Assembly (NCBI RefSeq): GCF_900182605.1
Contig: NZ_FXTB01000002.1
Coordinates: forward strand, 496,001 to 560,000
Length of the DNA stretch: 64,000 nucleotides
From: Saccharicrinis carchari
GTDB taxonomy: Bacteria > Bacteroidota > Bacteroidia > Bacteroidales > Marinilabiliaceae
Direction: 5' to 3'
The translations under genes and the position numbers were made by a program. Below, piece by piece: positions 1 through 64,000 of this stretch; within the stretch, counting starts at the first letter, position 1; each line of letters starts with the position of its first letter. A model generated the notes under the pieces. That model saw only the letters and a program-made list of their open reading frames with translations, did not search any database and was not told the origin of the DNA.

Positions 1-32
1 AAAACAGATGGCTGTTTAATTAAAAAAATGAG

Positions 33-1535
33 ATGAACATGAGCGAGGAATTAATGAATTTCGATATACCTCAAAACCGCGATTGTATTATTAAAGTGAT
101 TGGAGTTGGCGGTGGTGGAAGTAATGCGGTAAACCACATGTATGCACAAGGCATAAAGGATGTTAACTTTATGGTGTGTAACACCGATGCGCAAGCCTTG
201 GAAAATAGTCCTGTCCCCATTAAAATACAACTAGGCGATTCGCTAACGCAAGGTCGTGGGGCCGGTAATAAGCCCGATAAGGGAAAGCAGGCCGCTATAG
301 AGAACCTGGGCGATATTGAAAGAGTTTTGCAGGACAATACCAAAATGGTTTTTATTACAGCCGGTATGGGTGGCGGAACAGGTACCGGAGCCGCACCAAT
401 TATAGCTAAGGCGGCCCGCGATATGGGCATTCTTACCGTGGGTATTGTAACCATACCTTTTAAGTTTGAGGGCAAGCTGCGAATAAGCCAGGCGCTCGAC
501 GGCATAGCCGAGATGGAGAAGAATGTAGATTCCCTGTTGGTAATTAACAACGAAAAGCTACGCGATATGTACGGCGACTTGAAATTATCAAATGCTTTTT
601 CAAAGGCCGATGATGTGCTGTCGACGGCTGCAAAAGGAATAGCCGAAATTATTACTGTACACGGATATATAAACGTTGACTTTGCCGATGTAGAAACCGT
701 GATGAAAAACAGCGGCGTATCTGTGATGGGAAGTTCATTGGCATCAGGCGAAAATAGGGCACTGCTGGCTATTCAACAGGCCTTAGAGTCGCCTCTGCTT
801 AATAGCAATGATATTACAGGTGCACGAAATATACTGCTCAATATTACCTCTGGAGTGGATGAGATTACCATGGACGAAGTAGGCGAAGTAACGGATTTTG
901 TACAGGAAACGGTGGGGGCAAATGCTTCTATTATTTGGGGTACAGGAAACGATGCTAACCTACAGGACAATGTTAGCGTTACAATTATTGCTACCGGTTT
1001 TAATACCAAAAATATTGCTGAATTCTCGAGTCGTAACCAACCCAAGGTACAGCGGTTTTCGTTGGATGGCGATATAGTAAAGGAGGATGAATTAACAAAG
1101 CCGGTACACAAGGAAGAAGAGCATATGCTGCTCGACTTGGGCGAGGTGGAAGAAGGGCCTAAGCGAGTGGTGGATTTTGACAAGATTGAGCGTGAACGTG
1201 AAGAACGTATCAATTTGTTTTACAAGGATACGAACCGTAACAAGCCCGAAAATCAAACGGATCGTGATTGTTCCACGGGATATGTCGAAGGCCGCATAAC
1301 TGCGGGAGTGGGCGAACGTTTCCCTATTTCAATCGATGAGATGGAAGACGACCGTTATATCGAAAACCTCGAGAATATACCCGCTTATAAGCGCAAAAAA
1401 ACCAGGGAAAATCAAATGCAACCCGAAAAAGACGAAGGGCAATATAGAATGTCGAGATTCACCATAGCAGAAGGAAAAGACGGCAAAACAAAAATTGTAC
1501 GCGATAACCCCTATCTGCACGATAACGTAGATTGA
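33..1535 (+). CDS. ftsZ: Cell division protein FtsZ
   Basis: FtsZ is the tubulin-like GTPase that polymerises into the cytoplasmic division ring. The N-terminal glycine loop (GGGGSNAV, about residues 27-34) and the tubulin signature GGGTGTG near residue 115 are both present and bind GTP. The catalytic core runs to about residue 325. It is followed by a long charged linker, a short IPAYKRKK segment near residue 448 that looks like the FtsA-binding peptide, and a tail ending in NPYLHDNVD, as is usual for Bacteroidota FtsZ. At 500 residues it is longer than proteobacterial FtsZ because of this linker and tail. The first ATG (33) is used; an in-frame ATG at 39 is almost equally likely. The preceding gene would be expected to be ftsA, but only 32 bases are in view. 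A yqeY-like gene follows after 80 bases. Confidence 0.97.
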   Translation: MNMSEELMNFDIPQNRDCIIKVIGVGGGGSNAVNHMYAQGIKDVNFMVCNTDAQALENSPVPIKIQLGDSLTQGRGAGNKPDKGKQAAIENLGDIERVLQDNTKMVFITAGMGGGTGTGAAPIIAKAARDMGILTVGIVTIPFKFEGKLRISQALDGIAEMEKNVDSLLVINNEKLRDMYGDLKLSNAFSKADDVLSTAAKGIAEIITVHGYINVDFADVETVMKNSGVSVMGSSLASGENRALLAIQQALESPLLNSNDITGARNILLNITSGVDEITMDEVGEVTDFVQETVGANASIIWGTGNDANLQDNVSVTIIATGFNTKNIAEFSSRNQPKVQRFSLDGDIVKEDELTKPVHKEEEHMLLDLGEVEEGPKRVVDFDKIEREREERINLFYKDTNRNKPENQTDRDCSTGYVEGRITAGVGERFPISIDEMEDDRYIENLENIPAYKRKKTRENQMQPEKDEGQYRMSRFTIAEGKDGKTKIVRDNPYLHDNVD

Positions 1536-1615
1536 TCCTTTAATTATTTTGTGATAAGCCGTTTTCTGTTTTACGAATTTAATTAGCTATATCATATTAT
1601 TATAAAACAAATATC

Positions 1616-2068
1616 ATGACCTTAACAGAAAAGATAAATAGCGACATAAAAGCCGCCATGAAAGCTAAAGATAAAGTAGCTTTGGGCGCTTTACGCGGAA
1701 TTAAAAAAGAATTGATAGAAGCCGGCACGGCCGAAGGTGCTTCCAATGAGGTGAGCGAAGAGGCGGGCATAAAATTAATGCAAAAAATGGTGAAGCAGCG
1801 TAAGGATGCCGCTGCTATTTATGCAGCGCAAGGGCGGGAAGATCTCGTTGAAGCCGAAAACGCTGAAATAGCCGTCATTGCCAAATATTTACCCGAGCAA
1901 ATGACAGGTGCCGAACTGGAAAAAGAAATAGGGGCCATCATCCAAAAAGCGGGTGCCTCCTCCATCAAAGAGATGGGTAAGGTAATGGGTATGGCCGCTA
2001 AGCAATTGGCCGGAAAAGCAGATGGCAAAGAAATGGCTGATATGGTTAAAAAGCTCCTCAATACATAA
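1616..2068 (+). CDS. GatB/YqeY domain protein
   Basis: This 150-residue cytoplasmic protein is helical and charged throughout and matches the YqeY family in length and pattern. It has a basic N-terminal half (MTLTEKINSDIKAAMKAKDK) and a C-terminal GKVMG.AAKQLAGKADG segment. The C-terminal half resembles the tRNA-binding tail domain of GatB, the amidotransferase subunit that corrects mischarged tRNA, but the role of free-standing YqeY proteins is not settled. It lies 80 bases downstream of ftsZ on the same strand, a common Bacteroidota arrangement, and is probably co-transcribed with it. The ATG at 1616 is the only reasonable start. Confidence 0.92.
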   Translation: MTLTEKINSDIKAAMKAKDKVALGALRGIKKELIEAGTAEGASNEVSEEAGIKLMQKMVKQRKDAAAIYAAQGREDLVEAENAEIAVIAKYLPEQMTGAELEKEIGAIIQKAGASSIKEMGKVMGMAAKQLAGKADGKEMADMVKKLLNT

Positions 2069-2092
2069 AAAATCTCCCGGAGCAAGCAGGCC

Positions 2093-2134
2093 GGAACGTT
2101 TCTGTAAAAACAAGCTGCCCATCAGAACCGTTCC
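2093..2134 (+). repeat. 42-nt hairpin repeat, degenerate copy
   Basis: The left arm GGAACGTTTCTG and right arm CAGAACCGTTCC pair over 12 positions with one mismatch around an 18-nt loop. It starts 25 bases after the yqeY stop. It is the degenerate partner of the canonical copy at 2220. It could act as a terminator or mRNA-stabilising hairpin for the ftsZ-yqeY transcript, but no T-tract follows. Confidence 0.75.
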
Positions 2135-2219
2135 TTACATTAACCATGCTGCCCCATAAAAAAACTCCCCCAGTTAAAATGATAGTATTATTTCTTGCGA
2201 ATAGGCTACCTTTTTTTAG

Positions 2220-2261
2220 GGAACGGTTCTGATTTGCATGACTTATATACAGAACCGTTCC
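2220..2261 (+). repeat. 42-nt hairpin repeat, canonical copy
   Basis: Perfect 12-bp arms, GGAACGGTTCTG and CAGAACCGTTCC, flank an 18-nt loop that begins ATTTGCA and ends TATA. The same arms, loop length and loop ends recur at 8620 and 10594, and with changes at 10524 and 16968. The asymmetric loop fixes the orientation, which is the same in all copies. Confidence 0.85.
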
Positions 2262-2567
2262 AAGATAGGCGGGTACATAACAGATAGGACAGTAAGATAG
2301 TAGAATTTAGGTTCAGGTAATTTGTTGTTTCTTGATAAGATTACCATGCATTATGCCAATGACTTGAATAGAAATGAAGTTAAGTTTTTGGCATCATTCA
2401 GCAAGCTAAGCTTTTTGACTCTAACCGGTTTTTATTCGTTATAACTCCTATAAAATAAGGTCGATATACGGTTGCTTTAAGAGAACAATTTGTAGTAGAA
2501 TCCGTTTCTCACATATACTGAGCGTACAAAAAAATACGTTGCAGCATATGCTGGATATTTATATTAA

Positions 2568-3050
2568 ATGTATAATATAAACTTATTAGAAATGAATTTA
2601 TTACGAGGAGCTTGGTTTGACAAAACCGATTTGATAATAACCCAATGGATGGCGCGTTACGGATACCGATTGATGAGCGTATCTATTGGAATTGTATTTG
2701 TTTGGTTCGGTTTTTTAAAATTCTTTCCGGGCTTGAGTCCGGCGCAGGATTTGGCCATACGCACCATTACCTTGATGAGCTTTGGGCTGATACCTGATTT
2801 TTTAATCATCAACGGCTTGGCTTTTTGGGAAGTGCTTATTGGCGTAGGCCTGATATCGGGTAGGTTTATGCGCGAAACACTACTGCTGTTATTTCTACAA
2901 ATGGCCGGTACATTTGCTCCGGTATTCCTTTTTACCGATGAGGTGTTTACGCGTGTACCATATGCCCCTACGCTTGAGGGGCAATACATCATCAAAAATT
3001 TAGTTCTGATTTCTGCAGGAATAGTATTGGGTGGCAAGCTTCGCAAATAA
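2568..3050 (+). CDS. DoxX-like integral membrane protein
   Basis: A 160-residue protein with four predicted membrane segments, at about residues 35-52, 63-85, 90-110 and 138-155. Length and layout fit the DoxX/DoxD-like family, small four-helix membrane proteins named after a thiosulfate:quinone oxidoreductase subunit and often of unknown role. The motif VWFGFLKFFPG in the first helix is typical of this group in Bacteroidota. An alternative start is the ATG at 2592 (MNLLRG); which is used cannot be decided from the sequence. It is a single gene, separated from yqeY by a 499-base gap and facing the GH2 gene across a shared terminator. The substrate and partner are unknown. Confidence 0.8.
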   Translation: MYNINLLEMNLLRGAWFDKTDLIITQWMARYGYRLMSVSIGIVFVWFGFLKFFPGLSPAQDLAIRTITLMSFGLIPDFLIINGLAFWEVLIGVGLISGRFMRETLLLLFLQMAGTFAPVFLFTDEVFTRVPYAPTLEGQYIIKNLVLISAGIVLGGKLRK

Positions 3051-3089
3051 AGAAATGGCCACGAGGTATGTCCCCGTGGCCATTTCTTT
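3049..3089. terminator. Bidirectional terminator between convergent genes
   Basis: A perfect 15-bp stem (AAAGAAATGGCCACG with its complement at 3075-3089) encloses an 11-nt loop. The flanking A-run on the left and T-run on the right give an oligo-U tail in either direction. It overlaps the stop codon of the + strand DoxX-like gene and lies 14 bases beyond the end of the - strand GH2 gene, so it can stop both transcripts. Confidence 0.88.
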
Positions 3090-3103
3090 ATCTGATAGAT
3101 TTT

Positions 3104-5716
3104 CTATCTCATTAAACTTTCCAATTGAATGCCGGACAAAACAGGGCGCCCCTTTACTTTATTGAATTCAACGACCAACCCATCTTTGGCCTTTGCCTCA
3201 AAACTGATTTTAACCCCTCTTCCACTGCCGTAGTTTTGTGCTAAATTGATGTTTGGTAACACCTTGATTCCATTTGCCTTAATGTCAAATACGCGCAAAG
3301 CCGGGTCATCTATATCTTCCTCATCCGACAAGTTATAGATTACCGTAGACGCCCAAGAGTTGGGCTCCACAAAAAGCAGGGTTACCCGGTAAAGGCCATC
3401 CGCCAAATCAAACCTGTATTGCTCAATCCCTTCGCGCATGGTTTGAAATAAGGGATCGTTATCGGTTCCTTTTATATTGATAGGGGTTCCCTGGAATTTG
3501 TCATTGTTGCGTTGAAAAACCTGACCGCCCACATAGCCCCAGCCCCCGGGGCGATAGGCCTGATCGTGCACCCAAACTTCATCGGAAATGGGATCGGTGT
3601 AATCGCAATGCGAACCCACATTGACACACAAGGGCCGCTCGCTTATTTGATGCAATAGTTTCGATCGTAAAGCCAGTTGCAACTCACCGTGATGAATGGC
3701 TCCTCCGGCTTCCGCTTTTAAGCGATACTGTCCTTCGGGAAGCGAAAGATTAAAACGGGCTATACCGTTATCTACACCTGAAGTTAGATATAAAGTATCA
3801 TTTACCCATAATTTTACCTCTGCCTGATTTGAAAAAACGTCTAAAACAACAAGGCCTGTGACCGAATCCAGGTCCACCGCATATCGCAGCTCACGGTTTT
3901 TATTGGCGATAAATACAAATGGCTTGTCCAGTAACAATGCCTGATAGTAGTGATACACATTTTTAGGGCTGCGGTCGAAATTGAGCAGACCCTTTTGATT
4001 GACAAATGGCCTGGCATCCTGCCGCCCGGAAGAGCCAAAATCGGCAAAATTCCAGGCGGCCATCCCCAGCATATAAGGGCGCTCCATTACCTGTTTATAG
4101 TAACTCCGGTGGCTTTTTAGCTGATAGGCCTCGCTGTAGTCCCAGGGCAATGGGGTATCTGTTTGGATACGGATATCGGCACCCGGGCCGTACTCCGAAA
4201 TCATGATGGGCCTGTTGGGATATAGCCTATGCTGTTGGTCGAGAAAAGCACCCAAATCGTGTAATTGATCATCATACCAACCAAAATACAGGTTCCAGCC
4301 AATCACATCGGGGATATCGGCTATTCCTGTTGTATTGTATATCGGGTTGTTATGCAGGGCCATCACCGTCATTCTATCCGTATCAAGATCCCGGCTCAGG
4401 CTGTCCAGTTGTTGGGCAAGCCTTTTGGACGATAAAATAATTTCCTGTTTCTTCTCTTCGGTCAGGCCTCTTGTAAATACCATGCGAAGAAAAATTTCGT
4501 TCATATAACCCCACATAATTACGGAAGGATGATTATAAAACTGGCTGATGTGTTCGCGTTGCATCTGAAGGCAATTCTGTGTAAAGGCTTCAGAATTGGT
4601 TATCTCATTAATAATAGGAATTTCCGACCAAACCAGGAGCCCCAGTTCATCGCATAAGCGGTAGGCTTCCGGATCGTGGGGATAATGGGCAATGCGCACA
4701 AAGTTGCAGCCCATTTCTTTAATCAGGCGGTAATCTTTTTGATGTATGGCTTTGGGCAGAGCATTTCCCAGGCCTTCATAATCCTGGTGGCGGTTTACGC
4801 CAATAAGTTTGTAGTGCTTGCCATTTAAAAAGAAGCCATTGACGGGGTCGATGCTAAACCAACGGCAACCGAAAGTAGAAGATACCGCATCCGTCATGCT
4901 GTTATCCTTCTTATCCGCAATACTTAGCTCCGCTTTATACAAGGCGGGTGATTCAGGCGACCAAAGCGTTGGTTTGTTTATCTCCGTTTCAAATTTAACA
5001 GGCCGCTTTTCGCCCGGTTTAAGTTTTATATTTTGCTTTAATGTTCTAAGTACTGCCCCATTGGGTTGAACTAGTTTTACAATTACCTCTGCTTTTTTGG
5101 TGGAGCCTGTTTCATTTACCACCACGGCTTCAATGGCCACATCCGCCTCCTGTTCCGACACCGTTGGCGTGCTTATCATAAAACGGCCTGCGGCTTCATT
5201 CTGCACCTCAAAATGTAAAGCAGATGTGGAGATAATGCTAACGTCGCGGTAAATGCCCCCATAAAAGTTAAAGTCGGCCTCCAAAGGGGGGATGTCCGCA
5301 TTGTGCGAGTTGTCCACTTCTACTTTCAGCTGATTTATTTCCCCAAAGGAAACATGACTGGTCAAGTCAAAGGAAAAGCCAGTATAGCCTCCTTTGTGCT
5401 CACCAACAAAATGATCGTTCATCCAGAGTTTGGCGACCTGGTTAGCTCCTTCAAATTTAATGTAAACGCGCCTGTTGCTCCATTCGGCGGGCACAAGCAA
5501 TTGTTTGTGGTAGCTACCCTTTCCCCTGAAATATCCGGCCTCACCCTTAAAAGCATCCTCTGCATTCCAGGTATGCGGCAAATGAACTATTCCGGTGGAT
5601 TCAGGATGCTGATGGAGCGAGAATTGCCATGCAGAATTAATGGTATGCTCAATGCGTTGCCCGCTAAGGACACCGTATTGCACAATAATACTAATGAGCA
5701 GAAATAGCTGTTTCAT
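3104..5716 (-). CDS. Glycoside hydrolase family 2 (beta-galactosidase-like) with C-terminal malectin-like domain
   Basis: Secreted retaining glycosidase of family GH2, of 870 residues. A signal peptide (about 1-19, ending LSGQ) is followed by the sugar-binding jelly roll (about 25-165), an Ig-like domain (about 185-285) and the TIM barrel (about 290-590). In the barrel, NE at 406-407 gives the acid/base Glu407 and ISEYG gives the nucleophile Glu508. The C-terminal part (from about 690, NVGSHCDYTDP onward) looks like a malectin-type carbohydrate-binding domain. GH2 covers beta-galactosidase, beta-glucuronidase and beta-mannosidase; the exact activity cannot be read from the sequence. It is the promoter-distal end of the PUL, 80 bases after the sulfatase gene, with a perfect palindrome in between. 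It presumably works in the periplasm on oligosaccharides from the SusC/SusD importer. Confidence 0.88.
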   Translation of the reverse strand: MKQLFLLISIIVQYGVLSGQRIEHTINSAWQFSLHQHPESTGIVHLPHTWNAEDAFKGEAGYFRGKGSYHKQLLVPAEWSNRRVYIKFEGANQVAKLWMNDHFVGEHKGGYTGFSFDLTSHVSFGEINQLKVEVDNSHNADIPPLEADFNFYGGIYRDVSIISTSALHFEVQNEAAGRFMISTPTVSEQEADVAIEAVVVNETGSTKKAEVIVKLVQPNGAVLRTLKQNIKLKPGEKRPVKFETEINKPTLWSPESPALYKAELSIADKKDNSMTDAVSSTFGCRWFSIDPVNGFFLNGKHYKLIGVNRHQDYEGLGNALPKAIHQKDYRLIKEMGCNFVRIAHYPHDPEAYRLCDELGLLVWSEIPIINEITNSEAFTQNCLQMQREHISQFYNHPSVIMWGYMNEIFLRMVFTRGLTEEKKQEIILSSKRLAQQLDSLSRDLDTDRMTVMALHNNPIYNTTGIADIPDVIGWNLYFGWYDDQLHDLGAFLDQQHRLYPNRPIMISEYGPGADIRIQTDTPLPWDYSEAYQLKSHRSYYKQVMERPYMLGMAAWNFADFGSSGRQDARPFVNQKGLLNFDRSPKNVYHYYQALLLDKPFVFIANKNRELRYAVDLDSVTGLVVLDVFSNQAEVKLWVNDTLYLTSGVDNGIARFNLSLPEGQYRLKAEAGGAIHHGELQLALRSKLLHQISERPLCVNVGSHCDYTDPISDEVWVHDQAYRPGGWGYVGGQVFQRNNDKFQGTPINIKGTDNDPLFQTMREGIEQYRFDLADGLYRVTLLFVEPNSWASTVIYNLSDEEDIDDPALRVFDIKANGIKVLPNINLAQNYGSGRGVKISFEAKAKDGLVVEFNKVKGRPVLSGIQLESLMR

Positions 5717-5757
5717 GGTTTAAGATTATACTTTAAACTGATTAATATGGAGCACCA

Positions 5758-5789
5758 CCAATACATCGGAACATGTTCCGATGTATTGG
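5758..5789. repeat. Perfect 32-bp palindrome after the sulfatase gene
   Basis: All 32 bases are self-complementary about the centre between 5773 and 5774, with core GGAACATGTTCC. It lies 6 bases beyond the sulfatase stop codon (- strand). The GGAAC..GTTCC core resembles the arms of the 42-nt hairpin family, but there is no loop insert. It may be an intercistronic mRNA hairpin or a protein binding site. Confidence 0.8.
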
Positions 5790-5795
5790 CATCCC

Positions 5796-7430
5796 TTACT
5801 TTATCAATCCCCTGTCGCGATACTTTTGGATGTAAGCTTCGTCGAGCTCTCCCGAATCTTTATAATATTTGCGTGTTTCGTATAGTTTTAGGGTGAGTGA
5901 GTCTACTACATCCTGATAGGCCGGGTCGTGGTAAACGCTGTTCAGCTCCAGGGAATCGTTTAAGCGGTCATATAGTTCCCATTCGTCCACATCGTAATAA
6001 AAGTGTACCAACTTATACTCTTTGGTCACGATTCCATAATGCCTCTTTACGGCATGGAAACCGGGATATTCGTAATAATGGTAATAGGCCACGTCCCTGT
6101 GCCATTGGTCGGCCTGTTCGGTTAACAGGGGCATAAAGCTCTCGCCCTGCATATCTTGGGGGGCTTTTATGCCTGCAGCTTCCAGAAAGGTCTGTGCATA
6201 ATCCAGATTTTGAACCATTTCGTCCGACACAGATCCGGGTTTTATTTTTGCCGGCCAGCGTACCACTAAGGGTGTTTTAAACGATTCGTCGTAGATAAAG
6301 CGTTTATCGAACCAGCCATGTTCGCCGAGATAAAAACCCTGATCGGAGGTGTAGACCACAATGGTGTTTTCGCTCAATCCATTTTGGTCGAGATAATCCA
6401 ACACACGGCCCACATTTTCGTCCACGGCAGCAATACAAGCCAGGTAATCCTGCATGTAGCGTTGGTATTTCCATCGCATATAATCTTCGTTGGTCATGCC
6501 GGGATAGTCTTTTTTAAAGGTTTCGTTGATGGGTCCGTAAACGGCATCCCATTGCGCTTTTTGTTCCTCAGTGAAGCGGCCATACTTACTTTTAAACACC
6601 TTGAAGCCCCATTCCGATGGCTCAACAATCTTTAATTCCTTGGCCACTTCCGGATATATTTTGTTGTCGGCCGAAACAGTCATGTGCTTTCGCAGGTTCA
6701 TCTCCGCTGTTTTGGCTGCCGTTCCCCTTCCTTTATAATCGTCGAACAGGGTTTCGGGTTCGGGGAAGATTTTTTGGGTAAAGGCTTTGTAATGCCTTTC
6801 TGCCGGTATCCACTCGCGGTGGGGTGCTTTATGCAGATACATCAACAGAAAAGGCTTTTCTTTTTCTCTTTCAGTATCCAGCCAATCTAATGTCAGGTCG
6901 GTAATTACATCGGTAACATAGCCCATGATGGTCGTATCGCCTTTGGGCGTTATAAAATCGGGGTTGTAATAATCGCCCTGATCGGGCAGAATCATAAACT
7001 CATCGAAGCCTTTTGGGTTGTTACCGAAATGCAGTTTTCCGAACATAGCAGTCTGATACCCATTTTGTTTGAGTATTTGGGGGAACGTGACATTGGTGGT
7101 GTCGAACGGAAAGTTATTATCGATTTTTCCGTGTATGTGGGTATGCTTGCCGGTAAGTATGGTGGCCCTGGATGGTGCGCATATAGAGTTGGTTACGCTG
7201 GCATTGGTAAATAGTATGCCCTCGTTGGCAATACGGTCTATCTGCGGGGTCTCTATCAGCTTATCATTATAAGCACTAATAGCCTGATAAGCATGATCAT
7301 CCGACATAATAAACAGGATATTGGGTCGTTTCTCCTCCTTGGGTTGCTGGCAGGAGCTAAGCGTAATCAGTACAGCTATGGCTAGCATAAATACTGTTTT
7401 TTGTAATAAGGGACTATTCTTCATCACCAT
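5796..7430 (-). CDS. Sulfatase, formylglycine-dependent (alkaline phosphatase superfamily)
   Basis: A 544-residue type I sulfatase-family enzyme. The signal peptide ends in the lipobox LSSC (Cys27), so it is predicted to be a lipoprotein. The metal-binding pair Asp44-Asp45 (IMSDDHA) and the formylglycine site Cys84 in C-A-P-S-R are intact, so it needs a maturation enzyme, which is not in this window. The family hydrolyses sulfate esters, usually on glycans; some members act on phosphonate or phosphate esters. It is the ninth gene of the PUL, 44 bases after the metallophosphoesterase gene. Its substrate is not readable from the sequence. ATGs at 7430 and 7424 are both possible starts; the signal peptide is complete in either case. 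Confidence 0.9.
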   Translation of the reverse strand: MVMKNSPLLQKTVFMLAIAVLITLSSCQQPKEEKRPNILFIMSDDHAYQAISAYNDKLIETPQIDRIANEGILFTNASVTNSICAPSRATILTGKHTHIHGKIDNNFPFDTTNVTFPQILKQNGYQTAMFGKLHFGNNPKGFDEFMILPDQGDYYNPDFITPKGDTTIMGYVTDVITDLTLDWLDTEREKEKPFLLMYLHKAPHREWIPAERHYKAFTQKIFPEPETLFDDYKGRGTAAKTAEMNLRKHMTVSADNKIYPEVAKELKIVEPSEWGFKVFKSKYGRFTEEQKAQWDAVYGPINETFKKDYPGMTNEDYMRWKYQRYMQDYLACIAAVDENVGRVLDYLDQNGLSENTIVVYTSDQGFYLGEHGWFDKRFIYDESFKTPLVVRWPAKIKPGSVSDEMVQNLDYAQTFLEAAGIKAPQDMQGESFMPLLTEQADQWHRDVAYYHYYEYPGFHAVKRHYGIVTKEYKLVHFYYDVDEWELYDRLNDSLELNSVYHDPAYQDVVDSLTLKLYETRKYYKDSGELDEAYIQKYRDRGLIK

Positions 7431-7474
7431 TCTGTTTTTTATATAATCAATTATTAATATTTTAAATTTTTAGC

Positions 7475-8473
7475 TTATTGCTTTAATGACATTGCCTTAA
7501 TAATAAAGTCCTGGCCTTCGTCAGTTTTGTAGGTCTTTGTATAGGGCGAATAAGTTTTAACGCTCATTGTATTTGTACGGTGGTTTATTTTCAATATCCG
7601 TAAAAATCCGTTCCCCCCTTTAACAGATCCCTTAACGCCTGCCTGATAATTGGCCAAATGCTGATAAACGGGCCATCCATCGTCGTTAATGCTGACCAGA
7701 TTGCCCACACCACTATTTAAAACATGTCCGGAGAACACAAAACGGATATTGCCATTTTCTTTAATCAACTTTCTCCATATCTGCTCACCGTCATTCACCG
7801 AGGAGGCACCAGTATCTTTACCTATACCATAAGCCTGCGGTCTCCAGTGGTCGCCTTTGTTCTGGCGCGTGCTGTCGGAATACATGTAGGAATGCGTATT
7901 TACGATTACTGTTCGATCTGGATAATTACGCACCACCCTGTTGGCCCAATCCAATACCATATCCCTCGGGCCAAATTCCAAGTTGATTATCAGCCATTTG
8001 AAACCTGCTTTTTCAATAAGATAGTAGGCATTGTCCATCTTTCCATCTTCAAATACGCCACCAAATGCAGGTAATTTAGACATTTGGTGATAGGGAAAAA
8101 ATGCATTGAACATTTCAGTATGGCGGATATCTGCAAACTTGCCCGGTTCGCTACCCATATCATGATTTCCTACTGCCAGCGCGTAAGGCACAACTCCATT
8201 CAGCTTGTCAAACGCTTCTTTTACAACTGCCCATTCCTCCCGGTTGTTATTTTGAGTTAGGTCGCCCTGTTGCAATACTATATCGATATCTGCTTTGTTT
8301 TCAAGAATCCAATCCACCTGACTTTGCAATATATGCGGAAATTTTTGGGCATAGGTTTGTGTATCTGGCAGCAATACAATAGTTGTAAGCTGCTTTGATG
8401 ATTGACATGCAGCTATTGAAAACAGCAGCAATAGTGCTACCAAGAATCGAGGTGCTTGTTTTTTTAGATTCAT
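7475..8473 (-). CDS. Secreted calcineurin-like metallophosphoesterase (lipoprotein)
   Basis: A 332-residue protein with a lipoprotein signal ending IAAC (Cys23). The dinuclear-metal motifs of the calcineurin-like phosphoesterase fold are visible in order: Asp37 (LPDTQ), Gly70-Asp71, GNHD at 102-105, His194 (VNTHS) and Gly249-His250. The usual terminal GHxH motif reads GHVL here, so the last histidine is missing or replaced from elsewhere. The family cleaves phosphomono- or diesters. Its place between GH43 and the sulfatase in a beta-glucan-type PUL suggests that it removes a phosphate-containing substituent from the glycan, which is inference. The upstream gap of 213 bases carries two hairpin repeats. 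Confidence 0.85.
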   Translation of the reverse strand: MNLKKQAPRFLVALLLLFSIAACQSSKQLTTIVLLPDTQTYAQKFPHILQSQVDWILENKADIDIVLQQGDLTQNNNREEWAVVKEAFDKLNGVVPYALAVGNHDMGSEPGKFADIRHTEMFNAFFPYHQMSKLPAFGGVFEDGKMDNAYYLIEKAGFKWLIINLEFGPRDMVLDWANRVVRNYPDRTVIVNTHSYMYSDSTRQNKGDHWRPQAYGIGKDTGASSVNDGEQIWRKLIKENGNIRFVFSGHVLNSGVGNLVSINDDGWPVYQHLANYQAGVKGSVKGGNGFLRILKINHRTNTMSVKTYSPYTKTYKTDEGQDFIIKAMSLKQ

Positions 8474-8544
8474 TTCTACATTCGTTTTATTTTGAGGGAA
8501 AAAGAGGCTTAAGTTATTCGTAAATCAATCGTTTTGTAATATTC

Positions 8545-8589
8545 GGAACGATTCTGTACGACGAATGCTTTGTGTATCAGATCCGTTCC
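8545..8589 (+). repeat. Hairpin repeat, degenerate copy (45 nt)
   Basis: The arms GGAACGATTCTG and CAGATCCGTTCC pair with two mismatches; the loop is 21 nt and ends GTAT. It is the degenerate partner of the canonical copy 30 bases away at 8620, in the gap between GH43 and the phosphoesterase. Confidence 0.7.
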
Positions 8590-8619
8590 TTACTTTTGAT
8601 TTGCAGATTGGTATTTTAA

Positions 8620-8661
8620 GGAACGGTTCTGATTTGCAGCTTGCCAATACAGAACCGTTCC
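8620..8661 (+). repeat. 42-nt hairpin repeat, canonical copy
   Basis: Perfect 12-bp arms identical to those at 2220, with a loop beginning ATTTGCA and ending AATA. On the transcribed (-) strand it lies 25 bases beyond the GH43 stop codon. A hairpin here could protect the upstream mRNA 3' end or attenuate read-through into the phosphoesterase-sulfatase-GH2 part of the operon. Confidence 0.85.
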
Positions 8662-8686
8662 AAGCTGTTCCCTTTTACCTGGCTTA

Positions 8687-10492
8687 TTATTTCACCTCCA
8701 TCACCTTGGTTTTTTTCGAGATGCCGTTTTCGTTAAAAGCCTCAATGCTGAAATAGTAAGGTGTATCCCTGTCTAAGCAGCGCATAAAGTGCTCGTTAAC
8801 ATCATATACCAACCACGATTGGTACAGTTTGTCCGGAGCAATGCCCCACCGGATATTGTAGCCCTGGGCACCTTCTACCGGCTTCCAGGAGAACTGTGCA
8901 TCCCGCCTGTCCTCCTGTCGTGTTACTTTAAAATCTTTAACCGAAGCCGGTTTTTTACCAAAGCCTTTGCCAAACACCCTTATTTCGGACAAGGCCAGGT
9001 TATTGCCCGGCACTTCCACATTATTGTAACGGACAAACCTTCCTTTAACGGGTTGGTTTAGGACGATATAGGCATTGGGCGAATCTTTATAGCTATTGCT
9101 TCTGTCCACTATGGTTTGCCATACTTTACCATCCTCCGAAACCTCAATGGTAAAACGGTGGCGCAATCCGTCTACACGGGTATATATACCTGACTCATGA
9201 TCGTGATAGTTGATTTGCAAAGCGTAAATATTACCCGGTTTACGCATCTCTATCTTAACCCATTGCTGATTATCGTTTGCATCGGCCACCCAGAAGGATT
9301 TTGGGCTTTCATCGGTCAGCACTTCCGACATGATCTCGCCCGCCTTATTTTTTTTCAGCGGAAGCTCCGTTATATCGTAATCATCATCTGTGGATGTGCT
9401 TTTTACGATTTGCATTTTCGATGAGGAAACCGCTACCTTACCGTTGTAGGATAATAACATCCAGCCGCAATGTTGCCCGGCCATGGTGGGATGGTTGGAT
9501 CCAAAGCGGGGGTAATCGCCATAATGGGTGTTGGAGTACATCAGCCCTTCGGCATCAAAATAGGTGGGGAACATGCAAAGGCGGCGTTCCCAGTGCGAGT
9601 TGGAAGCCAGTGCCATGGTGGCGAAATGCCAGTACTGTCCATTGGTTTGCTTAACGGTGATGCCGTGTCCGGCACCATTAGCAAAGCCACCCGGCTTAAA
9701 GCTCATGGGGTTATTTTTCATATAGGTAAATGGCCCAAGTGGTGTTTCACCGATATAAGCGCCATCGCCATACACATTAAACTGTGTTCCGGGTGCCGCA
9801 TATTGCAAATAGTATTTGCCGTTGTGCTTGGTCATGGAGGCTCCTTCCATGTACCCTTCTTTTATGGTAGGGTGGAAATTGTTTTCGCCAAAGCGCTCCC
9901 AGCCGTGCTCCTCCTCAACCAGGTTAATCAACTCTTTCTGTACCCCTATTTCAAGGAAACGATCATCCCTGTTCAGCATTTTTACACGGATGGGGTGTAC
10001 ATTGGATGAACCCCAGTACAAATAGGCTTTTCCGTCGTCGTCGATAAACAACTCGGAGTCCTGTAAGTTTTTAGAAATAGAAGCTGTGGGTGTCCATTTA
10101 CCGCTTTTCGGGTCGTCGGTATAGAGAATGCTGCCATATCCGGCCGGATCGCCTGCAAAATAAAGCAAGGAATCTTTATAATTAAATGCGGTAGGCGCAT
10201 TACTTCCCTCAAAAAACCATTGTGTCGGTTTGATAAAATCCCAGCTCACCAAATCTTTCGAATGCCAATAACCGAACGAACGGGTAACAAACATATAATA
10301 TTCGCCACGGAATTCAACTACCGCCGGATCGGCACCGGAACGATAGGATATATTCCTGCTGGAATTATACACCATGTAGGTGTAATCCAAATCCATTGGG
10401 TTGCAATAGGTTTGTGGAACTACCTCTTGAGATTGAACACTAACACTTAGCATTAAAATAATGTAGAGGAGGATGTAATTAATATATTTCAT
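8687..10492 (-). CDS. Glycoside hydrolase family 43 with F5/8-type C and fibronectin III domains
   Basis: A 601-residue secreted enzyme. After a signal peptide (about 1-21) comes a five-bladed GH43 propeller with the three expected acids: base Asp55 (SGADPAV), a pKa-tuning Asp at 151-153 (FIDDDG) and acid Glu216 (YMEGAS). Then follow a discoidin-like (F5/8 type C, CBM32-like) domain around 390-510 and a fibronectin type III domain around 515-600. GH43 enzymes remove arabinose, xylose or galactose units from glycans with inversion; the exact sugar is not readable. The start at 10492 gives the natural signal peptide; an ATG at 10522 would add ten residues without signal character. The gene is in the PUL, between GH3 and the phosphoesterase, with paired hairpins in both flanking gaps. 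Confidence 0.86.
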   Translation of the reverse strand: MKYINYILLYIILMLSVSVQSQEVVPQTYCNPMDLDYTYMVYNSSRNISYRSGADPAVVEFRGEYYMFVTRSFGYWHSKDLVSWDFIKPTQWFFEGSNAPTAFNYKDSLLYFAGDPAGYGSILYTDDPKSGKWTPTASISKNLQDSELFIDDDGKAYLYWGSSNVHPIRVKMLNRDDRFLEIGVQKELINLVEEEHGWERFGENNFHPTIKEGYMEGASMTKHNGKYYLQYAAPGTQFNVYGDGAYIGETPLGPFTYMKNNPMSFKPGGFANGAGHGITVKQTNGQYWHFATMALASNSHWERRLCMFPTYFDAEGLMYSNTHYGDYPRFGSNHPTMAGQHCGWMLLSYNGKVAVSSSKMQIVKSTSTDDDYDITELPLKKNKAGEIMSEVLTDESPKSFWVADANDNQQWVKIEMRKPGNIYALQINYHDHESGIYTRVDGLRHRFTIEVSEDGKVWQTIVDRSNSYKDSPNAYIVLNQPVKGRFVRYNNVEVPGNNLALSEIRVFGKGFGKKPASVKDFKVTRQEDRRDAQFSWKPVEGAQGYNIRWGIAPDKLYQSWLVYDVNEHFMRCLDRDTPYYFSIEAFNENGISKKTKVMEVK

Positions 10493-10523
10493 GGTAATAG
10501 CTTTTAAATTTGTGGGCATCAAG

Positions 10524-10565
10524 GGAGCGGTTCTGTTTTACAAGGCGCATATACAGAACCGCTCC
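10524..10565 (+). repeat. 42-nt hairpin repeat with a compensatory stem change
   Basis: The arms are GGAGCGGTTCTG and CAGAACCGCTCC. Relative to the canonical copies, A to G in the left arm is matched by T to C in the right arm, so the 12-bp stem stays perfect. This covariation argues that the folded hairpin is what is conserved. It lies in the GH3-GH43 gap, 31 bases upstream of the GH43 start. Confidence 0.85.
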
Positions 10566-10593
10566 TTATTTTTTTGTGGCTTGGGTAAGGTAG

Positions 10594-10635
10594 GGAACGG
10601 TTCTGATTAGAAGCACGCTTATACAGAACCGTTCC
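10594..10635 (+). repeat. 42-nt hairpin repeat, canonical copy
   Basis: Perfect arms GGAACGGTTCTG and CAGAACCGTTCC with a loop beginning ATTAGAA and ending TATA. On the transcribed (-) strand it begins only 4 bases after the GH3 stop codon. It pairs with the copy at 10524, 28 bases away. Confidence 0.87.
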
Positions 10636-10639
10636 GCCG

Positions 10640-12961
10640 CTATTCCACCAAACTAAACTTTAGGTGCTGCGATTCATCATCAGAGCTGCTAGCTATCCAC
10701 ACGTCAAACTCGCCCGGTTCGGCCAGCCATTTCATATCGATATTGTATAGGCTTACGGTTTCCTCGTTGATGGTGAATTTTACGGTTCTTGTTTCTCCTT
10801 TTTTAAGGCTTATCTTTTCAAAGCCTTTGAGCTCTTTTACCGGACGGGCAACAGAGGCTACTTTGTCGCGGATATACAATTGTACCACCTCTTCGCCATC
10901 CATATCTCCTGTATTGGATACATCAACCGATACGGTGATATTACCACCGGGCACTAATTTTTCCGAACTTATTCTGGCATTGGAATAGGCAAAGCTGGTA
11001 TAACTTAATCCATAGCCAAATGGATACAAGGGTGTATTTGGCACATCAATATACGATGATCTGTAATCGGCCGGTTTATTGGGGTTGAACGGGCGACCTG
11101 TATTTTTCACATTATAAAAAATCGGAATCTGCCCCACGTTCCTCGGGAAAGTCATCACCAGCTTAGCCGACGGGTTGTAATCGCCGCTCAATATATCAGC
11201 CACTGCATGGCCCGACATCAAACCCGGATACCAGGCCTCTACGATGGCATCCATATTTTCATCTTCCCACGATAAATCCAAAGGACGGCCATTAAAAAGC
11301 ACGAGTATAATGGGTTTTCCTGTTTTTTTAAGTTCTTTAAGCAGTTGTCGTTGGTTACCCGGCAAGGTAATATCAGTACGGCTGGCTGCCTCACCCGACC
11401 AATGGTAATTTTCGCCCATGGCCACCAAAATTACATCACTGTCTTTTGCCTTTTGGATGGCTTCGGCAAAACCCGATTTGTCGGGAACCTGGTTGGTTGA
11501 AACGTGGGCTGTTCTTCGATCAATCAAAGGCAGTGTGGTGCCTTGGGCATAGTCGAATTGAACTGCTGAGCCGGCATACTTTTCTTTTAAGCCCTCCATC
11601 AAGGTAACGGATTTACTTCTGTCGCCTTTGATAGCCCATTCACCGTTAAGGCTGTTACGCTCCTCAACAAAAGGACCGATAAGAGCCACCTTGCGGGCTA
11701 CATTCTTTTTCAAGGGCAATATATTATTGTCATTTTTGAGTAATACGATGGATTGCTGTGCCGCCTCTCTTGCCACCTCAATATGCTCGTCATTCATTAT
11801 CACCTTTTTCTCGCGTTCGTCATCAAAATACCGGTAAGGGTCGTCGAACAGTCCCAGAAGAAACTTCATTTCCAAAATGCGCGCTACGGCCACATCAATC
11901 TGCTCTTCTTTTACTTTACCTTCTTTTACCAAAGCGGCCAAATGGCTAACAAAAGCTTCGCTAATCATATCCATATCGATACCTGCATCTAAAGCCAATT
12001 GAGCGGCGTGTTTTAAATCGGCAGCCACCCCATGGGCTATCAGCTCCATAATAGCCGTGTAATCTGTAAGAACCATGCCGTTAAATTTCCATTGGTCGCG
12101 CAAAATATCTTTGTACAAATATTCATTGGCTGTGCAAGGTACTCCGTTCAGGTCGTTAAATGCGGTCATAAAGGTAGCCACCCCCTCATCTACCGTAGCT
12201 TTAAACGGGGGGAGGTAGGTTTCGCGCAGAGTGCGTTCGGACATATCTACCGAATGGTAATCGCGTCCGGCCTGACCTGCACCGTAACCCACAAAGTGTT
12301 TGGCACAGGCCAGCATGGTATTGGGTTTGCTAAAATCTTTATAGGATTGGATACCCTGAAAACCTTTTACCCGGGCACGCGCCACCAGGGAGCTCAAATA
12401 CACATCTTCACCGGCACCTTCCATCACCCGTCCCCAGCGCGGATCACGTGCTACATCAATCATGGGAGCAAAGTTCCATGCCACGCCCGCAGCTGTGGCC
12501 TCCTCGGCAGCTATCCGTGCGGTGCGTTCCATCAGCTCCAAATCCCAGGAGCAAGCCTCGGCAAGGGGTATGGGGAAGGTTGTTTCCAGACCATGGATTA
12601 CGTCAGCCGCAAACAGCATGGGTATTTTCAAGCGCGAATACTTCATGTTCTGCTCTTGGAGCATGCGCAGATGATCGGTACCAAATACATTAAAAGTACT
12701 TCCGATCATACCCTTTTTAAGGTACTCGCCGGAACGGTTACTGCTCACTTCGCCCGTTGATGCAAAATTACCGGAATATTGATTCATCTGTCCTACTTTC
12801 TCATCCAGGGTCATCTTACTCAATAAGGATTCCACCTTTTTCTCGATGGCAGGATCGCCGCTATAGCTTTTCCAACTCGTGTTTTTTTGTGCATGTAGCT
12901 GAAAAGAAAACAAAGCCAGCAAAGCAAGTACTGTCAGTTGAAATTTTGTTGCGTTATACAT
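10640..12961 (-). CDS. Glycoside hydrolase family 3 beta-glucosidase (BglX-like)
   Basis: A 773-residue periplasmic exo-acting beta-glucosidase. The signal peptide (about 1-24, ending LHAQ) is followed by the GH3 barrel with KHF at 221-223 and the nucleophile Asp300 in VLTDY, the alpha/beta sandwich (from about 400) and the C-terminal fibronectin-like domain (about 680-765, ending in a beta strand pattern). Domain order and length match BglX-type enzymes. Next to two GH144 genes the likely substrates are sophorose and short beta-1,2-gluco-oligosaccharides, as known for the GH3 partner of GH144 in Bacteroides. That is inference by context; laminaribiose or cellobiose cannot be excluded. Transcribed after the GH144 pair, across a 331-base gap. 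Confidence 0.93.
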   Translation of the reverse strand: MYNATKFQLTVLALLALFSFQLHAQKNTSWKSYSGDPAIEKKVESLLSKMTLDEKVGQMNQYSGNFASTGEVSSNRSGEYLKKGMIGSTFNVFGTDHLRMLQEQNMKYSRLKIPMLFAADVIHGLETTFPIPLAEACSWDLELMERTARIAAEEATAAGVAWNFAPMIDVARDPRWGRVMEGAGEDVYLSSLVARARVKGFQGIQSYKDFSKPNTMLACAKHFVGYGAGQAGRDYHSVDMSERTLRETYLPPFKATVDEGVATFMTAFNDLNGVPCTANEYLYKDILRDQWKFNGMVLTDYTAIMELIAHGVAADLKHAAQLALDAGIDMDMISEAFVSHLAALVKEGKVKEEQIDVAVARILEMKFLLGLFDDPYRYFDDEREKKVIMNDEHIEVAREAAQQSIVLLKNDNNILPLKKNVARKVALIGPFVEERNSLNGEWAIKGDRSKSVTLMEGLKEKYAGSAVQFDYAQGTTLPLIDRRTAHVSTNQVPDKSGFAEAIQKAKDSDVILVAMGENYHWSGEAASRTDITLPGNQRQLLKELKKTGKPIILVLFNGRPLDLSWEDENMDAIVEAWYPGLMSGHAVADILSGDYNPSAKLVMTFPRNVGQIPIFYNVKNTGRPFNPNKPADYRSSYIDVPNTPLYPFGYGLSYTSFAYSNARISSEKLVPGGNITVSVDVSNTGDMDGEEVVQLYIRDKVASVARPVKELKGFEKISLKKGETRTVKFTINEETVSLYNIDMKWLAEPGEFDVWIASSSDDESQHLKFSLVE

Positions 12962-13292
12962 ATTTACGTTATTTATATTGTTATGATTCTAAATTATTAT
13001 ATGAACTGCGTAAAACCCACAGTTTATGATAAATCTCTACAGGCTGTTCCATAATCATCTTGCATAGTTCCGACGCTCAGAGACTTTACACTTATAAGTA
13101 ACATTATCCTGCGTCGGATTTGCGTGACGTTATTTCCCCGGGTTTAAACCCGGGGTTAAGTTTTGGCAACTCCTACGGAGTTGTGTTTGCATTACTCTTG
13201 ATATCCCCCAGTTGCGCAAACTACATTGGGGGTTATGCCTACTGGCAAAGAAAACTCCGCAGGAGTTTCCCTTTTCCATATTTCGATAGCCG
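12962..13292. other. Intergenic region between GH144 and GH3
   Basis: The gap holds a cluster of palindromes at 13136-13268 (annotated separately). The rest (12962-13135) shows no open frame or structure that I can support. It probably carries a transcript boundary or an internal promoter for the GH3 gene. Confidence 0.5.
13136..13268. repeat. Cluster of four palindromes (REP-like or mobile-element remnant)
   Basis: In order: a perfect 20-bp palindrome CCCCGGGTTTAAACCCGGGG (13136-13155); a 7-bp stem, 3-nt loop hairpin around CAACTCC/GGAGTTG (13167-13183); arms CCCCCA/TTGGGGG (13205-13232); and AAACTCC/GGAGTTT (13252-13268). The cluster ends 25 bases beyond the stop of the first GH144 gene. 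The AACTCC-type arms occur twice in one element, as in extragenic palindromes mobilised by REP-associated transposases. Confidence 0.7.
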
Positions 13293-14672
13293 TCAATTAT
13301 CGTTTACAATAAACCCCAATTTCTCCAAGCCATTTTTTACATCTTTATTTTGCATAAATAAATTCCATAATAATCCGGTTCTATGGTTTTCAACCATCAC
13401 GGGGATGGGGCCCTGATCGATAGCGAGATAACGGGGCACATACCAGTTATGGGTGTGGCTGTAGGCATCGTAGGGCCCATACTTCCCAACCAGCGAATCG
13501 GCCTCACCGTAGATATATCTTAAAAATTGCATCGACTCCTTTGGCGTATAGGGAAAGGATGACAGTGCAGCAGTTGGAGATATAACCCCCAAATCGGCTT
13601 TACCCGGCCGATGGGCGGAATAACCTTTAACCGAATAGCTGGAACTAAGTCCCCATTGTTTTGGACCATAACCTTTAAATTTTTTAGGATTATCCACGCA
13701 ATACCGATAATTGATAAGGGCATGATTTTTATTTAATTCCCAATAATCGCCATAACTGTCCTGCAAACCTTTGGGATTAAGCCCCAGGTAGGAGTAATGT
13801 GCCCAAAATAAGGGTCCCACCGGATCCTTGCCTCCTTGATAATGATTGAGCACCGTGGGTAAATCATAATAAACGGTATCGCGTGTGATGTTACCGTTTG
13901 AAGTCCATCCCTGATGATATACTTGTGGGTGGATAGTATGCGTTGGCGAGGATGCTGCCAGAACATACATGACAAGACACTCGTTGTAACCTCCAATGGG
14001 GAAATCCATGTCCCACCCGTAGTTGGGCGACCAGTGCCAATACAGCACATTTTGCCCCCCATTGGTGTACCAGTCCCATTCCACTTCGTGCCACAAGCGG
14101 GTAATGTCGGATACCAATTGCTGCTCTTCGGCATTACCATCTTTAAAATATTCCGACACAGTGAGCAAGCCTTGTATCATAAATGCCGTTTCTACCAAAT
14201 CGCCCCCGTCGTCCTTTTTACTGAAAGGCTTCACCTTAGCGGTGACTCCATCTAACCAATGGGGCCATACGCCATGGAAGCGGTCGGCACGAGTTAAAAA
14301 ATCTACTATTTTTTGCATGCGTTTCAATCCCTCCTGGCGGGTAATGTAGCCCCGCTCAATGCCCACCAGTATGGCCATAACGCCAAAGCCGGAGCCGCCG
14401 AGGGTTACGATGTGTTGGTCGTTTTGGGGGTAGACATCGTCCGTATGGATACGTTCGGGTGCCATACCGGAATTGGGTTCGGCACCGCTCCAAAAGTAAT
14501 CGAATGTTTGGCGCTGGAGGGTATCTAATAGCTGGTCGTCGGACCAATGACTTACTTTAGATGCCTCCGCTTTATCTTTTCCCATTTTTTTTGCGCCGGA
14601 TGTACAAGCCATAAAACCCATTAGCAATAGGCTAAAAATAATTGGATAAGAGATGTGTTTTATATTTTTCAT
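13293..14672 (-). CDS. GH144 endo-beta-1,2-glucanase-like lipoprotein
   Basis: A 459-residue protein with a lipoprotein signal ending GFMAC. Almost all the rest is one glycoamylase-like (alpha/alpha)6 barrel of the type classified as GH144, with conserved stretches DYFW, GGSGFGVM, HGVWPHWLDG, DDGGDLVETAFMIQG and SSFPYTPKES. Characterised GH144 enzymes cut beta-1,2-glucan internally and release sophorose. The start at 14672 is chosen because it gives the normal lipoprotein signal; the upstream in-frame ATG at 14771 would read through a repeat-rich leader. It follows a second GH144 gene by 114 bases and precedes the GH3 gene, so it likely acts at the cell surface or in the periplasm to feed that glucosidase. 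Confidence 0.88.
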   Translation of the reverse strand: MKNIKHISYPIIFSLLLMGFMACTSGAKKMGKDKAEASKVSHWSDDQLLDTLQRQTFDYFWSGAEPNSGMAPERIHTDDVYPQNDQHIVTLGGSGFGVMAILVGIERGYITRQEGLKRMQKIVDFLTRADRFHGVWPHWLDGVTAKVKPFSKKDDGGDLVETAFMIQGLLTVSEYFKDGNAEEQQLVSDITRLWHEVEWDWYTNGGQNVLYWHWSPNYGWDMDFPIGGYNECLVMYVLAASSPTHTIHPQVYHQGWTSNGNITRDTVYYDLPTVLNHYQGGKDPVGPLFWAHYSYLGLNPKGLQDSYGDYWELNKNHALINYRYCVDNPKKFKGYGPKQWGLSSSYSVKGYSAHRPGKADLGVISPTAALSSFPYTPKESMQFLRYIYGEADSLVGKYGPYDAYSHTHNWYVPRYLAIDQGPIPVMVENHRTGLLWNLFMQNKDVKNGLEKLGFIVNDN

Positions 14673-14682
14673 GTTTGTTAAA

Positions 14683-14734
14683 ATTAGTATCAAGATGTGA
14701 GTGTCAAGTATCAATATGGGCGTATCAAGTTTAG
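14683..14734. repeat. TATCAAG-type direct repeats upstream of a GH144 gene
   Basis: Read on the + strand this segment contains TATCAAG, GTCAAG, TATCAAT and TATCAAG in near-tandem. The same pattern, starting ATTAGTATCAAGAT, occurs at 20387-20425 just upstream of susD. Both lie a few bases before a start codon on the - strand, in the 5' leader of the mRNA. Confidence 0.65.
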
Positions 14735-14786
14735 GCGAACAGTACCCCAACGGAATGTGGTAGCATGTCATTTATAAATAAAAATC

Positions 14787-16754
14787 TCAATAATTAAACC
14801 CAAGCTTCGTTAAGCCCTGTTGAACATCCGTATCTTGCATAAATAAATTCCATAACATTCCTGTTCTGTGATTTTCAATCATTAGGATAATAGGTCCCTG
14901 GTCGATGGCGAGATACGACGAAGCCACCCAGCTATTACTGATACTAAAGGCATCGTAAAAACCATATTCTCCCCATAAGCGGTCGCCCAGTAAATAATAA
15001 AAGTGCTTTAACGCAGCCATGGACTCCTCCGGGGTATAAGGCATGGATGACAGAGCAGCCGTTGGGGTAATCACCCCTTTGTCGTTGGTAGGCGAATGTG
15101 CGGAGTAACCTTCGTGATTATCGCTGGCCGTCAATCCCCAACAATCGCCGCTATAACCTACAAAAGCCTTTGGATTAGCCATGCAGTAGCCACGATTAAT
15201 TAATGTGTGGGCCTGTGCCTGCTCCCAATAATTGGCATAGCTGTCACTCAAATTGCGCGGATCTAATCCTAAAAAAGGATAGTGTTCAAAAAACATCGGA
15301 CCACCATAATCATTGCCCAAAGGCAGGATGATATCGTAGAAGGATTTGCCGTTTTTCATATTTCCGTTTCGCGCCCAACCCTGATCATAAACTTCTTTGG
15401 TAATGGGGTGCGTAGGCGAGGAAGCCGCCAGAACGTAAACAATTAAAGATTCGTTCCAGCCCCTCACTTTCAGATTTTTTTCAAAACCGTATTCGGGCGA
15501 CCAATGCCAGGTAATACTGTTTTCGCCTTGGGTGTACCAGTCCCATTCCACGGCTTCCCATAGTGCATTAATTTTGCTGATGATAGTATTTTCGGTAGGA
15601 TTGCCCGGATTCAGGTATTGTTTAACGGTAAGCAGACCCTGGATCATAAAGGCGGTTTCAACAATATCGCCACCGTTGTCTTTTGTGCTAAAAGGCCTGG
15701 TAAGGCCGGTTGCCCCGTCCATCCAATGCGGCCAAACGCCGTGGAAACGGTCGGCCTTTGCCAAAAAGTCGACAATTTTGGCCAAGCGTGCCACGCCGTC
15801 GGCACGGGAAATGAAACCCCGCTCAATGCCAACAGGTATGGTCATCACGCCAAAGCCCGAGCCACCAATGGTCACCAAATCGCCCCCGGTACTCCTTTCG
15901 CGGCTGAGGCCGGATACGGGATGGGCAAAATCCCAGAAATATTTAAAAGTCTGTTGTTGTACCTTCGTCAATAGCTCTTCGTCGGAAATTACCGGGAATT
16001 TTAGCGATGAATCGAGCTGGGTAAAGAAATTTAACTCCAACCCGTCGAAAGGTTTGCCTATCCGTTTCTGAATTTGGGAAGAAATGGTAAACTGAAACTT
16101 TTGATAATCCTCCAATTCCTGCGTAACCGAGAAAGATATGGTAAGATCGTCGTCCTGGTTTAAATTGTAATTGAGCATAGCCCCATTACTACTAAACGTC
16201 GAAAAATCTTTCAGATCGCTTTGGGCGAGAGGTGTATTGAATCCGAACTTAATTGTCGGGATTCTATCTACATCTATTTGAGTAACCAAAGGATTGATCT
16301 GCTCACCATCTATCCATATCTTCTCCAAAACCAAGGGTAATGTAGTGGTGGTAAATGTGTAAGTCTGTTTTGTAAAAGTTTCGTTTTGCGCACCTTTTAA
16401 ATCATCCGAAATACTTAAAGTGTATAAGTTGTTTTCCTTTAATAGGGGATGATCAATTTTTAACAGCTTATTTTGGTCAAAAAAGGCAAGAGTGACTGTG
16501 ATATCCTGATTATCTGAGTCTATCAATTTGATTGCGTTATTGGCCGTGGTGGGATTTATCGGTTTATCAAATCGTATTTCGATCAGCTCATCGATGGATA
16601 AGTTTTTATTGTCATTAGTTATACTCAATGCCGCATCACCAATATATATGTAGGTCAGGTTCAGCTCTTCCGGCTTTGTATTTTCGTCCTGTTTATCCTT
16701 TTTACAGGCATACAAAATAGATGCAGTAAACAATATGAAAAGGAAGTAGCGCAT
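14787..16754 (-). CDS. GH144 endo-beta-1,2-glucanase-like lipoprotein with N-terminal Ig-like domains
   Basis: A 655-residue lipoprotein (signal ending LYAC, then KKDKQ). Residues about 30-260 form two Ig-like domains of the Big_5 type; the first contains EIRFDKPINP and both end in TFTTT-like strands. The C-terminal part, about 265-655, is a complete GH144 barrel with the same motifs as the next gene (GGSGFGVM, HGVWPHWMDG, DNGGDIVETAFMIQG, SSMPYTPEES). The two genes are clear tandem paralogues; this one gained Ig-like domains that may hold the enzyme away from the outer membrane. It is the third gene after susCD in the PUL. Endo-acting beta-1,2-glucanase is the expected activity from the family; direct evidence is lacking. 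Confidence 0.88.
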   Translation of the reverse strand: MRYFLFILFTASILYACKKDKQDENTKPEELNLTYIYIGDAALSITNDNKNLSIDELIEIRFDKPINPTTANNAIKLIDSDNQDITVTLAFFDQNKLLKIDHPLLKENNLYTLSISDDLKGAQNETFTKQTYTFTTTTLPLVLEKIWIDGEQINPLVTQIDVDRIPTIKFGFNTPLAQSDLKDFSTFSSNGAMLNYNLNQDDDLTISFSVTQELEDYQKFQFTISSQIQKRIGKPFDGLELNFFTQLDSSLKFPVISDEELLTKVQQQTFKYFWDFAHPVSGLSRERSTGGDLVTIGGSGFGVMTIPVGIERGFISRADGVARLAKIVDFLAKADRFHGVWPHWMDGATGLTRPFSTKDNGGDIVETAFMIQGLLTVKQYLNPGNPTENTIISKINALWEAVEWDWYTQGENSITWHWSPEYGFEKNLKVRGWNESLIVYVLAASSPTHPITKEVYDQGWARNGNMKNGKSFYDIILPLGNDYGGPMFFEHYPFLGLDPRNLSDSYANYWEQAQAHTLINRGYCMANPKAFVGYSGDCWGLTASDNHEGYSAHSPTNDKGVITPTAALSSMPYTPEESMAALKHFYYLLGDRLWGEYGFYDAFSISNSWVASSYLAIDQGPIILMIENHRTGMLWNLFMQDTDVQQGLTKLGFNY

Positions 16755-16889
16755 GGATGATATGGTGAATAGTGAAAATGATTTGTTTGAATATGGTTCT
16801 GATTTACAGTTGGGTTACCTCCAATCTTTACTTTCGGCTTCCCGCAATTTTGCAAGACAGGCACTAAAGCAGGACGGATGCAATGTTTA

Positions 16890-16956
16890 GTTGCCGTCAA
16901 CCCCTTGCTTCTCCGCTGAAGTTTCAGCGATACGAGAAAAGGGGTTGACTGGCAAC
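16890..16956. repeat. Long imperfect hairpin
   Basis: GTTGCC-G-TCAACCCCTT (16890-16906) pairs with AAGGGGTTGA-CT-GGCAAC (16939-16956), enclosing an inner hairpin CGCTGAA/TTCAGCG. The outer stem is about 16 bp with one bulge. It lies in the gap between the LamG gene and the second GH144 gene, together with a 42-nt hairpin repeat. A partial left arm of that repeat, GGTTCTGATTT, is also visible at 16795-16805. Confidence 0.75.
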
Positions 16957-16967
16957 TTGGGATTTAA

Positions 16968-17009
16968 GGAACGGTTCTGCTATGCACCGGGCCTATACAG
17001 ACGCGTTCC
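16968..17009 (+). repeat. 42-nt hairpin repeat, right arm diverged
   Basis: The left arm GGAACGGTTCTG is canonical; the right arm CAGACGCGTTCC has two changes. The 18-nt loop ends CCTATA, as in the other copies. On the transcribed strand it begins 21 bases after the stop of the LamG gene. Its expected degenerate partner is reduced to the partial arm near 16795. Confidence 0.78.
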
Positions 17010-17030
17010 ATTGTCCTAATTACCAGATTG

Positions 17031-18794
17031 CTACATGCCGTCGTTCATCAGTAAAGTGACTTCCTCGGCGGTGAGGGCTTTTTTAAACAGATACAGTTCG
17101 TCCATCCTACTTTCGTCGGAAAGATGTCCCCAGGCACTGAATCTGGGTGCACCGGACATGATGGACAATAGGTCGCAGCCTGTCCAGTCGATACCGTCGA
17201 AGTCTCCTTGTTTGACCTCTGCACCATCGATATAAACCGTAGCCTTGTCGCTACTTACGGCAAAGGCAAAATGCACCCAATTACCGGTTGTGGGATCTAC
17301 ATCGGCCGCTTCGCCGCCATCGATCCAGGTATCCGCCGTGCCATTGCCCACATTGAGTTTAAAACGCTGTGTGGCTCCAGCATTACTGGCCTCCCTGAAG
17401 AATCTGAACCCGCTTTTTCGGTTGTTCTGCTTAGTGGGATATTCCGCATTTTCTGTGTCCTCAGGGCCCATGGTCAATATACCGGCCCTATCCGGAACAT
17501 TGTTTATATTCAGCCAGAAGCTGGTGCTAAATTCATCGGCCTGCACATCCACATCGGCGGTTGAGAAAGTAAGGTACGAATTGGCCGCACCCATGTATGC
17601 ATCGCCCACTACGCCTGCACCGTACACAAAGGTTGGAGAACCCTGCACGGTGGCTGCCGTGCCAGTGAGGGACTCTTTAAAGTCGCCGTTGAAATCCATG
17701 TAAAACGATGCCTGCTCTTTCAGCATCAGGGTTCGTATTTCGTCCTGCGACAAGGCTTTGTTAAATATGCGCAACTCGTCCATAGCACTGCCATCCGAGA
17801 GGTGGTCCCAACCTGTCCAGTTGGGTGCGCCCGACATAATGGATATTTGATCACAGTCTGTAATGTCGATGCCGTCGAAGGCGCCCTGTTTTACCACTTC
17901 GCCATTGATATAAACCGATGCTTCGGTTTCGGAGATTGAAAATGCCATGTGTACCCATTCACCTGTATTGGGCGTTACGTCGGCCTCGGCGCCACCATCA
18001 AACCATGAGTCGGAGCTACCCGTACCCACATTGAGCTTATAGCGTTGTGTGGCACCGCCGTTGCTGGCCTCCCTAAAGAACCTGAACCCTTTGGAACGGT
18101 CGTTATTATTATCAGCCGGCGGAGCCAGTACCAATATACCTGCCCTGTCCATGGCATCGTCAATTTTTATCCAGAAGCTGGCACTGATTGCCGTGGCACC
18201 CTGTAAAATGCTGCTAGGGAAAGTAAGGTATGCGTCCGCTGCACCTGCATAAGCCGTACCGCCTTGTATGCCGTCGGTAAAACCAGGAGAACCTACAGCA
18301 GTTGCCAGGCTCAGGCTGTTCATTTCCCTAAATTCGTTGTTGAAGGGCATATAAAATACTTCCCCTTCGTACAACGGTACATACGGAGGAGCTTTGGCAA
18401 AATTAACATCTTTGGTTGTGCTCTTTCCGTCAATATCGGTGGCTGTAATGGAGAGCACGTGCTGTCCGGTTGTTACATTGTCGTAAGTGTATTTTTTCAT
18501 GGCCACCCGGTAATCTTTAAACTCGTTGTAGCTAACTATTTCCGAGCCATCCATCATTACCGATATAGAACTTATCTCAATGTCGTCAACTACCTTAAAG
18601 TCAATTTTAATGGAAGCTACGGCATCGTTGGTTTGAAGCTCATAACCTTCGGGCGGGAAGTTTACGGTTACTACCGGATCCGATTCGTCCGTACCCGGAT
18701 CTACTTTCGATATACTATCGATGTAGTCCTGGTTGCATGCATTGAGCAGTAAAAACGCACATGCTAATGTGAATAACTTTATGTATGTTTTCAT
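17031..18794 (-). CDS. Surface lipoprotein with Ig-like domain and two LamG domains
   Basis: A 587-residue lipoprotein (signal ending LLNAC, then NQDY). An Ig-like domain (about 40-130) is followed by two concanavalin A-like LamG domains, at about 150-360 and 365-585. The LamG copies are strongly alike: both carry FRFFREASN, ATQR.KLNVG, VKQG.FDGID and LSIMSGAP or ISIMSGAP segments, so they arose by internal duplication. No catalytic residues of a glycosidase are evident. Its position directly after susD is the slot of surface glycan-binding proteins (SusE/SusF analogues), which is the likely role. It ends 276 bases before the second GH144 gene. Confidence 0.83.
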   Translation of the reverse strand: MKTYIKLFTLACAFLLLNACNQDYIDSISKVDPGTDESDPVVTVNFPPEGYELQTNDAVASIKIDFKVVDDIEISSISVMMDGSEIVSYNEFKDYRVAMKKYTYDNVTTGQHVLSITATDIDGKSTTKDVNFAKAPPYVPLYEGEVFYMPFNNEFREMNSLSLATAVGSPGFTDGIQGGTAYAGAADAYLTFPSSILQGATAISASFWIKIDDAMDRAGILVLAPPADNNNDRSKGFRFFREASNGGATQRYKLNVGTGSSDSWFDGGAEADVTPNTGEWVHMAFSISETEASVYINGEVVKQGAFDGIDITDCDQISIMSGAPNWTGWDHLSDGSAMDELRIFNKALSQDEIRTLMLKEQASFYMDFNGDFKESLTGTAATVQGSPTFVYGAGVVGDAYMGAANSYLTFSTADVDVQADEFSTSFWLNINNVPDRAGILTMGPEDTENAEYPTKQNNRKSGFRFFREASNAGATQRFKLNVGNGTADTWIDGGEAADVDPTTGNWVHFAFAVSSDKATVYIDGAEVKQGDFDGIDWTGCDLLSIMSGAPRFSAWGHLSDESRMDELYLFKKALTAEEVTLLMNDGM

Positions 18795-18847
18795 GTATGT
18801 AAAATTAAAATCAAGATATAGTTATCATGATTAATGAATATTTTCAA

Positions 18848-20374
18848 TTATTTTATCCCTTCTCCCAATTGTGGCAACTCAGCTACCTGATCGGCCGGGA
18901 AGGGGAGGTAGGCTTTATCCATGGTAAATGTTTTTCCTTCGTGGCTGAGTTCGGCTGTGTTTTCCGTACGCACCATGTCGTAAAATCTTGTTCCCCACTC
19001 CATGGCCAGTTCGGCAAACTTTTCGTCAAGTACCTGTTGGGTTGTCACACCGGACAGATTGCTTAGGCCGGCACGTGTACGTACAAGGTTAACGGCATCG
19101 TCGGCACTCATGGAAATGGAGGACGTAGCACCTCGCGTTAGGGCCTCGGCATACATGAGCAACATTTCGGCATAGCGGATTACGATAAAGTTCTTATTGC
19201 TTCCCGGGCTGGTTCTTCCGGGAATTAGCTCAGTAGAGGGCTGGATATGCTTACCGCTGCCAAAATTCAGGCGCGCATTGTTGTTGAAAACATCGCCCTC
19301 CCTATTTTGATTGGATACCCATGCCGGAAGTGTGACACCATCATCCTGCAGGGCAGTTATGCCATCGGGCGTAAACACTACGCTGGTCTCCAAGCGAACG
19401 GTTTCACCCCTGTCCAACATAAATTTAATATACTTGGTAGTGGGTTCATAAAAACCCCAGCCGGCACCGGCTCCTGCCACCACGGGTGTCCAACCACCAA
19501 TACCAAAAGGTGAAAAATTATGTCTAAACTGGTTGCCCTCGCCCTGGTTAAAGTCGGAGTACTGGAATTCGAGGATTATCTCGTCGTCGAGCTTACCTGC
19601 TTTTTTAAACAAATGGTAAAAATCGTTTGCCAATTGGTACTCCCCGGAGCTGATAATGGCAGAGGTGGCCTTAGCAACGCCCTGGTAATCTTTCATTTCC
19701 TGATAGGCCAATGCTTGTAGCGCATAAGCCGTAAATTGGGTTACCCCACCCTTGATATCTGCTCGTTTATTTGGATTGACGGCAGGAAGCATTGGAATAG
19801 CAGCTTCCATTTCATCTACAATGTACTGCATCATTTCCACTTTGTTGCTCACGGGTAGATTTTGGATGTTATCCAATTGATCGATTACAATACCTCCTCC
19901 GAAGGTGCGGCCGATATTAAGGTACAAATAGGATCTAATGACTCTGCATTCGGCGATGTACTGATCGGCCAATGCATCACTGGCTCCTTCCAGCCTGTAT
20001 TTTTCAATTTCATCAATGGCCGTGAAGGTATTGATAATATCCTTATAATGACCCTGCCATACGGCATTGGCATTCCAATGACTGGCCAGGTAATTAAAAG
20101 CATCCTGCTCGTGCATGGGTGTCTGGTCTCCGGCGGCATTCACATCATCGCCTCGTAATCCCAAGGTTAATGGTTCTTCCCATCCTCTGGTATACAAACC
20201 GTGATAGGCACCTAAAACAGGTAATATCATATTCTCCCCGATGGAATAATTCACATCGCTGGTAAACGATTCATTCTCAAATGGATCATCAAACTTTTCG
20301 GTACAACTGTTTACCGAAAACAGGAGCAAGCCCAAGATTAGAATCGGTGTATAGTATTTTATTGTTTTTTTCAT
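18848..20374 (-). CDS. SusD/RagB-family glycan-binding outer membrane lipoprotein
   Basis: A 508-residue SusD-type lid protein with a lipoprotein signal ending SVNSC (then TEKFDDPFEN). The N-terminal TPR-like helices (ASHWNANAVWQGHYKDI) and the C-terminal R-Y-A-E-(M/L)-L-L-M-Y-A-E-A signature are present, as is the final MEWGTRFYDMVRT block. SusD proteins cover the top of the SusC barrel and deliver the glycan. It lies immediately downstream of susC, with a 77-base gap containing TATCAAG repeats. The ATG at 20374 gives a complete signal peptide. Confidence 0.94.
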   Translation of the reverse strand: MKKTIKYYTPILILGLLLFSVNSCTEKFDDPFENESFTSDVNYSIGENMILPVLGAYHGLYTRGWEEPLTLGLRGDDVNAAGDQTPMHEQDAFNYLASHWNANAVWQGHYKDIINTFTAIDEIEKYRLEGASDALADQYIAECRVIRSYLYLNIGRTFGGGIVIDQLDNIQNLPVSNKVEMMQYIVDEMEAAIPMLPAVNPNKRADIKGGVTQFTAYALQALAYQEMKDYQGVAKATSAIISSGEYQLANDFYHLFKKAGKLDDEIILEFQYSDFNQGEGNQFRHNFSPFGIGGWTPVVAGAGAGWGFYEPTTKYIKFMLDRGETVRLETSVVFTPDGITALQDDGVTLPAWVSNQNREGDVFNNNARLNFGSGKHIQPSTELIPGRTSPGSNKNFIVIRYAEMLLMYAEALTRGATSSISMSADDAVNLVRTRAGLSNLSGVTTQQVLDEKFAELAMEWGTRFYDMVRTENTAELSHEGKTFTMDKAYLPFPADQVAELPQLGEGIK

Positions 20375-20386
20375 GATATTTAAAAA

Positions 20387-20425
20387 TTAGTATCAAGATA
20401 TGTGTATCAAGTATCAAGATAATAG
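20387..20425. repeat. TATCAAG-type direct repeats upstream of susD
   Basis: On the + strand the segment reads ATTAGTATCAAGAT followed by GTATCAAG and TATCAAGAT. It matches the repeat at 14683-14734 in motif and in position relative to the next start codon. It may be an expanded simple repeat; a regulatory role is not shown. Confidence 0.65.
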
Positions 20426-20451
20426 TTTGTTTTTTAGCAGTATAGCTTCGT

Positions 20452-23400
20452 TTAGAATTTAATATTAAGGCCCACTGTATAAACCGAAGCAACGGGATAA
20501 AACTGACGATCCACACCGTTTGGTACTTCCGGGCTAAAGCCATTGTAGCTGAACACGGTCAACGGTCTTTCGGCAGTAAAATATATCCTTGCATCGGGCA
20601 TATCTTCGCCCAGTAATTTTTTTCCATTGATATTATAAGCCAACTGAACGTTTTGTATTCTAAAGAACTTACCGTCTTCTAACAGCAGATCACTAAAGTT
20701 TTGGTTCCAACCACGTCTTAGACCTGATGCGGAGGGGTATTTATTGGATGTTCCTTCGCCACTCCATAAGTTATTGGCATAATCGGCATCGATGTTGGTG
20801 TCGTTGGTCCAAATAATCTCTCCTCTTTTACGGTTCAAGATTTTGTTTCCGCTTTGTCCGCTTATGTTCATGGAGAATTCAATATTCTTATAACTCAGGC
20901 CAAGTGAAGCTCCATAATTAAAATCAGGGATATAAGATCCCAGAAACACTTTGTCGTCATCGTCGAGCACTTCGTTGCCGTCCTGATTTTTAAATTTCAG
21001 GTCGCCCGGAACCAGTCCATTGGCTACGGCAATCGGGTCGGCGTCAATCTCGGCCTGGTTTTGGTAAACCCCTGCTACCTCGTAGCCATAAAAGGATGCT
21101 ATGGGATGTCCCACTTGGGTACGCTGACGAAACTCTGACGAACCTGAATTGAGATATTCCTGTCCGAATAAATCGCGCACCTCATTTTTGAGGGTGGCCA
21201 TATTTGCACCAATATTATATTTAATATTATTGCCAATAGCACCATTCCAGTTAACAGCCAATTCAAACCCGGAGTTTCTGATTTCGCCTACGTTTTTCAG
21301 AACACCGCCCGGCTGTAGCTTAAGGCTGACAAAGGTGGCTGCACCTTCCGTGTCTCTGACGTAATAATCCGATTCAATGCTTAGTCGATTGTTCAATAAA
21401 TTGGCACTGATACCCACGTTGGTTCCTGTAACTGTTTCCCAGCCCAGATAACCAAATGTGCTGGTAGTAACTGTTCCGGTTACCTGTGTATCATCTATTG
21501 CCAGATATTCCGGCGTTGTGGTATTTGCTCCTGTCTGTCTGGTTATCTTGTCGTTACCCAGTTTACCCCATCCGGCTCTTAACTTAAAATAATCGATAAA
21601 ACCGATGTTATTCCTAAAAAAGTTTTCTTCCGAAATAACCCATCCGGCACCTAATGCAGGGAATGTTCCCCATTTTTCCTGATACTTTGAAGTACCCTCT
21701 CTACGTAGTGTAAAATAGGCCAGGTATTTACTTTGGTAGTTATAAGACAAACGCCCAAAGTAGGAAAAGCCATATAGCCTATCGGCACTATCGTTTACTT
21801 TTTTAGAGTCCTCCGACAGGGACTGTCCGATATACCATGTATTTTCATTTAACGGAATATCCTCGGCCGAACCACTTAATGAATCGTACCACTCATTCCG
21901 ATAGGAGGTACCTACCATTGCCGAAATGTTATGGTCTCCAAAACTATCGGTATAAGTTAAGGTGTTATCCAGAAACTGGTTAAAATATAAAGAGCGGTAC
22001 TTACTGATGCTCGACAATTCGCGGTTCACATCTTCCGATGCCGATAAATAATAGGGCAGACCCACATTACGGTCGCTCAAATGTATAAGGGATAAATTGT
22101 AAGAAGTTTTAAATTTTAATTTCTCGGGCAGCAAACTGATTTCCGAATATACCCCTGTCAATACTTTCCGTATATCCAGGCGATGATCGCGATAATCGAG
22201 ACTGATAAAAGGGTTTTGGGTACCCCGGTAACCCAGCAGTTTTGCATTTGAATACCTAATGGGAAAATCTGTTCCTGCGGCAACAAGTGCATCGTAATTC
22301 TCGGGGTCATAAACAGGTAAAATTGGTACGGCATGATAGGCTTTAAACCAGGCACCATCATCGGCAATGTATTGGGTGCCGTTACTTACATTCATATTAA
22401 TACCGGCTTTTAACCAGGAGTTTACATTCTGGTCGAGTTTGCCCCGGATATTAAACCGTTCATAAGAATTTTTACCTTTCAGTAAGCCTTCCTGTTCAAA
22501 GTAACTTAGCCCCATCGAGTAGGCCGTGTTCTCACTTCCCCCGGTAACTGACAGGGCATGGTTTTGCTGCCTTGCCGATGAATGCATGATTTGTTTGTAC
22601 CAATCGGTGTTTACATCCGGTACGTTAGGATTAATGCGACTTCTTCCGAAACGTTGCATGGCATTATCTACAAATTGTCTGTCTGCAGGTGCTCCAACTT
22701 GGTTAACGTAATTGACAAACTGCTCGGCATTGGCCATTTTTAATACATTTTGTGCTACCTGCACCCCAATATATCCGTCGTAAGTGATTGTTGCTCTGGA
22801 TTTACGGTTTCCTGCTTTGGTAGTGATCAATACCACCCCGTTGGCAGCCCTCACACCATAGATGGCGGCTGCTGAGGCATCTTTTAACACGGATAAGGTT
22901 TCGATATCCGATGTGTTGATGAAATCGATGTTGTCAAAAAACATCCCATCCACCACGTACAACGGCTTTGAGTCACTACTGCTGGGGAACGAACCGATAC
23001 CCCTGATTCGAACAGTTGGCTCGCTTCCGGGCGCACCTGCACTTACGATTTGAACTCCTGCCACTTTGCCCTGCAACGATTGCATGGCCTGGCCGGATGG
23101 AGTTTTTACAATTTCATCGGCTTTTACCGTAGTGATGGATGATGTAAGGTCTTTCACTTTTTGTGTACCGTACCCTACCACAACCACCTCATCCATCATC
23201 TCAAGCGATTGTTCTAAAATTACATTAATAGTAGTTTGGCCGTTAACGGGTATCTCCTGGTTGTTAAAGCCGATAAAACTAAATACTAATGTTGCGTTGG
23301 TGGGCGCGCTTAGATTATAATTACCGTCAATATCGGTAATGGTTCCTTGCGTGGTTCCTTGTATGGCAATGGATACGCCGGGTATTCCCATATTATCTGT

Positions 23401-23493
23401 ATCCGTTACCCTGCCCTGCACAGTTATGAGTTGCTGTGCACTTAGCATGGTGGACACTAACAATAGGGAAAGAACATAAATCGTTTTCTTCAT
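20452..23493 (-). CDS. SusC/RagA-family TonB-dependent outer membrane transporter
   Basis: A 1013-residue outer membrane importer. A signal peptide (ending LSAQQ) is followed by a carboxypeptidase-regulatory-like domain (about 25-100), the SusC linker VVVVGYGTQK, the plug with VRIRGIGSF and the ISTSDIETLSVLKDASAAAIYG block (about 110-220), and a beta barrel ending in an aromatic residue (LNIKF). There is no STN domain, so unlike the second SusC here it is not expected to signal through an anti-sigma factor. The start at 23493 gives a natural signal; nine more residues are open upstream. It is the first gene of the PUL, with a promoter-like sequence 32 bases upstream, and faces the divergent regulator gene. 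Confidence 0.95.
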   Translation of the reverse strand: MKKTIYVLSLLLVSTMLSAQQLITVQGRVTDTDNMGIPGVSIAIQGTTQGTITDIDGNYNLSAPTNATLVFSFIGFNNQEIPVNGQTTINVILEQSLEMMDEVVVVGYGTQKVKDLTSSITTVKADEIVKTPSGQAMQSLQGKVAGVQIVSAGAPGSEPTVRIRGIGSFPSSSDSKPLYVVDGMFFDNIDFINTSDIETLSVLKDASAAAIYGVRAANGVVLITTKAGNRKSRATITYDGYIGVQVAQNVLKMANAEQFVNYVNQVGAPADRQFVDNAMQRFGRSRINPNVPDVNTDWYKQIMHSSARQQNHALSVTGGSENTAYSMGLSYFEQEGLLKGKNSYERFNIRGKLDQNVNSWLKAGINMNVSNGTQYIADDGAWFKAYHAVPILPVYDPENYDALVAAGTDFPIRYSNAKLLGYRGTQNPFISLDYRDHRLDIRKVLTGVYSEISLLPEKLKFKTSYNLSLIHLSDRNVGLPYYLSASEDVNRELSSISKYRSLYFNQFLDNTLTYTDSFGDHNISAMVGTSYRNEWYDSLSGSAEDIPLNENTWYIGQSLSEDSKKVNDSADRLYGFSYFGRLSYNYQSKYLAYFTLRREGTSKYQEKWGTFPALGAGWVISEENFFRNNIGFIDYFKLRAGWGKLGNDKITRQTGANTTTPEYLAIDDTQVTGTVTTSTFGYLGWETVTGTNVGISANLLNNRLSIESDYYVRDTEGAATFVSLKLQPGGVLKNVGEIRNSGFELAVNWNGAIGNNIKYNIGANMATLKNEVRDLFGQEYLNSGSSEFRQRTQVGHPIASFYGYEVAGVYQNQAEIDADPIAVANGLVPGDLKFKNQDGNEVLDDDDKVFLGSYIPDFNYGASLGLSYKNIEFSMNISGQSGNKILNRKRGEIIWTNDTNIDADYANNLWSGEGTSNKYPSASGLRRGWNQNFSDLLLEDGKFFRIQNVQLAYNINGKKLLGEDMPDARIYFTAERPLTVFSYNGFSPEVPNGVDRQFYPVASVYTVGLNIKF

Positions 23494-24263
23494 GATGCTA
23501 GATTTTAAAATTATTTGCATGAAACAAATTTAGAGGAACGAAGTAGGCATGTCAATTAAATCACCACACTACAAACTCTCATTGTTAAAAAATGCAAAAT
23601 GGGGTGTGCATAACTACCTCATCTCTTCATCTGTGTATGTTGTATGGCGTTTATAAATAGGGTGTTATGGTTTTGGTGATATGATATTTGATTATTAATA
23701 TAAACAAAAAAATTGATGTTGATGAGGTGATTTTTTAGCCAAATAGGGAATAATTATTGGACATTTACCCAGTAGGTACAAAAAGAGTTAAATTTATAAT
23801 GGTATAGTTAAAGCTTAATGTTTACACAAAAAGGAATATCTACAACGAATACAAGTGGAATATTCGACCCTGACGGGGCTTTGTTTAGGAGTAGTAATTT
23901 TTTATAAATAGGTGAATCCTTCGATACATGGGCAGTGGAACAGTAAAGGAATAATAGCCGACTATATTTTAAGTGTATATCACAGAAAGCACCTCTTTTG
24001 TTTGTATAATCTTGGTATGTGGCTTCTATTTTCAACTAACTCCATATAAATGATTTATCTATAGATATATTTATAATAGAAACCTACCATTCCAGGGGAG
24101 TCGAATATTGATACGCCAAAATAAAGATTATGACCAATGCATGTTGACATATTTAATTCGTAAGCGATGTAAGCCACTGCCTTTGCTATTATTATTTGGA
24201 GCATTATACTTATATTACAAACAAAATTTAACGTCCATTGCTAAACAACAAAAATATTCCTTC
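23494..24263. other. Divergent intergenic region between susC and the PUL regulator
   Basis: A 770-base AT-rich region without a credible gene. It contains the susC promoter candidate near 23525 and presumably the operator and promoter of the divergent regulator. An open frame from 24108 merely extends the regulator upstream of its signal peptide. No other repeat or RNA structure is clear to me. Confidence 0.55.
23525..23555 (-). promoter_or_regulatory. Bacteroidota-type promoter of susC
   Basis: Read on the - strand: TTG (23555-23553), a 20-base spacer, then TAAATTTG (23532-23525), matching the Bacteroidota consensus TTG-N19-TAnnTTTG with one extra spacer base. It lies 32 bases upstream of the chosen susC start. 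This is the best promoter match that I found in the window. Confidence 0.62.
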
Positions 24264-27077
24264 ATGATTAAGCAAGTTACAGTCATACTCCTATTACTGC
24301 ATGTATGCATGTTGTCGTGGGCCAATTCGGGTATTCTTAATTTTACCAAAAAGGAATACCGTGCGGCCAGTCAAAACTGGTCGGTAGCCTTCGATAGCAA
24401 TAATATTGCTTATTTTGGTAACGGTACAGGCTTGCTTGAGTTTGATGGATTGGCCTGGCACTTGCATCCATCGGCCAACAACACAATAATAAGGACGGTG
24501 GCCAAGGGGGATTCTAACCGAATTTTTACGGCCGGATATCGCGAGCTGGGCTACTGGGAACGGGATAGTTATAATACACTCCAGTATCAATCTCTTACTT
24601 CGCTGGTAGATAGTCACTTCAGTTCTAATGAAGAGTTCTGGAATATTTTGGTTAGCGGCGATAAAGTATATTTTCAATCCTTTTCGGGGATATATATATA
24701 CCAAGCGGGTACTTTCAGGGTAATTAAACCGGGCGGTTTTATTAATTATGCCACTACATCCGGAGGAGATGTGTATGTAGCCATTCAAGATAGGGGTATT
24801 TATAAAGTAATTGAAAATCAGCTAATGCCATTTGTAGAGACCGCATTTTTTGTAAACAAGAACGTTCGTTTTTTTGCGGAGAGTACAAAGGCAGGCTATT
24901 TTTTACTAGGTACAGAATCTAATGGTTTGTTTATTTACAACAGCCTGAATGGAAAAATAACAGTGTATGCCGCTCATTTAAAAAATTATTTTATTGAGAA
25001 TAAAATTAATCGAGGTTTGCTTACCCCATCCGGCATAGTTGTATTGGGCACTATTTTAAATGGTATAATTGCTATTGATACAGATCAACAATTAGTTTTT
25101 GCGCACAATAAAGATGATGGTTTGCAAAGTAATACGGTATTGGGTATGGCACAAGATGCAGAAGAAAATATATGGCTTGCGCTGGACAGAGGTATTGATT
25201 TTGTGAGTTTTCCGGACAAAAAAGCGTATCGGATTGTACCAATCGAAAAATTGGGAGCTGTTTATACTGCCGCCCTTTTCAACGGAGACCTGTATATAGG
25301 TACTAATCAAGGGCTTTATAAAAAGTCCTGGCCCGGCCACGAAACTGATTTTACTTTAATACCCAACACACAAACTCAGGTATGGGATTGTAAGTTGTTG
25401 GGGGATCGGCTATTTGTGGGCCACAATTCAGGTACTTTTGTTATTGACGACCAATCCGTTAAAATGATATCTGAACAGGCTGGAGGATACAGCATTATCC
25501 CACATCCTACTCAAAAAGACAAGTTAATTCAAAGTACTTATGCACATTTGGAGTTGTATAGCTATGAAAAAGGTGCGTGGGAGTTTTCCAATACCATCAA
25601 GGGTTTCAATAATCTGATACGTTTTATTGAATTCGATCATCAAAATAATTTATGGGCCAGTCATCTTTACGATGGATTATATAAATTGCGGCTCAATAGT
25701 ACATTGGACAGCGTTGTGAATGTGCAAGCCTATACTATCCATCAACAGGATGCAACGAATAAGATTAATGCAAGGGTATTTAAAATTGAGGGACGTTTGG
25801 TATTTACGACCGGCGACCTGCTTTATACCTATAATGATTTAAACGATTCCATCATACCCTATACCTTCCTAAATGAGCAATTGGGCGAATTTACCTCATC
25901 CTATAGGATCGTTAAAGGGCCGGATCATCGCTATTGGTTTATAAGTAATAGTAAAATTGGCTGTTTCGAGATTACACCCGGAAATGTGCGTTTAATAAAA
26001 GAGTACCCTGTCCGCCTTTTTGATAACCTCCTGGTTCCGCATCACGAAAATCTGGCGGTGCTGGATGATAAAAATGTGCTGGTTTGTTTGGAAAACGGCT
26101 ATGCCCTATTAAATACCGACTCCTCAACCGGGGATGACCATATAGGTAAATATTCACCCTGGTTAAAGCATGTAAAAATTCAGAATAAGAATGGCAAAAC
26201 CCGGATACTTCCCACCCAAAACGATATCGTAACCTTACCCTATAATTTTAATAACATACAGGTACAATATGCTTTTCCTATATTAAATGACGAGCCGGTA
26301 GAATTACAATATAAAATATCTGGTCTTCAAAATAACTGGTCAACGCTTACCGATAAGTCTACTTTGGAGATTAACCGCATTCCACAAGGCGATTACAGGC
26401 TAAGTGTAAAGGTAGTTAACCTTTGGGATAAATCGTCGCAGGTACATCATTTAGCATTAAGGGTAAAACCACCCTGGTACCAATCGTTCCCGGCCTTGGT
26501 AATTTATGCGGCCATTCTGCTTATTCTGGCTTTTGTATCAAAGAAGATTACCGTGCGTAAGGTAAAACTAAAAGAGAGCCATGCCCGCGAAGAAAAAGAG
26601 AGAGAGATTATAAAATTGCGCAATGAAAATTTGATGTCGGAATTAAGTTTTAAAAGCCAGCAACTAGCCAATTCTACAATGGGCATCATTAAAAAAAATG
26701 AATTTTTAATTTCACTCAAGAAAAAAATCAGACACCAAAAGGAAAATCTGGGTAATCGCTATCCGGATAAATACTATCAGGATTTAATATCCAAAATAGA
26801 TCAAAATATTTCGGGTGATGACGATTGGCAGCTTTTTGATACTAATTTTCAACAGGCACATAAAGAGTTCTTCACCGAAATGAAAAAAGCCTACTCAAAT
26901 TTAACGTCGAATGATTTACGCCTGTGTGCCTTTTTACGTATGAACTTAACATCGAAGGAGATTGCACCATTGTTAGGTATTTCGGTACGCGGGGTAGAGA
27001 ACCATCGTTACCGACTGCGCAAAAAACTTGGGTTGGCTTCAGACGAGAATCTGACAGATTATATTTTGATGAAATAG
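24264..27077 (+). CDS. Two-propeller, Y_Y_Y, LuxR-type transmembrane regulator
   Basis: A 937-residue one-piece sensor and transcription regulator. A signal peptide (about 1-23, ending SWAN) is followed by beta-propeller repeats of the Reg_prop kind (about 40-650), a Y_Y_Y Ig-like domain (about 660-735, YKISGLQNNW), a membrane helix (about 742-762), a charged coiled coil and a C-terminal LuxR-type helix-turn-helix (about 880-937, LTSKEIAPLLGISVRGVENHR). It resembles the periplasmic half of hybrid two-component PUL regulators, but no kinase or receiver domain is present; the membrane helix connects directly to the DNA-binding part. The ATG at 24264 starts a clean signal peptide. Being divergent from susC, it probably senses an imported oligosaccharide and controls the PUL. 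Confidence 0.88.
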   Translation: MIKQVTVILLLLHVCMLSWANSGILNFTKKEYRAASQNWSVAFDSNNIAYFGNGTGLLEFDGLAWHLHPSANNTIIRTVAKGDSNRIFTAGYRELGYWERDSYNTLQYQSLTSLVDSHFSSNEEFWNILVSGDKVYFQSFSGIYIYQAGTFRVIKPGGFINYATTSGGDVYVAIQDRGIYKVIENQLMPFVETAFFVNKNVRFFAESTKAGYFLLGTESNGLFIYNSLNGKITVYAAHLKNYFIENKINRGLLTPSGIVVLGTILNGIIAIDTDQQLVFAHNKDDGLQSNTVLGMAQDAEENIWLALDRGIDFVSFPDKKAYRIVPIEKLGAVYTAALFNGDLYIGTNQGLYKKSWPGHETDFTLIPNTQTQVWDCKLLGDRLFVGHNSGTFVIDDQSVKMISEQAGGYSIIPHPTQKDKLIQSTYAHLELYSYEKGAWEFSNTIKGFNNLIRFIEFDHQNNLWASHLYDGLYKLRLNSTLDSVVNVQAYTIHQQDATNKINARVFKIEGRLVFTTGDLLYTYNDLNDSIIPYTFLNEQLGEFTSSYRIVKGPDHRYWFISNSKIGCFEITPGNVRLIKEYPVRLFDNLLVPHHENLAVLDDKNVLVCLENGYALLNTDSSTGDDHIGKYSPWLKHVKIQNKNGKTRILPTQNDIVTLPYNFNNIQVQYAFPILNDEPVELQYKISGLQNNWSTLTDKSTLEINRIPQGDYRLSVKVVNLWDKSSQVHHLALRVKPPWYQSFPALVIYAAILLILAFVSKKITVRKVKLKESHAREEKEREIIKLRNENLMSELSFKSQQLANSTMGIIKKNEFLISLKKKIRHQKENLGNRYPDKYYQDLISKIDQNISGDDDWQLFDTNFQQAHKEFFTEMKKAYSNLTSNDLRLCAFLRMNLTSKEIAPLLGISVRGVENHRYRLRKKLGLASDENLTDYILMK

Positions 27078-27225
27078 TAGGGTTGATATACAAAAAATAA
27101 GAAGTGTTTTATCGTTGCCCTGCATATCACCACTTATCTTTTCATTCATTGTATATTTAATTTCTAAACTTAATGTGTACTTTCATGCCTTTAAAAAACT
27201 ATGAAGATCTTAAATTAAGCATAGC

Positions 27226-27708
27226 ATGAAACAATCTCAATTATCTCAAAAGGCAAATGATTTTTTTAAAAGTTTGACGATTATTTATTTTGCCATGTTA
27301 ATGGGGCCAATTATTTTTTTATTCCTGGTGTTGTTTTTAAAATTATCAGGAGGACAAATTATTACGGACAAGTTTTCCTCCTCCTACGGCGTGATGGTTT
27401 TTCTTATCTCGTTTATTAGTGTCAATGGTGGAAGATATTTGTATAAGCGCCTTGTGTTACAGGCACAATCAAAAATGAACATTGGTGAAAAACTTAATGC
27501 TTACCAGACAAGTGTAATCATCAATTTAGCGTTCATTGAAGGAGCAGTGCTATTTTCAATTGTAGTATTTTTCTTAACCAGTCAAGTTTACTTTTTGTTG
27601 TTCACTTTAGTTTTGATTATGATTTTTTTGACCATAAAGCCCACCAGGCAAAGAGCTATAAAGGATTTAAAAATCAATTCAGAACAAATGGCTAAAGCTA
27701 GCTTTTGA
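27226..27708 (+). CDS. Small four-helix membrane protein of unknown function
   Basis: A 160-residue protein with four predicted membrane segments, at about 20-42, 51-68, 91-112 and 115-135, and short charged ends. I do not recognise a named family; similar short membrane proteins occur widely in Bacteroidota. It is alone, 148 bases after the PUL regulator, and converges on the nitrate block. Codon use and an ATG preceded by an AT-rich leader look normal. Confidence 0.72.
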   Translation: MKQSQLSQKANDFFKSLTIIYFAMLMGPIIFLFLVLFLKLSGGQIITDKFSSSYGVMVFLISFISVNGGRYLYKRLVLQAQSKMNIGEKLNAYQTSVIINLAFIEGAVLFSIVVFFLTSQVYFLLFTLVLIMIFLTIKPTRQRAIKDLKINSEQMAKASF

Positions 27709-27948
27709 ATTTTAGCACCAAATAGTGCGAAATGGCAAGTGGTAAAAATAAAATGAATCAACTTTATGTTGAATCTTCCCGTACAATTTATCCCAACAAC
27801 GAGGAATATCCTCACTTTTTAATGTGATTCTCCATTATTTTTCGTTTGCCTTAGTTTTATTGGCCTTGGTGGCTGCGAATAATTATGATAGGCGGAGTGT
27901 TGGAGAGGATTTTTGCAAATAACGGCTAGGTAAACCGGACGCTTCAAT

Positions 27949-29142
27949 TTATTTATTGCTATCAATAGACCGCACCATGTGTTGATGCCAGCTATCTACA
28001 TGTCGCAGGCTTAAGGCTATGGAGCGTGCCGGGTTTTTGATGAACTGGCCTGGTGAGGCTAAATTGCTCATTACCAAAGGAAGTATTCCAAAGGCATGAT
28101 TAACAGATAAATATAGCTGGCGAAACCCGGATCGAAAGAATAGCTGTTGCATCAAGGGGGCTCGCAGTTCCGTGCTTAAGGCCGAAAACCCGGTAACCAC
28201 TACCAGGGCACGCAATATCATAACAACTCCACCGGCCAGTGCTGTAAAGCGGCCTTCAATGCCACTTCCCGAAGTCTGGCCAAAGAACCAGGCTAATGCT
28301 AAAATCACCAGTAATTGCATCCAAAACAGCCATTTTTTTAATCTGTTTATGGCAAAGCGATAACGCCATACAATAAAAACAAACCAGAGCAAAGTTAAAA
28401 TCAAGGCAGGCCAAAGGGTAAGTTGCCCCAATGCATATAATAAAAGGGGGATTACGACCACCAGAATACCCAAGAACAGCGTGGAATAGTTTAGCTCGTA
28501 AACAGGTTGCTCCCAGTGATGTTTTTCGGATTCGGTAAATTTGGCTACGCCATTGTATTGCTCCTTTCGGGCCTGCCTGCCCAGCACGTAGCCTGTAAAT
28601 GCCGCCACTGCACCCAATACTGCATATCCAATAAACAGGCTTAATACAGCCCGTGCGGCTCCTAAGTTTATCAGCCCGATTTTTTGTGTAGCAAACAGAA
28701 ACATCTCCTCATATATTTTAAAAATATCGAGCCCGAACATGAGGAATAAACGTACAGTTTTATGAATCAATGCTCCTACCAGGGCAAACATGCCTGCCAT
28801 CAGGTAGCCCGTCAGGTTGCGTCCCATGATGCGAATAGTAAAATCCATAATAAAGCCCTCTAAGGCTATGGCCACCATGGGACCCAGGATAACGGCGCTG
28901 GGCGATATGGATTTCATAAGTGCCGTGATGAGTCCCGCACGCCAGATAATTCCGTATTTGGGCCATATCTGAAAAAAACCAATGACCAGCATGATGGAAA
29001 TCAGGGTGAGGAAGGTGCCCGACAAAGGGATGCGTAAGTTGTGCAGAAAGCTGCCTGCAATAATTTCTATTCCCGCCCATAAACCTGCCAGCACCGAAGC
29101 TTTTATCCATTTGTCGTTTACTGTTATCGATCCTTTTGCCAT
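27949..29142 (-). CDS. Polytopic membrane protein, possibly ECF-type transporter S and T parts fused
   Basis: A 397-residue protein with roughly nine to eleven membrane segments and a short cytoplasmic loop near 190-215 (GRQARKEQYNG). The N-terminal half (KASVLAGLWAGIEI, LRIPLSGTFLT) resembles substrate-binding S components of energy-coupling factor transporters. The C-terminal half ends in a region (GFSALSTELRAPLMQQ) reminiscent of T components. No ATPase gene is adjacent. It overlaps the end of mobA by 19 bases, so it is translated with it, and it is the last gene of the nitrate block. A role in supplying molybdate or a cofactor precursor is inference from context only. Confidence 0.6.
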   Translation of the reverse strand: MAKGSITVNDKWIKASVLAGLWAGIEIIAGSFLHNLRIPLSGTFLTLISIMLVIGFFQIWPKYGIIWRAGLITALMKSISPSAVILGPMVAIALEGFIMDFTIRIMGRNLTGYLMAGMFALVGALIHKTVRLFLMFGLDIFKIYEEMFLFATQKIGLINLGAARAVLSLFIGYAVLGAVAAFTGYVLGRQARKEQYNGVAKFTESEKHHWEQPVYELNYSTLFLGILVVVIPLLLYALGQLTLWPALILTLLWFVFIVWRYRFAINRLKKWLFWMQLLVILALAWFFGQTSGSGIEGRFTALAGGVVMILRALVVVTGFSALSTELRAPLMQQLFFRSGFRQLYLSVNHAFGILPLVMSNLASPGQFIKNPARSIALSLRHVDSWHQHMVRSIDSNK

Positions 29143-29732
29143 AACTCGCGCATTGTTTTTAGTGTTCCGGGGGTGTTTACGTTGGTAAACGTATGAGGGC
29201 TGTAAAGCGGATGATGTATATTGATATGGACTTTGTTTACTGAAGCCAAGGAGGCCATCATTTTCAATTTTAAACTCTTTTGTTTTATCTGCTTTTCTAT
29301 CAGTGGAAGTATGTTTTTATGATACACCGCGCACAGTAGCTGAAGCTGATTATCCGCGTCAACAGGTACTGTAATCATAGCATCATTTTCCATCGCTTGC
29401 CCCACGAGTTGTAGTAATAAGGAGGACGAAATGAGGGGCATGTCGCATGATACTACGATATTTAAGGGGGTGGTAGAGGCTTTTATTGCCGAGTATATAC
29501 CTCCCAAAGGGCCGCAGTTGATATATTCGTCGGGTATCTGCGGCCAATGAATGTTAGGATAGGTACTGCTACCGGTGCTCAATAATAGGTTGGGCGTTAA
29601 GGCAGATAGCTTTTCGATCATCCGTGTAAGCATAGATTCCCCATTTAAACTTGCTTCTGCTTTGTTAAATCCCATGCGTCGGCTTTGTCCTCCTGCCAAA
29701 ACAATACCCGTTATATCTGCCTTTGAAATCAT
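29124..29732 (-). CDS. mobA: Molybdenum cofactor guanylyltransferase MobA
   Basis: A 202-residue cytoplasmic enzyme that transfers GMP from GTP to Mo-molybdopterin to make the MGD cofactor needed by NarG. The nucleotidyltransferase signature LAGGQSRRMG (about residues 12-21) with Lys24, the GPLGGIYSA stretch near 75 and the metal-binding CDMP motif near 95 are all present. Its length matches MobA. It overlaps the downstream membrane protein gene by 19 bases and follows the P-loop NTPase gene by 20 bases. Its presence in the nitrate operon makes functional sense, since NarG is a bis-MGD enzyme. Confidence 0.92.
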   Translation of the reverse strand: MISKADITGIVLAGGQSRRMGFNKAEASLNGESMLTRMIEKLSALTPNLLLSTGSSTYPNIHWPQIPDEYINCGPLGGIYSAIKASTTPLNIVVSCDMPLISSSLLLQLVGQAMENDAMITVPVDADNQLQLLCAVYHKNILPLIEKQIKQKSLKLKMMASLASVNKVHINIHHPLYSPHTFTNVNTPGTLKTMRELWQKDR

Positions 29733-29752
29733 AGGTGCAAATTAAGTAATTA

Positions 29753-30268
29753 TCACCATAAACCATCTATCTGTTTAAAGGCTTTTAGGGGATCGTTAAA
29801 ATCATGGGGATAAAAAACTGCCTTCGGCTCGATATTCCATTTTTCAAGTATTGCCTTAAGATGCTTTTTTTTACACGTAAATATTATCGGTAGAGGAGAC
29901 TTAATAAGTTGCGTAAAACTTTTGGCCCAGAGCTCCTCCATAAGTTCGTAGCTGCCTATTTCATCAATAATTCCAATGTGGGGTGGGGTTTTAAGAAGCG
30001 TATTAATCCAGTTATTGCCAACTTCTACAGCATTAGTAAATAGCTTAAAGTGATGTGGTCTCTGATGGAAAGAGTCCACACGCTCCATTAAGTTTACTTT
30101 CTGATGGGTCTGTATATTTTTTATGGAATAGATATCGCTTTTCAGATCGTGTGCCGACACAAAACCTGCAACAATCCTACGTTTGGTTTCCAGTAAGTTG
30201 ATAAGCTGGAGCAAAAAACTTGTTTTGCCACTCCCTTTTTCGCCGGCAATTATAAATATGGGCTTCAT
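29753..30268 (-). CDS. P-loop NTPase, DUF2478/THEP1-like
   Basis: A 171-residue cytoplasmic nucleoside triphosphatase. A Walker A motif GEKGSGKTS lies at residues 9-17 and a Walker B IIDEIG near 100. The layout (P-loop at the very N-terminus, DEIG, then a short FTCKKKH region) fits THEP1-like NTPases and the DUF2478 proteins found beside molybdenum genes. It sits between narI and mobA with gaps of 13 and 20 bases, so it is in the operon. A MobB-like helper role in cofactor synthesis is plausible; the biochemical role is not established. Confidence 0.75.
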   Translation of the reverse strand: MKPIFIIAGEKGSGKTSFLLQLINLLETKRRIVAGFVSAHDLKSDIYSIKNIQTHQKVNLMERVDSFHQRPHHFKLFTNAVEVGNNWINTLLKTPPHIGIIDEIGSYELMEELWAKSFTQLIKSPLPIIFTCKKKHLKAILEKWNIEPKAVFYPHDFNDPLKAFKQIDGLW

Positions 30269-30281
30269 CTCCTGCTGTCGT

Positions 30282-30965
30282 TCATTTCACCTCTCTCTTT
30301 TTTTTAAAATTCCATACCACCAGCTGATAGGGCCGCCACAGGTATTCGAAGGGATACACCAAAAAGTGCATAAAGCGGGTAAACGGTATCATGCCCACCA
30401 GCACAAAAGCCGAAATAATGTGTATCTGCACCATTAGCGGAAGCTGTGTTACTGCCGCTGCATCGGGATTGAACACGAAAATAGATTTTAGATAGGGCGT
30501 CAGCACCAGGGCAAACCACGACGAGCCCCATCGGAAGAAAAAGGCGGTCCACAAACCGGTCACAACCTGAACCAACAGAATGAGGTAAACAAAAATATCC
30601 ATACGCGTGGTTACAACATGCAGTCTCTTGGTTTTAAACCTGCGGATAATAAGCATCACAAGGCTAAATAATACAATAAGGCCAAAAGCAAAGGCCGTTA
30701 TTTCGAGGATATACATACGTACAGGGACCTCGTTCCATGCCAGTACCGAATGGGGCAATAAAAAAGCGATCAAATGCCCAAAGAAAAGGAAAATAATACC
30801 CCAGTGAAAAGGCCTGCTCCCAAAATACAGTTGCTTGCTCTCCAAAAACTGGCTCGAAAGCGACGAAACCTGAAAGCCATAATAACGGTATCTGTAAATA
30901 CTTCCCACCAACAACGAAAGGATAGCCATATATGGCAGCACGATAAAAAAGAATATTCCGTTCAT
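30282..30965 (-). CDS. narI: Respiratory nitrate reductase gamma subunit NarI (cytochrome b)
   Basis: A 227-residue membrane protein with five helices that takes electrons from quinol and passes them through two b hemes to NarH. The four heme-ligand histidines can be matched by spacing to those of the E. coli protein: His54 and His64 (HWGIIFLFFGH) and His182 and His200 (HIISAFVLVGMIPFTRFMH). It is separated from narJ by 212 bases that carry a hairpin, whereas the other nar genes are tightly packed. Confidence 0.95.
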   Translation of the reverse strand: MNGIFFFIVLPYMAILSLLVGSIYRYRYYGFQVSSLSSQFLESKQLYFGSRPFHWGIIFLFFGHLIAFLLPHSVLAWNEVPVRMYILEITAFAFGLIVLFSLVMLIIRRFKTKRLHVVTTRMDIFVYLILLVQVVTGLWTAFFFRWGSSWFALVLTPYLKSIFVFNPDAAAVTQLPLMVQIHIISAFVLVGMIPFTRFMHFLVYPFEYLWRPYQLVVWNFKKKREVK

Positions 30966-31109
30966 AGTATTTTGGTTTAATCGTTTATTGTAAGATAATT
31001 AGGACTTCAATTCAGTCCATATAATATTTTTCAGGAGGCCCATTTGCCAGCACTAAACATCTGTTCGAGATTGAAAATGTTGATAATAAATTATCGTTTA
31101 CATTACCTG

Positions 31110-31125
31110 TCCCGCCAAAGCGGGA
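31110..31125. repeat. Small hairpin in the narJ-narI gap
   Basis: TCCCGC-CAAA-GCGGGA forms a perfect 6-bp GC-rich stem with a 4-nt loop. It lies in the 212-base gap between narJ and narI, and a similar GC-rich hairpin element occurs at 56871-56957. No T-tract follows on the transcribed strand, so it is more likely a repeat or stability element than a terminator. Confidence 0.6.
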
Positions 31126-31177
31126 GTCCGTATCATTTTTCCTAGGTATTTAGCGTTAGTAAATTTTTTAAGCTTCT

Positions 31178-31774
31178 CTATCCTTTTCCACACTTGGCCA
31201 AACATTCAAAACTCTTTGCTTTTTGCTGAGTGCTAAAATTAAATCGTTCAAACTCCGATTCGGGATAGTCATGCTCCATTATTTTTAATAAGGTTTGGAG
31301 CATTCCTTTATACACATTGTCGTCTGAACGAAAGGAGTCTATCATTTTTTCCAAAGCGGGTATCATCACCGAATAAACCAGTTCTTCGGCAAATACCTCG
31401 TCTTTTAGTTTTGGCAGCAGCGTAAGCATGTTGGGCAAATGGTCGGGGAGCTCGTGCCCACAATCGTTGTCGGCATTTTTTTGTTCCTGCTTCATGTTCA
31501 CCAAAAAAACGCCCCGGTTATAATCTTCACCATAAAGCACATAGCCAATATCCAAATAACACATGGCCTGCACATCAAAAGTAGCGATATAATACTCTTG
31601 TTGGGAGGCGATTGTTTTGTTCTCAACGTGCTCCACAAATGCTTCGAGCTTTGGTGCCATTTCCGGAACGCGATGCGCCACAATCTTTTGCCAATCCTGT
31701 ATAGCATTCCTCCTGTCGGAGCTAGGATAGCTGAATATTTGGGCCAAAGCCGTATAGTGGTTTAGGTTTGTCAT
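31178..31774 (-). CDS. narJ: Nitrate reductase assembly chaperone NarJ
   Basis: A 198-residue cytoplasmic chaperone of the NarJ/TorD type that holds apo-NarG during molybdenum cofactor insertion. It is all helical, with the family features YPSSDRR near the N-terminus and PDHLPNMLTLL near the middle. The start at 31774 (MTNLNHY) is preferred because it lies one base after the narH stop (TAA-T-ATG) and removes an unlikely 27-residue extension. It is translated with narH. The start of narI follows after a long gap. Confidence 0.9.
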   Translation of the reverse strand: MTNLNHYTALAQIFSYPSSDRRNAIQDWQKIVAHRVPEMAPKLEAFVEHVENKTIASQQEYYIATFDVQAMCYLDIGYVLYGEDYNRGVFLVNMKQEQKNADNDCGHELPDHLPNMLTLLPKLKDEVFAEELVYSVMIPALEKMIDSFRSDDNVYKGMLQTLLKIMEHDYPESEFERFNFSTQQKAKSFECLAKCGKG

Positions 31775-31775
31775 A

Positions 31776-33272
31776 TTATAATCCTCGATTTGGTTTTTTA
31801 GTGAATCCGAATCCCGTATTGCCTTTGCGTTCGTGTGTTTCTTCCAGCATCTCAATCGCCTCTTCGCGATGTGCCGGAGGAATTACAAAGCGGTCGCGCA
31901 GTTTGGCCAACGATGTCAGGCGGTAGATGTCATCAGCCACCTCAGCCGTCAGGCCGGATTCCAGCAAAGCCTTGTCCACCTCATTCCGATCCAGGTCGCC
32001 CACGGTTACGGCACGGCGGTGCATGCGCACGCTCATCAGCTTTTTAAGCACATTGCGGATGGTTCCTGTATTGCCCGCACTAAAAAGGCTGGCCAGGTAT
32101 TGTAACGGGAGGCGCGAGTTATCCATATCTTCCCAAAGGTAGGAGCTGGCCGTATGGTAATGGTCATTTTCGTTCTTCTGTGCCATGGCAGGAAGTAGTG
32201 GCGGAACATAAAACAAGCTGGGCAAGGTACGGAACTCCGGGTGCAAGGGCAGTGCAATGCCCCACTCTTTCACGTATTTATAAACGGGTGATTTTTGAGC
32301 TGCCTGAATGCTGGAGTCAGCTATTCCGCATTCTTTGGCTTCGCGTATCACCTCCGGATCGTTGGGATCCAGGTAAATATCTAACTGTTTCTTTTGCAGG
32401 TCTTTTTCGTTGCACGAGGCCATCTCCTCCAGTCGGTCGGCATCGTACAGCATCACGCCCAGATAACGTATGCGCCCCACGCACGAGTGCATGCAGGCCG
32501 GCGCCTGATCTGTTTCGATGCGGGGATAGCACAGGATACATTTTTCAGATTTGCCCGTGTGCCAGTTAAAATATACTTTTTTGTAGGGACAGGCCGTAAC
32601 GCACATGCGCCAGCCACGGCAAACCTCCTGATTGACCAACACGATGCCGTCCTCACCTCTTTTGTAAATGGCGCCCGACGGACAGGCTGCCACGCAGGCC
32701 GGATTGAGGCAATGGTTGCAGATGCGCGGCACATAAAACATAACCATCCTTTCCAACTGGAACATGGTTTCTTGTTCGGCAGGGCTCAGATCCTTCATGT
32801 TCACATCGTTGCGGGCATACTCGGGCGAGCCCCCCAGATCGTCGTCCCAGTTGGGACCCGCCTTGGGCGTTATCTTTTCGCCGGTAATCATCGAGATGGG
32901 CTCGGCAGTCGGCTGGTCGTCGCCTTCGGGGGCATCCAGCAGCTTACTGTACTGATAGGTCCATGGCTCGTAGTAGTTGTCCATGGTGGGCAGGTGCGTA
33001 TTATGGAACAAGGTTTTAAGCCCCTTCGCCTTGCCAGCACCTTTCAGCCGTACGCTGTCCCCTTTCTTTTCCCACCCGCCCTTGTAGGCATCCTGATCTT
33101 CCCACTTGTGCGGGTATCCGGTGCCGGGCTTGGTTTCTACGTTGTTCCACCACATATACTCGGCCCCTTTGCGGTCGGTCCAAACGTTTTTGCAGGCAAT
33201 GGAGCAGGTGTGGCAGCCAATACATTTATCGAGATGGAACACGATGGATATCTGAGATTTTATATTTTTCAT
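31776..33272 (-). CDS. narH: Respiratory nitrate reductase beta subunit NarH
   Basis: A 498-residue iron-sulfur protein that carries electrons from NarI to NarG. Four cysteine clusters are visible: CIGCHTCSIAC near 17-27, CNHCLNPACVAACP near 184, CRGWRMCVTACP near 217 and CILCYPRIE with PACMHSC near 246-264. The tryptophan in CRGW is the mark of NarH: that site holds a 3Fe-4S centre. The start at 33272 (MKNIKSQIS) lies 4 bases after the narG stop and gives the usual NarH N-terminus; an upstream in-frame ATG would overlap narG. Confidence 0.96.
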   Translation of the reverse strand: MKNIKSQISIVFHLDKCIGCHTCSIACKNVWTDRKGAEYMWWNNVETKPGTGYPHKWEDQDAYKGGWEKKGDSVRLKGAGKAKGLKTLFHNTHLPTMDNYYEPWTYQYSKLLDAPEGDDQPTAEPISMITGEKITPKAGPNWDDDLGGSPEYARNDVNMKDLSPAEQETMFQLERMVMFYVPRICNHCLNPACVAACPSGAIYKRGEDGIVLVNQEVCRGWRMCVTACPYKKVYFNWHTGKSEKCILCYPRIETDQAPACMHSCVGRIRYLGVMLYDADRLEEMASCNEKDLQKKQLDIYLDPNDPEVIREAKECGIADSSIQAAQKSPVYKYVKEWGIALPLHPEFRTLPSLFYVPPLLPAMAQKNENDHYHTASSYLWEDMDNSRLPLQYLASLFSAGNTGTIRNVLKKLMSVRMHRRAVTVGDLDRNEVDKALLESGLTAEVADDIYRLTSLAKLRDRFVIPPAHREEAIEMLEETHERKGNTGFGFTKKPNRGL

Positions 33273-33276
33273 GCGT

Positions 33277-36200
33277 TTAAAATTTGACTTCATCCATTTT
33301 CTGTACATATATAAAGGTATCGCGGTTAACGCCTACGGGGCCCCAGTAATTCATACCAAAGGTGAACTGTCCGTAACCGCCCACCAGCAGGTTGGGTTTA
33401 AGGTGTACCCTTGTTAAACTGTTATGGCCCCCGGCCCTCCTGTTGCCCCGGCTGGGCGACTTGGGCACCGAATAGGTACGCTCGGGCGAGTGGTACACAA
33501 TACATATCCCCGGCGGTATGCGCGAACTCACGCAGGCGCGGGTACAATACACGCCGTTATCGTTCAGCACCTCTACCCAGTCGTTATCTTTAACGCCCAG
33601 GTCTTCGGCATCCTTTTCGTTCAGCCAGCAAGGCTCCATCCCCCTGCTCAGGGTGAGCATCCGCAGCGTGTCGCCGTAGGTAGAGTGGATATGCCATTTG
33701 CCGTGGGGCGTGAGTACGTTAAGGAGCTTGGCCCTGCCCTCTTTAATCGTTTTTCGCAGATCGCCGTACATTTCGGGCCGCGGCGAGGGTTTGTAGGTGG
33801 GCAGATGTTCGCCAAAGGAGATATAACCGTCGTGATCGAGATAAAAATGCTGTCGCCCGGTGAGTGTGCGCCACGGAACAAGATGTTCAATGTTTAGGCT
33901 ATATGCCGAGTAGGCCCTGCCGTTTTCCATCAGCCCCGACCATATTGGCGAGTTGAGCAAGCGGCGTGGTTGTGCCAGCAGATCATTATAGGTACAATTT
34001 GATTCATCGTTTCTTGGTCGTAGCTTACTTAAATTCAGGCCGGTATTCTTCTCCATGGCCTCGTACGCCCGTTCGCTCAGCTTACCGTTGGTTAACGACG
34101 ACAGGCGCAGCACAGCATCAATAGCCTGCACATCTTCTTTAATGGAGGGGTAGCTTCTGTCCCCAATCGTATTAACGTGCGGCTTGTTGGCCAGCAGTTG
34201 GTCGTAATAATCCTCACAGTTAAAAGAGGTGCCATGTGCCCCCAAACCGTTTCTCACATTATCGCCCAGGCTTGTAAATTTGTTATATAACTGCGTGTAA
34301 TCCCTTTCAACCCTTACGATATTGTGCATGGTTTTGCCGGGTACCGGTTCGCATTCCCCGGCCATCCAGTCCTTAATTTCGGTTTGTGCAATCTCACCGC
34401 GCGAGTCGTGATTAATGGGTACGTTAACGATATCAAGCGTACTTCCGGGTAGGTGTACCTTGGCCACTTCGCTGGTAACACGGGCTATCTCGCGGAATAT
34501 CTCCCAGTCGGTCTTTGATTCCCAAACAGGTGGGATAGCCGCCGCAAGGGGATGAATAAAGGAGTGCATGTCGGTGCTGTTCAGGTCGGCCTTTTCGTAC
34601 CACGAGGCTGCTGGCAGCACGATATCCGAATACAGGGCGGAGGTATCCATCCTGAAATTCAAATCTACCACCAGGTCCATCTTGCCTTGCGGTGCTTCTT
34701 CCTTCCATTCTATCTCCTTTACAAATTCTTTGGCCACCTCATCGGCAATCTCGTTATGATGGGTACCCAAATAATGTTTCAGGAAATACTCATGCCCCTT
34801 GGCACTCGACATCAGGGCATTGCCCCGCCAGATATACCACACCCGTGGAAAGTTTTCCTCGGCATCGGGGTTGTTAACCGAATATTTGAGTTCGCCCGAT
34901 TTGAGTTGACCAATGATATAATCCTGAATCCCCTTATCGCCGGTAGCACCAGCTTTTTTAGCTTCTTCGGCAATGTCGAAGGTGTTTTTATTGTACTGCG
35001 GAAAAAACGGCATCCACCCGTTGCGCACCGATTTGGCGATGAGGTCGGCGGAGTGTTGCGACGAGAAGTCGTTCTTGGGCACGCTGTTGTAATCGGCCTG
35101 GTTGCCATCGTAGCGCCATTGGTTGGAGTGCATATAGTGCCATATGGGCGACTGCTGAAAACGTGGCGGATTTTTCCAGTCTTTGCCCGACATGATAGCG
35201 CTCCACGAATCAACGGGAGCCAGTTTTTCCTGTCCCACATAATGGTTCATGCCGCCGCCGTTAACGCCTATGCAGCCGGTAAGCATCAGCGACATGGTGG
35301 CAGCCCGATACATTAAATTACTGTGGTACCAGTGGTTGATTCCCGCGCCTATTATCACCATGCACTTGCCCCTGGTGGCTTCTGCGGTGCGGCACCACTC
35401 CCGGGCAAACTGAAGCACGGTTCCACCGCTTATTCCGGTGAATATTTCCTGCCAGCCCGGGGTGTAAGCCCTATCGGTATCTGTAAAATCTTCGGGATAA
35501 TCCCCTGCCATACCCCGTGCCACTCCATACTGCCCCATAATCAAGTCGTAAACAGTGGTGTAAGCTACCTTCCCTTTTTTGGTTTTGAGATAACGGACGG
35601 GCACCCCTCTTTTTACTTTTTTATTTTGCTCAAAATGGGTAAACTCCACTTGCAAAACTTCATCGTTCTTGTCGATCAGGGTCAGCAGCGGATTATAACC
35701 TTCACCTGTTTCGCCATCCTTATAACGGAGGTTCCAACTCCCTTTCTTATCCTGCCAGCGGTGCCCCGAACTTCCGGGCGGGCAAATAAACTCGTCTGTA
35801 TCTGCATCGATATTTAAAAATTTCCAATCGCCGTTTTCTATATCGGCATACTTGTCAATACGATTGGCCCTGAGCAACTTGCCCGGTGTATAATTCCCAT
35901 CCTCTTGCTTAAGCTCTACCAAATAAGGGGAGTCGGTATATTTTTTTGTGTATTCGATAAAATAGGGCACTTGATTTTCGTGATGCGCCTCTTTCAGGAT
36001 AACGTGGGTTACGGCCATCCAAAACGCGCCGTCCTGTCCGGCATGGAGCGGCACCCACTGATCGGCATATTTGGCCACCATACTAAAGTCGGGCGAAAAA
36101 ACCACCGTTTTGGTGCCGTTGTGCCGCGACTCTGAAAAAAAATGTACGTCGGGCGTACGCGTCATGCCCAGGTTGGCACCCATTACCGCCACAAACTTGG

Positions 36201-36888
36201 CGTTGTACCAGTCGGCACTTTCGCCCACATCGGTCTGTTCGCCCCATATCTCGGGGAAGGAATTGGGCAGGTCGCAATACCAGTCGTAAAAGCTCAGGTG
36301 TACCCCGCCAAAGAGCTGCAGGAATCTTGAACCCGCGGCAAAGCTCATCATCGACATGGCCGGGATGGGGGAGAAACCCACCACCCGGTCGGGCCCGTAT
36401 TTTTTGGCGGTATAAATATTGGCTACGCCGATTACTTCGAGCGCTTCGTCCCAGCTGATGCGGCGAAAGCCTCCTTTGCCGCGAGCTTTCTGATAACGTT
36501 TTCTTTTCTCCGGATTTTGCTGAATGTTCTTCCAGGCCTCCATAGCATCTCCGGCTTTTTCTTTTTCCTCCCGGAACATATCTATCAAGGCACCCCTTAC
36601 CATAGGATATTTCACCCGCACCGGACTGTACAGATACCATGAGAAAGAGATTCCGCGCTGACAGCCCCTTGGCTCGTAATGCGGAAGGGAATTCTCCAAT
36701 AAAGGATAATCCAGCGCCTGCGATTCCCAAACCACGATACCGTCCTTTACATGGATGTTCCAGCTGCAACCGCCTGTACAGTTTACCCCATGGGTACTGC
36801 GCACAATTTTGTCGTGCTGCCAGCGGTTCCGATAAAACTCTTCCCAATTGCGGGCTTTAGGCGAAATCATATCTTTGATCCAACTCAT
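33277..36888 (-). CDS. narG: Respiratory nitrate reductase alpha subunit NarG
   Basis: A 1203-residue cytoplasm-facing catalytic subunit that reduces nitrate to nitrite with bis-MGD molybdenum. The FS0 cluster ligands His33, Cys37, Cys41 (HGVNCTGGC) and Cys76 (RGCQRG) are present, as is the Asp206 of YCDLPNS, which aligns with the molybdenum ligand of E. coli NarG. No twin-arginine signal is present, so the complex faces the cytoplasm, as in the classic enzyme. Length is close to the E. coli protein. The gene follows the cytochrome c gene by 111 bases, and narH starts 4 bases after its stop. Confidence 0.98.
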
Positions 36889-36999
36889 TTGTTCCGGTTT
36901 TTACAGGTTTAAAAATAATTGGGCACTCTATCCTTTTCTATTTAGGTTTTTACTTTTTTGATTCAAGATTTGAAAATGGCAGTTCTCTTTTTTTACTAA

Positions 37000-37860
37000 T
37001 TATTTAGGATATGACGGTACTTGACGGTTGTCGTACAGCAAGTAGATGTGAACCAGAAATATCATGGCCAACACAAATCCAAAAATAGAGAACATTAATC
37101 CGGAGCTTGACTTTACGGGGCTCTGACCATAGCGCTTATCTATTTCATAAAGCATTGCAACAAGTGATTCTATTTCGTCGTCGGACAGTTTGTTGTGGCG
37201 CAAAGCAACATTCATAACGGGGTAAGGAGGATTGGATAGGATGGCTTTGATACCGGCAGGACCGAGGCGGGTATAGGACTCGGTAAGGTTCAGGCTTAAT
37301 TTTCCACCACCTAGTATCGCTTCGTAACGTACACTATGGCAGGCAATGCAAGCAGAGGCTCCGTTGGTGAATTTTTCGTGACCTAAAAATAAAGCTTCTC
37401 CTTTTTTTATCAATTCATTGGAGTAACTGATAAGAGCCGTGTCGCTGGCAGTTGTGACTATTTGTTTTGTGCTGTCAGTAGCTTGATCGCCACCAGCCAA
37501 TTCTCTTGCTTCCCCCGAATCAACTTGACGGATATAATCGATGATGTTCATTATTTGAGCATCATTCAAATTATTATCGGGCATGGGCACCTTATTGTAT
37601 TCATTGTGAAGGGCTACAGCTATTGGGTCGCCATCTTTTACCATTTTTTGCGACGAACGGATAAAGGGTATCAGCCAGTCGGTGTCCCGCCGTTCGTACA
37701 CTCCACTTAAGTCAGGCCCCACCAACCGTCCTTTACCAATGGTGTGGCAGGCAGCACACGTGGCTTTATAATGTTCTTCTCCGCTGTTTTGCGCTTGCAA
37801 AACGGATACAATAAAAGCTAACAGCAGAAATACGGTAAGTGATAAAGAGCTTTTTATCAT
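37000..37860 (-). CDS. Diheme cytochrome c, membrane anchored (NarC-like)
   Basis: A 286-residue exported protein with two c-type heme sites, C-A-A-C-H at 35-39 and C-I-A-C-H at 171-175, each in a small cytochrome c domain with a downstream methionine (VPMPDN; PVMNVA). An N-terminal signal (about 1-23, ending LQAQ) and a C-terminal membrane helix (about 255-275) place both hemes in the periplasm. Classic enterobacterial nar operons lack such a gene; nar operons of Thermus begin with a diheme cytochrome, narC. By position and architecture this is a NarC-like protein. It could accept or donate electrons on the outer face of the complex. Confidence 0.85.
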   Translation of the reverse strand: MIKSSLSLTVFLLLAFIVSVLQAQNSGEEHYKATCAACHTIGKGRLVGPDLSGVYERRDTDWLIPFIRSSQKMVKDGDPIAVALHNEYNKVPMPDNNLNDAQIMNIIDYIRQVDSGEARELAGGDQATDSTKQIVTTASDTALISYSNELIKKGEALFLGHEKFTNGASACIACHSVRYEAILGGGKLSLNLTESYTRLGPAGIKAILSNPPYPVMNVALRHNKLSDDEIESLVAMLYEIDKRYGQSPVKSSSGLMFSIFGFVLAMIFLVHIYLLYDNRQVPSYPK

Positions 37861-38066
37861 TTTTTCTGAGATTATAGTTAAACTAAGCTGTATGCGAATT
37901 GAAGTAATCTTTTACCAATTTAATGTTTTATTTTGATATGATGATAGCTTGTAAGTAGTTTATAATCATTCTAAAAAACTGCGTATATGGTTTTATATTT
38001 GTAATAAAGTACACCGTGTCGTTGGCACCATTTTAATAGTATATTTATTTATTGGATGTGCGCGTA

Positions 38067-39359
38067 TTAAGCCATTTTTAAAACGCTATCGGCCTTAGCC
38101 TTGTTTTTAAGCAGTAGGTAAATGATGAACAAATTGATTGCGGCCAATACCACAAAAGCCACAAAGCCCCGTGCATAACCAATATGGCCGTATCCTTCTA
38201 CAATAGCACCCATTATGGGGGGTAGGGCAAAACCGCCAAAAGCGCCCAATCCACCAATCCATCCTGCGGCACCTCCAACGGCTTTAGGCACATAAACCGG
38301 AACAAGTTTAAATACAGCCGCATTGGCTATGCCCATCCCTGATGCAAGTAATAAAACGGCAATCATGCTTATGGTAATGGAATGGCCAAATGATAAGATG
38401 GATGAGGCAAGCAGTATGGCAACCATAGATAGCATTGCAACTTTTTCGCCGCCAAGCTTATCTGCAATAGAACCGCCGGGAATACGGATGGCAGAAGCAA
38501 AGATGGAGAAGATAGCGGTAAACAAACCGGCTTTTATAGGTTCAAACTCTTGATAAATGCCCCAATAGGTAGGAAACCAAGCTGTTAACGCCAAAAAGCC
38601 ACCAAAGGTTGTAAAATACAGTGCAACCAATGCCCAGGTATTTTTAATTTTCGCCGAATTAATCAGGCTGTCCTTAACACCTCCTAAAGGAAACATTTCC
38701 TGACCTTTTTGTGCAGCTTTTTCTTTTGCATGTTCACCGGACATTCCTTTTCTGCGGTATTGAAAATAATAGGCATCCACAGCGAGTAAACCATAAAGTA
38801 GTGTACCCAGCAACAAAAACAGAAACCAGGCAAAGTAGGCCGAAATAAAACCATAATAGCTTAAATAAATAGGAAGTACCACGGAAAAAATACCGGGAGC
38901 CAGATTTCCTATACCGGCAAAAGTACCCAAAGCCAAACCCTGCTTATTACGAGGAAACCAGTACGAGGTTTGCCCTATACCTACTGAAAAAGTAGCGATG
39001 CCACATCCACTCAAAAAACCAAAAACCAAAATAAGCGGATACAAACCCTCCAAACCATGGGGGTAGTTGGTGGCCAAAAGTAGGGTTACACCACCCAACC
39101 CTATCACACTAAGTAACATGAGGATAAAAAAAGGTTTTTTACCTCCCGTAGTATCCACCCAGGCTCCAAAAGGAATACGCAACAACGAACCCGATAGTGC
39201 CGGTATGGCAATGAGCAGCCCCAGCATCAGGGGCGTTAAATCCATCGCTTCTTTAAACTTAATGGCGGTAGGTCCGTAAAGTGCCACAGCGGCAAAACCA
39301 AAAAAGAAACCCATGGTGGTTCCCGTTAGTCCTCTTTTACTGTTTCCTTTAATTTTCAT
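38067..39359 (-). CDS. narK: Nitrate/nitrite transporter NarK (MFS, NNP family)
   Basis: A 430-residue inner membrane transporter with 12 predicted helices, which brings nitrate in and may export nitrite. The N-terminal helix and following loop (FFFGFAAVALYGPTA) and two glycine-rich nitrate signature stretches (FGFLSGCGIATFSVGIGQTSYW; NAAVFKLVPVYVPKAVGG, partly quoted) match the NNP family. The loop between helices 6 and 7 is long and charged. It is the first gene of the nitrate block and is followed by the cytochrome c gene after 206 bases. An inverted repeat lies 10 bases upstream of its start. Confidence 0.93.
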   Translation of the reverse strand: MKIKGNSKRGLTGTTMGFFFGFAAVALYGPTAIKFKEAMDLTPLMLGLLIAIPALSGSLLRIPFGAWVDTTGGKKPFFILMLLSVIGLGGVTLLLATNYPHGLEGLYPLILVFGFLSGCGIATFSVGIGQTSYWFPRNKQGLALGTFAGIGNLAPGIFSVVLPIYLSYYGFISAYFAWFLFLLLGTLLYGLLAVDAYYFQYRRKGMSGEHAKEKAAQKGQEMFPLGGVKDSLINSAKIKNTWALVALYFTTFGGFLALTAWFPTYWGIYQEFEPIKAGLFTAIFSIFASAIRIPGGSIADKLGGEKVAMLSMVAILLASSILSFGHSITISMIAVLLLASGMGIANAAVFKLVPVYVPKAVGGAAGWIGGLGAFGGFALPPIMGAIVEGYGHIGYARGFVAFVVLAAINLFIIYLLLKNKAKADSVLKMA

Positions 39360-39368
39360 GATGTTGGC

Positions 39369-39388
39369 TTTAGATTAGTACATCTAAA
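39369..39388. promoter_or_regulatory. Inverted repeat upstream of narK, possible operator
   Basis: TTTAGAT and ATCTAAA flank a 6-base centre. The repeat sits 10 bases before the narK start codon and could be the site of a dimeric regulator of nitrate respiration. It does not match the TTGA-N6-TCAA Fnr/Crp consensus, so the regulator is unknown. Confidence 0.35.
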
Positions 39389-39537
39389 TTTATAAAATTT
39401 AAAGGGGATAGCTCAATGATTTCTAATTTTTTAGAGGGTAAAAAGGAATTTCAAGCAGGCTTTCGGGCTACCCGTCTTCCAATACATCCGGAACGAAACC
39501 TTTAGTCTGGCATTTTAATTTATGGGCAATAAGGAAA

Positions 39538-39687
39538 CCCTATACAGAAGCCTGCCTCTTATGTGGTTGGCGACAACAGCCCTAGCAGTATTGGTTGGCA
39601 TGGGAGTGCCAGTTTTGTGTAGATTGATTCGTGATATATAAAGAAAGGACTTGCTATCAAAGGGGCTTGTATCCTTTCTGTATAGGG
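39538..39687. repeat. Segment bounded by a 12-bp inverted repeat
   Basis: CCCTATACAGAA (39538-39549) and its exact complement TTCTGTATAGGG (39676-39687) bracket 126 bases. Just inside the right arm, GAAAGGA (39643-39649) and TCCTTTC (39671-39677) form a further hairpin. No open frame lies between. It could be a structured RNA or a remnant of a small mobile element. Confidence 0.5.
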
Positions 39688-40083
39688 CAGGTTTAGTTCT
39701 AAAATACGTTATATGTGTCTCTTTTATTTATATAGAATATAAAAAGATGTTAATGTCTTCTAATTGACTAATATTCTTTGTAACTTGTGTCGACCGTCTG
39801 AGAAATAGAGCTTTAGAACACCCTGTTTAATTAATATAGGTAAAAACGCAATGGTCAAATTCTCCCGCACCAAGTGTATATTCCATAATATAGGCTGCAT
39901 CAGGGGAAGTCCCCTTTAATGTAGTTCATCCAAATTCATAAATGGTTTTCATCAGAAAATTTTTAAGGCACCTCACACCCTTTTGTATTGTATCGATATG
40001 GTTCCTGCCGGAAAGGTCGATTCTTCCAATATTATTTAACTCTCCCAATAAAGGGTATTGTTTCTTCTTTAAATAAAATCATC

Positions 40084-41103
40084 ATGAAAACACTTTTTAC
40101 TATTATTATCGTATTATTTTTATTTGCTTCCAGCGAGGCAAAGGTTGTTTACCTGAACAATGAACTCTCCGCACCGGTTATTTCCGAGAATTTATACACC
40201 AACTGGGCTGATGCTTATGCCGCTGTTTCTGCCGGCGATACCATTTATGTGTATGGTTCTAACTTTGACCATGGACATGTTAGCATTTCTAAAAGATTAA
40301 CCATAATTGGTCCAGGTTACTTTTTAGATGAGAACCTCGAAACTCAAGTAGAAAAAAAAATGGCGCTTTTTAATTCGATTTCTCTTGAAACCGGCTCGGA
40401 TGGTTCTGTATTTATGGGAGTTTCGTTAACAAGCAATGTATATGGTATAAAATTTAATAATATTGTAGAGAATATAACTATAGCAAAATGTTATATCTCT
40501 AATATAAGTTTTACAATATACAATGAATATGTTTATAATAACATCATCATAAAAGGATGTTACTTCTATTCTCGATTAGATGCAAATAATAACTACAACG
40601 GAGTTTTATCGAATTTGGTTTTTGCTAATAATATTATTAATGGAAGTTTTAGCGTAAATGAAGGATCATCGGGAATAATTTCCAATAATATATTTTTACA
40701 TAATACATTAAATTTTGGAACATCATCCTCGTTTGAGATTTACAACAATATTTTTCTAAATACCAACACCAATAACTTTACTATCCAACCGCTCCCCGAT
40801 GCCGCGGTGCATCATAACATCTCCCTGACTGGTGCTTTCGGAAACGACAACAACAACTTTATCGCACCGCTGAGCACACTTTTCAATACCGACGAGAATG
40901 CATCTACCGATGCCAAATACCAGTTGTCCCAAAACAGTCCGGCTAAAGGAGCGGGCAGTAATGGTTCAGATATCGGTGCCTTTGGCGGTCCTGTTCCGTA
41001 TCGCTTATCGGGCTTGCCCAACCTGCCCAATATTTATGAGCTCTCTACCACCGGCCTGGTTTCCGGCGACGTATTGCCCGTTCATATAAAAATCAAACAA
41101 TAA
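40084..41103 (+). CDS. Exported right-handed beta-helix protein
   Basis: A 339-residue exported protein. The signal peptide (about 1-18, ending SSEA) starts at the ATG at 40084. The middle part, about 60-270, is a run of short repeats rich in N, I and V (NNIIIKGCYFYS, NNIING, NNIFLHN, NNIFLN), typical of a parallel beta-helix as in polysaccharide lyases, adhesins and DUF1565-type proteins. The segment NSPAKGAGSNGSDIGAFGG near the end is common at the C-terminus of such proteins. No catalytic motif is evident, so ligand or substrate is open. It is followed after 17 bases by the T9SS cargo gene and is probably co-transcribed. Confidence 0.78.
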   Translation: MKTLFTIIIVLFLFASSEAKVVYLNNELSAPVISENLYTNWADAYAAVSAGDTIYVYGSNFDHGHVSISKRLTIIGPGYFLDENLETQVEKKMALFNSISLETGSDGSVFMGVSLTSNVYGIKFNNIVENITIAKCYISNISFTIYNEYVYNNIIIKGCYFYSRLDANNNYNGVLSNLVFANNIINGSFSVNEGSSGIISNNIFLHNTLNFGTSSSFEIYNNIFLNTNTNNFTIQPLPDAAVHHNISLTGAFGNDNNNFIAPLSTLFNTDENASTDAKYQLSQNSPAKGAGSNGSDIGAFGGPVPYRLSGLPNLPNIYELSTTGLVSGDVLPVHIKIKQ

Positions 41104-41120
41104 AAAGAAGGGGCAAACCA

Positions 41121-42428
41121 ATGAAACGATATATATACATATTGTCCTTGTTTTGGGCAATTATAATGCATGTATCCGCACAAAATGTAACCCGGCTCGA
41201 ATATAGCATCGATGCCTTTGTTGCGGAAGGAAAAGGAACCCCGCTGACTATTACCGGCGATAAAACGGAGGTAAATTCTTCTTTTGACATAGATATTTCC
41301 AACCTCGGGACAGGGGTGCACAGCATCTATTTCAGGTCGATGAACCAGAATGGTATTTGGTCCTTTCCCGTTAAAAAATCATTTTATATTGCCGAGGAGC
41401 CTATCACAGAGGGTATTGTGGCTATGGAATATTCAATAGATAAGAGGGTAAAAGAGGGGAGCGGTGAGCTGATAATGTTCGACGAAGCCTCCAATTGGAT
41501 AAACAATAAAATGGATGTTGACATTGCACAGCTCGAAGCGGGCATACACAATATTTATTTTCGTGCCAAAAACAAACTGGGTACCTGGTCGTTGCCGGCA
41601 AGCAGGGCTTTTGTGGTGGTTGCACCGGAAACGGCCAAGGTTGAAAAGATTTTCTACCGGTTTTTTAACGAAGCGTACAAGGGAAGCTGGATGACCGCCG
41701 ATGTTGATCCGGCACAAGGGCAGGTGGATTCAACTTTGGCTACTTCTGTGGCGGCATTGGCATTGGAGCAACAATACTCGGTTGAATTCTTTGCGCAAAA
41801 TGATGCCGGGGTGCGGGGATTGCCTGCTTTTTATTCGCCCATCGATTTACGGGTGAATAAGGCACCACAAAGGCTGCACAATGCGCTATCCATTACCGTG
41901 ATAGCCGGCAAATCGGGCGGTATTGCTATGGATACCGTTTTTACCGATGCGGACTTTGTTTATGGCGACAGTCTGGTTTATAAAATTCCGAATGCCGGAA
42001 GTATCGGCTTATCCGTCTTTAGTGAATGGACAAGCCCATCGCTGTTAAATATTGCCCCCGGTGAAGAGCACGAGGGCCAATACGACTTTTGGATAAAGGC
42101 AACTGACATACCCTGGGAAAGCGACAGCGTTAATGTACTACTGACCGTAACGAGTGCTACCGGGCTTTATTCAAAATCGAGGGATAAACATTTTAGTATT
42201 TATCCAAATCCCACAAAATCGTTTGTTACCATTAAACTTCACAGTAACAGCCTGGCAGCCGATGGTTACAATCTGAAACTTTACAACAGTATGGGGCAGT
42301 TACTTAAAACAGAATACGTTAACGATCCTGAACACCAATTGCATTTTCAGGATTATGCCAAGGGCTTGTATTATATAGTATTGCAAAACAACGCGTTTAG
42401 GGCGAGACAAAAAATTCTACTTAAGTAA
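41121..42428 (+). CDS. T9SS-secreted protein with tandem repeats and C-terminal sorting domain
   Basis: A 435-residue exported protein. A signal peptide (ending VSAQ) is followed by at least two repeats of about 75 residues (LEYSIDAFVAEGKGTPLTI then MEYSIDKRVKEGSGELIMF, each ending in IYFR and W-S-(F/L)-P) and a partial third (IFYRFFNEAYKGSW). After an Ig-like part comes a type IX sorting domain (from about 355: FSIYPNPTKSFVTI, YNSMGQLL, GLYYIVL, ending QKILLK). It is therefore predicted to be secreted across the outer membrane and perhaps surface-attached. The repeats resemble those of large Bacteroidota surface proteins. The T9SS machinery itself is not in this window. A hairpin terminator follows. 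Confidence 0.86.
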   Translation: MKRYIYILSLFWAIIMHVSAQNVTRLEYSIDAFVAEGKGTPLTITGDKTEVNSSFDIDISNLGTGVHSIYFRSMNQNGIWSFPVKKSFYIAEEPITEGIVAMEYSIDKRVKEGSGELIMFDEASNWINNKMDVDIAQLEAGIHNIYFRAKNKLGTWSLPASRAFVVVAPETAKVEKIFYRFFNEAYKGSWMTADVDPAQGQVDSTLATSVAALALEQQYSVEFFAQNDAGVRGLPAFYSPIDLRVNKAPQRLHNALSITVIAGKSGGIAMDTVFTDADFVYGDSLVYKIPNAGSIGLSVFSEWTSPSLLNIAPGEEHEGQYDFWIKATDIPWESDSVNVLLTVTSATGLYSKSRDKHFSIYPNPTKSFVTIKLHSNSLAADGYNLKLYNSMGQLLKTEYVNDPEHQLHFQDYAKGLYYIVLQNNAFRARQKILLK

Positions 42429-42462
42429 AGGATAAAAGATTGTTTGCCCTGCCTATTGGCGG

Positions 42463-42495
42463 CGTGGAACGTTGTTCTTTGAGCAATGTTCCACG
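42463..42495 (+). terminator. Hairpin terminator after the T9SS cargo gene
   Basis: CGTGGAACGTTG (42463-42474) pairs with CAATGTTCCACG (42484-42495) through 12 positions with one G-T wobble and a 9-nt loop. It lies 35 bases after the stop. A T-run does not follow, so termination strength is unclear. Confidence 0.6.
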
Positions 42496-42550
42496 TAGTC
42501 AGTAGTTTGGGATAGTTACTTGAGGATAAATTGATTAAAAAAATTAGATT

Positions 42551-43045
42551 ATGAAAAAGGTTAAGTTTATAATTTTAGCAGTTATAATCCTTTTGGGAAT
42601 TACCATTGTAGGTTGTAAAAAAGATAATGATACCAATCCGGATATCGGTAAGGGTACGATGACAGCAAAGATTGACGGTAAAAATTTTTCTTCCACAAGT
42701 GAAGCGTCTGCGCGATATATTGAAGGTGTATTGCTGATTTCCGGGGTTAGCAAAACCGGTCAGATACAGCTATCTGTATATAACACTACAAAGGCAACAG
42801 GAAACTTTCAGATTGCAGATGGCAGTACAAATATGGGTATCTATATACACAGTAAAGATGTCAATGAAAATTATTACAGTTATGTGGATAATGGAACCGG
42901 AAATATTAAAATTATTGAATTTACCGGCAATGATGTAAAGGGGACCTTCCATTTTACGGCCGGTAATATCAATGGCGGCTCGGTAAATATTACCGACGGA
43001 ACTTTTGATGTGAAAATTATAGCTACTGATATAAGCTACAATTAA
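42551..43045 (+). CDS. Small lipoprotein, DUF6252-like
   Basis: A 164-residue lipoprotein with a signal ending IVGC (then KKDNDTNPD). The remainder is a compact beta-rich domain with MTAKIDGKNFSSTS, IQLSVYN and VKGTFHFTA strands, as in small Bacteroidota lipoproteins of the DUF6252 type. Function is unknown. It stands apart, 122 bases after the T9SS gene and 155 bases before the CsgG-like gene, within the same + strand envelope cluster. Confidence 0.7.
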   Translation: MKKVKFIILAVIILLGITIVGCKKDNDTNPDIGKGTMTAKIDGKNFSSTSEASARYIEGVLLISGVSKTGQIQLSVYNTTKATGNFQIADGSTNMGIYIHSKDVNENYYSYVDNGTGNIKIIEFTGNDVKGTFHFTAGNINGGSVNITDGTFDVKIIATDISYN

Positions 43046-43200
43046 CAACCGGGTAATTATCCATTAGGATTTTTGAGCTATAGTGATTCGCAGGATTAAT
43101 CGATAAAGACGTAAAATATCCTTTTGGATCGATTCGCTTAAATGATGATGTAAAGGACTTATATATTAACGATTTACAAACTTTAAAAAACCAGGAAATC

Positions 43201-44151
43201 ATGAAAAAAACAATAGTATTTATATTAATTTGCTTTTTGTATGTGCCGGTTCATTTTACAAATGCGCAAATCAAATCCGATAAAAGAAGCGATGTGAAGA
43301 TTCGGATGGAAAAAATAAAAGAGAAATGTAAAGACCTTCCGCTGGACGAACGTATTCGCGTGAGTGTTGCACGGTTTTCGGCCACAGCAAGTAACGCCCC
43401 AAGCGTATTGGGCGAGAACATGAGTACCATGTTTACCAATGCATTAAGCCAGGTGAATTGTTTTAACGTACTGGAAGAACAAAAAAACCTGGAGGACATG
43501 ACAGGCGAAATTGATGCCTCCGGCTCAGAATATTTCGATGCCACAACCGGTATAGAAAAGGGCAAGATGAAGCTGGCACAATTAATTGTAACGGGCGAAG
43601 TTACCGAATATAACGACGCATCTACCGGTACAAAGGTGCTGGGTATCGGCGGGTCTGTATCAAAAGCAAGAATAGGGTTTATCCTAAAGATTATAAATCC
43701 GCGGACGCGCGAAATCCTTAAATCCACAAGCATCAATACCGAAAGTACCAAAGGCAAGTCGTTTAGGGTTAGTTTTATATCTAAAAGTGTCAGCTCAAAC
43801 CCTGCTGTTGCCGACGCATTGGAGAAGGGAATTATCGCGGCTACAGAGTATCTTGCCGATGAATTGGATAATATCCCCTTACCATCGGATGAGGAACTGA
43901 ACTCCAACTTTACAACACTGGAGGTTCATGGCGTATCTTTTTCCGGGAAAAGTACATTTCTTAACCTGATAAAAAACAATAGTGCTGTAGTAAAGGCCGA
44001 ACTAGCCAGATATGCCGATAATACGGCTATTTATTCGGTAAGGCATACCGGCAGTACCGATGAATTAGCCACCATGATTGATGCCAATTATGGCGAGCAA
44101 TACGAAATTACCGGGGTTCAGTCAGGTAAAATAGAGGTTAAAATGAAATAG
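43201..44151 (+). CDS. CsgG/HfaB-domain exported protein
   Basis: A 316-residue protein with a Sec signal (ending FTNAQ) and no lipobox cysteine, unlike curli CsgG, which is a lipoprotein. The central domain, about 55-215 (RVSVARFSATASN, QLIVTGEVTEYN, VGFILKIINPRTREIL-like strands, YLADELDNI), matches the CsgG family. A C-terminal alpha/beta domain follows (about 230-316), similar to those found in FlgT-like and related envelope proteins. CsgG forms outer membrane export pores for curli; related proteins serve holdfast and other roles. The next gene, 25 bases downstream, encodes a repeat protein that could be its partner. Confidence 0.82.
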   Translation: MKKTIVFILICFLYVPVHFTNAQIKSDKRSDVKIRMEKIKEKCKDLPLDERIRVSVARFSATASNAPSVLGENMSTMFTNALSQVNCFNVLEEQKNLEDMTGEIDASGSEYFDATTGIEKGKMKLAQLIVTGEVTEYNDASTGTKVLGIGGSVSKARIGFILKIINPRTREILKSTSINTESTKGKSFRVSFISKSVSSNPAVADALEKGIIAATEYLADELDNIPLPSDEELNSNFTTLEVHGVSFSGKSTFLNLIKNNSAVVKAELARYADNTAIYSVRHTGSTDELATMIDANYGEQYEITGVQSGKIEVKMK

Positions 44152-44176
44152 GCAGCACAAACAAAAAGTAACCGTC

Positions 44177-45853
44177 ATGATACAACTACGCGCATTAATC
44201 TCAGCTTGCTTATTCTTGTCTGCCCTCGTAATTAGTGGACAAACAATAGAGGATAATCTGCAATTCCTGAAAGATAATATTGGTTCGGTGCAGGGTAAGA
44301 AAACCGAATACCAACAAACATTCAGCTACGATGTAAACAATAACTTATTGCTGTCGCTGGTCATAGTTAACACTCAAAAAGGGGAGGAGCGCACCCGGCA
44401 GGTTAACGCCCTGGATTTGAATCCTTATCAAATACAGTTTGATCCCCATAAAGAGTGGGTAAAGATTACGGCCGGAGTATATGGGGGCAAGCGCCTGGTA
44501 ATGGTAAAGGAAGATGGCGAGGTAAAGCACTACGATAAGCAGTTAGAGTTTTATGCACCGGGGATTGAACAAGCCCGCAAGCTTACCGATGCTCTGAAAT
44601 CGGTGGCCCAATATGCCAAGGATCATATTCCCGATGCCGTGCCTGTTGACAATAATATGGCCGTCTTACTCGATGCCTTGCGAACCGGCATTACCAACGT
44701 GATGGTGGGCGGCGAAACCTATGCACAATCCTTTAATTTTGATGCGCAGAATAATCATATAGCTACTTTTGTGTTGGACGGTGCAAATGGCGACAAAATA
44801 GAGAGGTATACGGTGAACCTGTCAGATATAAACCCGCACAAAATCGATTTCGATACCAAACGTAATAAGGTGGTGTTGCCGCTAACAACAAAGGGAGGAC
44901 GCAAGTTAATTGCATATTCCGAAAACGGTGAAACGGGTAGTTACACCCATGAATTGCAATTGTTGACGGCTACCGTGGAGCAGGCGCGCTTGCTGGCTGC
45001 ACAAACAAAAGCACTGGTACATCTGGCAGAAAGCCGTGCAACAGAAGATTATACCACTTATAATTACGAAAAATGTGTACAGGTGCTAAACCACGAAGTT
45101 GGCGATGTGGTCATTAATCAGGATGCTTACGAGCAGGTATTTGCGATACAAGCCAACAATGGATCCGTGTTCACTTATTCGGTAGTTGATGTGTCGGAGG
45201 GTGAAAAAAAGGAATTTACGGTTAATGCGGCCGATCTGGGCAAGATACCTGCGACCTACGACACCAATAAAAACAGCGTTTTTGTAAAGCTTGCGGTTGC
45301 CGGAGACAGGGATCTGGTGCTGGAGAAAACAGATGGCACAAAATCCGATTACAAGAGTAGCCTGAAGATACGGGCACCGGATATTGAAACAGCACGACGC
45401 TTGGCTGGTGTTTTTACACGCTTTACTGCCTTAGCGCTGGAAAAAATGAACGCTGAAATTGCATTTGCTTCGGTGGTAGAAGCACGAACCTACGTATTGG
45501 AAAATATTGGCGAGGTGGTGGTAGATACCGATACGTACCGGCAAACGATGGCGCAAAAAAGCGAAGATGATTGCCTGTACAGTTTGAACGTGGAAGATAT
45601 TTCTGACGACAAACGGTTTGAATATCAGTTTAACCTGAAAGATGTGGACGCGAACAAAATACAGTTTTTGACCCAAAAGGGGGAGGCACTGCTTACCCTG
45701 GCCATAAAAGGAGGCAAGGATCTGGTGCAGGTATTTGAGAATGGCGAAGCCGATAAGTTTACCCATGAGGTGTTCATCAAAACCCTTGACCTGGAACAAG
45801 CACGCAGATTAATGACGGGCTTACGCATGATGGCCGATGCTTGCAACCCATAG
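44177..45853 (+). CDS. Exported protein built of four unfamiliar tandem repeats
   Basis: A 558-residue exported protein (signal ending VISGQ). After the signal it consists of four diverged copies of a domain of about 130 residues, at about 28-150, 160-290, 297-425 and 428-556. Each copy has the same order: a helix; a strand T-Y-x-Q-x-F (EYQQTFSY, TYAQSFNF, AYEQVFAI, TYRQTMAQ); a strand ending in V-N-(A/L)-x-D-(L/I); a loop with a K-I-x-F or similar strand; G-(G/D)-(R/K)-x-L-V; and a helix EQAR-x-L or ETARRLA. I do not recognise the domain. It follows the CsgG-like gene by 25 bases and is probably co-transcribed. Binding of a polymer or partner is a guess. Confidence 0.8.
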   Translation: MIQLRALISACLFLSALVISGQTIEDNLQFLKDNIGSVQGKKTEYQQTFSYDVNNNLLLSLVIVNTQKGEERTRQVNALDLNPYQIQFDPHKEWVKITAGVYGGKRLVMVKEDGEVKHYDKQLEFYAPGIEQARKLTDALKSVAQYAKDHIPDAVPVDNNMAVLLDALRTGITNVMVGGETYAQSFNFDAQNNHIATFVLDGANGDKIERYTVNLSDINPHKIDFDTKRNKVVLPLTTKGGRKLIAYSENGETGSYTHELQLLTATVEQARLLAAQTKALVHLAESRATEDYTTYNYEKCVQVLNHEVGDVVINQDAYEQVFAIQANNGSVFTYSVVDVSEGEKKEFTVNAADLGKIPATYDTNKNSVFVKLAVAGDRDLVLEKTDGTKSDYKSSLKIRAPDIETARRLAGVFTRFTALALEKMNAEIAFASVVEARTYVLENIGEVVVDTDTYRQTMAQKSEDDCLYSLNVEDISDDKRFEYQFNLKDVDANKIQFLTQKGEALLTLAIKGGKDLVQVFENGEADKFTHEVFIKTLDLEQARRLMTGLRMMADACNP

Positions 45854-45857
45854 GGTG

Positions 45858-45889
45858 TTGTATAGCGTAGTTTTATACAAGCTTTTTTT
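45858..45889 (+). terminator. Rho-independent terminator after the repeat protein gene
   Basis: TTGTATA (45858-45864) and TATACAA (45874-45880) form a 7-bp AT-rich stem with a 9-nt loop, followed by GC and seven T residues. It starts 5 bases after the stop codon and closes the + strand envelope cluster. Confidence 0.65.
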
Positions 45890-46006
45890 GCTCCTTAACT
45901 TGGATAAGCCAAAACTATTATTGGCCTCTCCGGGATAGCGTTATAACAGTTGTACCTGCCGATGCAAGCAACCGAAAAATAGAAAAATAATAAATACGAC
46001 ACGCGG

Positions 46007-46561
46007 TCAAGAATCTTCCCACCGGCCTAATTGATCACGAAGACTTTTTAGGGCTCTTTTTTTATGTGTTTTCACGGTATTAACCGAGATGTTCAGGTCT
46101 TCTGCAATTTCTTTTTCCTTCCAATTATTGATTACACTTAATTCAAATACCTTACGCCCTTGCTCCGGCAGGTTTTCAATGGCTTTGTAGAGCCTATGGT
46201 GTACATTTTCCTCTACTACGGTTTCCTCAAATGTTTGTTCACTTAAATTGCTCAGGATTTTTTCGTGGTGATCTTCTTTTCGTTTAGTGTTACGTACATG
46301 ATTAAACACGGCATTACGAACCGATGTATAAAGGTAGGATTCAAATGAACCTATTTCTGTAATCTGTGCTCTCTTTTCCCAAACCTTTGTAAACACCTCT
46401 GCTACAATGTCTTCAGATACCATCATATTGTTGATGTATTTCATAGCTACACCAACAAGTTTAGGATAGAAATCTTCAAATATCTCCTTAAAAACCCTTT
46501 CATCTCCTTGGGATATTTTAGTGATATGTTCCTGTTTGATGTTAAGCATAGATTCTGTCAA
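46007..46561 (-). CDS. ECF sigma factor, FecI-like
   Basis: A 184-residue extracytoplasmic-function sigma factor. Region 2 (about 25-95: FYPKLVGVAMKYINN, EDIVAEVFTKVWE, FESYLYTSVRNAVFNH) and region 4 (about 125-175: LPEQGRKVFELS, KEIAEDLNISVNTVKTH) are complete. It is divergent from fecR. Together with the STN domain of the SusC encoded downstream of fecR, it forms a classic three-part outer membrane signalling system: SusC with STN, anti-sigma FecR and sigma factor. An internal ATG at 46549 is an alternative start. Confidence 0.93.
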   Translation of the reverse strand: MTESMLNIKQEHITKISQGDERVFKEIFEDFYPKLVGVAMKYINNMMVSEDIVAEVFTKVWEKRAQITEIGSFESYLYTSVRNAVFNHVRNTKRKEDHHEKILSNLSEQTFEETVVEENVHHRLYKAIENLPEQGRKVFELSVINNWKEKEIAEDLNISVNTVKTHKKRALKSLRDQLGRWEDS

Positions 46562-46593
46562 AAATAGATAAAAAATTAAGACTCATCCAAAAT

Positions 46594-46601
46594 CAAAGAT
46601 A
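46594..46601 (-). promoter_or_regulatory. Possible -7 element of the sigma factor gene
   Basis: Read on the - strand, TATCTTTG matches TAnnTTTG, 33 bases before the start of the sigma factor gene. No TTG occurs at the expected -33 position, so the call is weak. The 173-base divergent gap is the only place for promoters of both the sigma and fecR genes. Confidence 0.3.
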
Positions 46602-46734
46602 AAAGAATGGTTTTAGCGAATTGGTTATTGGAAGAACTAAATTGTTATAGATATTAACTTTATTATACGAAAATGTAATTTAATGTCACCCCAAATTAAT
46701 AAGTTGGTGTGTATCTAATATAAATCGGTATCAT

Positions 46735-47889
46735 ATGGATAATAGAAAAAAGATATATTCCTTAATTTATAAGCACCTTATCCGGCAGGCCAGCGATGAT
46801 GAACTAAGGGATTTAGAGTTATGGCGTAAGCAAGATGCGAGTAACGAAGCCATGTACCAAAAGATTATTAAACATGAGCGCATCAATGCTTCTTTCAAGG
46901 TATATACATCTGTAGATACGGATGCCGCATTTACAAAAATAATGGCTCCTAAAGGAAAGAAGAAGGGCTTATTATTAACTTTCTTAAAATATGCAGCGGT
47001 TATTGCCATCCCAATTGTGTTAGGGCTAAGTATCTGGTTATTATCTAAACAACAGCAAGCTAGTGAAAGTATTAGTGAAGTGATTGTGCCCGTGAGTCAA
47101 AAAGCGCTGGTTGTGCTTAGTGATGGGAGTACAGTGGAGTTAGCTAATGAAAACTCCAGCGTACTGCTGAAGGAAGAGGGGGTTGTAGTAGGAAAAGATT
47201 CTTTGAATACTTTAGCATATACTTTCGTAGAGTCTAATGAGTTGATATATAACACTATAAAAATTCCCTATGGGGGCGAGTACCATTTGATATTAAGTGA
47301 TGGCACAAGGGTGTGGTTAAATTCTGGTTCTAGTTTAAAATTTCCGGTCAATTTTATAGGGGAAAAAAGAGAAGTTTCTTTGCAAGGCGAGGCTTATTTT
47401 GAGGTGGTACGCAATAGCGAGAAACCATTTATTGTTCGCACCGGCCATTCAACTACCCGGGTGTATGGTACTTCCTTTAACGTGATGTGTTATGAAGATG
47501 ATATGGTGGAACAAGTAACACTAATTGAAGGAAAAGTAGGATTTAACATTAATGGCAAACAGACTTTGTTACATCCGGGTCAGCAGGTGGAGCTATCCTT
47601 GAACAATTCAAAAGTCGAAGTAAAAAAAGTGGATACATCCATCTATACATCATGGACAGGCGGTGTATTAAAATTTAAGAATATGCCAATTAGAGAATTA
47701 GCCAAAAAACTGACACGTTGGTATGATGTTGATTTTTATTTTGCCAATAGTTCTGTGGAAGAGATAAACTTTACGGGGAGAATCGAGAAAACTGCCGATT
47801 TTAAATATTTTATGAGTTTAATAGAAAAAACAACCAATGTGAAGATATCTGTTGATGGCCGAAACGTAATGATAGAAGAAGTAAAATAA
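46735..47889 (+). CDS. FecR-family anti-sigma factor
   Basis: A 384-residue inner membrane regulator. The N-terminal cytoplasmic part (about 1-80) binds the sigma factor; one membrane helix lies at about 82-105; the periplasmic FecR domain is at about 180-280 (PYGGEYHLILSDGTRVWLNSGSSLKFP); and the C-terminal DUF4974-type domain at about 310-384 (FKNMPIRELAKKLTRWYDVDF). It lies divergent from the sigma gene and 103 bases before the STN-bearing susC; a hairpin in that gap may reduce read-through. Confidence 0.94.
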   Translation: MDNRKKIYSLIYKHLIRQASDDELRDLELWRKQDASNEAMYQKIIKHERINASFKVYTSVDTDAAFTKIMAPKGKKKGLLLTFLKYAAVIAIPIVLGLSIWLLSKQQQASESISEVIVPVSQKALVVLSDGSTVELANENSSVLLKEEGVVVGKDSLNTLAYTFVESNELIYNTIKIPYGGEYHLILSDGTRVWLNSGSSLKFPVNFIGEKREVSLQGEAYFEVVRNSEKPFIVRTGHSTTRVYGTSFNVMCYEDDMVEQVTLIEGKVGFNINGKQTLLHPGQQVELSLNNSKVEVKKVDTSIYTSWTGGVLKFKNMPIRELAKKLTRWYDVDFYFANSSVEEINFTGRIEKTADFKYFMSLIEKTTNVKISVDGRNVMIEEVK

Positions 47890-47891
47890 AA

Positions 47892-47920
47892 ACCAAAGAA
47901 TGCGCAAAACATTCTTTGGT
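47892..47920 (+). terminator. Intercistronic hairpin between fecR and susC
   Basis: ACCAAAGAATG (47892-47902) and CATTCTTTGGT (47910-47920) form a perfect 11-bp stem with a 7-nt loop, 3 bases after the fecR stop. No strong T-tract follows. It could attenuate transcription so that fecR and the downstream susCD genes are expressed at different levels. Confidence 0.65.
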
Positions 47921-47992
47921 CAATTAATTTAAATATTTGGGTTTGAGCCTTCGAAACTTAACCCAAAAGTATTAATCCTTAGCTACAAATGT

Positions 47993-50900
47993 ATGAAAAA
48001 AAATCAGAAGTGGCATTCGCTCCTTTTAGAGCTCCCTAAGCCACGAAAATTATTGTTGACTATGCGAATTAGTTTTATTTTATTGTTTACCATTTTAGTT
48101 CAGGCTGCAGCCAACGGACTTGCCCAGAAAGTGCATCTTAATCAGACCAAACTCACTTACGAGCAATTATTTGATAAGATTGAAGCACAAACTGGAATAG
48201 CAACGCTGTTGAGTAATCGTGAGCTTGACCTACAGGAGCAAATTGTGATTGAGGGTCAGGATTTTGAGTTGAAAGAGCTATTAGATGTGGTGACCGGGAA
48301 CACCGAGCTAACCTATGAGTTAGTGGATAATTATTTAATTATAAGACCATTAACAGCACAGGAGAAGACAAATATCAAAAATGCGCAGCAACCCGAAGAG
48401 AAAAAGATTACCGTAAAAGGTTCAGTTGTTGATTCTAAAGGCGAAGCATTAGTAGGGGTTAATGTTATTGTAAAAGAAACAAGGAGAGGAAGCATTAGTG
48501 ATGTTGATGGTAATTACATTGTTACTGTTGATTCGGATGCCACCTTGCTGTTCAGCTTCATTGGAATGAAGGATCAAGAGGTATCCGTGCAAGGAAGAAC
48601 AGTGATAGATGTGATTATGCAGGATGATGTAGAAGCGTTAAGTGATGTGGTAGTAACGGGATATTACGAGCGTGATAAAAGCACTTTTACAGGAGCAGCA
48701 GAAACCTTTTCAGGTGCCGAATTAAGGACGATTTCAACCTCTAATGTAATTCAGTCCATTGGCATACTTGACCCTTCTGTTGTTGTAATGGATAATAATA
48801 TTATGGGGTCGAATCCCAACCATATACCCGAAATTATTATTAGGGGTACAACCTCATTAAATGCCTCCAATGAAGCCGGAATTAATTCACCACTCATAGT
48901 TTTAGATGGGGTGGAAACCACTATCAATGCTTTGTATGACATGGATATCTTTGAGATAGAATTGGTTACGATACTTAAAGATGTTTCGGCCACTGCCTTA
49001 TATGGTGAGCAGGCATCCAATGGGGTTATTTTGATAACACGCAAAAAAACATCACAAAAGGAAGTACGCGCATCTTATAATTTCTCGGGTACGGCAGATT
49101 TTGCCGATTTGAGTCAGTATTCATTGATGAATGCGAGCCAAAAGCTTGAACTGGAACGTTTGGCAGGACTATACGATAGCCCCAATGGTGCATTGGATAT
49201 TGAATACAATGAGAAACTGGCAAAGGTAAACAGCGGAATTGATACGGATTGGATAGCTAAACCATTACGTAATGCATTTTCGCAAATGCACACATTTAAC
49301 GTAACCGGAAGAGGTTCTGGCATGTCGTACGGTATAAATGGCCGTTACGGACACACGAATGGTGTGATGAAGGATGACTTCAGAAAGAATATGAGTTTAG
49401 GTTTTTATTTCTCCTATAATCATAAGCAGAAATTAATAGCCACTTTTAGGGCCGATTATGACCAATTAAATACGCAAGCATCCAAGTATGGATCTTTTAA
49501 TGATTATACCAGAGCTAACCCTTATGATGCACCCTACGATGAGGATGGCGAATTGGTGAAAGAGCTTTCGTATGGCTTAAATAATCCACTGTACGAGGCT
49601 TCGTTGTCCTCTTTTGGTAAATCAAAAACAAAAGTATTAACAACTTCACTGAATTTACGATGGAATATCAAGCCCGGCTTTTATATCACAAGTAATGGTT
49701 ATGTGAGCAGCAACGATGTTCGAGCGGATAGCTTTTTGTCGCCTAACTCAAATACTTTTATTGCTGTTACCGATCCGGCTAAAAAAGGTTCTTATTCATT
49801 AAATGCGACTGATGATTATAATTTTTATCTAAAAGCGGCACTTAATTACAATAAAAATCTGGATGGGGAAGGTTCCATGTTATCTTTTAACCTTGGTGGT
49901 GAAACAAGGAAAAACAATACAGATCCGTATGGCTTTATTGCTCAGGGCTTTTTTAACGACATGTCGACAGATATGTCTTTTGCAACTCAATTTCCTGAAG
50001 GTGCAAAGCCAAGTGGCCAGCCGCTGGAAAGCTCAAGTATTGGTATTTTCTCGGCTGTAAACCTGACTTATCGTAACCGCTATTTTATGGAAGGATCTTA
50101 CCGGATATCAGGCTCCTCAAAATTTGGCACCAATAAACGATACGCTCCGTTTTGGAGTATCGGTGCAGGATGGAATTTGCACAAAGAAAGTTTTCTTGAT
50201 TTTGAATGGATTGATATTCTTCGCTTAAGGGGTAGCTACGGACATACCGGAAGCATTAATTTTTCGCCATATCAGGCCATAACCACTTATAGGTATTCTT
50301 CGGAGTTATCCAGCATGTATGGATATGGTGCCAGTCCAATTACAATGGGTAATGAGGATTTAACCTGGGAAACCACTAAAAGCACAAACCTCGGATTAAC
50401 ATCTACCTTTTTAAATAACCGCCTAAACTTAAATGTAGATGTGTATAAAAAGGTAACCATCGATATGATTGTACCCATTTCAATGCCTCCATCAACAGGT
50501 GTGGATGTGGTGAATAATAATGTTGGAGAACAGGAGAATGAAGGTTTTGAAGTCGCATTATCGTACATGCTTATTAACAAGAAGGACATCAACTGGAGAC
50601 TAGGAGCCAATGCCTCACGGAATAAAACAACGCTTATTGATATTGGCAATACCCTTCGGAAACAAAACGAGGTAAATGCCTCAAACATGATATCCACCTC
50701 GCCATTAACCATGTTTGTAGAAGGCGAATCACCTACCATGCTGTATGCCGTGCCTTCTGCGGGCATTGACCCAGCAACGGGCCGGGAAATATTTATTAAA
50801 AAAGATGGATCATACACTTATCAATATGATCCGAAAGATAAGGTGGCCATAAATGATCGTAACCCAAAATTGAGAGGGGCTTTGTCATCATACCTTACCT

Positions 50901-51325
50901 ATAAAAAATTCACATTAGGTATCAATATGACTTATTCACTTGGGGGATATATTTATAACTCAACCAGAGCGAGTAAAATTGAACAAATAAACCCCATGTT
51001 TAATGCGGACTCAAGAGCCTTTACCGATAGATGGAAAGAGCCGGGTGATGTGGTGGATTACATAACCATTGTGGCCAACGAAGATGGGATTGTGAATAAC
51101 TATCACTCCAGCAGATTTGTGGAGAAAGAAAATTATTTAAACGCCTCGTCCATAAGTTTAAATTACGAATTTGATAGGGCTTTTGCCAATAAAATTGGAT
51201 TCAGACGATTGAGTGCAGGTATGTTTATTAATAATGCGTTCCAGTTGTCAACTGTAGCACAGGAGAGAGGCTTGAGGTATCCTTTTGCCAGAGGATTTGG
51301 TTTCACTCTAAGTTCAACCTTCTAA
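47993..51325 (+). CDS. SusC/RagA-family TonB-dependent transporter with STN signalling domain
   Basis: A 1110-residue outer membrane importer. After a long N-terminal basic region and signal (about 1-45, ending GLAQK) come a secretin/TonB N-terminal (STN) domain (about 46-122, YEQLFDKIEAQTG to YLIIRPL), a carboxypeptidase-regulatory-like domain (about 135-210), the linker VVVTGYYER and plug (about 215-345, IIIRGTTSLN) and the beta barrel, ending FTLSSTF. The STN domain passes ligand occupancy to the FecR anti-sigma encoded upstream. The gene is followed by susD after 11 bases. The imported substrate is not obvious: no glycosidase gene is near, while thiol-redox and protease genes are. Confidence 0.95.
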   Translation: MKKNQKWHSLLLELPKPRKLLLTMRISFILLFTILVQAAANGLAQKVHLNQTKLTYEQLFDKIEAQTGIATLLSNRELDLQEQIVIEGQDFELKELLDVVTGNTELTYELVDNYLIIRPLTAQEKTNIKNAQQPEEKKITVKGSVVDSKGEALVGVNVIVKETRRGSISDVDGNYIVTVDSDATLLFSFIGMKDQEVSVQGRTVIDVIMQDDVEALSDVVVTGYYERDKSTFTGAAETFSGAELRTISTSNVIQSIGILDPSVVVMDNNIMGSNPNHIPEIIIRGTTSLNASNEAGINSPLIVLDGVETTINALYDMDIFEIELVTILKDVSATALYGEQASNGVILITRKKTSQKEVRASYNFSGTADFADLSQYSLMNASQKLELERLAGLYDSPNGALDIEYNEKLAKVNSGIDTDWIAKPLRNAFSQMHTFNVTGRGSGMSYGINGRYGHTNGVMKDDFRKNMSLGFYFSYNHKQKLIATFRADYDQLNTQASKYGSFNDYTRANPYDAPYDEDGELVKELSYGLNNPLYEASLSSFGKSKTKVLTTSLNLRWNIKPGFYITSNGYVSSNDVRADSFLSPNSNTFIAVTDPAKKGSYSLNATDDYNFYLKAALNYNKNLDGEGSMLSFNLGGETRKNNTDPYGFIAQGFFNDMSTDMSFATQFPEGAKPSGQPLESSSIGIFSAVNLTYRNRYFMEGSYRISGSSKFGTNKRYAPFWSIGAGWNLHKESFLDFEWIDILRLRGSYGHTGSINFSPYQAITTYRYSSELSSMYGYGASPITMGNEDLTWETTKSTNLGLTSTFLNNRLNLNVDVYKKVTIDMIVPISMPPSTGVDVVNNNVGEQENEGFEVALSYMLINKKDINWRLGANASRNKTTLIDIGNTLRKQNEVNASNMISTSPLTMFVEGESPTMLYAVPSAGIDPATGREIFIKKDGSYTYQYDPKDKVAINDRNPKLRGALSSYLTYKKFTLGINMTYSLGGYIYNSTRASKIEQINPMFNADSRAFTDRWKEPGDVVDYITIVANEDGIVNNYHSSRFVEKENYLNASSISLNYEFDRAFANKIGFRRLSAGMFINNAFQLSTVAQERGLRYPFARGFGFTLSSTF

Positions 51326-51336
51326 AAATGATTAGT

Positions 51337-52824
51337 ATGAAAAATATTTTAATACAAATAACAATTGCCATAGCTATCCTGACATTGGTTTCGTGTGATG
51401 ATTTTTTGGACATTAATCCGGAATCAGAGGTGGTAAACGATGATATGTTTTCTAATAAAAGAGGAATAGAAGACGCTATATATGGTTTGTATGGTAAGAT
51501 GAAGTCGCCTACTTTATATGGTGAAAATCTGGCCTGGGCTTATACCGAAGTATTGGCACAAAACTATAATGGGCCCAATGCACTTCCATATAACGATATT
51601 GAAAATTATAATTTTGAGGATGCTAAAAGTGATTTGGGGAGTATATGGCAAAAAGCTTATGAAGTTATTGGGCATGCCAATAATATCATTGTAAACCTGG
51701 AGGGCAAAGAGGCGGAATCCTACGAGTTATATCATTTGTATCTGGGCGAAACATACGGTATCAGGGCTTTTCTGCATTTCGACCTTATTCGTTTGTTTGC
51801 ACCGCACATAGAACAAGAACCTGAAGTAAAAGGTATTCCGTATGTAAAGAGTTATTCCTTCGAACATACGGACTTCTCAAGTGTCTCCGCTGTATATGAT
51901 TTTATTATACAGGATTTAAAAAAGGCGCAGGAATTATTAAAGGCAGATGATGAGTATGTGCAGTATCCCAGAATATTGGCATCGGAATTAAACGAAGAAT
52001 TTTTGATGGGCCGTCAATTGCATTTTAATTACTATGCGGCCACGGCTACTCTTGCAAGAGTTTATTGGATGAAAGGTGATTTGGAGAAGGCTAAAACAGA
52101 AGCATTAAAAGTAATAAATTCCACTAAGTTTCCTTTGGTAAAGAAAGATGAGATTGTGAATTTGATTGCCGGGCATCTCTCACCAAAGGAATCAATATGG
52201 GGCTTATTTTCCACGGATTACTTTAACACAACAGAAACAAGATTGTATCAATCTACCTCTTGGGCCTCCTTTTCGCCTTATGACCCAAGTAGTGGAGGTA
52301 GTTATTTAATGCCATACAAATCAGTGTATGCACAGTACCAGGGCGAAAATCATGGAAACGATGCACGTTTAGGATGGTTTAGGCCCGCTGTTGAAGGCGG
52401 CATATCGCCTAACTGCCTGAAAGTAGTAGATGTAAAAAGGATTAATTCCGGAGAAGGATCGGATGCAGGGAAGGAGCTGATAGAAGGCATTAGCATGATT
52501 CGTATACCGGAGATGTATTATATTGCTTCTGAAGCCGAACTGGAGGCCGGGAATACAGAGATGGCAACACAGCTGATTGATGAAGTATTGCAATCCAGAG
52601 GAATGACCAGGTTGGCCGATCGTATCCCTGCACTAACACTTGATATAGATTTATTGTACAATGAACGTCATAAAGAATTGTTTGGAGAGGGACAACGCTG
52701 GTTCGAGATGAAAAAGAAAAACATGGATATTGTTTCGAATGCCGAAAATAAGATTATTCCTGCTTCGAATGATGTGTACGTGCTGCCAATTCCTATTGAA
52801 GAATATGAATATAGAAATGACTAA
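51337..52824 (+). CDS. SusD/RagB-family lipoprotein
   Basis: A 495-residue SusD-type outer membrane lid protein. The lipoprotein signal ends LVSC (then DDFLDINPES), and the family's N-terminal block FLDINPES and C-terminal block ERHKELFGEGQRWFEMKKK are present. The start at 51337 gives a standard signal peptide; an ATG at 51328 would add three residues. It is translated with the STN-bearing susC and forms the importer with it. Confidence 0.94.
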   Translation: MKNILIQITIAIAILTLVSCDDFLDINPESEVVNDDMFSNKRGIEDAIYGLYGKMKSPTLYGENLAWAYTEVLAQNYNGPNALPYNDIENYNFEDAKSDLGSIWQKAYEVIGHANNIIVNLEGKEAESYELYHLYLGETYGIRAFLHFDLIRLFAPHIEQEPEVKGIPYVKSYSFEHTDFSSVSAVYDFIIQDLKKAQELLKADDEYVQYPRILASELNEEFLMGRQLHFNYYAATATLARVYWMKGDLEKAKTEALKVINSTKFPLVKKDEIVNLIAGHLSPKESIWGLFSTDYFNTTETRLYQSTSWASFSPYDPSSGGSYLMPYKSVYAQYQGENHGNDARLGWFRPAVEGGISPNCLKVVDVKRINSGEGSDAGKELIEGISMIRIPEMYYIASEAELEAGNTEMATQLIDEVLQSRGMTRLADRIPALTLDIDLLYNERHKELFGEGQRWFEMKKKNMDIVSNAENKIIPASNDVYVLPIPIEEYEYRND

Positions 52825-52904
52825 TTTTTCAATGTGTAGTAATGCCGGGTGCGGGTTTATCTAATCAACCGGCCTTTAAATGTCATTTAAAATAAACTTT
52901 AAAC

Positions 52905-53675
52905 ATGAAAATACAAGTATTAAATATATGGATTAGCATCGTCATGATTATTGGATTTTCAGCATGTGAAAATACCGATTATCTAAAATACGATCTGGAG
53001 CAGAAAGATGGGGTTTTTCTTAATTACACGGAAGAATCCGATTCAATGTTTTACAATTTTGGATTTTACGAAATTACAGAGAAAACAATTGAAGTGCCTG
53101 TTAATTTAATAGGCATGCCACGTGGGTATGACCGCGAATTTAGTTTGTCCGTAAGCAACGAACGTTACGCGGATGAATCTGCGGTTGCAGCCACCGAAGA
53201 CTACTATGAAATACCTCAGAAAGTACTTCTTAAAGCTGATTCAATAAGTGCAATGGTGCCCGTTAAACTTATCAGACATCCGGATCTGGAAAATGTAAGG
53301 GCGATTATCACATTCAATATTGAAGCTACAGAGGATTTAGATGTTAAAGGACATGCTGAATTTACCATCACTTTTGATGATAAAACACCGGAAGAACCTA
53401 ACTGGTGGACCGCATTCGACATGGGGGAATTCACTAAATTTAAAGGGCAATTGTTCTACCGTTATTTCTGGGAAATGGAGCAAAATCAAAAATCTATTTA
53501 TGATGCGATTGTTAAGCGTTGGGGTAAGTTCCTGGATATAGAGCCTAATAATTGGGGTGATAATCCGCTGTTTGTTTATTATATCTCATTTAATAAATAT
53601 GTGAAGCTGCGTATGTGGGAATATTCGGAGGCGCATCCCGAATTAGAATTAAACATTCAAAAACCAACTATTTAA
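52905..53675 (+). CDS. DUF4843-type surface lipoprotein
   Basis: A 256-residue lipoprotein (signal ending FSAC, then ENTDYLKYD). The fold-defining pattern, with a domain in the middle (IEVPVNLIGMPRGYDREFSLSV) and a C-terminal WWTAFDMGEFTKFKGQLFYRYF block, fits the DUF4843 family, which regularly follows susD in a subset of susCD loci with a PKD-like lipoprotein and TlpA proteins. It is presumed to sit on the outer membrane and assist the importer. It follows susD by 80 bases and precedes the PKD-like gene by 18. Confidence 0.82.
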   Translation: MKIQVLNIWISIVMIIGFSACENTDYLKYDLEQKDGVFLNYTEESDSMFYNFGFYEITEKTIEVPVNLIGMPRGYDREFSLSVSNERYADESAVAATEDYYEIPQKVLLKADSISAMVPVKLIRHPDLENVRAIITFNIEATEDLDVKGHAEFTITFDDKTPEEPNWWTAFDMGEFTKFKGQLFYRYFWEMEQNQKSIYDAIVKRWGKFLDIEPNNWGDNPLFVYYISFNKYVKLRMWEYSEAHPELELNIQKPTI

Positions 53676-53693
53676 TTTAAAATCCAGAATGTT

Positions 53694-55265
53694 ATGAAAA
53701 ACTATATATTTTTATTGTTATTGCTTTTCTTTGCATATTCCTGCGCCAAAGATGATTCTTCGTTATTATATCCTGTAGATAATCCAGATTTTTCATTTAT
53801 TTCTATCTCATCGCCTACCGATAGTTTAAGTGTTGATTTTGGTCAGGAGTTTGAATTTACACCCGAAGTAACACAGAAAATAAAAGGCAAAAGCCTTGTT
53901 TATGAGTGGTCTGCATGTTTAAAAAAGGATGGCGTAAAAAATGATTCCATAGTTATCGGACATACGCAAACGCTTCAGTACGCATTTGAAAAAATGGGAA
54001 CCTACGACTTGCGTTTGGAGGTTAAGAATGAAGATTACAGCGAGTTTTATACCTGGCATGTTGATGTTCGTGTTTATGACGAAGGATACATGGTGGTTGG
54101 AATGAATGAAGCTGGGCAAGCAAATATTGCCTTTGCCCGTATTTTATCCTCAACAGATGTACTTGAAGGCAAGGAGCTGACTTTTGTGTCCGATCTGATT
54201 GGAAAAGTTAATCCTGAGTTTGATATCCGGGATGTTATCCATGTAAGAAAATCGATTCTTGCCTGGGGGAGTAGCGATGCCTATCTATTTATTTTTTGCA
54301 AGGATAATATTTATATCGCAGATCCATTGACGTTCGAAATTTTTGCTGCCGTAGATGTGGGCGGTACAATACCTGGTGCCAGGATATCAAAAGTTTCGAT
54401 TATGGATACCTACACTACAGGCGGTACTATATTTACAGAAGATGGTCGGAATTTATCTTTCCAGAAATTAGAAATGTTGCTCTACGAGAGTGTAAACATT
54501 TCAGGTACATACGATGGTTTTTATGGTAATCTGTTTTATACCAGGGGTTCAAATATGGATCTTGCCTATGTTAATGTAGATTATCAGGCATCTAAGATTT
54601 GGACCACGATATTTTATCATGCCGGCAGTATGCCTGTTAATAATACCACGAACAATGTTGAACCTTATGAAGATGATTTCAGGCCTAATGACTATGCGGG
54701 ACGTGACATTGTAACCGTTGGGCGAATGAATGGAGATTACTTTGGGGGAACCAACACTAATTTTTGGGCAATTGCAACAGATAAAACAAATGCTAAAGAT
54801 GTAAAAATTGTTGAGTTTGGAGCAGATTACGCGGCAGGTATCAGCACAATAAACGCTTATGAGTATGTAGCCGATGAAGAAATCACTTTGCCTATGCACA
54901 CTGAATTGATAGCAAATGCCAGATATGCTTCTATGTATTACAGTAAGGGTGGTGAAATATTTATTTGGTATCCCGGTAATATACCACCTCATAACCATTT
55001 GCCAAAAACGGCTGCAATTACTTTAGATGGTAATAAAGAGGTAACATGTATGTCGGTAAGTTATGATATGCGCGAGTTGTATGTCGGGGTCTACGATTCA
55101 GATGCAACAGGCGATTTGAAAGGTAGCTTGTATATCTACAATTGTGCAGATATTGGTTCGGCTGCTAATTTGCAACCGACCCGAAAGTTTGAAAATATTA
55201 CTTCGCGCCCCGTTCAGGTGCTTTATAAACCAGAGGCATGGGGTATATATAATTCGGGCGATTAA
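53694..55265 (+). CDS. PKD-like family lipoprotein
   Basis: A 523-residue lipoprotein with a signal ending AYSC (then AKDDSS). An Ig/PKD-like domain (about 30-125, VYEWSACLKKDG, GTYDLRLEVKNEDY) is followed by a large beta-rich region (about 130-520) with propeller-like strands. No catalytic motif is seen. Proteins of this architecture follow DUF4843-type genes in susCD loci and are thought to bind ligand at the surface. A strong hairpin terminator follows, so this gene may close the first transcript of the locus. Confidence 0.82.
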   Translation: MKNYIFLLLLLFFAYSCAKDDSSLLYPVDNPDFSFISISSPTDSLSVDFGQEFEFTPEVTQKIKGKSLVYEWSACLKKDGVKNDSIVIGHTQTLQYAFEKMGTYDLRLEVKNEDYSEFYTWHVDVRVYDEGYMVVGMNEAGQANIAFARILSSTDVLEGKELTFVSDLIGKVNPEFDIRDVIHVRKSILAWGSSDAYLFIFCKDNIYIADPLTFEIFAAVDVGGTIPGARISKVSIMDTYTTGGTIFTEDGRNLSFQKLEMLLYESVNISGTYDGFYGNLFYTRGSNMDLAYVNVDYQASKIWTTIFYHAGSMPVNNTTNNVEPYEDDFRPNDYAGRDIVTVGRMNGDYFGGTNTNFWAIATDKTNAKDVKIVEFGADYAAGISTINAYEYVADEEITLPMHTELIANARYASMYYSKGGEIFIWYPGNIPPHNHLPKTAAITLDGNKEVTCMSVSYDMRELYVGVYDSDATGDLKGSLYIYNCADIGSAANLQPTRKFENITSRPVQVLYKPEAWGIYNSGD

Positions 55266-55276
55266 TCAAATTCAGT

Positions 55277-55315
55277 AATCCAATTACAGCTTGTTTTTTA
55301 GCCTGTAATTGGATT
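55277..55315 (+). terminator. Hairpin terminator after the PKD-like gene
   Basis: AATCCAATTACAG (55277-55289) and its complement CTGTAATTGGATT (55303-55315) form a perfect 13-bp stem with a 13-nt T-rich loop. It lies 11 bases after the stop codon. Confidence 0.75.
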
Positions 55316-55447
55316 AACATTCTGCTTTACGCTCCAATATAAGGTTTGTAAAGCTTATAGTTCACCTATAGAATAAAAAAAACAAAGCCATTTCAGTCAC
55401 AAAGGCAACAATCTGTAGTGGCTTGTTGCAAAAAACAAATTTTAATT

Positions 55448-56857
55448 ATGAAGTTATTTATAACAGCAGTATTCTTATTTATTTCTATTACTGTTTGCAA
55501 AAGCAACGATAACAATAGTACTTGTAAAGTAAAAGTCAGTTTGGAAGATAGTTTAAGGATCAACGAAATGGAAATTTCTGTGATTCATCAGAAACTGGAT
55601 GATAATCAATACTCATCCGAAATGTTTAGTATAAAACAAGGAGAGGAGTATAAGCTCAACATTGAAAGAACTTGTGGAGATTTTGATGTATTTTATTTTT
55701 ATTTTGCACATAACGATTGGAGAGATTATGTTAATGTATATGTAGAAAAGGGTATTGAGCTGGAGTTGAATTTTTACGTGGAAAACAACCGGGTAAAGCT
55801 GGATAGGAGTAAAATTAACGACCAGAATGTTTTAGCACTTTTACAGTATGCCGACTTGTTAAACAAAACAGGGCGCGAAATATGGTATGGTGAATTTTCA
55901 AAAGCGGAGTTTCTTACCCGATCTGATATATACCTTGATAGAACAGAGGAATTCCTTACCAATACTAATGGTGTTAAGGATGATGTAAAAGCTTATCTTA
56001 GATTTCTGGGGCAAGCCAATTATTTAAGCGATATTGGTTCAATTCCTTATGCATATAAATTTAGATTTAAAGAAAGTGCACCGCTTGACTTTGATACCAA
56101 GCATAACGCCATTGATGTGTTTAATAGCCCTTTTGCAGAGTTTTATGGTAGTGCAGCCGGCATGATTGTTCGAGAAGTACAGAATCAGAAAGAATTAAAG
56201 GGGTTAACCGCGTTTAATTTAGCCAATCAACAGATAAAAATCGTTAAGGAAAGGGTAAATAACCCAACACTACAACAAGTAGCTATTGACATATTGCTTG
56301 AAGCTTTTAAAAAAGAATTTAAGGGTGATGTTAATTTCGAGAAAAAAATAGACGAATTTAAAAAGTTAGCACAGAATATTACCAACAAAGAGGAAAGAGA
56401 AAAACGGATTATGGAGGTGGAGAACCTTAAGTATTCAATGCCCGGCGCCGAGCTGCCTAACTTTTCAATGCTTGATGCCAATGGTAATTTAGTTAATTTA
56501 AGAGATCTTTTAAAAGGACAATATATTTATTTCGATCTATGGGCCTCATGGTGCAAGCCTTGTAGAAAAGAGATACCGGCCCTTAAGCAATTAGAAAAAG
56601 ATTTTGAAGATAAAAATATTTTGTTTGTCGGTGTTTCTTCCGATAAAAAGGATAATATCTGGTTAAAAACATTAGAGAAAGAAGGACTGCATAATACCCA
56701 ATTGTTGGATGTTGATAATAAACTAGGCAAAAGTCTTAATGTAACTGGTATTCCTCGATTTTTGCTATATGGTCCTGATGGCAAACTAATAAATAGTAAT
56801 GCCCCGCGACCAAGTAATCCCCAAATACAACAATTTTTAAACAGATATGTACAATAA
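55448..56857 (+). CDS. TlpA-like periplasmic thiol-disulfide oxidoreductase
   Basis: A 469-residue exported protein. The signal (about 1-17) is followed by an N-terminal region of about 300 residues as in Bacteroidota TlpA proteins with a DUF4369-like part, and a C-terminal thioredoxin domain (about 332-469). The redox pair Cys369-Cys372 lies in WCKPC, and a cis-proline is in VTGIPRF. Such proteins reduce or isomerise disulfides in the periplasm and need electrons from a DsbD-like donor; the next gene carries a DsbD-alpha-like domain. The start at 55448 is chosen because it begins the signal peptide. It lies 182 bases after the PKD-like gene, beyond a terminator. Confidence 0.9.
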   Translation: MKLFITAVFLFISITVCKSNDNNSTCKVKVSLEDSLRINEMEISVIHQKLDDNQYSSEMFSIKQGEEYKLNIERTCGDFDVFYFYFAHNDWRDYVNVYVEKGIELELNFYVENNRVKLDRSKINDQNVLALLQYADLLNKTGREIWYGEFSKAEFLTRSDIYLDRTEEFLTNTNGVKDDVKAYLRFLGQANYLSDIGSIPYAYKFRFKESAPLDFDTKHNAIDVFNSPFAEFYGSAAGMIVREVQNQKELKGLTAFNLANQQIKIVKERVNNPTLQQVAIDILLEAFKKEFKGDVNFEKKIDEFKKLAQNITNKEEREKRIMEVENLKYSMPGAELPNFSMLDANGNLVNLRDLLKGQYIYFDLWASWCKPCRKEIPALKQLEKDFEDKNILFVGVSSDKKDNIWLKTLEKEGLHNTQLLDVDNKLGKSLNVTGIPRFLLYGPDGKLINSNAPRPSNPQIQQFLNRYVQ

Positions 56858-56870
56858 AATTCAAACGAGC

Positions 56871-56957
56871 CCCCGAAGGATCGGGGCCGGCTCCCGATGA
56901 AAGATCGGGACAGGTTATGAGAGTTTTCTCTCACACTACCTGGCCCGTCAATGCGGG
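56871..56957. repeat. Cluster of four small GC-rich hairpins
   Basis: In order: CCCCGA/TCGGGG (56871-56886), TCCCGAT/ATCGGGA (56892-56910), TGAGAG/CTCTCA (56918-56933) and CCCG/CGGG (56944-56957). The first two contain related CCCGA units. Their spacing is regular, and GC content is well above the neighbouring genes. They fill the gap between the TlpA gene and the DsbD-alpha fusion gene and look like an inserted palindromic repeat element. Confidence 0.72.
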
Positions 56958-57018
56958 AAGGGAGCTTATTAATGGCGAGACCATCAAATACCAATAAAGG
57001 TCAAATATTTATAATGAG

Positions 57019-58809
57019 ATGAAAAAAATTATAGCACTAATTGGCATTATAGGCATACTATCAGCTGTAAATATTAATGCTCAAAAAAGCAATATAAAAG
57101 TTCTGGTTGTAGCACATAATCCAGCCAAGGAATATGTAAAAAGCTACAGTGGACCAATGCCGGGTGAAAGAATAAAAGAATTGGCGAACAAACGAGGTGA
57201 AGAGTATAAAAAGTTCTTGAGTGAATATTTTAAGAAGGTAGATATTGTAAATTCAGATGAATATAAGGCCGCTATGTCTGATGCTTACGATGTAACAATT
57301 CTCGACGATTTGCCTGTGCCTATTGATACTTTGGATTTTGGTTTATACAGAAATGGGAAAAGTATTGTATATGGAGGAGAACCATTGATGTATCCCAGGT
57401 ATTTGCCCGAAGATTTTGACAGGGCTTTGATCGTAATAGGAGATCAAACAGATGACTTGGGCTATATGATTCCGTCTAAACTGATGACCCAATGTCATTG
57501 TATTGAATTTGGATATGGCTATAATACAAATACTGAGCATACTATTTTTAATGCACCTCTTAAGGTAAATTTGGATTGGGTTAAAGTAAAAACCCCTAAA
57601 AATTTCAAGAAGTATTACTCCGGTGTAAACCTGCCAGACGAAATAGATGTATGGTGGGCACAAACCGAATCATCAGGCGACCGAAAAGGCTATTGGGTTG
57701 GCCAAATCCTCGTTGGCCTTGGCTTTGATGATTCACCGGACAGTGAGTTTATTTCCAGTAGCAATAGTATTAAGGATATTAGTGGAATGGCATTAGGTCG
57801 TAATGGCAATATGTTTCATTGGGGCTTTTCTGCTTCACCGGCATTTATGACCGAGCAGGCAAAAGAAGTTTTTGTGAACACCATCCATTATATGGCTAAT
57901 TTTAATGGTAAATCAACTATTACAAATTACAAATCCAACAGCCGCCTTTGGGCCAATGAATGGTGCTACAGAAAAACAAAGCAGCTTTTAGATACGGAAA
58001 ACGAATATACGCCAACAGGTGATGCTGTAATCGATAGTACCTATCTCTATTATAAAGATAACTATCCCTATTTCTATATAGATGGGATGGGGGTGATGCC
58101 AATAGTGGATGAAGAAGCAAAATCGTTGGGCATAGCCAATAACGATATACAGCTTATAGAACAATGCATTAAAATGCTTGGGAAAGGCAAAGAAACAGAA
58201 AAAGCCTTACGTCTGTTGCATCGCTATACCAACTTTAATTATACCACTGCTAAGGATTGGAAAAATTGGTACAAGACCTATAAAGACTATCTGTTTTTTA
58301 CCGAACTGGGTGGTTATAAGTTTATGATTGATACTTACAATAATCCTGAACTTAAAATACAGTTGTCTACCGCTGATAAAACAGAACCTAAGGCGCGGCT
58401 TGTTAACAAGGTAACTAACCACGAAGACGAGATTTTAAAGATAGAATGTAAACTTTTATCCGGTACACAAGATAACTATACCGTAGAGTTAAATCTTGAT
58501 ATTAAAGACGGCTGGCATATATATGCCGATATGCCGGAGGATGGGATTTTTATTGAAACCAAAATTAGTTTCGAAACACCAGAGGGTATCGTACTTAATG
58601 GATCGTTAAAAAAGCCCAAAACACATAAGTATGACGAAATGGAGGGGGTAACATTATACCAAGGGAAATCCTTATTTACGCAAAGCATAAGTTTAGATAA
58701 AAAGAAGTACAACGGCGCCCCAATTGTATGCAAGGTCTACTATCAGGCTTGTGATTCATACAAGTGTAACCCTCCTGTAGAACAACAATTAAAATTAATG
58801 GTTAAATGA
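57019..58809 (+). CDS. Exported ThuA-like domain fused to a DsbD-alpha-like domain
   Basis: A 596-residue exported protein (signal ending NINAQ). The N-terminal 300 residues begin with a flavodoxin-like strand IKVLVVAHNP and end GNMFHWGFSAS...VNTIHYMANF, a layout typical of ThuA-like class I amidotransferase-fold proteins. A helical middle follows (about 320-450). The C-terminal 130 residues match the periplasmic alpha domain of DsbD: GWHIYADMPEDG, then YYQACDSYKCNPP with Cys578 and Cys583 as the likely redox pair. In DsbD this domain delivers electrons to periplasmic thiol proteins. Together with the preceding TlpA gene it suggests a relay, but the membrane part of DsbD is not encoded here. 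The stop overlaps the start of the protease gene (ATGA). Confidence 0.72.
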   Translation: MKKIIALIGIIGILSAVNINAQKSNIKVLVVAHNPAKEYVKSYSGPMPGERIKELANKRGEEYKKFLSEYFKKVDIVNSDEYKAAMSDAYDVTILDDLPVPIDTLDFGLYRNGKSIVYGGEPLMYPRYLPEDFDRALIVIGDQTDDLGYMIPSKLMTQCHCIEFGYGYNTNTEHTIFNAPLKVNLDWVKVKTPKNFKKYYSGVNLPDEIDVWWAQTESSGDRKGYWVGQILVGLGFDDSPDSEFISSSNSIKDISGMALGRNGNMFHWGFSASPAFMTEQAKEVFVNTIHYMANFNGKSTITNYKSNSRLWANEWCYRKTKQLLDTENEYTPTGDAVIDSTYLYYKDNYPYFYIDGMGVMPIVDEEAKSLGIANNDIQLIEQCIKMLGKGKETEKALRLLHRYTNFNYTTAKDWKNWYKTYKDYLFFTELGGYKFMIDTYNNPELKIQLSTADKTEPKARLVNKVTNHEDEILKIECKLLSGTQDNYTVELNLDIKDGWHIYADMPEDGIFIETKISFETPEGIVLNGSLKKPKTHKYDEMEGVTLYQGKSLFTQSISLDKKKYNGAPIVCKVYYQACDSYKCNPPVEQQLKLMVK

Positions 58810-59648
58810 AGATAAAATACAGATTACTCCTGGTTTGTATGGTTTTTATTTACAGTGCCTCCTATAGTCAGGTCGCTCAAATGGTACAAGACCAGGTAAT
58901 TGAATCGCAACTGCTAAAGGCTGCTCTTGATCTAAAAGCTAGGGGGGATTATGTAAAACCTCAGGAGCTGGAATCGCAGGTTAAATCAAGAGTTGGTAAG
59001 TTAAAACTAAATAGTGCTGTTGGGGCAAGTGCCAACAAAATAGAGGACTATTATGAGGTACAAAAGAACAAAACCTTAATTATTGCTCGATTATGGAATC
59101 AGCCGGATGGGCAAAGCAATATTTTATATAAAAGCTGCGCTTTCCCAATCACTAGCGATGGGGTCTGCGTGACTAACCATCATGTTTTTCGTCTTCATCC
59201 CGAAAAAATGGAGGATATACTATATATCGTAATGGACTATGAAGGGAATGTATATGAAATAGAAGAGGTGTTGACCGGTAGTTATCAGGACGACATGGCT
59301 GTGTTTAAATTAAAAGGTGAGCCCAAAATGAGTCCTGTTGCAATAGGCCGGGAGCCAAAGGTTGGCGATAAGGTTAAACTGGTCAGTCACCCGGCAGGTA
59401 GTTATTATTATTATAGCCAAGGTTATATCACACGTAGCTACTGGTATGCCGATAATAAAAGTAAACGGATGAGCATGACGGCAGATTTTTCATTGGGAAG
59501 TAGTGGTGCTCCAATTTGCGATATCAATGGAAATTTAGTAGGAGTTGTAGCCAATACTTACTACCTGCCAATGGGGCAAAACCCTCAAATTATCGTCAAA
59601 GAGTTTAGTCCGGTAAGTAATCTTTTTAAGTTGATAGGAATAGACTAA
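58806..59648 (+). CDS. Trypsin-like serine protease, exported
   Basis: A 280-residue exported protease (signal about 1-21, ending SYSQ). The catalytic triad is readable: His125 or His126 (VTNHHVF), Asp162 or Asp163 (YQDDMAVF) and Ser233 in GSSGAP. The chymotrypsin fold spans about 85-270; a helical segment of about 50 residues precedes it. It lacks a PDZ domain, unlike DegP. Its start overlaps the stop of the fusion gene by four bases, so it is translationally coupled to it. It probably works in the periplasm or at the surface on peptides or proteins handled by the locus. Confidence 0.83.
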   Translation: MKIKYRLLLVCMVFIYSASYSQVAQMVQDQVIESQLLKAALDLKARGDYVKPQELESQVKSRVGKLKLNSAVGASANKIEDYYEVQKNKTLIIARLWNQPDGQSNILYKSCAFPITSDGVCVTNHHVFRLHPEKMEDILYIVMDYEGNVYEIEEVLTGSYQDDMAVFKLKGEPKMSPVAIGREPKVGDKVKLVSHPAGSYYYYSQGYITRSYWYADNKSKRMSMTADFSLGSSGAPICDINGNLVGVVANTYYLPMGQNPQIIVKEFSPVSNLFKLIGID

Positions 59649-60134
59649 AGGTTATTGGCCTAGTAAAACAGATTTAGCTTACATCCAAAAACACACCTAG
59701 TATTAAATTATAGGTTTGTTTAACACAAAGTACATCGTTAAGCTGACTTGACTTTTCTTATTTAAGGATTGCTGGGATGGAAGACCCTCTCCAATGGACG
59801 GTCTTCCATTCTATGCAAGAAAGTTAAGGTTTAATGTTGAACTGCCGTGTTTTTTAGGGTACCTCCTGATCCTGTGCTTGCTACTAATGCGAAATCACGG
59901 GCTATCGTTTTACACCCCGGAACGTAACTGTATAATCGGAGTATTTGTATATCTTTCAGTGATAATCAGAATCAAATAGGATTTAGATGCCATTAATCTT
60001 AAGCTATGAATCAAGGCGGTCAAAATGCTCTTTTTTATTCTTTTTGAGGGCATACTTCCGAAAATCTTCCGCTAATAGGGATAATCATCCGCCGTAATTA
60101 AAAACAAACCTTAAACTGGCCATCGTAGATAGGG
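59649..60134. other. Intergenic region between convergent protease and histidine kinase genes
   Basis: A 486-base region without a credible gene; a 61-codon frame at 59794 overlaps the terminator hairpin and looks fortuitous. It contains the hairpin at 59777-59809. I see no other supported element. Confidence 0.5.
59777..59809 (+). terminator. Hairpin, probable terminator downstream of the protease
   Basis: ATGGAAGACC (59777-59786) and GGTCTTCCAT (59800-59809) form a perfect 10-bp stem with a 13-nt loop, 129 bases after the protease stop. A pyrimidine-rich stretch but no pure T-run follows. Confidence 0.55.
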
Positions 60135-62057
60135 TTATTTTATTCCTTTACATTCATAGGGCAATGAAAAAATAAAAACAGTTTCATTACTCAAGGTCTC
60201 CACCCAAATATCACCACCAAACGCCCCCATAATCTTTTTTGAAATGGACAATCCTAAACCAACCCCTGAATTGGCAAGTGTTTGATCATTATGAATCTTA
60301 ACAAAGGGTTCGAATATTATTTGTTTTTGATGATCAGGTATACCTCTACCCGTATCCGAAACATAAAATTTAATTGTGTCATTGGCTACCTCACAACCGT
60401 ACTTTACCTCACCTTTATCTGTATTTTTAATCGCATTATTTAGCAACTCATTAAACACTTGCTTTAACAATAGTGGATCAGTATGTATTTGTTCTGTAAA
60501 ATTAGTCGCTAATGGTATATGTGACAATTTAAGCCCCCTTTTTTCTACTCTATCATAAAATGAACTATAAAGTTCTCCGAAAAACTTATTGATATCAATA
60601 GCAACGATTTGAGGCTGAAGAAATTCGGATTCTATTTTTGACATGTGCACAAGATGGTTAATAATTTCAAGCAACTCATGTCCTCCATTAATTATTTGTT
60701 TAATATATTTAAGCTGAAACTCTCTACTGTGATCTTCAAGCTCTAATACTTGAGAAAAACCAATTATACAATTCATTGGTGTGCGTATCTCGTGGCTAAT
60801 GTTTGACAGAAACGATTTGGTTAAACGTTCACTTTTTGAAACTTTGACTATTGCTTGTTCTAATTCTGCATTTAGTTTAGTCAAATTTATCTTATCATCA
60901 GCCAGTCGTTCATTTGCAAATTTTAAACTTTCAATGGTTTTCGATAATTGAATCTGCATTGATTTGACAGACCTGGACAAATCTCCAATCTCATCGTTTC
61001 TTTGAGTTAAAGAGTCATCAATTGGTTGGTCTAAGTTTCCTTTAGCCAGCCTATTTGTAAGCCAACCAATACGAGTAATAGGAACAGTTAAATTTTTTGC
61101 CAATGAATAGGATAAAAAAATGGTTAACAAGAGAAAAAATAAGCCTAACCAAATTGTATTACTCTTAATGACTTTTAGTACGGTTACTAAATCTTTATGA
61201 GGAACCAACATAATTATGGTATGCTTTGTTTTACCAAGCGGCATAACAGCAACTTCATAAGATTCGCCGTTAAACTTTATTTCGGGCAAAAGGTGAAGTG
61301 ACTGCCTATTCAAAAAATACTCACCTTTTTCATCAGGTAGAAAATTATAAATGGATTTATTATACTCATTTCGATTCTCAGAAAGTTTAATAATCCCTTC
61401 CTGGTTTATTAACCATATTTTACTATTAGGTGAAAACTTGTATTGCTCAAATTCACTTATTAATATGGAAGGATCAAATGCAACAGATGCAACTCCTACA
61501 GGTTCAGTTATATCTCCAATCATAACATTGATAAATAATAATGTTTTTCCTAAATTCTCGGTAAAATCCAGGTGAAAAGCAATTTTTTCTTTCTCTTTAA
61601 TGAATTTAAAAAACCACCTGTCATCCGGATCAGAATCGGAAATAGAATCGAATAATTGATTGTTATCTTTCCAGTAATGGTTCGTACTTTTATTGACGAT
61701 GGAAACCATTGCAAAGCTTTGAACCTTCTTTATCCAATCTAATTTTGATAAAATTTGATTTCTAAGTTCTTCATCTTTTTCATCTTCTATAAACCATTGT
61801 ATTATAGTGGAGTCAGAAGCTAATAACTCTGCCGTAATAATTGACTTTTCAAGAATCGATTGAAGGGATGACTGAGACGCTTTCAGATCAGTAATGAGTT
61901 GTTTGCCACGGATTTCATTTATTAAAGCTTTTTTTACCGCGAAATAATGAAAAACACCAAGCAAACAAACAATAAAAAGAACAAACACGCTTATTTTAAT
62001 AAACATCAAATTGTTAATGCTTTTAAAACGATAGTTTACAATCTTCGTTATAGACAT
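60135..62057 (-). CDS. Membrane sensor histidine kinase with HAMP domain
   Basis: A 640-residue sensor kinase. A first membrane helix (about 19-40), a long periplasmic sensor (about 41-298, resembling a double-Cache domain), a second helix (about 300-320), a HAMP linker (about 318-372), a coiled coil, a HisKA domain with phospho-acceptor His422 (FLSNISHEIRTPMN) and a HATPase domain (about 520-635, LNNAIKNTDKG, DTGRGIP, GVGLGLSISKK) are all present. No receiver domain is attached, so a separate response regulator is needed; none is adjacent on this strand. It is divergent from a second, unrelated kinase at 62553. The ATG at 62057 gives the full first helix. Confidence 0.94.
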   Translation of the reverse strand: MSITKIVNYRFKSINNLMFIKISVFVLFIVCLLGVFHYFAVKKALINEIRGKQLITDLKASQSSLQSILEKSIITAELLASDSTIIQWFIEDEKDEELRNQILSKLDWIKKVQSFAMVSIVNKSTNHYWKDNNQLFDSISDSDPDDRWFFKFIKEKEKIAFHLDFTENLGKTLLFINVMIGDITEPVGVASVAFDPSILISEFEQYKFSPNSKIWLINQEGIIKLSENRNEYNKSIYNFLPDEKGEYFLNRQSLHLLPEIKFNGESYEVAVMPLGKTKHTIIMLVPHKDLVTVLKVIKSNTIWLGLFFLLLTIFLSYSLAKNLTVPITRIGWLTNRLAKGNLDQPIDDSLTQRNDEIGDLSRSVKSMQIQLSKTIESLKFANERLADDKINLTKLNAELEQAIVKVSKSERLTKSFLSNISHEIRTPMNCIIGFSQVLELEDHSREFQLKYIKQIINGGHELLEIINHLVHMSKIESEFLQPQIVAIDINKFFGELYSSFYDRVEKRGLKLSHIPLATNFTEQIHTDPLLLKQVFNELLNNAIKNTDKGEVKYGCEVANDTIKFYVSDTGRGIPDHQKQIIFEPFVKIHNDQTLANSGVGLGLSISKKIMGAFGGDIWVETLSNETVFIFSLPYECKGIK

Positions 62058-62133
62058 AGTAATTAAAATAATTGATGGTTGTAATAATTGATATTTAACT
62101 AACTAAACAATACTTTTGATATCATACCAAATG

Positions 62134-62166
62134 CAAATATACGCTATTTAAAGTCTTTGGTTTCAA
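62134..62166 (-). promoter_or_regulatory. Weak promoter candidate for the left histidine kinase
   Basis: Read on the - strand, TTG (62166-62164) precedes TATATTTG (62141-62134) with a 22-base spacer. The -7 element fits TAnnTTTG, but the spacer is 2-3 bases longer than usual. It lies 77 bases upstream of the start codon. Confidence 0.33.
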
Positions 62167-62240
62167 TATGTAAATTGAGATAAGATTGCAATATCTAGTA
62201 TAGTGCGTAGCAGTAGACCGGGCATTCTGTTTTTTTCGGA

Positions 62241-62272
62241 CACCCGATCCGGTTTTATTCGGGTGCTTTTTT
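62241..62272. terminator. Orphan rho-independent terminator-like hairpin
   Basis: CACCCGA (62241-62247) and TCGGGTG (62259-62265) form a 7-bp stem with an 11-nt loop. CTTTTTT follows on the + strand, and a run of seven T residues precedes the hairpin on the left, where it does not help the - strand. No + strand gene ends nearby, so it may end a small RNA or be left over from a lost gene. Confidence 0.6.
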
Positions 62273-62552
62273 GGACTGGCAATACGATTGCTAAACAAAA
62301 ATGTGCGTAAATTTACCACATACGAAAAATATACTCCTACCTCAGGTTACGATCTCTATAATATACAAAAGAAGCACATTGTTTTTGAGTAAAACAATAT
62401 CACAGAAATATTCAATATTTTCAACTGAACCAACTTTCTTTATTTTCGTTATATATCTTTATATTAGGGGTTTTTTTAAAAAAAGTATACTTGAACTTAG
62501 GTCTAACATACGCTGGTATTTTATCTTCTTTTGATACAGTTAAAGGAATATT

Positions 62553-64000
62553 ATTGATTTTACATTTTTAATATATACTCTTTTAATTGGCCCATTGTAT
62601 GTATATGGCATTTATTATCACGCCTATACTAATATTCCTGTGTCCTTAATCAATGGCCTCATCCTGATGGGATTTGTAACTATCACTATTTTTAGTAAAA
62701 AGATTCGGCTAACAATAAAGAAAAATGTACTCTTATTTATATTAGTATATGGTATACTGTCAAGCATTTATAGCTTTGGAATTTTTGGTGGTGCAGAATT
62801 TTTTATGATTCTAATATTTGGATTATCAACCTTTTATTATTCAAAATGGTTTGCGATATGTATCAACGTGAGTGTAGTCCTTTTCTACCTTACTTTCATG
62901 ATATTATATACGAACGAAGTATTAATATACACTGTTTCACCAATCGAATCAGCCAGCAATGGAATTATATGGCTGTCAGACCTTCTGTTAACATTTATAA
63001 CTATAGGCATTGGTGGTTACGCTCTAAATAAAACCTTTTTAGCTTATAGTCAACAGGTGAAAGAAAAAATAGAGAACTCGAAAGATATGCATCACACCAT
63101 CGAGAACCTACCAATCCCTGTTGGAATAGTCAATCGCAATAAAGAAATTGTTCTTGTTAACAAACAATTTAACAAATACTTTGGTTACAAGGATAAGGAT
63201 ATATTAACATTTAATGATTGGCTGCTTAAGGTATATCCAAACCCGATAGAACACAACCGTAAAAAAGAAGAAATTGAATTGTTAATGAAAAAAGGATTCG
63301 AGGAGCAGCAGGCTGACCCAATAGAATACCCTAATTTACTAACAAACCACAACAAATTAAGAAGTTTAGAAGTACATCATACAATAATTGGGGATATGGC
63401 CATTTGTGCATTCATTGATTTAACAGAAAGGAAGCGGCAAAAAAGACTGCTCGTTGAAACAATGATGCAGGCAGAAAAAAAAGAGAATGCCAGAATTGCC
63501 CGTGAATTACATGATGGTATAGGCCCATTACTCTCCACAGCAAAAATCTATGCCCATAGTGTAGGCAATAGTTGTGTATGTAATATGAATGACGAACGTT
63601 TAGAACGTTTAAACTACTTATTAGACAACTCTATACTTGAGATAAGAAATATAATCAATAACATTGGCCCCCAAATATTAGAACAATATGGCCTATCAAA
63701 AGCCATTCAGTCATTTATCGACCATATTCAACCCGTATCAAATATACACTTTGAGTTTAATAGTGGCAGTATAAATGTTACCTCCGGGCTTATTGAATTT
63801 GCGATTTATAGAACCTTAATCGAATTAATTAATAATTCAATAAAATATGCCACCCCAAAAGTCATTTCTATTAATATGATGCAAAGCTCAAAAAAATTTA
63901 AACTCAGATATAAGGATGACGGAATAGGCTTTGATTATAAAAAGGTATGGGCAAAAGGCTTTGGTCTTGAAAATATAAATAGCAGAATAGAAAATATAGG
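62553..64000 (+). CDS. Sensor histidine kinase, HisKA_3 type (partial, runs off the window)
   Basis: A NarL-partner type kinase, open to the window end. The frame begins after a stop at 62541-62543. The first about 180 residues hold about six membrane helices; a PAS domain follows (TIENLPIPVGIVNRNKE, about 195-290), then a HisKA_3 domain with ARIARELHDGIGPLLS (His320) and a HATPase with an N-box ELINNSIKYA and DDGIGFD. The C-terminus is missing. Start uncertain: the first ATG (62667) would remove a membrane helix; GTG 62640, TTG 62595 and ATT 62553 lie upstream in frame, the last 5 bases after AAAGGA. I report the longest likely form. Kinases of this type act with a LuxR-type response regulator, probably encoded downstream. 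Confidence 0.85.
   Translation, partial: MDFTFLIYTLLIGPLYVYGIYYHAYTNIPVSLINGLILMGFVTITIFSKKIRLTIKKNVLLFILVYGILSSIYSFGIFGGAEFFMILIFGLSTFYYSKWFAICINVSVVLFYLTFMILYTNEVLIYTVSPIESASNGIIWLSDLLLTFITIGIGGYALNKTFLAYSQQVKEKIENSKDMHHTIENLPIPVGIVNRNKEIVLVNKQFNKYFGYKDKDILTFNDWLLKVYPNPIEHNRKKEEIELLMKKGFEEQQADPIEYPNLLTNHNKLRSLEVHHTIIGDMAICAFIDLTERKRQKRLLVETMMQAEKKENARIARELHDGIGPLLSTAKIYAHSVGNSCVCNMNDERLERLNYLLDNSILEIRNIINNIGPQILEQYGLSKAIQSFIDHIQPVSNIHFEFNSGSINVTSGLIEFAIYRTLIELINNSIKYATPKVISINMMQSSKKFKLRYKDDGIGFDYKKVWAKGFGLENINSRIENI

Follow-up and report, generated by a model that had tools for sequence, protein, structure and literature searches.

REP-like hairpins dispersed through Saccharicrinis carchari and a hairpin-flanked RAYT lineage in its relatives: a probable family of mobile palindromes in the Bacteroidota

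As far as the consulted parts of the cited work extend, the RAYT enzymes studied come from Proteobacteria and are guided by GTAG, and RAYTs that accompany GTAG REPs keep a conserved W residue (PMC6006769, PMC3733652, PMC8266576). The classification in PMC6006769, as given in the sections consulted, describes TnpA-Y1 subclass 2.4 (RAYT group 4) by NH[IFV]H, WQ and YIxNNP motifs and by in-gene REP insertions, and lists subclass 2.6 (RAYT group 5) with NH[LIV]H, WQ and YIH[QN]NP. The hairpins considered here lie in gene gaps of a 64,000-nt stretch of DNA from Saccharicrinis carchari, a sugar degrader of marine type (contig NZ_FXTB01000002.1, positions 496,001 to 560,000; hereafter the window), and no paper describing them was recognised in the open-access literature searched. 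They are very probably REP-like palindromes, mobile but non-autonomous, that belong to a RAYT (TnpA-REP) lineage of the Bacteroidota, and a single-strand HUH/Y1 transposase would copy them.

The seven complete hairpins listed in the initial annotation do begin at 2093, 2220, 8545, 8620, 10524, 10594 and 16968, and all are 42 nt long apart from the 45-nt copy at 8545. Read with covariance model R2, the first gap holds an inverted doublet, the left member of which (2093..2134) lies on the minus strand with a minus-strand TAA guide at 2135-2137 (50.8 bits on minus, 23.7 on plus), the right member (2220..2261) standing on the plus strand behind a TAG guide at 2217-2219 (60.4 bits). The second gap pairs a degenerate 45-nt hairpin (8545..8589), probably inverted relative to its neighbour and with a minus-strand TAA guide at 8590-8592 (32.1 bits on minus, 18.5 on plus), with a canonical plus-strand hairpin at 8620..8661 behind a TAA guide at 8617-8619 (62.8 bits). 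Both members of the third pair are on the plus strand: the hairpin at 10524..10565 has a compensated arm change, GGAGCGG/CCGCTCC, and AAG at its foot without a TA guide (60.6 bits), and the canonical copy at 10594..10635 has GTAG (10590-10593) abutting its foot (60.7 bits). The last complete hairpin, at 16968..17009 on the plus strand, has two mismatched stem positions and a TAA guide at 16965-16967 (45.1 bits). It is preceded by a plus-strand half copy at 16795..16809 (GGTTCTGATTTACAG) that matches at 15 of 15 bases, where 0.01 matches with at most one mismatch are expected; its 3' half is not recognisable, and neither covariance model, R1 or R2, reports it. Of the four same-gap pairs originally claimed, three are full pairs and the fourth is one copy plus this half copy.

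The further claim that the pairs share one orientation is not supported. Because each arm is the reverse complement of the other, orientation has to be taken from the loop; by R2, two of the three full window pairs are inverted. R1, in whose training 2093 and 8545 had been entered on the plus strand, favours plus for 8545 (39.0 bits versus 32.3 on minus). Genome-wide, four of the five Saccharicrinis carchari pairs are (-,+), one of these four, C1:100887, being weak (E 1.5, with nearly equal scores on either strand), and inverted doublets of the BIME/REPIN type thus occur among the host's own copies. Outside the host genome, inverted pairs and direct arrays are both present.

The arm pattern has 14 matches with at most two mismatches in place of an expected 3.34, a number reached in none of 100 shuffles. 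When five of the window copies were folded as single-stranded DNA (8620 and 10594 left out), 0 to 2 of 200 shuffles folded as well as 2093, 2220, 8545 or 10524, and 12 of 200 equalled 16968. The reported closeness to stop codons is borne out, with coordinate differences of 26 (8620), 5 (10594) and 22 (16968). Rfam gave no window match at gathering score, no T-run was seen by eye downstream of the hairpins on the sense strand, and an intrinsic-terminator scan, which admits only loops of 3-8 nt and is blind to these hairpins, called none there.

The family is dispersed well beyond the window. Covariance searching found at least 21 distinct places in the 4.64-Mb genome at E<=0.01, at least 14 of them outside the window and at least 10 absent from model training, and matches across the taxonomic family in at least 16 of 71 genomes and at least 2 of 21 genera; these counts are lower bounds, at most 150 or at most 91 first-look candidates per genome having been scored with R1 and R2. 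Each of the 22 own copies examined is intergenic and sits at the stop-codon end of a predicted gene; two of these run about 16 nt into the end of a predicted ORF. With 12-bp arms, the 42-nt palindrome falls within the 21-65 nt of REPs in the broad sense, and its copies are likewise dispersed and extragenic. A single polysaccharide-utilisation locus (PUL) has seven of the at least 21 places within 15 kb of it, which prompts the question of an influence of the repeats on PUL transcripts. YqeY, the gene next to the first pair, was located in seven of eight congeners; five of the seven fetched loci aligned there, none covering the pair, and no precise empty site could be defined because the far side differs. 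Two further attempts gave no collinear site.

The stem is maintained by pairing. Across 43 copies, 94.4% of stem cells are paired, and 8 of the 12 stem pairs show compensated changes, with 48 cells changed on both sides; none of 500 shuffles was as high in four of five measures, and in the fifth, the count of additional pair types, 5 of 500 were. The loop, about 18 nt, is conserved and reads roughly ATTTGCANNNTGCTTATA. When copies are oriented by it, 16 of the 22 own copies and 39 of the 42 from elsewhere have TA at -3,-2 of the 5' foot, and just three own copies and three from elsewhere have it on the mirrored 3' side: the element is polar when read by its loop. Among 49 printed flanks, GTAG occurs at the 5' foot in only two, so that the GTAG or GT[AG]G tag of the GTAG-tagged REP superfamily does not characterise them, and the CGTC motif of the CGTC-tagged superfamily was not seen by eye at any foot (both superfamilies as defined in the part of PMC3733652 consulted).

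The initial annotation had proposed looking for a RAYT with matching flanks. Such genes, of Y1/HUH and REP type, exist in relatives; none that is cognate was found in the host itself. Hairpins of the family flank RAYT genes in Carboxylicivirga marina (G019; one before, three after), Marinilabiliaceae A049 (G042; one per side) and Marinilabiliaceae N1Y90 (G043; both sides), a broken RAYT in G054 has them on both sides, and one in an uncultured Carboxylicivirga (G053) has a single hairpin downstream. In 4 of 61 loci R1, built from own-genome copies alone, places hairpins no more than 300 nt from the RAYT, and those four RAYTs are the top four of 35 RAYT ORFs ranked by similarity to the Carboxylicivirga marina protein. 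R1 is independent at L149 and L168; R2 is not, because alignment A4 contains the hairpins of both. Sixty RAYT loci came from the matches listed for two genera, and the hairpin survey covered 73 loci minus L266, many of them given one common gene-end value.

The hairpin-flanked transposase of Carboxylicivirga and its kin is a 194-aa HUH/Y1 protein with NHFH and YTHYNP motifs, which matches Y1_Tnp at its cut-off and REP_Tyr_transpos (NF047646) at 57 bits, below the curated cut-off of 80. Its predicted structure (pLDDT 89) finds as best PDB match in Foldseek 4er8, the RAYT (E. coli TnpA-REP) bound to a REP hairpin (E 7.9e-9, TM 0.54 on the query), an entry that sequence-only comparison reaches just at E 0.024. 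With its HUH and Y motifs and predicted REP-type fold, the protein belongs, on this modelling, to the RAYT (TnpA-REP) family. NHFH is present in 58 of 70 RAYT rows, F occupies the W place in all 47 readable rows (23 further rows being unreadable), most rows have YxHxNP, not YIxNNP, and several loci have in-gene hairpins.

Arm type follows the protein tree. The five RAYTs with GGAACGG arms form one clade (SH-aLRT 93), and other RAYTs carry other hairpins. Fifteen rows of this tree cover less than half the columns, and of its 93 inner branches 39 are open; arm labels were assigned by hand to ten groups, nine arm types and 'none', the latter comprising 51 rows, some of which do have hairpins. Type CCTGACAGG needs four changes and type CCTCCAAGG two, and type GGACTCCATCC shows no clustering (500 of 500 shuffles). 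L177, a RAYT with other arms, has a hairpin of the present family 32 nt from its end, and the L123 and L178 lineages have differently armed hairpins with TTTGCAAGATG in the loop. In the host and eight other congeneric genomes, searching with P0001 found no RAYT of the matching clade. Two own-genome candidates were rejected as cognate: C8:137307, the sole PF01797 match, is IS200-like (NF033573) and sits amid quite different repeats, and the P0001 relative at C8:68492-69064 is 36% identical, with neither an R1 nor an R2 hairpin in its locus. The latter has an in-gene hairpin, AACCCCGAAAGGGTT.

The REP/BIME-like reading proposed at the outset is supported: dispersal, compensated stem, polarity, stop-side placement, RAYTs flanked by the same hairpins in relatives and arms that follow the RAYT clade all point to it. 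Counting against it are the failure to find a RAYT of the matching clade in the host and the congeners searched, the rarity of GTAG at the foot, the failure to find a precise empty site, the hairpin near the differently armed L177, the E 0.024 at which sequence comparison reaches 4er8, and the score below the REP_Tyr_transpos cut-off. Several of the supporting features would also be expected if the hairpins were RNA elements under selection at PUL gene 3' ends, as protectors or attenuators of mRNA, and multiplied by ordinary duplication without a transposase: all 22 copies are stop-side, the arms are compensated, and the RNA hairpins are stable (no shuffle of 200 is as good for three of four folded, and 10 of 200 are for 16968). 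However, the unpaired 5' TA is conserved on one side only, the hairpins adjoin RAYT genes and track their tree, and copies occur next to unrelated genes, with flanks that differ, which leaves this explanation improbable, although both may be partly true if REPs were co-opted. Somewhat less probable still is that the hairpins are fragments of longer duplicated stretches, or parts of an insertion sequence or MITE whose terminal repeats are the arms; C3:27574 and C2:52457 have flanks in common, G003 carries hairpins within tandemly repeated units of about 146-154 nt, and the 2093-2261 doublet resembles doublets of G002 and G006 (169 query bases, 70-71%), but most own copies share just the hairpin and TA and are unlike in their flanks. 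Least probable of all, and very much so, are double-stranded regulator sites, that is, two 9-bp odd palindromes some 33 bp apart. Among 42-nt copies, 13 of the 18 own 5' arms and 10 of the 18 own 3' arms indeed retain every one of the four self-pairs in the 9-nt arm core (21 of 42 and 26 of 42 elsewhere), and palindromic arms recur in hairpins of other RAYTs; yet the copies lie behind genes, not before them, and loop and guide are conserved as well.

If the hairpins are indeed mobile REP-like palindromes, the substrate of the single-strand HUH/Y1 transposase would be the 12-bp stem and conserved loop of about 18 nt, on the strand with TAN 5' of the foot. By analogy with E. coli TnpA-REP, the enzyme would cleave next to the hairpin and use the resulting end for joining or priming, whereby single hairpins and inverted doublets might be copied into gaps behind stop codons. 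The host's own copies may owe their spread to a RAYT that has disappeared since, is absent from the assembly or has been replaced in trans, and hairpins co-transcribed with PUL genes may protect mRNA 3' ends. A bolder and rather doubtful extension is a changed recognition code, in which the RAYT would read a two-base TA guide and the apical loop of about 18 nt, the stems drifting by compensated, often self-palindromic changes, such that a RAYT-less population could be moved in trans by differently armed, loop-sharing RAYTs (for example L123 and L178).

As far as the consulted parts of PMC6006769, PMC3733652 and PMC8266576 allow comparison, the family resembles the REP/BIME/REPIN elements and RAYTs of E. 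coli, Pseudomonas and Stenotrophomonas in being short, dispersed, extragenic and stop-side, in its inverted doublets, arrays and polarity, in the flanked HUH/Y1 RAYT of relatives, and in an arm type that follows the RAYT. It differs in that its 5' foot bears TA where those elements have GTAG or GTGG, its loop of about 18 nt is conserved, its RAYT has F for W, and the search of the host genome found no cognate RAYT. The Marinomonas REPs (42 and 38 nt) are similar in length and large loop but, within the part of PMC8266576 consulted, belong to a group 2 RAYT system, with stem irregularities important for TnpA-Ec cleavage and few conserved loop positions. Compared by description in the consulted sections of PMC6006769, subclass 2.4 (group 4) is a possible but uncertain placement for the present RAYTs, most rows of which have NHFH and several loci of which have in-gene hairpins, but which lack WQ, mostly have YxHxNP and show no GTAG foot. 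Subclass 2.6 (group 5) is, on the same source, similarly of Bacteroidota and flanked by 'atypical secondary structures' with genomic copies elsewhere, whereas the GGAACGG clade has NHFH and F. By eye, rows L115 and L120 look nearer to subclass 2.6 as described there, and no long hairpin was found beside either. In this Bacteroidota lineage, then, the guide is reduced to TA, F takes the place of the W that RAYTs with GTAG REPs conserve, and a conserved loop goes with varying arms; given that many arm types have their own RAYTs, it can be tested directly how guide, loop, arm and protein have co-evolved.

The hairpins form a dispersed family, as had been proposed from the sequence. All seven complete copies (2093, 2220, 8545, 8620, 10524, 10594, 16968) are where the initial annotation placed them, and the partial copy is a half copy at 16795-16809. 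Exact arms with a 16-21 nt spacer occur 7 times in the source genome (4.64 Mb, 31 contigs; the window is contig C2, 496001-560000), and a covariance model built on 11 copies (R1) finds at E≤0.01 at least 21 distinct places, 7 in the window and 14 outside, 10 of the 21 being copies absent from its building set. Matches at E≤0.001 extend to 16 of 71 genomes of the family, namely 8 of 9 in the window's genus and 8 of 14 in g12, a genus of relatives named Carboxylicivirga and Marinilabiliaceae, with none at that threshold in the other 19 genera. One congeneric genome, G003, carries at least 87 strand-wise matches, part in alternating arrays (L071) and part as single 42-nt hairpins within tandemly repeated units of about 146-154 nt, which form several arrays on one contig (L072:1523-2083, 6504-7071, 8599-9050 and 10756-11146).

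Given the Pfam matches of their neighbouring genes (YqeY, GH2, sulfatase, calcineurin-like phosphoesterase, GH43, GH3, putative glucoamylase, laminin-G-like domain) and a Pfam-matched SusD gene just past the hairpin-bearing stretch, the window hairpins lie mostly within one polysaccharide-utilisation locus (PUL); the 15 kb at 2093-17009 holds 7 of the genome's at least 21 hairpin places. When the 21 R1 places and the copy C1:100887 were compared with predicted ORFs of at least 100 aa, none of the 22 lay inside an ORF, two overlapped an ORF end by about 16 nt, and all 22 fell on the stop side of an adjacent ORF, from that overlap to a distance of 152 nt; no gap among them lay between two gene starts. 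An effect on RNA at PUL gene ends is possible. Two other structures were seen here: a longer imperfect inverted repeat at 16890-16955, GTCAACCCCTT ... AAGGGGTTGAC with inner GCTGAAGTTTCAGC, read by eye and absent from the repeat finder's list, directly precedes the 16968 hairpin, and a perfect CCCCGGGTTTAAACCCGGGG stem at 13136-13155, followed by a T-rich stretch, is the top terminator-like call.

In a set of 43 copies drawn from the source genome and its relatives, pairing holds in 94.4% of stem cells (50.9% in the best slid register), and two-sided changes affect 8 of 12 stem pairs (48 cells), as in GGAGCGG/CCGCTCC at 10524, GGAACGGGTCTG/CAGACCCGTTCC at C11:121063 and C2:57517, and GGATCCGATCTT in G003. 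None of 500 shuffles was as high in four of five measures; for further pair types 5 of 500 were. Many single arms are themselves odd palindromes. The loop is conserved, approximately ATTTGCANNNTGCTTATA, and once each copy is oriented by it the two flanks differ. On the 5' side, positions -3,-2 are TA in 16 of 22 copies of the source genome and in 39 of 42 found in other genomes (25 of 28 once like flanks are dropped); the mirrored 3' positions are TA in 3 copies of each of these sets, and the background frequency of TA is about 8%.

Orientation is where the initial annotation, which had the copies paired in the same direction, was mostly wrong. A later model, R2, reads 2093/2220 and 8545/8620 as inverted pairs and 10524/10594 as a direct pair; four of five own-genome pairs are (-,+), one of them dependent on the weak copy C1:100887, and one is (+,+). 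Among neighbours at gaps of at most 40 nt, counted in loci, 11 are (-,+), 4 (+,-) and 1 (+,+), the majority from one G003 array; at 41-130 nt there are 32, of which 22 are direct and come mostly from the tandem units, 6 are (-,+) and 4 (+,-). These orientations and counts shift the description towards BIME/REPIN-like doublets.

A REP-associated transposase (RAYT) with matching flanks, the proposed companion of such a family, was found in relatives but not in the window's own genome. In Carboxylicivirga marina N1Y132 (G019), a 194-aa protein has one family hairpin before it and three after; its gene sits between two sulfatase-like ORFs (translations read by eye). The protein scores 23.3 bits against Pfam Y1_Tnp, slightly above the cut-off of 23, matches NCBIfam REP_Tyr_transpos at E 1.8e-15, under that model's cut-off, and contains NHFH and YTHYNP. 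Its AlphaFold model (from six relatives; pLDDT 89) has as best Foldseek match 4er8, a RAYT bound to a REP hairpin (E 7.9e-9, TM 0.54 on the query, 19% identity), followed by IS200/IS605 transposases; by sequence profiles alone 4er8 reaches only E 0.024. R1, built from the window's genome only, was also applied to 61 RAYT-gene loci. It places hairpins no more than 300 nt from the RAYT in L075, L145, L149 and L167, which among the matches listed are the four nearest to the C. marina protein in a ranking of 35 ORFs; its hits in L158 and L171 are more distant from the gene. In G054 a broken RAYT has hairpins on both sides.

Arms and transposases appear to diverge together. Other RAYTs of the wider family have different hairpins, such as CCTGACAGG, CCTAACAGG, CATCCGATGAC and CTTTTCCAAAG; hairpins with arms of at least 10 lie within 300 nt of a RAYT match in 48 loci (72 of 73 named loci examined, L266 left out), and the 81.0 kb near such matches hold 93 of these hairpins, the remaining 342.2 kb 66. 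In a tree built from 96 RAYT rows, the five with GGAACGG arms group as a single clade (SH-aLRT 93; none of 500 shuffles is as low), and ten hand-set arm groups, 'none' included, require 14 changes, where shuffling gives 29.5 on average and no value as low in 200 trials. Some arm types do not cluster; L177, a RAYT with other arms, is an exception under R2, having a family hairpin 32 nt away. The hairpins of L198, a locus from a Prolixibacteraceae MAG, share the family's arms but are shorter. Hairpins also occur within RAYT reading frames (L114, L121, L156, L178, L180, L183, L187, L198, L207, L208).

The best reading is of a REP-like element that would be handled, as single-stranded DNA, by an HUH/Y1 RAYT recognising the hairpin, the 5' TA guide and the conserved loop. 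The strand would be cut near the hairpin and then joined or used as a primer, a step we infer from proteobacterial enzymes, for which PMC8266576 describes the guide as taking part in cut-site choice and loop bases as essential in some systems. The window's own genome yielded no RAYT of the matching clade; its hairpins may be a leftover population or may be served in trans, or the gene may be missing from the assembly. An IS200-type TnpA gene of that genome (L019:1000-2400, G000:C8, about 136.8-138.2 kb) sits amid long arrays of other repeats, ACTCCTTCGGAGT and CCCCCGGTTACGTAAACTCCACCGGGGG.

The REP/BIME interpretation first offered for these hairpins is supported by the dispersed family and by RAYTs with the same hairpins in relatives. 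The TA is in register with the two central bases of GTAG, the guide of classical REPs, but only 2 of the 49 printed flanks, that of 10594 included, have all four bases. The hairpin system is known in kind; its guide, loop and protein features set it apart as a new form.
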